Virus record (IMG/VR): IMGVR_UViG_3300042923_000650
Coordinates: 1-23,924 of that record
Source: a virus
Length of the DNA: 23,924 nt
Strand: one strand, 5' to 3'
The notes below the pieces were generated by a model. That model was not told the DNA's origin. It ran no database searches and was given only the letters and a program-made list of their open reading frames with translations. Positions 1 through 23,924 of this stretch are shown here, piece by piece (the stretch's first letter is position 1; every line of letters starts with the position of its first letter). Both the position numbers and the translations under genes were made by a program.

Positions 1-217
1 CGGTGACGACGACGGGGCGGTCGAGCGAAAGGATGACCATGAGGTCGCCGTAGAAGACTCGCCAGGAGGCGCGTCCGCTGTGGCGGTGCTCGTGGCCTGA
101 GCCACGCCTGACGGCGGTGAGCACGTCCTCCCAGGTGACCGCGCGGGCCGCCATCCGCTCGGCCGCGTGGCGCGAGGGGTGGAGGTGGGCGACGTAGTCG
201 GGGGTGCGGGGGTCCAT
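1..217 (-). CDS. DUF4258-like protein, 3' end beyond window
   Basis: The N-terminal 72 residues are visible; the gene runs off the left edge. The ATG at 217 is preceded by a purine-rich stretch (GAGAGGCAGGG) that can serve as ribosome binding site. The protein begins MDPRTPDYVAHLHPSRHAAE and continues with ERMAARAVTWEDVLTAV and later WRVFYGDLMVILS. The pattern H-x-x-ERM-x-x-R-x-[IV]-x-x-x-[DE]-[IV] followed by a strand with tyrosine is that of DUF4258, a small alpha/beta fold related to RelE/ParE-type proteins. Whether it is a toxin, an RNase-like protein or something else cannot be told from a fragment. It lies last in the visible order and is the first gene after promoter/operator copy 276-304, with a leader of about 50 nt, unlike the leaderless copies elsewhere. 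Confidence 0.7.
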   Translation of the reverse strand, partial: MDPRTPDYVAHLHPSRHAAERMAARAVTWEDVLTAVRRGSGHEHRHSGRASWRVFYGDLMVILSLDRPVVVT

Positions 218-275
218 GTTGGCCCTGCCTCTCTGTGTAGTTGTCACGGGGGCGGGTGCCCCTTGCGATACCTCC

Positions 276-304
276 ACAGTACACGCGTTTACACGCTCAC
301 GCAA
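276..304 (-). promoter_or_regulatory. Family 1 promoter with embedded GTGTAAACG operator (copy 1)
   Basis: On the minus strand TTGCGT (299-304) and TACTGT (276-281) are separated by exactly 17 bp, and the spacer contains GTGTAAACG (core 287-294). The whole block is almost identical to copies at 2190-2218, 15505-15533 and 20221-20249. It faces the DUF4258-like gene starting at 217. Placement of the operator between the -35 and -10 boxes suggests repression by promoter occlusion. Promoter function is inferred from repetition, spacing and position. Confidence 0.7.
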
Positions 305-325
305 ATCGGCTCACGTGGGACGCGA

Positions 326-357
326 AAGGCCCCCGTCCCGGATGGGACGAGGGCCTT
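326..357 (-). terminator. Intrinsic terminator after DUF2637 gene
   Basis: Inverted repeat AAGGCCC..GTCCC / GGGAC..GGGCCTT with a 4-nt loop and one internal mismatch. It lies 13 bp past the stop of the gene ending at 371. The minus-strand 3' arm ends GGGCCTTTCG, a signature shared by several terminators in the window; the T-run is short, as is common in GC-rich actinophages. Confidence 0.75.
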
Positions 358-370
358 GGGACGCGGGACG

Positions 371-1129
371 CTACGCGAGCGCGAGGGCCGGGGCGGTGTC
401 CTCGTCGGGGTGCCGCCCGAGCACGCGGGCGACGGTCGACTTGGACACGCCGACCTCGGCCGCGATGGCGCGAAGGGACATCGTCCCGTCGAGCTCGCGG
501 ATGCGCGCGTCGCGGGCCGCGGTGTCGACGGTGGCGCGGGACGGGCGCGGTGCCTCCTCGCGGGACACCTTGAGGCGCGTGACGAGCTCAGGCTCAGGGC
601 GAGGGACGGGCACAGGCTCGGCGAACCACTCGACCGGGGCGGTGAGGCCCTCGACGAGGCCAGCCTCGACGGAGGGAGCGACGGCCTCCCATGCCTCGCG
701 GCCCGACGGCGGGGCCACGATGAGGCGGGCGATGGTGTGCGTCGTCAGGAGGACGGCCACAGGCGCGAGGCCAGCGATGACCGAGCCGAGGTAGGCCCGC
801 TCGTCGCCCGCTCCCGCGTCCCACGCGTGGGCGGCGTTGCCGACGACCGAGAGGCCCGTGAAGAGGGACAGGGACGCCCACGCGAGGCGGGCACCCTCGC
901 CGCGGGCGCGGAAGATGAGGGCGGCCAGCGTGTAAACGAGGATGGCCCCGTCGATCACGACCGGGACGGCCCACGAGAGGGACGGCGGGACGGCGGCCCA
1001 CTCGGCCACGGCCACGAGGCCCGAGTAGGACATGAGGAAGGACACGGCGGCGAGGATGACCGTGATGGAGACGGCCACGACGAGCACGCCGAGGCTGTCG
1101 GGGTTGATGCGGGCGGGACGGTGGGACAT
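371..1129 (-). CDS. DUF2637-like membrane protein with C-terminal helix-turn-helix
   Basis: 252 aa. Four hydrophobic segments are visible at roughly residues 12-36, 48-71, 82-103 and 112-134. The sequence SVVGNAAHAW after the third helix matches the SVxxN-HA signature of DUF2637, a family found on Streptomyces plasmids (near spread proteins) and in actinophages. After a Pro/Glu-rich linker, residues about 205-240 (RIRELDGTMSLRAIAAEVGV, then SKSTVARVLG) form a resolvase-type helix-turn-helix, so the protein looks like a membrane-tethered DNA-binding protein. Its ATG overlaps the stop of the upstream gene by one base (TAATG at 1127-1131), indicating translational coupling. A GTGTAAACG site (930-937) lies inside the coding region, encoding Val-Tyr-Thr on the opposite strand. 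Role unproven; a regulator or plasmid/prophage maintenance factor is possible. Confidence 0.75.
   Translation of the reverse strand: MSHRPARINPDSLGVLVVAVSITVILAAVSFLMSYSGLVAVAEWAAVPPSLSWAVPVVIDGAILVYTLAALIFRARGEGARLAWASLSLFTGLSVVGNAAHAWDAGAGDERAYLGSVIAGLAPVAVLLTTHTIARLIVAPPSGREAWEAVAPSVEAGLVEGLTAPVEWFAEPVPVPRPEPELVTRLKVSREEAPRPSRATVDTAARDARIRELDGTMSLRAIAAEVGVSKSTVARVLGRHPDEDTAPALALA
930..938 (+). promoter_or_regulatory. GTGTAAACG site inside DUF2637 gene
   Basis: Exact copy of the 9-bp repeat in plus orientation, inside an open reading frame (codons Val-Tyr-Thr on the minus strand). Not within a recognisable promoter. Candidate stoperator-like repressor site. Confidence 0.55.
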
Positions 1130-1383
1130 TAGCGGGACTCCTCGGCGGTGATGACGTCCCGGACGCGCCAGAGGGCATCGAGGACGATGGTGTGCGGGTT
1201 GCCGTAGCGCGAGAGGGTCGCGCGCTCGGTCGTATCAGTGAGACGCCACTCTCGGCGTCCGTTGCTCCAGCCGCGGCCCCCGGCCCACCCGGTCGAGCCA
1301 GCGCCCATCGTGACGGGCTCGACGGTCCAGCGGCCATCGGGGGAGGCGTAGCCGGTCGCGGTGCGCTTGAGGTGGGCGGTCAT
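1129..1383 (-). CDS. Hypothetical protein, 84 aa
   Basis: Starts MTAHLKRTATGYASPDGRWT. The ATG at 1383 overlaps the TGA of the upstream small membrane protein (ATGA), and its stop overlaps the next ATG (TAATG), so it sits in a coupled three-gene string. A Gly/Trp-rich middle (TMGAGSTGWAGGRGWSNGRR) is followed by WRLTDTTERATLSRYGNPHT and an amphipathic C-terminal helix. No family recognised. The overall pattern (a short beta-rich domain reporting on 'ASPDGRWTVEP') resembles small actinophage accessory proteins, but no function can be assigned. A longer open frame upstream of the ATG has Arg/Ser/Ala-biased composition and is read-through, not gene. Confidence 0.75.
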   Translation of the reverse strand: MTAHLKRTATGYASPDGRWTVEPVTMGAGSTGWAGGRGWSNGRREWRLTDTTERATLSRYGNPHTIVLDALWRVRDVITAEESR

Positions 1384-1508
1384 CGGCGGGCCTTTCGTGC
1401 GGCGCGGCGTGCGCGGTTCCAGCGGGCGAAGTGAGGGAGGAGGAGGGCCGCCCACGCCCCCGCGATGAGCGGGAGCGCGAGCGGGCCGAGGTCGTCGGGG
1501 TAGAGCAC
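1380..1508 (-). CDS. Small single-pass membrane protein, 42 aa
   Basis: Start chosen as GTG at 1508, two bases after the TGA of the SprT-like gene, because GAGGG lies 7 nt upstream as a Shine-Dalgarno. The product MLYPDDLGPLALPLIAGAWA continues into ALLLPHFARWNRARRAARKA: one hydrophobic segment (about residues 8-26) and a strongly basic C-terminus, predicting a cytoplasmic positive tail. Its stop overlaps the following ATG (ATGA). No function recognised. Phage proteins of this size and topology include small inner-membrane exclusion factors, but nothing specific supports that here. Confidence 0.65.
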   Translation of the reverse strand: MLYPDDLGPLALPLIAGAWAALLLPHFARWNRARRAARKARR

Positions 1509-1510
1509 GC

Positions 1511-2182
1511 TCAGCCCTCGACCATGACGACGTTGTGGCACGGGCAGATCGGCGCGCCGTACTCTTCGAGCCACTTGCGCGTGAGGCGGGCGATGTAGCC
1601 CGAGCCCTCAGCGCACGAGGTCTTGAGCATGCGCGTGCTCTGCTTGGGCTCGCCGAGGATGGGGCCGCCGTCGCCGGGCTCACCCTCGGGGCCGGTCGGG
1701 TTGCCGGGGACGCCCGCGCGGATCGTGAAGCCCTTAGCGAGTGCCGCGTGCGGGTAGGTGCCGAGCTCGGCGGCGATGTCGTCGAGCGTGGCCTTGAGCT
1801 CCTCGCCCGCGACGGTCGCGGTCATCTTGCCCGTGAGGCCGATGCCCTTTGCGATCTTGGCGAACGGCCCCTTGTGGCCGCTCTGGCAGTCGTCCACGGC
1901 GTGCACGAGCTCGTGAGCGAGCACGTCGAGCACGCGGCTCGCGTCGTCGAGTACGGGGCTGATGAAGATTTGCGCGACCTTGTCCTCGGACGCGATGGAG
2001 GCCCAGCACTGGCCGATGGTGGCCGACTTGTCGCCACGGCCTCCCGGCCAGCCGACCGACACGCGGACGGCGGGGACAGTCTCACCAACGGCCTCGAAGA
2101 GGGGGGTGAGGGCGGCGATGGCGGCGGTGAGCCACTCCTCGCGGGTGTTGAAGCGGGTGAGGGTTGCGGTGGGGTTCGTCAT
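1511..2182 (-). CDS. SprT-like zinc metalloprotein
   Basis: 223 aa beginning MTNPTATLTRFNTREEW. Residues near 100-115 contain HELVHAVDD, a HExxH zinc-metalloprotease motif, after the lead-in SRVLDVLA; this pattern matches SprT-like proteins common in actinophages. Cysteines near the C-terminus (TSCAEGSGYIAR, then APICPCHN) could form a zinc ribbon, also usual in SprT-like proteins. Substrate unknown. The ATG at 2182 lies exactly 7 nt after the TACTGT box of a family 1 promoter, so the mRNA is probably leaderless; there is no Shine-Dalgarno. The in-frame GTG upstream (2224) lies before the promoter boxes and would place the operator inside the gene, so it was rejected. It heads the leftward unit that includes the small membrane protein and the DUF2637 gene. 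Confidence 0.85.
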   Translation of the reverse strand: MTNPTATLTRFNTREEWLTAAIAALTPLFEAVGETVPAVRVSVGWPGGRGDKSATIGQCWASIASEDKVAQIFISPVLDDASRVLDVLAHELVHAVDDCQSGHKGPFAKIAKGIGLTGKMTATVAGEELKATLDDIAAELGTYPHAALAKGFTIRAGVPGNPTGPEGEPGDGGPILGEPKQSTRMLKTSCAEGSGYIARLTRKWLEEYGAPICPCHNVVMVEG

Positions 2183-2189
2183 GTCTTCG

Positions 2190-2218
2190 ACAGTACACGC
2201 GTTTACACACTCACGCAA
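2190..2218 (-). promoter_or_regulatory. Family 1 promoter with embedded operator (copy 2), leaderless
   Basis: Minus strand TTGCGT (2213-2218), 17-bp spacer with GTGTAAACG (core 2201-2208), TACTGT (2190-2195), then 7 nt to the ATG at 2182. Transcription initiating about 7 nt after the -10 box would begin at the start codon. Confidence 0.75.
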
Positions 2219-2243
2219 CTCCACTCACACACGGCGTGTCGCG

Positions 2244-2708
2244 CTAGGCGGCGTCGCGGAGCTCGTGCACGAGCGAGCCGTGCGTGCGCCGCGTGCGGAC
2301 GACCGCGCGCGCGAGCTCGCCGCGGGCGCGGGGAGGCATCCCCTGGCCGGGCACGAGCTCGACGAGGAGCTCCCGGGCCACGCCAGTAGAGCGGGACGCC
2401 TCGGCGTAGCCCGCGCCGTCGAAGAGGAGCGCACCCGCCTCGACGAGTCGCGTGGTGAGGGGCACGTAGCCGGGGCGGTTCTGCCGGGCGCGGATGCGGT
2501 CGCGGTTGCGCTCGTAGTGGCGTGCGTTGGCCGCGCTGACGGCGGCCGGGTTGGCGGCGGTGTACGCGGCCTGATAGGCGGCCTGCGCGTCGCGGCACGC
2601 GTCACAGCGGCACCCGTGCTTGGCGTAGGCGGTGCGCTTACCGTGGCGGGCGTCGTCGGCGGTGAGGGCGCACTTGGCACCCGAGCAAGGGCAGGAGGAG
2701 GCAGACAT
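2244..2708 (-). CDS. Cys-rich putative zinc-binding protein, 154 aa
   Basis: The N-terminus carries CPCSGAKC and then HGCRCDACRDAQAAY, i.e. clustered C-x-C-x4-C and H-x-C-x-C-x2-C motifs. The second motif recurs in many actinobacterial phage proteins and suggests a small zinc-binding module. The rest is basic (RHYERNRDRIRARQ) and then helical. Function not recognised; nucleic-acid binding is plausible from charge and zinc motif. No good Shine-Dalgarno precedes the ATG at 2708. Instead GCGTGTAGACT lies 9 nt upstream, resembling the -10 region of the family 1 promoters (GCGTGTACNGT), so a leaderless or near-leaderless start is likely. GTGTAGAC at 2719-2726 is a one-mismatch operator. Confidence 0.75.
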   Translation of the reverse strand: MSASSCPCSGAKCALTADDARHGKRTAYAKHGCRCDACRDAQAAYQAAYTAANPAAVSAANARHYERNRDRIRARQNRPGYVPLTTRLVEAGALLFDGAGYAEASRSTGVARELLVELVPGQGMPPRARGELARAVVRTRRTHGSLVHELRDAA

Positions 2709-2751
2709 AGCGTGTCCAGTCTACACGCGCGAGTCCCCTCACGTGAGCGGA
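2709..2751 (-). promoter_or_regulatory. Probable promoter with degenerate operator
   Basis: The minus strand reads GCGTGTAGACT then 9 nt to the ATG at 2708. TAGACT fits a -10 box, and GTGTAGAC differs from the GTGTAAAC core at one base. No clear -35 box. Support is similarity to the family 1 promoters only. Confidence 0.4.
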
Positions 2752-3237
2752 CTAGCGGAGGAGGGCGCGGAGGTGCACAAGTCGCCGAGCTCGGATGAAG
2801 AGGGCGTAGGCCGTCGCGTCGTCCTCGGCGGCGTGCGACGCCGTGAGAGCGGCCCTGACCTCCTCGTCGACCGCGTGCCAGCGGGAGGCGCGGAGCGCGA
2901 GGTGTGCGACCTCCTCCCGGGTCAGAGAGGGCACGCCGCGGGAGCGGAGCGGGGCGGCGAGCTCCCGGGCGCGCCGGGCTGTCTCGGGCGGCGTCGTCGG
3001 CGCGAGGGCGAGCGCGTCGAGGTGGCGGAGCCACTCCTCGGCAGGGTCGTCGGGGCGGCCGTGGCGGCGGCGGTCGGCGAGGAAGACGGGGGCGAGGTCG
3101 CCGCCCTCACCGTGGTAGTGCGTGACGAGGTCGGCGAGGAAGAGCGGGTCGTGCGAGGCGTCACGGAAGCACATCGGCACAACGCCCGCCCGCATGTCGC
3201 GGAAGAGGCAGGAGCCACACGTGCAAAAGGCGGTCAT
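2752..3237 (-). CDS. Hypothetical protein with N-terminal CxCxxC, 161 aa
   Basis: Begins MTAFCTCGSCLFRD, with a C-x-C-x2-C cluster and a further Cys at residue 23 (PMCFRD) that could bind zinc. A conserved-looking segment follows (DPLFLADLVTHYHGEG), then an Ala/Arg/Leu-rich helical C-terminus. No family recognised. The ATG at 3237 has no Shine-Dalgarno; GCGTGTAGCGT lies 6 nt upstream, again resembling the -10 region of the family 1 promoters, so a leaderless start is plausible. It is preceded by a strong hairpin at 3253-3294 and followed by a 43-bp gap holding the next promoter, so it is probably monocistronic. Confidence 0.7.
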   Translation of the reverse strand: MTAFCTCGSCLFRDMRAGVVPMCFRDASHDPLFLADLVTHYHGEGGDLAPVFLADRRRHGRPDDPAEEWLRHLDALALAPTTPPETARRARELAAPLRSRGVPSLTREEVAHLALRASRWHAVDEEVRAALTASHAAEDDATAYALFIRARRLVHLRALLR

Positions 3238-3252
3238 GCGTTCACGCTACAC

Positions 3253-3294
3253 GCAAACCGCCCCCCGCGTGTGGAGGCGCGAGGGGCGGTTTGC
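3253..3294 (-). terminator. Strong hairpin terminator after sigma-like gene
   Basis: Perfect 12-bp inverted repeat GCAAACCGCCCC / GGGGCGGTTTGC with an 18-nt loop, 20 bp beyond the stop at 3314. A GTGTAAACG site (3299-3307) lies between the stop codon and the hairpin. Confidence 0.75.
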
Positions 3295-3298
3295 GGGC

Positions 3299-3307
3299 GT
3301 GTAAACG
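3299..3307 (+). promoter_or_regulatory. GTGTAAACG site between stop codon and terminator
   Basis: Exact 9-bp repeat in plus orientation, 7 bp past the end of the sigma-like gene and 4 bp before its terminator hairpin. The position fits a transcription-blocking (stoperator-like) site rather than an initiation-blocking one. Confidence 0.65.
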
Positions 3308-3313
3308 CGCGTG

Positions 3314-4189
3314 CTACGCTGAGGTCACGTGCTCCCGCGCGCACCGCGGCTCGGGGGCGTGGTCGGCGCACACGGCCCCGTGCATCGTCACGAGGGCGGC
3401 CATGCGCTTGCGCTGGACCGTTGGGCGCGTGAGGCCGTGGCGGTGGGCGACCTCGGCGTCGGGGATGGCCTCGTAGTCGTTGAAGCCGTAGGCGTCGCGG
3501 ACGATGACCGAGGCGACCGGGTCGTCGTTGAGTGCCGCCAGGGCCGCGCGGACCATGTGCCGCGTCTCGGCGTTCGCGTAGCCGGGCTCGACGTAGATGG
3601 CCGACATGCCGGGCTCGGTGTCGTTGTTGCCCCCGCCCGACGGGCTCCACCCGCTCGCCGAGGACGGGGCGCGCCACTCCTCGATGATGCGGTCGATGGA
3701 GTCGAAGCCGATGGCGGCCTTGACCGAGAAGAAGCTCTCGCGGGCCAGCCCGAGGGCGGCGGCCTCGTCGACCGGGTCGGTGCCGTTGCGCTGAGCCTCG
3801 CGGAGTGCCTGGAAGTAGCGCTCGCGCGAGCGGGACGGGACCGAGAGGCCGCCGACGAGGATGTGACGGCTGGCGACCTGGCGGGCGGAAGGGTCGAGCT
3901 GTACCGCGACGCGCTCGCCCGGGCGGGTCGAGTGCACCGCCTCCACGAAGGCCGCCAGGACGTTAGCGCGGAGCTCGTCGATGTCGACGGTGCCGCCCAT
4001 GCGCTTGCTCTCGCGGGCGGCGAGGCCGCGGATGCCCGGCCGGTAGTTGTCGAGGAGGCGCTCGAACGCCTCCGCGCTCCGGGTCTTGGCGGCGGCCACG
4101 AGCTCGACCTCTACGTCGATGGGCAGGAGGGGGATGTCCTCGGGGAGGGGAGCCTCGAAGATGTGGCGGATGGCGGCGGTGGTGAGCAT
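3314..4189 (-). CDS. Divergent sigma-factor-like protein, 291 aa
   Basis: Residues about 30-90 (LVAAAKTRSAEAFERLLDNY, then a segment ending DIDELRANVLAAFVEAV) match sigma-70/ECF region 2: an amphipathic helix with Leu-Leu-x-x-Tyr, then the acidic D-x-[ED]-[DE]-L segment that in ECF factors contacts core polymerase. Residues about 208-268 look like region 4: AALNDDPVASVIVRDAYGF followed by the helix-turn-helix PDAEVAHRHGLTRPTVQRKR. The 120-residue insert between the regions, with a Gly/Ser/Asn-rich stretch, is unusual, so it is at best a divergent phage sigma factor or sigma-derived DNA-binding protein. The start at 4189 (MLTTAAIRHIF) is chosen for the AGAGGA 7 nt upstream. It may direct host RNA polymerase to the GC-rich family 2 elements; that is inference. 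Confidence 0.65.
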   Translation of the reverse strand: MLTTAAIRHIFEAPLPEDIPLLPIDVEVELVAAAKTRSAEAFERLLDNYRPGIRGLAARESKRMGGTVDIDELRANVLAAFVEAVHSTRPGERVAVQLDPSARQVASRHILVGGLSVPSRSRERYFQALREAQRNGTDPVDEAAALGLARESFFSVKAAIGFDSIDRIIEEWRAPSSASGWSPSGGGNNDTEPGMSAIYVEPGYANAETRHMVRAALAALNDDPVASVIVRDAYGFNDYEAIPDAEVAHRHGLTRPTVQRKRMAALVTMHGAVCADHAPEPRCAREHVTSA

Positions 4190-4375
4190 GACGGTGTCCT
4201 CTCGTTGCTCGGTTGGGTGGTTCCCGGGCACGCGAAAGACGCCTCGCGCGCCAGGTCGACGCGCACGGCAGAGCACGTCGCGCGGGCAGAGCTCGGCGGC
4301 GTGGTCTAGCGGGTGCTTGGGGTGTGTCGAACCTAACGCGCGAGGCGACTAACGCGTGTGCGGCTACGTTTCGCG
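4190..4375. other. 186-bp non-coding leader/intergenic region
   Basis: No gene seen. It separates the small helical protein gene from the sigma-like gene. CTAACGCG is repeated directly at 4333-4340 and 4349-4356 (period 16 bp), a possible regulator site. No convincing terminator hairpin follows the gene ending at 4376, and no strong promoter boxes are visible; TAGGTT inside the repeat could be a -10 box. The sigma-like gene may be partly read through from upstream. Confidence 0.4.
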
Positions 4376-4699
4376 CTACGCGGCGACGGGGGCGGCCTCA
4401 CCGCCGTGGTCGCGGATGGCGTCGGCGAGGGTCGCGGTGGCCTTGTCGAAGGCCCGGCGCGCGTGCTCGAAGGCGAGCTCGGCCTCGGCGACCGCGGCGC
4501 GGACCTTGAGGCGGCGGGGGTCGGAGACGACGGCGAAGGTCGGGTCGCTGACCGTGCCCTTGCTCTTGCCCTCGCCACGGGGGGAGCCACTCGCGCCGGG
4601 TTGCCACTGGATGGCGGCCCCCGCGACGAGGGCCTTGGCGAGGTTGCCCGCGGACTCGGCGAGGGAGTCGAAGAGGTCGCGGTGGTTGTGGGTGGTCAT
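4376..4699 (-). CDS. Small helical protein downstream of DNA polymerase, 107 aa
   Basis: Starts MTTHNHRDLFDSLAESAGNL; GAAAGG lies about 10 nt upstream of the ATG at 4699. The C-terminal half (residues about 65-100) is a long Ala-rich amphipathic helix (RAAVAEAELAFEHARRAFDK) likely to form a coiled coil. The middle is Pro/Gly/Ser-rich. It begins 14 bp after the DNA polymerase stop, so it is co-transcribed with it. A link to replication is suggested by position only. No family recognised. Confidence 0.75.
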   Translation of the reverse strand: MTTHNHRDLFDSLAESAGNLAKALVAGAAIQWQPGASGSPRGEGKSKGTVSDPTFAVVSDPRRLKVRAAVAEAELAFEHARRAFDKATATLADAIRDHGGEAAPVAA

Positions 4700-4713
4700 G
4701 TCACGGTGGCCTT

Positions 4714-6579
4714 TCAGTGCCAGGGGGAGGAGGTGGGGATGTTGTAGCCGTGGCCCCACGAGGGGCCGTAGACCTCGGGGTCGGCCACGATGGGGACGCC
4801 CATGAAGGTCGACTCCATGAGGCGGCCGATTTCGGTGATGGCGTCCTGTGCCTCGGCCGCGTCGGCCTGAGCGACGAGCTCGTCGTGCACGGGCAGGAGG
4901 AGCATGTCGCCCATGCCCGCGTCGAAGATGTCGACGACGGCCTGAGCGAGGAGGTCGCGGGCCGTCGACTGGACGACGTAGTTGGTCGCGGCGTACAGGC
5001 GGTCACGGTCGAGCGGGAGGTGACGCCCCGCGGGGGTCACGACCTCACGGCGGCCGTACTCGGCGCGGTTCTGGAGCTTGCGCCCGTAGCGCTTGATGCC
5101 GGGGAAGGTGGAGTCGTAGGCGGCCATGGCCGGGGCGACCTCGTGCTCAGGCACGCCCGTCTGCCGGGAGACGGTCGCCTTGCCGCCGCCGTAGACCTTC
5201 CCGAAGCCGATGGCCTTGGCGATCTTGCGCTCGCGCTTGGTGAAGTCCGGGCCGAAGACCCGCTCGGCGGTGAAGCTGTGAAGGTCGGTGCCCGAGAGGA
5301 TGGCCTCCACGAGCGTCGGGTCTTTGCACAGCGCCGCGAGCACGCGCATTTCGACCTGGCTGTAGTCGCTGGCGATGATGAGCTTGCCCGGGTCGGCGAT
5401 GAGCGCCCGGCGCACCTTCCAGTCCCCCGAGGGGAGTTGCTGGAGGGCAGGGGAGGAGATACTCATGCGCGCCGTGCGGGCCTGGAGCCCGCCGATGCTG
5501 GCGTGGATGCGGCCCTCAGGAGAGCGCCCATCGAGGAAGGCCGAGACGTAGCTCTTGCGCCACTTGCCCGCGCGCTTGGCGCGGAGCACGGCGTCGGCGA
5601 GCGGGTTGGGCTTGCGGCCCTCGATGCGCTCCCACTGGTCGTCGAGGTCGGCGAGCGGCATGAGGACGGCCTTGTCGACCTTCCACTCGTTGCCGTCGGT
5701 CTTCTCGGTGAGCGTCTCGCCCATGGCGAGGAGTGCCTCGGACACCTGAGCCGTGCTGTTCACCTTGTCGACGCCATAGCGGGCGGCGATCTTCTCGAAG
5801 CGCTCAGCCTCCTCGGCGAGCTCCTGGTCGAGGTGCTCGGAGTAGGGGACATCCACGCGGACGCCCTTCCGCCGCATGACCGACAGATGCGACTGGAAGA
5901 GGTGCTCGAACTGGCTGAGCTCGTCGAGGCCGAGGTCGCGCACGAGCGGCGCGAGCTCGTCGAAGAGGCGACGCCCGAGGATCACGTCGAGGCCCGCGTA
6001 GAGCACGTAGGTCGGGTGGTCGATGGGGATGTAGCGCCACCCGTTCTCCTTGGTGCACAGCTTCCCGTCAGGGTCGCGGATCGTGCGGAAGACGGCGGTG
6101 AGGCCCTCCTGAGTGTCGGGCGCTGACGGGTCGACGTAGATGGCCGAGAGGGGCTTGAGGGAGAGCCCTGCCCCGCCCTCGTGCGGCTGGCGCGGGTCGA
6201 GGAGGTGGGCGAAGATGCGCGTATCGAACGTGCGGCCCGCGAGCTCCTCGATGGTCACGCCGAGCGTGCGGTCGAAGACGGGGAGGTCGTAGCCGACGAC
6301 GTGATGCCCGGTGAAGGCGCGCTGTTGGCGGAGGGTCTTGATGATGACATCGGCGAAGAGGTCGAAGCGGAGCACCCACGCCTCGCGGCGGTCGCCGACC
6401 TGGAAGAGGCGGCCCGCGAATGAGGCGTGGAAGATGTTGAGGCCGGTCGTCTCGGAGTCGATGCACAGCACCTTCTCCCCGCGTGCCAGGAAGGCCCAGT
6501 AGTCGGCGAGCTCGGCGCGGCGCTCGGGCATGTAGATGTTGCAGAGCTCGCCGCCGACGACGTGCGTGAGGTGGATCAT
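4714..6579 (-). CDS. Family A DNA polymerase with 3'-5' exonuclease domain
   Basis: 621 aa replicative polymerase. The N-terminal DnaQ-like proofreading domain has Exo I (D41-x-E43 in CIDSETTGL), Exo II (GYDLPVFD near residues 96-103) and Exo III (YAGLD, Y194/D198). The polymerase domain has motif A DYSQVEMR (D405), motif B helix KIAKAIGFGKVYGG (452-465) and motif C PVHDELV (H565, D566, E567). The 5'-3' exonuclease of bacterial Pol I is absent, as is usual for actinophage Pol A. The start at ATG 6579 (MIHLTHVVGG) is chosen because GAGAGG lies 6 nt upstream; the longer frame adds a proline-rich tail lacking a ribosome site. Upstream lie the tRNA-like gene and a GTGTAAACG site; downstream is the small helical protein. 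All catalytic residues seem intact. Confidence 0.95.
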   Translation of the reverse strand: MIHLTHVVGGELCNIYMPERRAELADYWAFLARGEKVLCIDSETTGLNIFHASFAGRLFQVGDRREAWVLRFDLFADVIIKTLRQQRAFTGHHVVGYDLPVFDRTLGVTIEELAGRTFDTRIFAHLLDPRQPHEGGAGLSLKPLSAIYVDPSAPDTQEGLTAVFRTIRDPDGKLCTKENGWRYIPIDHPTYVLYAGLDVILGRRLFDELAPLVRDLGLDELSQFEHLFQSHLSVMRRKGVRVDVPYSEHLDQELAEEAERFEKIAARYGVDKVNSTAQVSEALLAMGETLTEKTDGNEWKVDKAVLMPLADLDDQWERIEGRKPNPLADAVLRAKRAGKWRKSYVSAFLDGRSPEGRIHASIGGLQARTARMSISSPALQQLPSGDWKVRRALIADPGKLIIASDYSQVEMRVLAALCKDPTLVEAILSGTDLHSFTAERVFGPDFTKRERKIAKAIGFGKVYGGGKATVSRQTGVPEHEVAPAMAAYDSTFPGIKRYGRKLQNRAEYGRREVVTPAGRHLPLDRDRLYAATNYVVQSTARDLLAQAVVDIFDAGMGDMLLLPVHDELVAQADAAEAQDAITEIGRLMESTFMGVPIVADPEVYGPSWGHGYNIPTSSPWH

Positions 6580-6700
6580 GCGGAGCCTCTCGGGAGCGGG
6601 GGGATGAGGGAGGGGTGTTGTTGGGACTCGGGGCGGATCGACTCGCAAGCGGGGCATCCGGGGACGCCGTTACGGGCCTGTGTGATGTGGGTGTGCATGT

Positions 6701-6767
6701 CGGGGGCCGAGGAGTCGAACCTCGATACAGGGCGCGACCCTGCGGCCTACCGTTGGCCGAGCCCCCG
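6701..6767 (-). tRNA. Short tRNA-like gene with compressed anticodon arm (possible Ala-CGC)
   Basis: On the minus strand a perfect 7-bp acceptor stem (CGGGGGC / GCCCCCG), a 4-bp D stem (GGCC/GGCC, loop AACGGTA with the GG pair), and a 5-bp T stem with loop TTCGACT (CGAGG/CCTCG) are all canonical. The 19-nt middle is 3-4 nt too short. It folds either as CAGGG-TCGCG-CCCTG with a 5-nt loop, or as GCAGG-GTCGCGC-CCTGT with a 7-nt loop that has T33 and anticodon CGC (Ala) but only a 2-nt variable region and no residue 26. Total 67 nt; the 3' end is followed by ACA, so CCA would be added post-transcriptionally. It may be a degenerate tRNA or a decoy. Fold is seen; identity is uncertain. Confidence 0.65.
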
Positions 6768-6773
6768 CGGGGC

Positions 6774-6782
6774 GTGTAAACG
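6774..6782 (+). promoter_or_regulatory. GTGTAAACG site upstream of tRNA-like gene
   Basis: Exact repeat, 6 bp before the 5' end of the tRNA-like gene and about 7 bp after terminator 6790-6827. Only about 20 bp separate terminator and tRNA, too little for a full promoter, so the site probably blocks elongation or read-through. Confidence 0.6.
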
Positions 6783-6789
6783 CGTCGAG

Positions 6790-6827
6790 CCCCTCCCCCT
6801 CGGACTGTCTTGAGCGAGGGGGAGGGG
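6790..6827 (-). terminator. Strong terminator hairpin
   Basis: Perfect 13-bp inverted repeat CCCCTCCCCCTCG / CGAGGGGGAGGGG with a 12-nt loop, just past the stop at 6844. It ends the primase-helicase unit. Confidence 0.8.
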
Positions 6828-6843
6828 CGTGGAGCGGTGCGGC

Positions 6844-7242
6844 TTACTGAGCCGAGAAGAGGAGCGCCTTGGCGACGATGTACTCGACCTGATCCCGGTC
6901 GCCGCCCTGCTCGGCCAGTAGGTCGGCGAGCACGTTGGGCCGGATGGTCGACGACGCGAGCGTCACGCGGTGGCGCGGCGTCGCCTCGACGAGTGCGGTG
7001 GGCGTCTCCTGAACCGCGCCGTAGGCGGCGAGGATGTTGGAGACGCTCACGAGCGCGTCGCGGTTGACGTTGAGCACGAGGCCGCTGACCGTCTGTACGG
7101 TCACGTCGCCCTCCTCGTCCGGGAAGGCGTTGTCGACGAAGACGAGGTCGCCGATGTGGACCGAGGGGCCGACGCTCCACTTGACCCCGTCCACGGTGTA
7201 GAAGGGCACGTCTGCGACGAGGTAGCGGTTGTCGTTTGCCAT
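6844..7242 (-). CDS. Hypothetical protein, 132 aa
   Basis: Begins MANDNRYLVADVPFYTVDGV. AGGAG lies 6 nt upstream of the ATG at 7242 and overlaps the stop region of the primase-helicase gene. The N-terminal half is predicted beta-rich (GPSVHIGDLVFVDNAFPDEE, GDVTVQTVSGLVLNVNRDAL), like a small barrel; the C-terminal half is helical and ends in NVLADLLAEQGGDRDQVEYI. No family recognised. A family 2 element lies about 58 bp upstream inside the 3' end of the primase-helicase gene, so it may have its own transcript as well as read-through. Confidence 0.75.
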   Translation of the reverse strand: MANDNRYLVADVPFYTVDGVKWSVGPSVHIGDLVFVDNAFPDEEGDVTVQTVSGLVLNVNRDALVSVSNILAAYGAVQETPTALVEATPRHRVTLASSTIRPNVLADLLAEQGGDRDQVEYIVAKALLFSAQ

Positions 7243-7250
7243 GGTGGCTC

Positions 7251-9734
7251 CTAGAGGATGTCGGCCAGCGAAGGGCCTGTCGTGTTGGTTACGGAGGGGT
7301 AGACCGCCAGGGGGCCGCTGTCTGCTCGCTCGGTTTCGGCGTCCTGCTCCTCCTCGGTCACGCGGTCGACGGCGCGGGCACGACGGAGGCCGTCGATGAC
7401 CCACTTGCCGCGGGTCTTGCGCTTCACGAGGCCCCGCTCGCCGAGGGCCTGGTAGAAGGCGCGCGAGCTCCAGCCCAGGAGGTCGCGGTGGTTGTGCTCC
7501 TGCGCGTAGTCCTGGAAGGCGCGGAAGAGGATGGGAGCCTCGACCTGGCCCGCGGGATCGGCCACATACTCGCCGGGGAGGAAGCCCTCCAGCACGTCGG
7601 ACTGTTCGCGGTAGTCCTTGGTGGCGTCCCGCACGCTGGCCGGGTCGCCGAGCCCGTTCTCGTACCACTCACGGGAGCCGCGGACGGCCCACGCGACGAT
7701 GCCCGCGCGCTCGGCGAGGAGCTTGGAACCGAGCCGCCCGTCGCGCTCCTCGGGGCGGAAGAACCGCTCGAAGGGGAGCATCTTGACGCGCCGCCACAGG
7801 CCCTCGTCCTGGCCGCGGAAGTTGGGCTTGTTGTTCGTGGCGAGGAGGAGGAGGAAGGTCGGCCGGAACTCGAAGAACTCCTTGCGCATGAAGCGCGCGG
7901 CGATGAGGTCGCGGCCCGTGACCCGCTTGAGCACGGCCTCGGCCATACGCTTGCCAGCCTCGCCCTCGGACGCCATGACGAGCCGCGCACCCTTGAGCGC
8001 CGCGAGGTCGTTGGGGATGCCGCCACTCGGCCGCTCCTCGAAGGTCGAGAAGGGCGTCGTGACGGTGAACTCCCGGAAGACCTCGGTGAGTGTGTCGGTG
8101 AGGACGCTCTTGCCGTTCGCGCCCGTGCCCCACAGCACGCCGAAGCACTGGTCGATGGTGTGGCCCGTGATGCCGTACCCGATGAGCCGACGGATGTAGT
8201 CGGGCATGCCGGGCTCCTTGGGGAAGACCTCGGAGAGGAAGCTCTCCCACCTCGGGGCCTTGGCCGTCGGCTCGTAGTCGAAGTCGAGGCGGCGGGTCAG
8301 GAGGAGGGCCGGGTCGTGCGGGCGGAGCTCGCCCGTGCGGAGGTCGATGACGCCGTTGAGCGCGGCCATGAGGTCCGGGTGCTTGTCGAAGTCGTCGAAG
8401 ACGGCGGGGACGCGCTCCACGGCCTGGAGCTCGCGGATCATGGAGTCGAGGCCGCGGGTCGTCTGCGCGTGCGAGGCGTACTTCTGATAGCGCCCGGCGC
8501 GTGCCTTGAGCTTGGCCCGCTCCTCGTCGGAGCCCGTGGCCTCCTGAGCCGCGACGCTCGCGTCGATGGCGAGGCTCTTGATGCGGTCGGCGACGGCCTG
8601 CGCGTAGGTGCGGACACCCTGGCGCTCGTCGACCCGCCACACGCCGCCGTCGAGGAGGAGGAAGCCCACCTCGGGCGTGTAGCGGACGCCAGAGCCCCGG
8701 CCCTCGATGTAGTCGCGGAGGTAGCGAGCTCCGCCGAGGTCGGTGAGGCTGTAGACGTTCTCGTCCCACGCCAGGAGCGACGCCTCGCGGCCCTTGACGG
8801 CCTTGGCCTGGGTGATGGCCCGGATGACCTCGCGGGAGAAGTCAGCGCCCGCCTGAGCGCGCCAGTCGGTGAGGTCGAGGCCGTCGGCCATGTTGAGCAC
8901 GCGGACGCGGACGCCGCGCGAGCTCAGCCCGTCGGCGACGCGCGCCGAGAAGGTGCGGCCTGCCGGGTCGCCGTCGCCCGCGACCACGGCCTCGCGGTCG
9001 CCGATCCACTCGGCGAGCTCGTCGATGATGGCCGGGTTGCCCGCGTGCGACGCCCCGGCGATGCCGATGGTGTCGTAGCCGAGGGCCGCGCCGGTCAGGG
9101 CGTCACCCGGCCCCTCACAGACGAGCACCTCGGGCCAGCCCGACGAGCCGTGGAAGTAGCCGGTCTTGGCCCACGCGCCGCCCTCGGGGCTCTTGGGGCC
9201 GAGCCAGCGGACGGCGGCGTCCTTGTCGAGGGCGCGGGCCTGGAAGTTGCGGGCGACGCCGTCGGGGGTGCGGAAGGGCACCACGAGACGGGGGCCGCCG
9301 CCGATGTCGTCGACATAGCCGAGGCCGAGGTCGACGGCGTGGAGCGGCTCGACGCCGAAGCGCTCCTCGGCGTAGGCGCGAGCTCGCGGAGCGTCGGCCA
9401 CGTCGGCCTGTAGCGCGTCGGCGTAGCCGTCGAGGCGCATGGCGAGCGAGGCGATGGCCGCGGGCGTGGCAGGGAGGGCCGAGGTCGCGCGGCGCTTGGG
9501 CGCGTCGGCACCCGCCTCCAGCTTGGCGAGGTCGGCGAGCGTGATGCCGAGCTCGCCGACGACGGCGGGCGTCGAGCACCCGGCGCGGCACTTGAGGAGC
9601 ACCTTGCCCGAGTCGCCGAGCGCGACGCGGAGGGACGCGTGAGAGTCGGAGTGGGCCGGGCATGTGGCGACGTAGCCGTCGGCGGTGGGCTCGACACCCG
9701 CGAGGAGGTCGAGGAGGTCGGTGAGGGTGCGCAT
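7251..9734 (-). CDS. DNA primase-helicase fusion (TOPRIM plus SF3 helicase)
   Basis: 827 aa. The N-terminus has a CHC2-like zinc-binding site (C25, H28, C49, C53). A TOPRIM fold follows, with the CEGPGDAL motif (E207) and GDGDPAG (D254, D256) for Mg2+ binding. The second half is a D5/P4-type superfamily 3 helicase: Walker A GTGANGKS (536-543), Walker B ARLVMASEGE (about 583-592) and sensor LLATNNKP (N634, N635), with the arginine-rich LWRRVKMLPFERFF after it. A C-terminal winged-helix-like segment (SRAFYQALGERGLVKRKTRG) may bind DNA. It primes and unwinds DNA at the phage fork with the polymerase at 4714-6579. The start at 9734 (MRTLTDLLDLL) is chosen for AGGAG 6 nt upstream; the longer frame runs through the family 2 element. 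Its 3' end carries another family 2 element (7298-7329). Confidence 0.93.
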   Translation of the reverse strand: MRTLTDLLDLLAGVEPTADGYVATCPAHSDSHASLRVALGDSGKVLLKCRAGCSTPAVVGELGITLADLAKLEAGADAPKRRATSALPATPAAIASLAMRLDGYADALQADVADAPRARAYAEERFGVEPLHAVDLGLGYVDDIGGGPRLVVPFRTPDGVARNFQARALDKDAAVRWLGPKSPEGGAWAKTGYFHGSSGWPEVLVCEGPGDALTGAALGYDTIGIAGASHAGNPAIIDELAEWIGDREAVVAGDGDPAGRTFSARVADGLSSRGVRVRVLNMADGLDLTDWRAQAGADFSREVIRAITQAKAVKGREASLLAWDENVYSLTDLGGARYLRDYIEGRGSGVRYTPEVGFLLLDGGVWRVDERQGVRTYAQAVADRIKSLAIDASVAAQEATGSDEERAKLKARAGRYQKYASHAQTTRGLDSMIRELQAVERVPAVFDDFDKHPDLMAALNGVIDLRTGELRPHDPALLLTRRLDFDYEPTAKAPRWESFLSEVFPKEPGMPDYIRRLIGYGITGHTIDQCFGVLWGTGANGKSVLTDTLTEVFREFTVTTPFSTFEERPSGGIPNDLAALKGARLVMASEGEAGKRMAEAVLKRVTGRDLIAARFMRKEFFEFRPTFLLLLATNNKPNFRGQDEGLWRRVKMLPFERFFRPEERDGRLGSKLLAERAGIVAWAVRGSREWYENGLGDPASVRDATKDYREQSDVLEGFLPGEYVADPAGQVEAPILFRAFQDYAQEHNHRDLLGWSSRAFYQALGERGLVKRKTRGKWVIDGLRRARAVDRVTEEEQDAETERADSGPLAVYPSVTNTTGPSLADIL
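7298..7329 (-). promoter_or_regulatory. Family 2 element, copy F (within coding sequence)
   Basis: Minus strand GCGAGCAG (7322-7329), 13-bp spacer, GGCGGTCT (7301-7308), ACC. One base in each half of the first box differs from the consensus GTGAGCAC; the spacing is identical. It lies inside the 3' end of the primase-helicase gene, 58 bp upstream of the ATG at 7242. Confidence 0.5.
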
Positions 9735-9760
9735 GGGGCTCCTAGGTAGGTGGTTGCACA

Positions 9761-9792
9761 GGAAGACCGCCACGCGAGCGGGAGGTGCTCAC
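9761..9792 (-). promoter_or_regulatory. Family 2 element, copy A
   Basis: Minus strand GTGAGCAC (9785-9792), 13-bp spacer, GGCGGTCT (9764-9771), TCC. It lies 29 bp upstream of the primase-helicase ATG. It overlaps a terminator hairpin (9764-9802), so the same bases may both end the preceding unit and start this one. Confidence 0.6.
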
Positions 9793-9802
9793 GTGGCGGT
9801 CT
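9764..9802 (-). terminator. Hairpin terminator overlapping family 2 element A
   Basis: Perfect 11-bp inverted repeat AGACCGCCACG / CGTGGCGGTCT, 17-nt loop, 7 bp after the stop of the resolvase-like gene. The 3' arm is the GGCGGTCT box itself; no long T-run follows. Confidence 0.6.
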
Positions 9803-9808
9803 AGGGGG

Positions 9809-10150
9809 TCACTCGCGGAGGCGTGCGGCGACGCGGGCGAAGTCGGCGAGCTCCATCACGGCGAGGCCCTGAGCGGTGCCCTTGCCGCGGCGCTTGATGA
9901 AGGCGACCGGGATGGCGTCGGCGTTTACACGCGGGGCCTGCGCCTTGGCCCCCGCGATGCCCTGGTTGATGGCGTCGGCGAGGTTGGCGACGTTCTTGGC
10001 CTGCCCGACGAAGGGCTCGATGCCGTGGATGTCGCCCGTGTCAAGCTGGCCCGTCTGCGCGACGCGGCGCGCCGGGATGCCGTGCGCGACGAGGTAGTCG
10101 CGGATGGCCGACTCCCACGCGGTGCCCTTGCGCTTGTTCGCCGAGCTCAC
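9809..10150 (-). CDS. Holliday-junction-resolvase-like PD-(D/E)xK nuclease
   Basis: 113 aa beginning MSSANKRKGTAWESAIRDYL. E13, D40 (in DTGDIHG) and the Q50-A-K52 motif (FVGQAKN) reproduce the E...D...(E/Q)-x-K order of Hjc-like and Mrr-like nucleases, followed by a basic segment (FIKRRGKGTAQG) and a terminal helix. The glutamine in place of the usual second glutamate also occurs in Mrr-type enzymes, so it need not be inactive. The expected role is processing branched DNA during replication and packaging. The start is the GTG at 10150, overlapping the upstream TGA by 4 bp (GTGA). A GTGTAAACG site lies inside (codons Arg-Val-Asn-Ala). It ends a five-gene coupled string whose last member it is. 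Confidence 0.75.
   Translation of the reverse strand: MSSANKRKGTAWESAIRDYLVAHGIPARRVAQTGQLDTGDIHGIEPFVGQAKNVANLADAINQGIAGAKAQAPRVNADAIPVAFIKRRGKGTAQGLAVMELADFARVAARLRE
9922..9930 (-). promoter_or_regulatory. GTGTAAACG site inside resolvase-like gene
   Basis: Exact repeat on the coding strand. No promoter boxes at the right spacing. Candidate intragenic stoperator. Confidence 0.5.
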
Positions 10151-10347
10151 TCGGGCACCTCCTCGCCCTTGGTTGCCGCGATGATGTCGGCGAGGGCTCG
10201 GGCGTATGCCTCGGCGAGGCACTTGAGCGCGAGCTCGGCGCGCCCGTGGGGGTAGCTGACGGAGACGGTCGCCTCAGGCGGCTCGTCGGCGTCGGCCCAG
10301 TGGCGGCGGCCCTCGACGGTGCGCTCTACGACGACGCGGGCGGTCAT
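10147..10347 (-). CDS. Hypothetical protein, 66 aa
   Basis: Starts MTARVVVERTVEGRRHWADA at ATG 10347, overlapping the upstream stop by ATGA, and ends in a GTGA overlap with the resolvase-like gene. A beta-rich N-terminal half (ATVSVSYPHGRAE) is followed by one helix (LALKCLAEAYARALADIIAA). No family recognised. Coupled translation with the nuclease suggests the two work in the same process or are needed in equal amounts. Confidence 0.7.
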   Translation of the reverse strand: MTARVVVERTVEGRRHWADADEPPEATVSVSYPHGRAELALKCLAEAYARALADIIAATKGEEVPE

Positions 10348-10487
10348 AGCTCGCCCCATCCGCTCGCCTCGGCGCACGTGCCATCGTGGCCGTCGTTGGC
10401 GGCACAGATGCCGAGCCCGCACGCGCGCCACGCGGGGGCGTCGGAGAGGCGGAGCTCGGTGAGCTCGCCGACGGTGCACACGGTCAC
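10344..10487 (-). CDS. Small Cys-containing protein, 47 aa
   Basis: GTG start at 10487 overlaps the TGA of the glutaredoxin-like gene (GTGA), and its own TGA overlaps the next ATG (ATGA), which is the main support for this reading. It contains four cysteines (positions 4, 23, 28 and 38) and a C-x4-C-x9-C spacing compatible with metal binding. No family recognised. Confidence 0.6.
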   Translation of the reverse strand: MTVCTVGELTELRLSDAPAWRACGLGICAANDGHDGTCAEASGWGEL

Positions 10488-10738
10488 GCGAGCGCCGCCA
10501 GGAGGTCCGGGCGGTAGCCGCTCCACACCTGAGGCGTGCCGCCCGCGGGTGCGGCCTCGACGATGGGCGCGGACAGGAGGCCCATGGCCTTGAACTCGAC
10601 GAGGGTGTCGGCCTGCTCGGGCTCGGAGAGGTCGACGACGACGTAGGGCACGCCGAGCTCGGTGAGCTTGCGCTTGGTCGCGGTGCACTGGGGGCACGCG
10701 GGGAGGGTGTAAACGGTCGTGGTGGGTACGGGGTTCAT
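10484..10738 (-). CDS. NrdH/glutaredoxin-like thiol-redox protein, 84 aa
   Basis: Begins MNPVPTTTVYTLPACPQCTA: a beta strand leading to the redox motif C15-P-Q-C18, then KRKLTELGVPYVVVDLSE (the second strand of a glutaredoxin fold), a conserved cis-Pro segment LLSAPIVEA, and a terminal GYRPDLLAAL helix. This is the NrdH-redoxin pattern; NrdH proteins reduce class Ib ribonucleotide reductase, but no reductase gene is in the window, so it may serve the host enzyme. GAAAGA upstream serves as weak ribosome site. The codons Val-Tyr-Thr coincide with a GTGTAAACG site on the opposite strand. Confidence 0.85.
   Translation of the reverse strand: MNPVPTTTVYTLPACPQCTATKRKLTELGVPYVVVDLSEPEQADTLVEFKAMGLLSAPIVEAAPAGGTPQVWSGYRPDLLAALA
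10707..10715 (+). promoter_or_regulatory. GTGTAAACG site near 5' end of glutaredoxin-like gene
   Basis: Exact repeat, 24 bp inside the start codon, followed by G rather than C. Position close to the 5' end would let a bound protein stall polymerase early. Confidence 0.55.
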
Positions 10739-10763
10739 GAGGGTCTTTCGGTAGAGACGGGAA

Positions 10764-10794
10764 GGCCCCCGCTCGCGCGTGGCGAACGGGGGCC
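10764..10794 (-). terminator. Hairpin terminator between membrane protein and glutaredoxin-like genes
   Basis: 8-bp stem GGCCCCCG / CGGGGGCC with a 15-nt loop; the minus-strand 3' side continues TTCCC. Only 25 bp separate it from the next ATG, with no promoter visible, so read-through is expected and this is probably an attenuating terminator. Confidence 0.65.
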
Positions 10795-10812
10795 GGGGTA
10801 GTGCCGGGGGTG

Positions 10813-11070
10813 CTATTCGTTGGGGAACATCACCCGCCGCACCGATGCCGCGATGGCGTTGGTGCGGAGACGCCGGATCACCTCCTGAGTCGTGGCGGCC
10901 CAGAAGGCCGCGCCGATGGTGAGGCTGATGAGGATGAGCCCCGTGGCGAGTGCCGCGGGAGTCACGAGGAGGCCGACGGGGATGACGACGGCCAGCGAGA
11001 AGAGGCCCCACAGGATGGCCGCCGCGGTCCACGCGGCGGCCACCTGCTGGCTCAGGGTCGGAGCGCTCAC
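10813..11070 (-). CDS. Small two-pass membrane protein, 85 aa
   Basis: GTG start at 11070 overlaps the stop of the gp3-like gene (GTGA). Two hydrophobic segments are evident (about residues 10-35 and 39-58: AAAILWGLFSLAVVIPVGLL and ALATGLILISLTIGAAFWAA) followed by a basic tail (EVIRRLRTNAIAASVRRVMF). The topology resembles small phage membrane proteins, and the tail is likely cytoplasmic. No family recognised. Translational coupling to the gp3-like gene is seen. Confidence 0.7.
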   Translation of the reverse strand: MSAPTLSQQVAAAWTAAAILWGLFSLAVVIPVGLLVTPAALATGLILISLTIGAAFWAATTQEVIRRLRTNAIAASVRRVMFPNE

Positions 11071-11786
11071 GCCGGGGCGATGTCGGTGATGGTCGCCTTG
11101 ATGAAGCTGACCGTCTGACCGGCGCGCGGGCCGTTCTTGGCGACGAAGCTCACCGGTTCGAGCGCGAGCTTGGCCTTGGCCTTGCCCTCCTCGCTGTCGC
11201 TGATGGCGTCCGCGAGCGTCGACTCGGTGCCGTTGTAGGCCATGTCGGAGACGAGGCTCCAGCCACCCGAGCGGAAGCGGAAGAGGCCGAGCTCCGGGTC
11301 GTCCGCGAGGCGGAAGAAGAGGGTCGTCTCGGGCTCCGGTCCGGTGCCGTCCTTGGCCTTGGCCTTGCGCTCGGCGAAGGTGAGCGACGCGTCGGGGTCG
11401 GCCTCGTCGGTCGGGTTGCCCGAGTCGTCGAGCTTCCACTCGCCGTCGGTCGCGTAGATGAGCTTGCCGTTGCGCGACCACAGCACCATGCGCTGACGGA
11501 GGGCCGATGCCTTCTCGATGATGATGTCGACCGAGGCGGCCTTGGTGAAGACCTCGATGTTGTTCTCGGACTCGGTTTCGATGGTCTGCGGCTGGTCACC
11601 GCCGTAGAGCTCGTGGATGCGGTCGGCGACCTCCGGGTCGCCCGTCGTCACCCGCCACTCCTCGACCGTCGCCGGTCGGTTGTTGATGACGTAGCCCGCG
11701 TGGAAGCGGCCGACGAGGTCGTCGGCGAAGCTCGAACGCTGTTTCGGCTGGTTCTCGGGGTCGGTTCCGAAGACCTTGAGTGCCAT
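11067..11786 (-). CDS. phiC31 gp3-like protein (recombination directionality factor family)
   Basis: 239 aa. The N-terminal block FGTDPENQPKQRSSFADDLV, then GRFHAGYVINNRP and EWRVTTGDPEVADRIHELYG, and the later FFRLADDPELGLFRFRSGGW, match the gp3-like family that includes the phiC31/phiBT1 recombination directionality factor. That family redirects a large serine integrase toward excision. It is also widespread in phages and actinobacteria without an obvious integrase, where it may act in replication or recombination. No integrase is visible here, so role is open. AGGACAGG upstream of the ATG at 11786 is the ribosome site. It heads a unit preceded by family 2 element B. Confidence 0.65.
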   Translation of the reverse strand: MALKVFGTDPENQPKQRSSFADDLVGRFHAGYVINNRPATVEEWRVTTGDPEVADRIHELYGGDQPQTIETESENNIEVFTKAASVDIIIEKASALRQRMVLWSRNGKLIYATDGEWKLDDSGNPTDEADPDASLTFAERKAKAKDGTGPEPETTLFFRLADDPELGLFRFRSGGWSLVSDMAYNGTESTLADAISDSEEGKAKAKLALEPVSFVAKNGPRAGQTVSFIKATITDIAPA

Positions 11787-11843
11787 GTGTGCCTGTCCTG
11801 TCTGTCTTGTCCTGGCGCGGCGCGCCGTTGTGGGGGACAGAGA

Positions 11844-11875
11844 GGTAGACCGCCAACGCGGGCTTGTGTGCTCAC
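11844..11875 (-). promoter_or_regulatory. Family 2 element, copy B
   Basis: Minus strand GTGAGCAC (11868-11875), 13-bp spacer, GGCGGTCT (11847-11854), ACC. It lies 60 bp upstream of the ATG at 11786, between terminator 11896-11931 and the gp3-like gene. No inverted repeat here, so the conserved boxes are not merely a hairpin. Confidence 0.65.
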
Positions 11876-11895
11876 CCGAGTTGTGCTAATGCACG

Positions 11896-11931
11896 AAGGC
11901 CCCTACCGGGGAGTAGTCCGGTAGGGGCCTT
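11896..11931 (-). terminator. Strong intrinsic terminator after lipoprotein gene
   Basis: Perfect 14-bp stem AAGGCCCCTACCGG / CCGGTAGGGGCCTT with an 8-nt loop, just past the stop at 11941. The 3' arm ends GGCCTTCG. Confidence 0.9.
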
Positions 11932-11940
11932 GAGGGGGCG

Positions 11941-12441
11941 TTAGCCGCCGAGGCGGGGAACGTCGATGCTGAGCGGGGCGTCGCTCTGGATGTAGTCGAG
12001 GCTCGTCTCGACCATGGTGCCGTCGGAGGTGAAGAAGAAGATGCCCGGGTCGCCCTGGCCGTAGCTCCCGTCGTCCTTGGCCGACTCGGTCACGAAGCGC
12101 TCGCCCCCGACGGAGGAGTTGCCGGGGACGAAGATGACCTCGGACTCGGGCGCGATCTGCGACGCCGACGAGCTCACCTTGCCCTTGGTCACGTAGTAGC
12201 CGACGATCTGGCCGAAGTTCATGAGGTACAGGTAGCGGACGGCCTCCGGGTCGTCCTCGCGGGCGCGCTTCTCCTTGAGGTTCGTGAGCTCCAGCGAGGC
12301 CGAGCGGTCGTACTCGGTCGCCAGGGCCTGGCGCTCCTCGTAGTTCTTGCGCTCCGACGAGGGGACGCCGCACCCGGTCAGGGCGACGGCGGCGACCGCG
12401 ACGGCGACGAAGGCGGCGGTGATCTTGGTGGCGTTCTTCAT
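11941..12441 (-). CDS. Phage lipoprotein, 166 aa
   Basis: The N-terminus MKNATKITAAFVAVAVAAVA followed by LTGCG is a signal peptide with a lipobox (L-T-G-C24), so the mature protein should be diacylated and anchored outside the membrane. After a helical stalk (SSERKNYEERQALATEYDRS), the mature part is beta-rich (GQIVGYYVTKGKV; EVIFVPGNSS). AAGGAC lies upstream of the ATG at 12441. It is the last gene of a nine-gene unit and lies directly after another membrane-anchored protein (14-bp gap). Phage lipoproteins often block superinfection, but no exclusion family is recognised here. Confidence 0.85.
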   Translation of the reverse strand: MKNATKITAAFVAVAVAAVALTGCGVPSSERKNYEERQALATEYDRSASLELTNLKEKRAREDDPEAVRYLYLMNFGQIVGYYVTKGKVSSSASQIAPESEVIFVPGNSSVGGERFVTESAKDDGSYGQGDPGIFFFTSDGTMVETSLDYIQSDAPLSIDVPRLGG

Positions 12442-12454
12442 GGTGAGGGTGTCC

Positions 12455-12865
12455 TTACTTGCAGTCAGTCGAGGGGTTGAGGTTGTCGATCTGGTAGGGG
12501 AGGTCGACGGCCCGCCACGAGTCCGACGTGACCTTGCGGGCCTCGGCGTTGTACTCGCCGACGAGGCTGATGCAGATGTTGACGGTGCCGAGGTAGGTGT
12601 CGGAGGCGGTGCGGTCGTCGGGGTTCTCCGCCTTGGCCGCCGAGGCGATGGCGACCTTGCGGTCGGTCGCCTCGATGTCGGCGTAGAGCTCCTCGAAGAG
12701 CTCTTGCTTGGCGACACGGTTGTCGACGCCGTTGTCCCGGATGATGGTGTCGCCCGCGCCCTTGATGTCGGACGTGGCGACCTTCACGCCCCACATGACG
12801 GAGGGGGTGCCGATGACGGCGACGCCTGCGACGATGCACAGGGCGACGAGTGAGCCTTTTCTCAT
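12455..12865 (-). CDS. Membrane-anchored extracytoplasmic protein, 136 aa
   Basis: Positively charged start (MRKGS) then a hydrophobic segment (residues about 5-28: LVALCIVAGVAVIGTPSVMW), predicting an N-in, C-out anchor or uncleaved signal. The external part has helix-rich regions (ELFEELYADIEATDRKVAIA) and an N-terminal-to-C-terminal pair of cysteines (C98 in NICISLVGEYNAEARK and C135 near the end). The segment EYNAEARK and the long helix are weakly LemA-like. GAAAGG precedes the ATG at 12865. It is paired with the lipoprotein gene, and both are probably envelope proteins. Function unknown. Confidence 0.75.
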   Translation of the reverse strand: MRKGSLVALCIVAGVAVIGTPSVMWGVKVATSDIKGAGDTIIRDNGVDNRVAKQELFEELYADIEATDRKVAIASAAKAENPDDRTASDTYLGTVNICISLVGEYNAEARKVTSDSWRAVDLPYQIDNLNPSTDCK

Positions 12866-12884
12866 GGGTGGGTGCCTTTCAGGG

Positions 12885-13202
12885 TCAGGAGGCGATGGGG
12901 GCGCGGACGGGGCCGTAGGTTTCGACGACGCTGGCGAAGTTCCGCCGCCCCTGCGCGCCCGGGCCGTTCAGGTTGTAGAGGCCATCCGCGCCGCGATACC
13001 ACTTGTCGTCGTCGGCGTCGAGGATGATGGGGAGCTCTTCGAGCGGGACGGGGGCGGTGGTCGCCTCCACCTCCGCCAGGGTGAGCGCATGCTCGATGAC
13101 CTCGGCGGCGAAGTCGGCGTCCTGCTCGACGACGTAGGCGAGGGCCGCGCGGAGCTCCGCCTCGTCGAGGGAGGCGAGGGCGCGGGTGAGGAGGTTGGTC
13201 AT
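12885..13202 (-). CDS. Small protein with D-x-D-x-W...GLY module, 105 aa
   Basis: The N-terminal two-thirds are helical and acidic (LASLDEAELRAALAYVVEQD, DFAAEVIEHALTLAEVEA). The C-terminal part contains DADDDKWYRGADGLYNLNG, a D-x-D-x-W-x5-GLY motif that also occurs in the proteins at 14002-14169 and 14166-14444. This suggests a shared small beta module attached to different helical partners. No database family recognised. The ATG at 13202 has AAGGAC 7 nt upstream. Confidence 0.75.
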   Translation of the reverse strand: MTNLLTRALASLDEAELRAALAYVVEQDADFAAEVIEHALTLAEVEATTAPVPLEELPIILDADDDKWYRGADGLYNLNGPGAQGRRNFASVVETYGPVRAPIAS

Positions 13203-13211
13203 GAGGTGTCC

Positions 13212-13334
13212 TTAGATGTCGTGGTTGTCGAGGCGGTCGAGGATGGAGTCGAGGAAGCTCGGGCGCTTGTAGTCGTCGGGGAGGTAGCCGAGCTCGTCGG
13301 CTACCTCCTCCGGGCTGAGGAGCTCGCGGGTCAT
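13212..13334 (-). CDS. Short protein with helix-turn-helix-like start, 40 aa
   Basis: Reads MTRELLSPEEVADELGYLPD and then DYKRPSFLDSILDRLDNHDI. The ATG overlaps the TGA of the RNA ligase gene (ATGA), and it ends 9 bp before the next ATG. LLSPEEVADELGY resembles the first two helices of excisionase/MerR-like helix-turn-helix domains, but the rest is too short to judge. It may be a small DNA-binding or adaptor protein. Confidence rests on overlap, coding-like composition and position in the operon. Confidence 0.6.
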   Translation of the reverse strand: MTRELLSPEEVADELGYLPDDYKRPSFLDSILDRLDNHDI

Positions 13335-14005
13335 GCGGCGCTCTTGGGTGCCTCGTCGTCCGCGAGGGTGACCTTGAAGAGCTCCCGCGCGGCGGTGTGC
13401 CAGACGATGACGCCCTCGGGGGTGGCGAAGCCTGGCGCGGCCAGTGAGCCATGCGCGCGGAGGTGCTCGACGGCCTGAGGTACGTCCTCCAGCCGCCCGA
13501 TGCCGAGCTCACGGTTGAGGATCGGCACGGCCCCGAGGCCATGGACGGCGGAGAGGTCGGCGTCGGCCCAGCGGTGGACGTTGAAGAGCGAGAAGCGCCT
13601 CTCGCCCCCCGTCAGCCCGTAGCCCCGCTGGATGCCCGAGCCCCACCACTCGCCGAAGTGGCGGCCGGGGCCGAGCGTCGTGACGAGGGCGGAGGCGTTC
13701 GCCTCGACCCACTTGGCGAAGCCGAAGTTGTCGTCGCCCGGGGTGATGTAGCGAGTGCGGGACTGAGCGAAGACGCCGAAGTGAACGTCGCCCGCGGGCA
13801 CCTTGGCGATGAGGTGCTTGCCCTCGCGGTGCCAGCGGCGGAAGTAGTCCTCCTCGGAGTTCCACCCGTCGCTAACCTCCTCGGCCAGCGTGCTCCACGG
13901 GATGATGACGACGGCGGCGTTGGTGCCGTCGATCTTCTCGGTGATGACGACGCCGCGGTTGAGGCGGGCGATTTTGGGCCAGGGCTCGAAGGTTGCGGCG
14001 CTCAC
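13331..14005 (-). CDS. Rnl2-like RNA ligase, 224 aa
   Basis: Nucleotidyltransferase motifs are visible in order: motif I EKIDGTN with nucleophile K24; HFGVFAQSR (about 75-83); motif III-like GEWWGSG (E119); motif IV PEGVIVW (E197); and motif V LFKVTL (K211). The length and motif order match the single-domain Rnl2-type/RNA ligase family used by phages to seal broken RNA, for example cleaved tRNA. The GTG start at 14005 overlaps the preceding TGA (GTGA). Neighbours are small D-x-D-x-W proteins whose function is unknown. A short tRNA-like gene occurs elsewhere in the window (6701-6767). The longer in-frame extension is Arg/Ala/Pro-biased and rejected. Confidence 0.85.
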   Translation of the reverse strand: MSAATFEPWPKIARLNRGVVITEKIDGTNAAVVIIPWSTLAEEVSDGWNSEEDYFRRWHREGKHLIAKVPAGDVHFGVFAQSRTRYITPGDDNFGFAKWVEANASALVTTLGPGRHFGEWWGSGIQRGYGLTGGERRFSLFNVHRWADADLSAVHGLGAVPILNRELGIGRLEDVPQAVEHLRAHGSLAAPGFATPEGVIVWHTAARELFKVTLADDEAPKSAA

Positions 14006-14169
14006 TCGAACGTCTCCCGTCCGATGCCCCACTCGCGCCCGACGTACTCGAAGGAGCGCTCGGAGCCGTAGCCGGGTGTCATCTTGTAGAGGCCCGAGGG
14101 CTGGAGGTGCCAGACATCCCCGTCGCCGTCCACGAGGACGTGCGGGAGCTTGAACTTGGGGCGCGTCAT
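14002..14169 (-). CDS. Small D-x-D-x-W...GLY protein, 55 aa
   Basis: Reads MTRPKFKLPHVLVDGDGDVW followed by HLQPSGLYKMTPGYGSERSF. The core VDGDGDVW-x4-SGLY is the same module as in the neighbouring genes. ATGA overlap with the upstream stop and GTGA overlap with the RNA ligase start place it in a coupled string. Function unknown; small size and charge are compatible with a protein-interaction module. Confidence 0.7.
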   Translation of the reverse strand: MTRPKFKLPHVLVDGDGDVWHLQPSGLYKMTPGYGSERSFEYVGREWGIGRETFE

Positions 14170-14444
14170 GCGTTGCCCCCGATGCGCGCCTGGATGCCCC
14201 ACACGCGCTCGATGTCGACCTCGGACCTAACGAAGGCGTCGTACTGGTAAAGGCCGTTGTCGCGGCGCTCCCAGCGGTCGCCATCGCCGTCGATGAGAGC
14301 GACGGGCGGGGCGGGCGGAGCGGGCGGAGCGGGCGGGTCGAGCTCGTCGGCGAGGCGGCGGAGCTCGGCGGCGATGGCGGCCTTGGCCGACGCGACGACG
14401 CTGGACACGTCGAGCTCGACCGGGAGGTTGACGGTGGCGGTCAT
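14166..14444 (-). CDS. Small D-x-D-x-W...GLY protein with Pro-Ala linker, 92 aa
   Basis: An N-terminal helical part (ATVNLPVELDVSSVVASAKA, AIAAELRRLADELD) is joined by a short PPAPPAPPAPP linker to IDGDGDRWERRDNGLYQYD. The linker is encoded by a G/C-rich 9-bp repeat at about 14304-14337. The same module is in the proteins at 12885-13202 and 14002-14169. ATGA overlaps on both sides. Function unknown. Confidence 0.72.
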   Translation of the reverse strand: MTATVNLPVELDVSSVVASAKAAIAAELRRLADELDPPAPPAPPAPPVALIDGDGDRWERRDNGLYQYDAFVRSEVDIERVWGIQARIGGNA

Positions 14445-14857
14445 GCGAACGGCCCTGCCTTCTGCGCCTTGGGCGCGGTCTTTTTGATCCACGGGAGTCG
14501 GAGGGCGGAGTATCCGCGGGCGCGCGACGCCTCGGCGTAGCCCCGCTCGACCGCTCCCGCGTCGGCGAGGGCGTCGAGCACCTTGAAGAGGCGGGTCGAG
14601 CTCGTCGTCACGTCGATGTAGAGGTGAGAGTGCCCCGGGGTCGTGCTCGGGATGAGGCACGCCGGGACATCGAGGTCGATGAGGAGCTTGTGCTCGTCGG
14701 CGAAGGTCGACGAGTTGCTCGTGAGCTCGGAGGTCACGATGTTCGCCTCGGAGGAGCCGACGGCGACCTCGGGGACGAGGGTGGGGCTCGTGTAGTCGCC
14801 GCCCGTGAGAGGCGAGCGGCGATGCACTAGCGTGCTGAGGATCGTGTAAACGCTCAC
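14441..14857 (-). CDS. Hypothetical protein with possible AEP-like core, 138 aa
   Basis: GTG start at 14857 overlaps the upstream TGA (GTGA). The protein begins MSVYTILSTLVHRRSPLTGG; codons Val-Tyr-Thr overlap a GTGTAAACG site near the start. The core KLLIDLDVPACLIPSTTPGH followed by SHLYIDV resembles the D-x-D and S-x-H motifs of archaeo-eukaryotic primases. It is too short to be a whole primase-polymerase. The C-terminus (GYAEASRARGYSALRLPWIKK) looks like a winged-helix end. Similar short proteins recur in actinophages with no known role. The primase resemblance is inference and could be coincidental. Confidence 0.65.
   Translation of the reverse strand: MSVYTILSTLVHRRSPLTGGDYTSPTLVPEVAVGSSEANIVTSELTSNSSTFADEHKLLIDLDVPACLIPSTTPGHSHLYIDVTTSSTRLFKVLDALADAGAVERGYAEASRARGYSALRLPWIKKTAPKAQKAGPFA
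14844..14852 (+). promoter_or_regulatory. GTGTAAACG site at the start of gene 14441-14857
   Basis: Exact repeat 5 bp inside the GTG start, overlapping codons Ser-Val-Tyr-Thr. It lies in the middle of an operon, not at a promoter, so it probably acts as an internal block. Confidence 0.55.
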
Positions 14858-15150
14858 TCGGCCACCTCCGCGGGGATGTTGTGGCCGCGCGGTGCCGTGT
14901 CGACCTCGGCGACGAGCGCGGTGGCCTTGGTGAGCGTGCGGAGGATGGCCGTGCGCCGGGCGCGGGCGTGGACCCACTGGCCCGGGAAGCGCTCAGGGCG
15001 GTCGAGGACGGCCTCGGCCTTGGAGAGGTTGCGCTCCAGACGGCGCACGCGGCGCGTGGCCTCCTGACGGGCGCGACGGTAGGCGGCTCGGTTGGTGAAC
15101 GCGAGGAGGGCGGGAGCCTCGCTCAGCGTGGGGGTTGTCGGTTCGTTCAT
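14854..15150 (-). CDS. Basic helical protein, 98 aa
   Basis: Starts MNEPTTPTLSEAPALLAFTN. The middle is strongly basic and helical (RAAYRRARQEATRRVRRLER; ARARRTAILRTLTKATALVA), consistent with nucleic-acid binding. The ATG at 15150 has no Shine-Dalgarno; the GGCGGTCT box of family 2 element C ends exactly 8 nt upstream, so the mRNA may be leaderless. It heads the nine-gene unit that includes the RNA ligase and lipoprotein. No family recognised. Confidence 0.75.
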   Translation of the reverse strand: MNEPTTPTLSEAPALLAFTNRAAYRRARQEATRRVRRLERNLSKAEAVLDRPERFPGQWVHARARRTAILRTLTKATALVAEVDTAPRGHNIPAEVAE

Positions 15151-15155
15151 GACAG

Positions 15156-15187
15156 GGAAGACCGCCAGGGTGGCGGGGCCTGCTCAC
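15156..15187 (-). promoter_or_regulatory. Family 2 element, copy C, leaderless arrangement
   Basis: Minus strand GTGAGCAG (15180-15187), 13-bp spacer, GGCGGTCT (15159-15166), then 8 nt to the ATG at 15150. Identical geometry to copy E. If the second box is a -10-like element, the transcript starts at or near the ATG. Confidence 0.65.
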
Positions 15188-15200
15188 GGGAAACGAAAAA

Positions 15201-15223
15201 GCCCCCGGCGAGTGGCCGGGGGC
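15201..15223 (-). terminator. Intrinsic terminator with T-run
   Basis: 9-bp stem GCCCCCGGC / GCCGGGGGC with a 5-nt loop, followed on the minus strand by TTTTTCG, the clearest U-tract in the window. It ends the single-gene unit at 15240-15497. Confidence 0.9.
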
Positions 15224-15239
15224 GGGGGTGGGAGAGGGA

Positions 15240-15497
15240 TCAAAGGCCGAAGAAGGCGGCGCGCTCGTCGTCGCGGCGCATTTCGTCCTGGTGGACCGGG
15301 TTGTACTCGTAGGTCCAGCGGAAGGCGTTGAGGTAGGCGCGCTCAGCGGCGGCCTCCATCTCGGCGTCGGCGTCGTAGTAGGCGTCGAGGGCGGCGGCCA
15401 TTTCGTCGACCGAGAGGGCGCGGGGGTAGTGGGCGATGACCTCGCGGTAGTCGCGGATGATCTGGAGGCGGTCGGCGGTGGTGCGGGGGTTCGTCAT
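15240..15497 (-). CDS. Hypothetical acidic helical protein, 85 aa
   Basis: Starts MTNPRTTADRLQIIRDYREV. It is predicted mostly helical with acidic and aromatic residues (ALDAYYDADAEMEAAAERAY, FRWTYEYNPVHQDE). The ATG at 15497 lies exactly 7 nt after the TACGGT box of a family 1 promoter, with no Shine-Dalgarno, so a leaderless mRNA is predicted. It is closed by the T-run terminator at 15201-15223, making it a single-gene unit under the operator. Its small size and solo regulation are like early phage modulators, but no function is recognised. Confidence 0.8.
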   Translation of the reverse strand: MTNPRTTADRLQIIRDYREVIAHYPRALSVDEMAAALDAYYDADAEMEAAAERAYLNAFRWTYEYNPVHQDEMRRDDERAAFFGL

Positions 15498-15504
15498 GTG
15501 TCTC

Positions 15505-15533
15505 ACCGTACACGCGTTTACACGCTCGCGCAA
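15505..15533 (-). promoter_or_regulatory. Family 1 promoter with embedded operator (copy 3), leaderless
   Basis: Minus strand TTGCGC (15528-15533), 17-bp spacer with GTGTAAACG (core 15516-15523), TACGGT (15505-15510), 7 nt to the ATG at 15497. Nearly identical to the copy at 20221-20249 over about 30 bp. Confidence 0.78.
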
Positions 15534-15544
15534 GTCGACGAGCG

Positions 15545-15647
15545 AGATAGGGCTTGCGCCTATCACCGCCGAGCCGCTAGCTTGTGAGACGTGGGGAGCG
15601 TCTCCCGCGAGGGCCAGTGCTTGGGGAAGCGAAGCCCCGGGAGACGC
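15545..15647. other. Structured non-coding segment with alternative hairpins
   Basis: Between the terminator at 15651-15690 and promoter copy 3 lie a 6-bp hairpin GATAGG/CCTATC (15545-15563) and GCGTCTCCC (15598-15606) paired to GGGAGACGC (15639-15647). A further GAGACG at 15586-15591 can pair with the CGTCTC at 15599-15604 instead, giving mutually exclusive stems. No coding frame with a start signal is evident. It could be a small RNA, a regulatory leader or an operator array. Confidence 0.4.
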
Positions 15648-15650
15648 ACG

Positions 15651-15690
15651 AAGGCCCCGCCTCGACTGGGGAGTCACGAGGCGGGGCCTT
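15651..15690 (-). terminator. Strong terminator at the end of the nuclease operon
   Basis: Perfect 14-bp stem AAGGCCCCGCCTCG / CGAGGCGGGGCCTT, 12-nt loop, directly after the LAGLIDADG gene stop at 15694. The 3' arm ends GGCCTTCG. Confidence 0.9.
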
Positions 15691-15693
15691 CAT

Positions 15694-16131
15694 TCATGCC
15701 GCCGCGGGGAGCGCGACGAGCGAGGGCTTGGCGATGCCCAGCGGGCGGCCGAGGGACGGCCCCGGGATGCTCTTCCGATGCGCCTCCTCGCCGCCCACAC
15801 GCCGACGGAAGGCGTCGATGCCGAGCACCTCGGCGATGCGGCCCGAGCGGCGCGAGCCCATGAAGGGCAGGAGCTCGCGCATGATGGCGGCGGCCCGCTC
15901 GCCCTGGAGCTCGGCGTGCCACATGGGCGACGCTGGGGCGGGGCGGTACTGGAGCCGCACGCGCGTCCCCATGAGGGTCGCCGCACGCCCGACGATGTCG
16001 CGGTCAGTCATGCCGACGCGGATGCGCGGGTACTTGCCACGCTGAGCGTCGAAGACCCCCTCGCCCTCCAGAAGCCCAGCGAGCCACAGGAGGTCGTCAC
16101 GCGTGCCGTGGATGGCAGGAGCGAAGGTCAC
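15694..16131 (-). CDS. LAGLIDADG-type homing endonuclease, 145 aa
   Basis: Residues 15-27, LWLAGLLEGEGVF, form one LAGLIDADG motif with the acidic residue conserved (E in EGEG). The next strand RIRVGMTDRDIV, then MWHAELQGERAAAIMRELLP, fit the fold. One motif means it should work as a homodimer. No intron or intein boundaries are visible, so it is freestanding, as the last gene of a coupled operon. The GTG start at 16131 overlaps the upstream TGA (GTGA). Target site is unknown. The longer frame is Arg/Pro-biased and rejected. Confidence 0.8.
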   Translation of the reverse strand: MTFAPAIHGTRDDLLWLAGLLEGEGVFDAQRGKYPRIRVGMTDRDIVGRAATLMGTRVRLQYRPAPASPMWHAELQGERAAAIMRELLPFMGSRRSGRIAEVLGIDAFRRRVGGEEAHRKSIPGPSLGRPLGIAKPSLVALPAAA

Positions 16132-16140
16132 GCGGTCACC
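16126..16140. repeat. 15-bp direct repeat, copy 1
   Basis: GGTCACGCGGTCACC occurs here and at 16365-16379, flanking the 80-aa gene. On the minus strand the block holds the end of one gene (GTGACCGCGTGA) and the start of the next. Confidence 0.8.
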
Positions 16141-16370
16141 CCCTCGGGGAGCTTGACGAAGCGCTTGAGCGAGTCGTCGATGACCGATGTCTTCTCGTGC
16201 CACCTGCTCGTGTGCGTCTCGACGCGGACGGTCGTGCGCTTCTCGGTGAAGCGCTCGACGACGCCGACGACGAGGTTGGGGCCGTTCCACGAGTTGACCG
16301 CGGCGGCGATGCGGTCGCCGACCTCGACGCGGACGCCGCGGGCGTCGATGACATGGTCGCGGGCGGTCAC
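16128..16370 (-). CDS. Hypothetical beta-rich protein, 80 aa
   Basis: GTG start at 16370 overlaps the upstream stop (GTGA), and its own TGA overlaps the next start. It reads MTARDHVIDARGVRVEVGDR then IAAAVNSWNGPNLVVGVVER; the alternating pattern (GDRIAAAV, LVVGVVERF, TTVRVETH) predicts an SH3-like small beta barrel. Ends with GVTA. No family recognised. Its ends lie in 15-bp repeats, so the gene could have been inserted or lost by recombination at them. Confidence 0.7.
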   Translation of the reverse strand: MTARDHVIDARGVRVEVGDRIAAAVNSWNGPNLVVGVVERFTEKRTTVRVETHTSRWHEKTSVIDDSLKRFVKLPEGVTA

Positions 16371-16379
16371 GCGGTCACC
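16365..16379. repeat. 15-bp direct repeat, copy 2
   Basis: Same 15 bp as 16126-16140, 239 bp away. Recombination between copies would remove the 80-aa gene and restore an intact GTGA junction. Confidence 0.8.
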
Positions 16380-16579
16380 TCCAGGTAGGCGAGCGCCTCG
16401 CCGAGGTCAGCGATGAGCTCGCGGACGACGGCGGGGTCGCGGAGGGCGATGGATTTGTGCCCGTAGGCCCACGGGCTCACGTTGGCCTGTCGCTCGCCGC
16501 TCTGCGTGTGCCCGAGCACGACCTCGACCTTGTAGGGCGGGCTTGCCTGGAGCTTGCGGGTGGTCGCGCGGGCGGTCAT
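16367..16579 (-). CDS. Hypothetical protein, 70 aa
   Basis: Starts MTARATTRKLQASPPYKVEV at ATG 16579 (ATGA overlap with the MazG-like gene). Beta-rich start, then VVRELIADLGEALAYLEVTA. Its end EVTA and start MTAR recur in the neighbouring genes, a reflection of the repeated junction DNA. No family recognised. Confidence 0.7.
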   Translation of the reverse strand: MTARATTRKLQASPPYKVEVVLGHTQSGERQANVSPWAYGHKSIALRDPAVVRELIADLGEALAYLEVTA

Positions 16580-17004
16580 GCCAGCACCTCCTGAGCGCGC
16601 ACGAGCTCCTCCAGCTTGGGCGGCTCGTAGTTCGGACCCTTGAGCACCTTGCCATCCTCGCGCTTGAGCGCCGAGCCGTCCGGGAGGAGCTTGGTCATGT
16701 TCGAGCGGTGCACCTCGTCGAAGAGCGGCGAGAGGTCGAGGCCGTGGGCCAGCCCCGCGCGGATCGTGACGACGAGGATGTCGGTGATGGCGTCGGCGAT
16801 CTTGACGATGTCGCCCGCGTAGGCGGCGTCGCTGTACTCGGCGAGCTCCTCGTGGAGGAGGTCGAAGCTGAGGTCGACCTCCTTCTCGGTCAGGAGCACG
16901 GGCGTCGCCGGGAAGGTGATGCCACATGCCGCGTGGAACTCGCGGACGGCGTCCGATGCGGCGGCCAGGGTGGCGACAGGCTTGGCCTTGGGTGCGGGGC
17001 TCAC
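16576..17004 (-). CDS. MazG-like nucleotide pyrophosphohydrolase, 142 aa
   Basis: Contains HEELAEYSDA (E52, E53, E56) and 15-20 residues later DAITDILVVT (D71, D75): the E-E-x-x-E ... D-x-x-D metal-binding pattern of all-alpha NTP pyrophosphohydrolases (MazG, HisE, dUTPase-2 type). The C-terminus HRSNMTKLLPDG, then KVLKGPNYEPP is typical of phosphoribosyl-ATP-pyrophosphohydrolase-like phage proteins. Expected activity is cleaving a (d)NTP to NMP and pyrophosphate; substrate unknown. GTG start at 17004 overlaps the upstream TGA. Confidence 0.8.
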   Translation of the reverse strand: MSPAPKAKPVATLAAASDAVREFHAACGITFPATPVLLTEKEVDLSFDLLHEELAEYSDAAYAGDIVKIADAITDILVVTIRAGLAHGLDLSPLFDEVHRSNMTKLLPDGSALKREDGKVLKGPNYEPPKLEELVRAQEVLA

Positions 17005-17249
17005 GGGGCCACCTCCTCGACGGGCTCCTCGACGACGGGCTCCTCGGGCAGGGGCTCGGGCTCGATGGGCGTCAGGAGCGCGATGGCCTCGTCGTAGTCG
17101 GCGATGAGGTCGTCGTAGACGCCGAGGGTGAGCTCGTATGCCTCGATCTGACGCGTAGCGGTGGACAGGAGGGCCGAGGTCTTGGAGCGGTCAGTGACCG
17201 CGAGCTCGCGCGCCGCCTTGAGGGCGTTGATGGGGGCGGTGGATGTCAT
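17001..17249 (-). CDS. Hypothetical protein with acidic Pro/Glu tail, 82 aa
   Basis: Helical N-terminus (MTSTAPINALKAARELAVTD; ATRQIEAYELTLGVYDDLIA) then a Pro/Glu/Val repeat tail (EPEPLPEEPVVEEPVEEVAP). ATGA and GTGA overlaps link it to both neighbours. The acidic repeat tail is probably disordered. No family recognised. Confidence 0.7.
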   Translation of the reverse strand: MTSTAPINALKAARELAVTDRSKTSALLSTATRQIEAYELTLGVYDDLIADYDEAIALLTPIEPEPLPEEPVVEEPVEEVAP

Positions 17250-17425
17250 GCGTGTGTCTCCAGAAGGGCGATAGCCGCGTCGAGCTCGGCGAGCTCAGCG
17301 TCGGCCTGGTCGATGAGGGAGGTGTTGGCGGCGCGCGTCGTCAGCGCGTCGCGGTAGGCGGCCACGCCCCGCCGAGCGGCCCGAAGGTGCTCGACGGGGG
17401 TTGGGCCGCGGAAGCCGCGCGTCAT
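17246..17425 (-). CDS. Hypothetical helical protein, 59 aa
   Basis: Reads MTRGFRGPTPVEHLRAARRG, then two helices ending LIDQADAELAELDAAIALLE. ATG at 17425 overlaps the stop of the nuclease gene (ATGA). Its two-helix pattern could be a coiled coil. No family recognised. Confidence 0.68.
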   Translation of the reverse strand: MTRGFRGPTPVEHLRAARRGVAAYRDALTTRAANTSLIDQADAELAELDAAIALLETHA

Positions 17426-18246
17426 GCCGCCCGACGCGCCGGGGTGACGCGCTTGGGGCCGGTCTTGGCGGGGGCGTCGCCGGGACCGCTGGCGAGCGGC
17501 TTGCCGATGATCTGCTTGGAGCCGTTCTTCTCGTAGTCGAAGACGGCGCGGAGGTGCTTGAAGACCTCGAAGACCTCCTCGTCGGCCTTGACCGGGACGA
17601 AGCTCCAGCCCTCGGGGCGCACGTGGAGGACGCGTGCGCCGTCGGTCTTGGGGATGGGCACGCGGGAGCCGTCCGGGCGGAGGATGTGGTCGGCGTAGCG
17701 GTACGCCGAAAGCTGGATACCCACCTCCGCATGGATGCCCGAGCGGGTCGTCTTCCAGTCGAGGACGCACGTCTCGCCGTCGATCTTGGCCCATGCGTCG
17801 AAGGAGCCCGCGTAGCGGTAGGTGTCGCTCCACACGGTCTCCTCCATGAAGAGGAACTCGGGCTGTTTGAGGTCGAGGAACTCCTTGAAGTGGTCGACGA
17901 AGGGCATGAGCTCGGGGTGCACCCGGCCGACGTTCTCGCCCTTGGCGAGGCGCTCGAAGAGGTCATGTGCCTCGGTGCCGATGCGGGCCGCCTCGGCGGT
18001 GTTGCGGCGGGCCGCGCCCTTGAGGTGGTCGATGGCCGCCTGAGGGTCGCGGAGGGTCATCTGCACGACCGTGCCGAGCTCCTCGACGGCGGCGGTGGCG
18101 ACCATCTTGGCCTGCCAGTACTGGAGGAACTCCTTGGGGAGCATGCCGACGACGCTCGTGACGCCGGGCACCTTCTCGCCGCTCTCAGGCTCGACGTAGA
18201 GGCGTGCACCCTCGCGTTTGATGGTGTTGACCTTGGGAAGGGTCAC
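17422..18246 (-). CDS. Cas4/RecB-family PD-(D/E)xK exonuclease, 274 aa
   Basis: Motifs are in the order of RecB-type nucleases: GTEAHDLFERL (H94 region), a YAGSFDAWAKI segment with D150, then VLDWKTTRSG (D163, K165) and QLSAYRYA (Q178, Y182). This matches phage Cas4-like/RecB-like exonucleases used for DNA end processing in recombination and host DNA degradation. No Fe-S cysteine quartet is visible, so it is RecB-like rather than typical Cas4. The start is GTG at 18246, with AAGGAG 8 nt upstream. It leads a seven-gene unit. The upstream DNA holds family 2 element D and a hairpin covering the ribosome site. Confidence 0.85.
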   Translation of the reverse strand: MTLPKVNTIKREGARLYVEPESGEKVPGVTSVVGMLPKEFLQYWQAKMVATAAVEELGTVVQMTLRDPQAAIDHLKGAARRNTAEAARIGTEAHDLFERLAKGENVGRVHPELMPFVDHFKEFLDLKQPEFLFMEETVWSDTYRYAGSFDAWAKIDGETCVLDWKTTRSGIHAEVGIQLSAYRYADHILRPDGSRVPIPKTDGARVLHVRPEGWSFVPVKADEEVFEVFKHLRAVFDYEKNGSKQIIGKPLASGPGDAPAKTGPKRVTPARRAA

Positions 18247-18252
18247 GTTGGA

Positions 18253-18282
18253 CTCCTTGTGTCAGGGGATAGGGACACAAGG
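18253..18282 (-). promoter_or_regulatory. Hairpin sequestering the nuclease ribosome site
   Basis: CCTTGTGTC (18255-18263) and GACACAAGG (18274-18282) form a 9-bp stem with a 10-nt loop. The minus-strand 3' arm includes AAGG of the AAGGAG ribosome site (18253-18258). A transcript starting upstream would fold its ribosome site away, while one starting near 18275 from element D would lack most of the 5' arm. Seen as a perfect inverted repeat; regulatory use is inferred. Confidence 0.55.
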
Positions 18283-18312
18283 AAGACCGCCAGGAGCGGG
18301 GTCGGTGCTCAC
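18281..18312 (-). promoter_or_regulatory. Family 2 element, copy D
   Basis: Minus strand GTGAGCAC (18305-18312), 13-bp spacer, GGCGGTCT (18284-18291), TCC. It lies upstream of the nuclease gene; a start about 7 nt past the second box would fall near 18275. Confidence 0.65.
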
Positions 18313-18357
18313 TGGCGGCGGCGGCGGCGGGGCGAGGGACGAAAGGGACACAAAAAG

Positions 18358-18420
18358 CGTCCCTCTCCCATTCCCTTCTATAGAGCTCTAGCTCTTAGTG
18401 TCAGGAATAGGAGAGGGACG
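18358..18420 (-). terminator. Long nested hairpin terminator
   Basis: CGTCCCTCTCC-C-ATTCC pairs with GGAAT-A-GGAGAGGGACG (16 bp, one mismatch), followed on the minus strand by CTTTTTG. The 29-nt loop contains the nested palindrome AGAGCTAGAGCTCT. It follows the gene ending at 18447. The loop region is clearly more AT-rich than the rest of the window. Confidence 0.82.
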
Positions 18421-18446
18421 AAGTTTCTGCCCTTGCGTCCCTCGGG

Positions 18447-19019
18447 TTACTCGGCGACGCGCTTGGACGCCTCCCGCGCGGCCGTGGCGAGGCGTGTAAA
18501 CGCTCCGGCGAGCTCCGACAAGTCACGCGAGCTCGCGCTCGGTGCCTCGGTCACCCGCGTCACAGCAAGCCGCGCGAGGTTGGCGACTAAGAGCGCGTCG
18601 TCGAAGTCACTGATGGGTGGGCCGCCGCGGAAGAGCCCGAGGGTGCGGGCGTCGCGCTGGCGGCGACGGCTCCCACGCTCGACCGTCGAGCCGGGCTTTA
18701 GGCCGAGGTCGGTGAGCTCCTCCTCGCCGTAGCGGTCGCGGAGGATGGGGCTGATGTGGAAGCGGATGGCCGACTGTAGTGAAGGGCGCTCGCTAGGCGG
18801 CACGTCAGCCTCGTCGAGGGCGGCCTTGACCCACTGGCGATAGTCGTAGGAGCGCCCGAGTAGGTCAGGCGCGCCCTCTCGGTTGTAGAAGTGGCCTCGT
18901 GCCTCGGCGAGGGCCTCGGCGGCCTGCCGCACGCCGCGGGTACGCTCCGGCCCCTCATTTGCAAGGTAGCCGCGCATGCCCTCGCTCGCCCGAGCTCGGA
19001 TGTCGTCGAGTGTGTCCAT
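18447..19019 (-). CDS. Hypothetical protein with upstream palindrome, possible regulator, 190 aa
   Basis: A conserved-looking core is GHFYNREGAPDLLGRSYDYR and RPSLQSAIRFHISPILRDRY, followed by EELTDLGLKPGSTVERGSRR. Similar proteins occur in actinobacterial phages and plasmids with no firm function. The start at ATG 19019 is chosen because AGGA lies 8 nt upstream; ATG 19028 is three codons longer but directly abuts the palindrome. The perfect inverted repeat CCTAACTCACGTTAGG (19029-19044) sits at the gene start, which suggests autoregulation. A GTGTAAACG site (18494) lies inside. Confidence 0.65.
   Translation of the reverse strand: MDTLDDIRARASEGMRGYLANEGPERTRGVRQAAEALAEARGHFYNREGAPDLLGRSYDYRQWVKAALDEADVPPSERPSLQSAIRFHISPILRDRYGEEELTDLGLKPGSTVERGSRRRQRDARTLGLFRGGPPISDFDDALLVANLARLAVTRVTEAPSASSRDLSELAGAFTRLATAAREASKRVAE
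18494..18502 (+). promoter_or_regulatory. GTGTAAACG site near 3' end of gene 18447-19019
   Basis: Exact repeat in plus orientation inside the gene, encoding Phe-Thr-Arg on the other strand. No promoter boxes at fixed spacing. Confidence 0.5.
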
Positions 19020-19028
19020 GTTCGGCAT

Positions 19029-19044
19029 CCTAACTCACGTTAGG
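19029..19044. promoter_or_regulatory. Palindromic operator candidate CCTAAC-N4-GTTAGG
   Basis: Perfect 6-bp arms with a 4-bp centre at the 5' end of gene 18447-19019. Half-sites resemble the CTAACGCG repeats at 4333-4356. Position next to the start codon is typical of an autoregulatory operator. Confidence 0.55.
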
Positions 19045-19118
19045 AGCTATGCGCGATGGCGTATGCGCGTATTGACACGCGAAAGCGCGAGTGATTAGGC
19101 GGCGTTGTAGGAAACCGA

Positions 19119-19154
19119 AAAGGCCCCGCCCTCAGTGAAGAGAGCGGGGCCTTT
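19119..19154 (-). terminator. Intrinsic terminator after dNMP kinase gene
   Basis: Perfect 11-bp stem AAAGGCCCCGC / GCGGGGCCTTT with a 14-nt loop, just past the stop at 19158. It is followed on the minus strand by TCG, in the shared GGCCTTTTCG style. Confidence 0.88.
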
Positions 19155-19157
19155 AGG

Positions 19158-19826
19158 TCAGGAATAGGTGGACATGATGGCGCGGATACCGCGCGCGAGG
19201 TCGTCGAGCGTGCCGTCGTTCACGAGCTCGTGGTCGACCTCATAGCCGTCGAGCGCCGTTTCCGACTCGTGGAGGTCGTCGGTCGGGAGGCCCGGGCGGA
19301 TGACGCGGATGAGGATGCCGCCGTAGCTCTCGATGAGCTCGGCCTCGTTGGGGAAGCGGACATCGGTGAACGCGAGGAGCTCGTGCCAGTGGTGCGACGG
19401 GATGAGGCGCGCCGAGTGATCGTCACGCACGAGGCGCACGAAGTCGAGGGCCTTGCGGATGCGGAGGTCGGCGAGGGCGACCCACGTGGAGCCGCCGACG
19501 AGCTCGTCGAGGCCGTGCTCCTTACCGAGCGTCTCGCGCACGCCCTCGGTGCCGAGCTTCTGGAGGATGCGGCGCACCTCGGGATAGCGCTCCTTGGCGA
19601 GCTCGTAGCCGAGCGCGTCGAGGGCCTCGGTGTAGTGGACGGCGCGCACCCGATAGGGGCCGTCGAGCTCGTGGCCGACGATGGGGTCGGCGGCCTCGGT
19701 GAGGGCGCGGAGGGGCGTGGCGAAGGCGGCGCGCTTGTAGCCGAGCTCGTGGACGAGGGTGTCGGCGGTCGAGTCCTTGCCTGAGCGCTTGATGCCGACG
19801 AGGCCGATGAGAGGGAGTGATGTCAT
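19158..19826 (-). CDS. Deoxynucleoside monophosphate kinase-like protein, 222 aa
   Basis: N-terminal P-loop GIKRSGKDS (residues 11-19) followed by the switch of a nucleotide kinase: GYKRAAFATPLRALTEAAD, then a lid-like basic segment. The central KLGTEGVRETLG and VRFPNEAELIESYGGILIRV segments match phage dNMP kinases (T4 gp1-like), which phosphorylate dNMPs for replication. It has no Shine-Dalgarno; the GGCGGTCT box of family 2 element E ends 8 nt before ATG 19826, so a leaderless transcript is predicted. Single-gene unit between terminators. Confidence 0.82.
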   Translation of the reverse strand: MTSLPLIGLVGIKRSGKDSTADTLVHELGYKRAAFATPLRALTEAADPIVGHELDGPYRVRAVHYTEALDALGYELAKERYPEVRRILQKLGTEGVRETLGKEHGLDELVGGSTWVALADLRIRKALDFVRLVRDDHSARLIPSHHWHELLAFTDVRFPNEAELIESYGGILIRVIRPGLPTDDLHESETALDGYEVDHELVNDGTLDDLARGIRAIMSTYS

Positions 19827-19831
19827 GTGGG

Positions 19832-19863
19832 GGTAGACCGCCAGGAGGAGCCGCCGTGCCCAC
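19832..19863 (-). promoter_or_regulatory. Family 2 element, copy E, leaderless arrangement
   Basis: Minus strand GTGGGCAC (19856-19863), 13-bp spacer, GGCGGTCT (19835-19842), then 8 nt to the ATG at 19826. Same geometry as copy C. Confidence 0.63.
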
Positions 19864-19870
19864 GCCGAAA

Positions 19871-19893
19871 GGCCCCCTCACGAGGAGGGGGCC
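19871..19893 (-). terminator. Intrinsic terminator after Cys-rich gene
   Basis: 9-bp stem GGCCCCCTC / GAGGGGGCC, 5-nt loop, followed on the minus strand by TTTCGG. It ends the unit at 19908-20213 and lies just upstream of element E. Confidence 0.85.
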
Positions 19894-19907
19894 GGGGGAG
19901 GGTGAGC

Positions 19908-20213
19908 TCAGAAGCAAGCGTCGCCGTTAGGGCTGACGTGAGTGGCGCGGCGGCCCGTGACGCTGACGACCTCGACGGAGTTGTCGGCGAAGAAGTCGAC
20001 GCGGGCGACCTTCTCGGTGGTCGTGACGCTCGCGGTGCCCGTGTTGTTGCCGTGGCAGAGCCAGCACGTCCAGTCGCACGGCTTGAAGTCGGAGGCCGAG
20101 CGCGGGATGACGTAGGCGTTGTTGACGCGGCGGGGTCGGGTGCAAAAGTCGACCTTGGCGTAGGTGGTGAAGGCGTAGTCGGTGCCAGCGGCGGGAGCGG
20201 TGTGGGTCGTCAT
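19908..20213 (-). CDS. Hypothetical Cys-rich protein, 101 aa
   Basis: Begins MTTHTAPAAGTDYAFTTYAK. A beta-rich fold is predicted with the cluster PCDWTCWLCHGNN (C-x3-C-x2-C-H) in the middle and further cysteines at C27 and C100, compatible with metal binding. The ATG at 20213 lies exactly 7 nt after the TACCGT box of a family 1 promoter, and there is no Shine-Dalgarno. Single-gene unit. No family recognised. Confidence 0.8.
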   Translation of the reverse strand: MTTHTAPAAGTDYAFTTYAKVDFCTRPRRVNNAYVIPRSASDFKPCDWTCWLCHGNNTGTASVTTTEKVARVDFFADNSVEVVSVTGRRATHVSPNGDACF

Positions 20214-20220
20214 GTGCCCC

Positions 20221-20249
20221 ACGGTACACGCGTTTACACGCTCGCGCAA
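20221..20249 (-). promoter_or_regulatory. Family 1 promoter with embedded operator (copy 4), leaderless
   Basis: Minus strand TTGCGC (20244-20249), 17-bp spacer with GTGTAAACG (core 20232-20239), TACCGT (20221-20226), 7 nt to the ATG at 20213. Confidence 0.78.
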
Positions 20250-20265
20250 GTCGACAACGCCGAAA

Positions 20266-20295
20266 GGCCCCCGCCTCGGTGAGGAGACGGGGGCC
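20266..20295 (-). terminator. Terminator after lysis cassette
   Basis: 8-bp stem GGCCCCCG / CGGGGGCC with inner CCTC/GAGG pairing, followed on the minus strand by TTTCGG. A GTGTAAACG site lies 4 bp upstream of it, over the stop codon of the holin-like gene. Confidence 0.88.
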
Positions 20296-20298
20296 AGA

Positions 20299-20307
20299 CG
20301 TTTACAC
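20299..20307 (-). promoter_or_regulatory. GTGTAAACG site overlapping the holin-like stop codon
   Basis: The TAA stop of the gene ending at 20302 lies inside the repeat. It sits just before the terminator, the same layout as at 3299-3307. Likely stoperator-like. Confidence 0.65.
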
Positions 20308-20577
20308 GCTCGGGACGAGAGAGGCGGAGCCGTTGCCCGCGCCGGATGCCGCGACGCCCTTGAGGAGCGACGTGAGGGCCGCGACGCCCGCGCCGACGGC
20401 CAGCGCCGCCCACGAGTCGCCAGCGATGAGGTTGAAGCCGTCGAGGGTCAGGACGGCCAGCGCGCCGCCAGCGGCGGAGGTCGCCACGCGCTCGGCGAGG
20501 TCGAGCCAGAAGCGGCCGGTGAAGAGGGGACGACGTGCGGCGTCGCGGAGCTCGGCGAGCTCGTTACGGGTGGACAT
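20302..20577 (-). CDS. Holin-like membrane protein, 91 aa
   Basis: Starts MSTRNELAELRDAARRPLFT. It has a basic amphipathic start and two hydrophobic segments (about 37-56 and 59-80: ATSAAGGALAVLTLDGFNLI, SWAALAVGAGVAALTSLLKG), a pattern like r1t-type holins. It follows the endolysin and a second small membrane protein, supporting a lysis role: pore formation that releases the endolysin. Start at 20577 has AAGGAG about 6 nt upstream. Its stop codon lies inside a GTGTAAACG site. Confidence 0.75.
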   Translation of the reverse strand: MSTRNELAELRDAARRPLFTGRFWLDLAERVATSAAGGALAVLTLDGFNLIAGDSWAALAVGAGVAALTSLLKGVAASGAGNGSASLVPSV

Positions 20578-20587
20578 GAGGGGCTCC

Positions 20588-20794
20588 TTAGGGGATGAGT
20601 GCGTTGGCGATCTGGCCGAGGCCAGCACCGAGGACGGTGGCGGCTCCTGCGGCGACGAAGACCTTGCGCTCCAGCGAGCGGAGGCGCACCTCGTGGTCGT
20701 CGCCTCGTGTGAGGGCGGTGTCGAGCTTGACCTCGACCCGAGTGAGGAATGCGACGAGGGCCGCGTCCTCACTCGGGGGCGTGGCGAGGGTCAT
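20588..20794 (-). CDS. Second small lysis-associated membrane protein, 68 aa
   Basis: Reads MTLATPPSEDAALVAFLTRV, then a charged coiled-coil-like helix (EVKLDTALTRGDDHEVRLRS) and a hydrophobic C-terminus (KVFVAAGAATVLGAGLGQIA). This resembles XhlA-type proteins, which have a heptad helix and a C-terminal anchor. It overlaps the endolysin stop by one base (TAATG at 20792-20796) and precedes the holin-like gene by 10 bp. It may assist or restrain the holin. Confidence 0.7.
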   Translation of the reverse strand: MTLATPPSEDAALVAFLTRVEVKLDTALTRGDDHEVRLRSLERKVFVAAGAATVLGAGLGQIANALIP

Positions 20795-21534
20795 TAGATG
20801 CCCAGCGCGGCGCGCGTCTTGGGGCCGACGATGCGGTCGGGGGTGAGGCCGTGCTTGCGCTGGAAGTCGGCGAGGGCGGCCGAGCTCTTGCGGCCCCACA
20901 CGTTGTCGACGACGAGGCCGTAGCCGAACTTGTTCAGGGCGGCCTGGTACTCGGCGAAGGAGTCACGCGCGTACCGCTTGGGAGCGTTTACACGCGCCCA
21001 CTCGCGGTCGTGCGCGGCCTGCGTGGCCGGTCCCCACACGCCGTCGGCGGCGACGCCCAGGTAGGTCTGGTAGCGCTTGATGGCCGCGACCGTCGCCGGT
21101 CCCGGGATGCCGTCGACCTTGAGCTTCTCGCCGCGCGCGAGGTTGAGGTGGTTCTGACGCTGAGCCGTCGCCTCGTCGCGGGACAGGACGGCGGCCGGGG
21201 CCGGGCTCCAGCCCTTGAAGGTGTAGTGCACCTTGTCGCGCGTGCCGAACCACTCGAAGCCGAACTCCTCCAGCTTGGCGCGGTCGTCGGTGTAGTTGAA
21301 CACGTCGACCGCGATGCCGCCGTCCTTGACGTGCGTGGACTCCTCGGCGGGGCGCATGGGGATGAAGATGCCGGGCTCGCCCGCGTCGAAGCGGCGGATG
21401 AGGTCGTTCTGCTCGGCGACCGTGCGCCCGGCGCTGTTGATGCGGATGACGCCGTGCTTGTCTTCGAGCGCGTTGATGGCGGCGGCGGCGTCGTCACGAA
21501 GCCACATGCCGGGGTGATTCTTGAGGGATGCCAT
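20794..21534 (-). CDS. M15-type peptidase endolysin with two peptidoglycan-binding repeats
   Basis: 246 aa. The N-terminal catalytic domain has the zinc residues of the M15/VanY-like peptidases: H68 and D77 in STHVKDGGIAVDV and H103 in HYTF, so it probably cuts the peptide stem (an L-Ala-D-Glu or D,D-type peptidase). Two C-terminal PG_binding_1-like repeats follow: LKVDGIPGPATVAAIKRYQT through GVWGPATQAA (about 138-174), and ALNKFGYGLVVDNVWGRKSS through FQRKHGL..VGPKTRAAL (about 199-245). AAAGGACA upstream of ATG 21534 is the ribosome site. A GTGTAAACG site is inside (codons Arg-Val-Asn-Ala). Confidence 0.9.
   Translation of the reverse strand: MASLKNHPGMWLRDDAAAAINALEDKHGVIRINSAGRTVAEQNDLIRRFDAGEPGIFIPMRPAEESTHVKDGGIAVDVFNYTDDRAKLEEFGFEWFGTRDKVHYTFKGWSPAPAAVLSRDEATAQRQNHLNLARGEKLKVDGIPGPATVAAIKRYQTYLGVAADGVWGPATQAAHDREWARVNAPKRYARDSFAEYQAALNKFGYGLVVDNVWGRKSSAALADFQRKHGLTPDRIVGPKTRAALGI
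20985..20993 (-). promoter_or_regulatory. GTGTAAACG site inside endolysin gene
   Basis: Exact repeat on the coding strand inside the endolysin gene. No promoter boxes at fixed spacing. Candidate intragenic stoperator. Confidence 0.5.
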
Positions 21535-21563
21535 GGTGGGCGTGTCCTTTCATGGGGACGGGA

Positions 21564-21595
21564 GAGGGCCGCCTCTCGCGTGAGAAGCGGCCCTC
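21564..21595 (-). terminator. Terminator between tail and lysis units
   Basis: GAGGGCCGC / GCGGCCCTC 9-bp stem with inner TCTC/GAGA pairing. It lies after the FN3 tail protein stop (21610). Confidence 0.8.
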
Positions 21596-21609
21596 AGGGT
21601 CGGAGTGAG

Positions 21610-22713
21610 CTAGCCCGCGGTGACGAAGGTGCCGTCGAGCTCGGGGTCGATGAGCACCTGCACGACCTCGTAGGTGGAGCCATTCCAGTAGTGGAGTACG
21701 ACAGGCTCGGCGACGTTCGTAGCCGGGTCGATGAAGTAGAGCGCCGAGAGGGTCGTCGCCGAGGCGCTGGCGCTCCACGGGCTCGTGCCGCCGCTGTTGG
21801 TAGCGCGGACGCGCGCCCAATACTTGGTTGCCGGTGAGCGGCCCGTGAGGACGTAGGGGGATGCGCTGTCTGACGCCGAACCCGTGCCCGAGGTGAACCC
21901 GCTATTGGTCGCCCACTGCACCTCGTAGCCCGTGATGGTGAGCCCGTTGTTGTCGGGCGCGGTCCACGAGATGGTGAAGCGGTCGGGGCCGATGGCAGAG
22001 ATAGTCGGCGCGGCCGGGGCCTCGGGCGGGCCGGGCTGGGTGTACGCCACCTGTGCCGACTCGCCAGAGTAGCCCCCGCTGTCGGCGGAGCCGTTGTGTG
22101 CGAGGACGCTCCACACGTAGCGCTTGTTCGGCGTGAGGCCGGTGACCACGCGCGACGTGTTGTTCTGCGAGGAGACATCCGTGTATGCCCCGTTGGTCGT
22201 GTCACGGCGGCGGAGGAGGTAGGCGTCGATAGCCGCACCGCGGTCATCGGTCGACGCGCTCCACGACACCCGCACACTCGTCGGCGTGGCCTGCGAGAAC
22301 GTCGGGGTGCCCGGCGTGCTCGGCCGCTTGGGGATGCGCGGGGGAGCCTCCTCGGGGACCGTGACCGAGCCGTCGCCGATGCTCGTGTGGCTCGTGTCGA
22401 TGTTGGCCGTGCTGTTGAAGCTCGGGCCGTAGCCGTTACCATCGGCCCCCACGTCGAACGTCGTGTTGAGGAGCCAGATGTCACCCGTGCCCGGCGAGGG
22501 GATCGTGAAGGAGCCGCTCCACCCGTGCCCGAGGGACGTGGATGCGCTCCAATACTGCGTAGCGCCGGACCACGAGCCGTACCCGTTGCCCTTGTAGACC
22601 ACGTGGATGCGGTAGCGGGTGAAGTTGGCCGCGCCGTCCTGACCCTCGCGGTAGACGTTGATGTAGACCTGTTGGTTACCGGACCCGTTGAGGTTGCCAT
22701 AGCCCTCGGTCAT
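21610..22713 (-). CDS. Minor tail protein with two fibronectin type III domains, 367 aa
   Basis: The N-terminal region (residues 1-120) is Gly/Ser/Asn/Tyr-rich and beta-structured (GNGYGSWSGATQYWSASTSL), like a tail-tip domain. After the linker EEAPPRIPKRPSTPGTPTFS come two FN3 domains, about residues 130-228 (VRVSWSASTDDRG, VVTGLTPNKRYVWSVLAHNG) and 230-325 (FTISWTAPDNNGLTITGYEV, YWARVRATNSGGTSPWSASA). FN3 modules on phage tails are thought to aid weak binding to host surface glycans. It is three bases from the upstream gene stop and is probably co-translated with it. Confidence 0.88.
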   Translation of the reverse strand: MTEGYGNLNGSGNQQVYINVYREGQDGAANFTRYRIHVVYKGNGYGSWSGATQYWSASTSLGHGWSGSFTIPSPGTGDIWLLNTTFDVGADGNGYGPSFNSTANIDTSHTSIGDGSVTVPEEAPPRIPKRPSTPGTPTFSQATPTSVRVSWSASTDDRGAAIDAYLLRRRDTTNGAYTDVSSQNNTSRVVTGLTPNKRYVWSVLAHNGSADSGGYSGESAQVAYTQPGPPEAPAAPTISAIGPDRFTISWTAPDNNGLTITGYEVQWATNSGFTSGTGSASDSASPYVLTGRSPATKYWARVRATNSGGTSPWSASASATTLSALYFIDPATNVAEPVVLHYWNGSTYEVVQVLIDPELDGTFVTAG

Positions 22714-22716
22714 CGC

Positions 22717-23409
22717 TTAGCCCCTCTTGGCCCACAGGAGGGCCGTGCCCGCGGCGGGCTGAGTCGTCGAGACGGCGATGCCGAGGTTGGCGAGGAGTGC
22801 GAGGCTGATCGAGGTGGCCCCTGTCCCACCCGAAGCGACCGGGACAGGCGCGCCGGTCGCGCCGAGGCCCAGTGCGGAACGGAGGGCCGTGAGCGTCGAG
22901 ACACCCGTCCCACCCTTGGACACCGGGACGAGTCCCGCGCCGAGCCCGGCCCACAGCGGGACAGTGCGCCGGTCGGTGACCTTCTCGGCGGTGATCGAGA
23001 CGACGCCGCCCGTGACGAGCACGTTGGCGACGGGCCACTCCCACACGCCAGCGGGGTCTTGCGTCAGCGTGGGAGCCACAGGGGACGCCGACACGGAGCC
23101 CGAGACAACGGCGGTCTTGATGATGGGGGTGCCCGTGCGGTCGAGGCGCTTGACGATGGTGTCGATGCGCGAGGTGCCCGAGGCAGGAGCGGCGGCGATG
23201 GCGACCGCCTCACTCGCGGAGTCACCGCCGAGGATGCCGCGGATGATGGCCTCACCCGCGGCGACGGTCACAGTCATCCCCGAGCCGTTGGCAGAGACGG
23301 CGAAGCCGCCCGAGGTCGTGGCACCGTCCGGGACGAAGGCGGCGACGAGGTTGGACCACTGGACATCCTGGAGGCCAGTGAGGGCCTTGGGGTATGCGTA
23401 AGCGGGCAT
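22717..23409 (-). CDS. Tail fibre/minor tail protein with GGTG repeats, 230 aa
   Basis: Begins MPAYAYPKALTGLQDVQWSN. The central part is beta-rich (GMTVTVAAGEAIIRGI; IIKTAVVSGSVSASPVAPTL) and the C-terminal part repeats KGGTGVSTLTALRSALGLGA and SGGTGATSISLALLANLGIA. The GGTG-x-L-x-LG repeat is typical of tail-fibre proteins. AAAGGAC precedes the ATG at 23409. It likely forms part of the adsorption apparatus; receptor unknown. Confidence 0.85.
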   Translation of the reverse strand: MPAYAYPKALTGLQDVQWSNLVAAFVPDGATTSGGFAVSANGSGMTVTVAAGEAIIRGILGGDSASEAVAIAAAPASGTSRIDTIVKRLDRTGTPIIKTAVVSGSVSASPVAPTLTQDPAGVWEWPVANVLVTGGVVSITAEKVTDRRTVPLWAGLGAGLVPVSKGGTGVSTLTALRSALGLGATGAPVPVASGGTGATSISLALLANLGIAVSTTQPAAGTALLWAKRG

Positions 23410-23426
23410 GGAGTCCTTTCATGCGG

Positions 23427-23454
23427 AAGGCCGCCCGTGTAAACGGACGGCCTT
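23427..23454 (-). terminator. Terminator with the 9-bp operator in its loop
   Basis: Outer stem AAGGCCG / CGGCCTT, one mismatch, inner CCG/CGG and loop TGTAAA. The GTGTAAACG site (23437-23445) spans the loop and inner stem, so a bound protein would cover the terminator itself. Confidence 0.78.
23437..23445 (+). promoter_or_regulatory. GTGTAAACG site inside terminator loop
   Basis: Exact repeat, followed by G. It sits between two tail genes, where no promoter is evident. Confidence 0.65.
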
Positions 23455-23469
23455 GAGCGGAGTGGGCGT

Positions 23470-23924
23470 CTAGAGTTCGAGGTCGACGGGGTAGACACCC
23501 GAGATGTCGACGAGCCCGTTGGCGGGGATGGAGCCGGGGCCGCGGAGGGCGAGGGTGGCGTTGGACATGTACGCGCCGAGCTCGGGGTGAGCCGGGCCGA
23601 CGCCACTCGTGGCGGTGTTGTTGATGTTGAGCGCGAAAAGCGGTGCCGCACATTGCGGGAGGCCGCTGACGACAGTCAGGCCGCCCCCGAATCCGACGCT
23701 TGCCCCTGTCTCGTTCTTGAGCGTGAGGCGCACCGTACAGAACCCGCCCGACAGGAGGACGTAGGGCGACCCGGTCGCCACGCCTGACGGGTGCTCTCGG
23801 TAGATGCCCCAGCCTGATGCGGGGGTCGGTGCCGTTGCGGGCGCGTGGCGGGCCACGTTGATCCAGTTGGTCCACGCCGTGCCGGTCCACACGCGCCGGT
23901 AGTTCTTGACCATGTTGGCGTTCG
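23470..23924 (-). CDS. Tail protein, N-terminus beyond window
   Basis: The frame stays open to the right edge, and the first ATG inside (23913) has no Shine-Dalgarno, so the gene probably starts outside. The visible 151-residue part has NMVKNYRRVWTGTAWTNWIN, then a beta-rich region (SPYVLLSGGFCTVRLTLKNE) and ends DISGVYPVDLEL. It lies directly upstream of the GGTG tail protein and resembles the C-terminal part of actinophage minor tail or fibre proteins. No catalytic motif is visible. Confidence 0.75.
   Translation of the reverse strand, partial: NANMVKNYRRVWTGTAWTNWINVARHAPATAPTPASGWGIYREHPSGVATGSPYVLLSGGFCTVRLTLKNETGASVGFGGGLTVVSGLPQCAAPLFALNINNTATSGVGPAHPELGAYMSNATLALRGPGSIPANGLVDISGVYPVDLEL

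Follow-up and report, generated by a model that had tools for sequence, protein, structure and literature searches.

Our analysis indicates that a GC-rich two-box element, repeated in a fragment of a Zetavirus-like Microbacterium phage, is very probably a promoter read by the host RNA polymerase carrying a sigma factor that the phage itself encodes (3314-4189). The window, by which we mean the whole stretch of DNA analysed, is 23,924 nucleotides long (IMG/VR record IMGVR_UViG_3300042923_000650). A motif scan finds six copies of GTGAGCAC-N13-GGCGGTCT in it, all on the minus (coding) strand, with 0 to 2 mismatches and with exactly 13 bases between the boxes at 6 of 6 sites. We propose that GTGAGCAC, with the core GRGCA, would be a -35 element bound by sigma region 4, and that regions 2 and 3 would read GGCGGTCT, with the frame GGC-nnn-CT, as a -10 element. 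Transcription would begin at a purine 7 or 8 nt past box 2, either on the ATG itself, as for the leaderless dNMP kinase and basic protein genes, or upstream of a leader, as for the Cas4-like nuclease, the recombination directionality factor (RDF) and the primase, and the replication and DNA-metabolism genes would in this way be transcribed by the sigma-loaded host polymerase. The features are collected in Table 1.

Table 1. Positions of the predicted sigma factor gene, the candidate promoters and associated elements in the window
Feature	Position	Strand	Mismatches	Predicted start	Gene and remarks
Phage sigma factor gene (predicted)	3314..4189 (protein 3317-4189)	-			291 aa; sigma-70 family by profile and structure matches; regions 2, 3, 4
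Sigma gene leader	4190..4378	-			TAGGTT at 4330-4335, possible host sigma-A -10 element
Intragenic promoter (predicted), primase 3' end	7301..7329	-	2	7292	Faces 132-aa gene (6844-7242) and DNA polymerase I (4714-6567)
Primase/helicase promoter (predicted)	9764..9792	-	0	9755	Gene 7251-9734
Gp3-like RDF promoter (predicted)	11847..11875	-	0	11838	Gene 11067-11786 (Pfam Gp3-like match); orthologous sites
98-aa basic protein promoter (predicted)	15159..15187	-	1	15150, A of ATG	Gene 14854-15150; leaderless; initiator and ATG at offset 8
Terminator-like stem-loop	15201..15223	-			9 G-C pairs, TTTTT tail; adjoins the 15159-15187 promoter on its upstream side
Cas4-like nuclease promoter (predicted)	18284..18312	-	0	near 18275-18276	Gene 17422-18246; Shine-Dalgarno leader after the start; orthologous sites in relatives
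dNMP kinase promoter (predicted)	19835..19863	-	1	19826, A of ATG	GTGGGCAC-N13-GGCGGTCT; gene 19158-19826; leaderless; initiator and ATG at offset 8; orthologous sites in Honk, Cen1621, Zeta1847, phiMiGM15

The element in the window and its start-site signature

A preliminary description of this DNA had reported six same-strand copies with a fixed 13-base spacing, and both the motif scan and shuffled sequences bear this out: at up to 3 mismatches the window holds 7 matches, against a mean of 0.59 and a maximum of 3 in 100 dinucleotide shuffles. The seventh match (9774-9802, plus strand, 3 mismatches) is there because the primase site sits in an inverted repeat. A word-pair screen that used no prior motif also recovered the pair GAGCA...CGGTCT from the window. 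The six places had been correctly located, with spans that were 3 nt too long at the low end, after box 2. Every copy had been placed upstream of a named gene, and this needs correction for the copy at 7301-7329, which is intragenic: it falls within the 3' end of the primase gene, its box 2 beginning 58 nt ahead of the stop codon's end, and it points towards the 132-aa gene. The scan for terminator-like hairpins as a whole was not above chance, and the stem-loop listed in Table 1 was judged on its one strong stem.

A near-invariant pyrimidine-purine step follows box 2 at a distance that is fixed within each phage: 8 nt in the window, Honk, Cen1621, Zeta1847, Lego, Cappuccino and others, and 7 nt in UtzChips, Caron, Percival, GardenState, SuMoo, phiMiGM15, L023 and L026. 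With the offset (7 or 8) picked for each phage after the data were seen, 19 of 21 phages have a purine there at every site (frequency 1.00), and the frequency falls to 0.83 in the window and to 0.88 in UtzChips. In the leaderless genes the A of the ATG coincides with this initiator purine at 26 sites (19 at offset 8 and 7 at offset 7), for which we predict leaderless mRNAs, and genes with a leader usually have G or A at the same offset. The fixed-offset purine resembles a fixed transcription start, and a start fixed on the ATG would explain the two genes that had been noted to have no Shine-Dalgarno sequence, in which, as described, 8 nt separate box 2 from the ATG at 15150 and 19826.

The boxes could also be operators, or could act at the level of RNA or translation, for example as start-associated sequences. 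Other Microbacterium phages have start-associated motifs as well as repeated intergenic ones (PMC7302621), and the primase copy at 9764..9792 lies within an inverted repeat common to the window and Honk; we nevertheless find this explanation hardly credible, because genes with a leader have their start codons at varying distances from the boxes whereas the spacing to the initiator purine does not vary, and because the inverted repeat occurs at one site only and in two phages. Conservation merely as a hairpin, which the preliminary description had named as grounds for giving up the promoter reading, is thus not what we see. Conservation merely as coding sequence had been named as well, and coding constraint was rejected because the intragenic primase site (found in 19 of 20 genomes, in the same codon phase) changes its letters with the phage, taking those of each phage's own box 2, and because the other sites are mostly intergenic. 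A further point against the operator reading is that operator-like repeats occur separately, in another set of elements, family 1 (TTGCG and TAnnnT about 17 bases apart, GTGTAAACGCGTGTA lying between them, and the ATG 7 nt further on), which look like host sigma-A promoters under operator control.

The phage-encoded sigma factor

The preliminary description had suspected a sigma-like protein at 3314-4189, and by profile and structure matches this protein is a member of the sigma-70 family. On its own the window protein falls under the Pfam thresholds, whereas its Cappuccino orthologue passes the Pfam sigma region 2, region 4 and TIGR02937 cut-offs and is matched by PHROG 351 (RNA polymerase sigma factor) at 2e-24. 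A profile of 12 orthologues aligns end to end with solved sigmas and matches WhiG at 4e-10 and FliA at 1e-7 across regions 2, 3 and 4. The predicted structure (pLDDT 78, pTM 0.44) has sigma factors throughout among the PDB matches listed, and its region 4 superposes at 1.4-2 A. By sequence the protein appears closest to WhiG/FliA, a preference that the structural scores do not repeat over sigma-S, sigma-B or sigma-A. Membership in the ECF group was set aside, region 3 being present and WhiG/FliA being best by profile. Relatives of the protein occur in 98 phage records, and an orthologue is found in all the phages that bear sites. The orthologues are mostly annotated only as DNA binding protein.

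In the annotated relatives a long leader precedes the sigma gene, and in 9 of 10 phages TAnnnT occurs at roughly corresponding alignment positions (read by eye; weak evidence), which suggests that host sigma-A may be the first to transcribe the gene. The order of events would run from early genes transcribed with sigma-A to the phage sigma and on to the two-box class as middle genes. We infer that the phage sigma binds the two-box sites and that these form a middle regulon for replication and DNA metabolism.

A box 2 code that differs between phages

The closest relative of the window is Microbacterium phage Honk (86% identity over 73%), followed by other Zetavirus and cluster EH-type Microbacterium phages, cluster AZ Arthrobacter phages and Curtobacterium phages; we read and scanned 11 annotated relative genomes as loci. 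In about 20 phages and prophages of Microbacterium, Arthrobacter and Curtobacterium, the motif search that had been proposed for related phages turns up cognate sites at the orthologous genes, again on the coding strand. Sigma-bearing prophages in bacterial genomes (L038, L040, L041) also have such sites. The screen without a prior motif gives GRGCA and a second word at a fixed distance in the window, Caron, Lego, Cappuccino, GardenState, SuMoo and phiMiGM15. With per-genome models the sites mostly score 27-37 and the best reverse-strand score is 9-15, and a generic pattern in 26 sequences has 142 forward against 14 reverse matches. The sites precede the genes for the dNMP kinase, the Cas4/exonuclease, a mid-cluster gene, the RDF and the primase, with one inside the primase 3' end, and complete genomes have more of them after the integrase and near the right end; the per-genome scans give no convincing site upstream of the structural genes of the left arm. 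The four most distant sigma carriers (L032, L033, L035, L036) and L042 have no convincing site with this pattern. We take a few low-scoring intragenic matches (in Cen1621, UtzChips, Caron, Lego, Cappuccino and SuMoo) to be probable false positives. An exact-pattern scan of IMG/VR hit eight contigs once each; none of them has a repeated promoter set, and the matches look like chance. The earlier proposal of a -35/-10 type promoter for a non-standard sigma factor gains support from the strand bias and the fixed-offset pyrimidine-purine step, and further from the leaderless ATGs on the initiator purine, the conservation at orthologous genes in phages of three host genera and the placing of the suspected sigma-like protein in the sigma-70 family.

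The general frame is GRGCA, 13 or 14 bases, then GGC-nnn-CT. Box 1 is constant, and nnn is nearly uniform within a phage and differs between phages, with UtzChips and Caron mixing GCT and GGT. At least nine nnn codes occur: GGT, CGT, GGC, GCT, GTC, GCA, TCT, CGA and CCC. With box 1 as the only anchor, Zeta1847 and L025 show GGCGTCCT as their box 2, Percival and L026 show GGCGCACT, and L024 shows GGCGGTAT. Four phages isolated on the same strain, M. foliorum NRRL B-24224, have different codes (Honk CGT, Cen1621 GGC, SuMoo GGT, Percival GCA), so the host alone cannot set the recognition, and a single host-set specificity was rejected on these grounds.

The same observation bears on the idea that a host alternative sigma, for example an ECF sigma, recognises the boxes and the phage protein plays no role. 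A GC-rich promoter of two boxes whose -10 element contains GTC is what ECF sigmas typically read, and phages do use host sigmas. We consider this idea highly improbable, since box 2, though uniform within each phage, differs between phages isolated on one host strain and since the box accompanies the phage sigma in a natural recombinant, L025. The primase of L025 is 77-79% identical to the primases of the GGT phages. Its sigma shares 69% identity with the Zeta1847 sigma and only 34-38% with the sigmas of the GGT phages, and the boxes of L025, among them the ones that precede the primase gene and lie within it, read GTC, as in Zeta1847. In this recombinant the box matches the sigma lineage and not the primase lineage. 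Over 20 genomes the rank correlation of box distance is 0.52 with sigma distance and 0.43 with primase distance, and the partial correlations are 0.36 for sigma (given primase) and 0.18 for primase, statistics that are limited by shared ancestry, to which the co-divergence is partly due. A search for residue-level covariation between sigma columns and nnn found no residue that explains the code, the best columns tracking clades. We regard the covariation of sigma and box as strong but indirect evidence.

A further explanation is that the sites are host sigma-A promoters helped by a phage activator, box 1 being the activator site and box 2 an atypical -10. A second GRGCA lies exactly 10 bp downstream of the first in 13 ordinary sites, which recalls the spaced direct repeat of lambda CII; six genomes have one right-end site each with the nearer GRGCA copy only, and other DNA-binding proteins are encoded nearby. 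We judge the explanation improbable, however, for box 2 is without TAnnnT where the start site demands one, with none found before the predicted starts of the two-box sites; positions 3200-20400 give no sigma-70-like promoter match, and the two-box sites have neither a TTGACA-like -35 nor a TAnnnT -10. Most sites, moreover, have a single GRGCA at one rigid distance, and the phage-specific code is carried by box 2 and not by box 1. The second copies and the right-end sites leave room for a helper protein that binds box 1.

We give about an even chance to a broader reading, in which a single sigma lineage has given rise to at least nine -10 codes, each near-uniform within its phage and at least partly orthogonal to the others, so that recombining relatives are kept apart transcriptionally, with a right-end variant, one per genome, whose box 1 lies one helical turn closer. 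If the promoter reading is true, the family shows a virus regulator and its promoters changing together. Several phages are known to redirect the host polymerase by a sigma factor, and a dense natural series of sigma-promoter pairs is rare; here about 20 related phages, several from one host strain, each keep their promoters nearly uniform, with a three-letter -10 code peculiar to the phage. The joint change in specificity of a sigma and a regulon of 6-10 promoters becomes directly testable, start sites and leaderless starts are predicted for many poorly annotated actinobacteriophage genomes, a function is proposed for a protein with little annotation, and the family is a possible source of GC-rich orthogonal promoters for actinobacteria.

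Comparison with known systems

PMC7302621 describes repeated intergenic motifs upstream of genes in Microbacterium clusters EC, EF, EG and EI, which resemble the present element in their place upstream of genes but differ in sequence; as here, the phages of EC and EI have a sigma factor of their own. The passages compared give no such motif for cluster EH (Percival, Floof) or Zeta1847, and Percival and Zeta1847 carry the present element. The cluster AZ paper (PMC8758107) mentions no promoter, motif or sigma.

The WhiG/FliA (sigma-28) group 3 sigmas read a flagellar promoter with the boxes TAAA and GCCGATAA (PMC8325347). They are the best profile matches of the phage sigma, and the long GC-starting -10 is a further likeness, closest in the Curtobacterium phages, where GCCGACTC resembles GCCGATAA. 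The phage -35 is GRGCA and not TAAA, and the -10 of the window is GGCGGTCT; the WhiG/FliA consensus is thus absent from boxes of the form GRGCA and GGC-nnn-CT.

A phage sigma with its own promoters is an already known kind of system. Within the limited literature compared, this sigma lineage, its GC-rich leaderless promoters and the drifting -10 code appear unreported. Phages phiEco32 and 7-11 encode a sigma factor with its own middle and late promoters (PMC4331800), and there, as proposed here, the phage sigma redirects the host polymerase to a dedicated promoter set; the promoters were likewise inferred from sequence, and the motifs of the two relatives are similar but shifted. Their motif, however, is AT-rich and consists of one box (tAATGTAtA in phiEco32) in phages of enterobacteria, whereas the class found in the window is a GC-rich two-box element of actinobacteriophages, with leaderless genes and a -10 code of each phage's own.

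Putative promoters at the primase gene and the leader of the sigma gene

The putative phage-sigma promoter embedded in the 3' coding end of the primase gene lies in an identical codon phase in every genome that carries it, so the C-terminal residues of the primase track each phage's promoter code, the three variable bases of box 2. The near-perfect inverted repeat that holds the putative primase promoter, found also in the phage Honk, gives the other strand a box 2 of its own. The leader of the sigma gene is long, its length is conserved across all relatives, and in some of them (Honk, UtzChips) it contains palindromic stretches; it is possibly an operator or a regulatory RNA.

Positions of the features described
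Feature	Genome	Positions	Remarks
Promoter within primase 3' coding end	Window	7301-7329	Also in 19 relatives
Leader ahead of sigma gene	Window	4190-4378	
Inverted repeat holding primase promoter	Window	9757-9796	16 bp
Family 1 elements	Window	286-294, 2200-2208, 15515-15523, 20231-20239	(-) strand
GTGTAAACG copies (examples)	Window	930-938, 6774-6782, 9922-9930, 10707-10715, 18494-18502, 20985-20993	
Right-end variant site, one per genome	L009	49539	Relative
	L010	48669	Relative
	L012	46635	Relative
	L020	44755	Relative
	L021	48264	Relative
	L022	46835	Relative

Doubled and shortened two-box sites

At thirteen ordinary promoters (in L010, L011, L012, L020, L021 and L022) GRGCA is repeated at a distance of exactly 10 bp on the downstream side. 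At the right-end variant sites only 9 bases separate GRGCA from box 2, which brings the boxes one helical turn closer. GTGTAAAC adjoins the variant site in four of the six genomes, and tRNA or HNH genes are found near most of these sites, each of which may be the late promoter of its genome.

Family 1 elements and scattered repeats

The family 1 elements consist of TTGCG, about 17 bases and TAnnnT, with GTGTAAACGCGTGTA in the spacer (four copies in the window), and in three of the four an ATG follows 7 nt past the -10. They look like leaderless host sigma-A promoters with a built-in operator. GTGTAAACG occurs 14 times across the window, in both orientations, within and between genes; these copies are operator half-like sequences, and their layout resembles that of the stoperators of cluster A mycobacteriophages.
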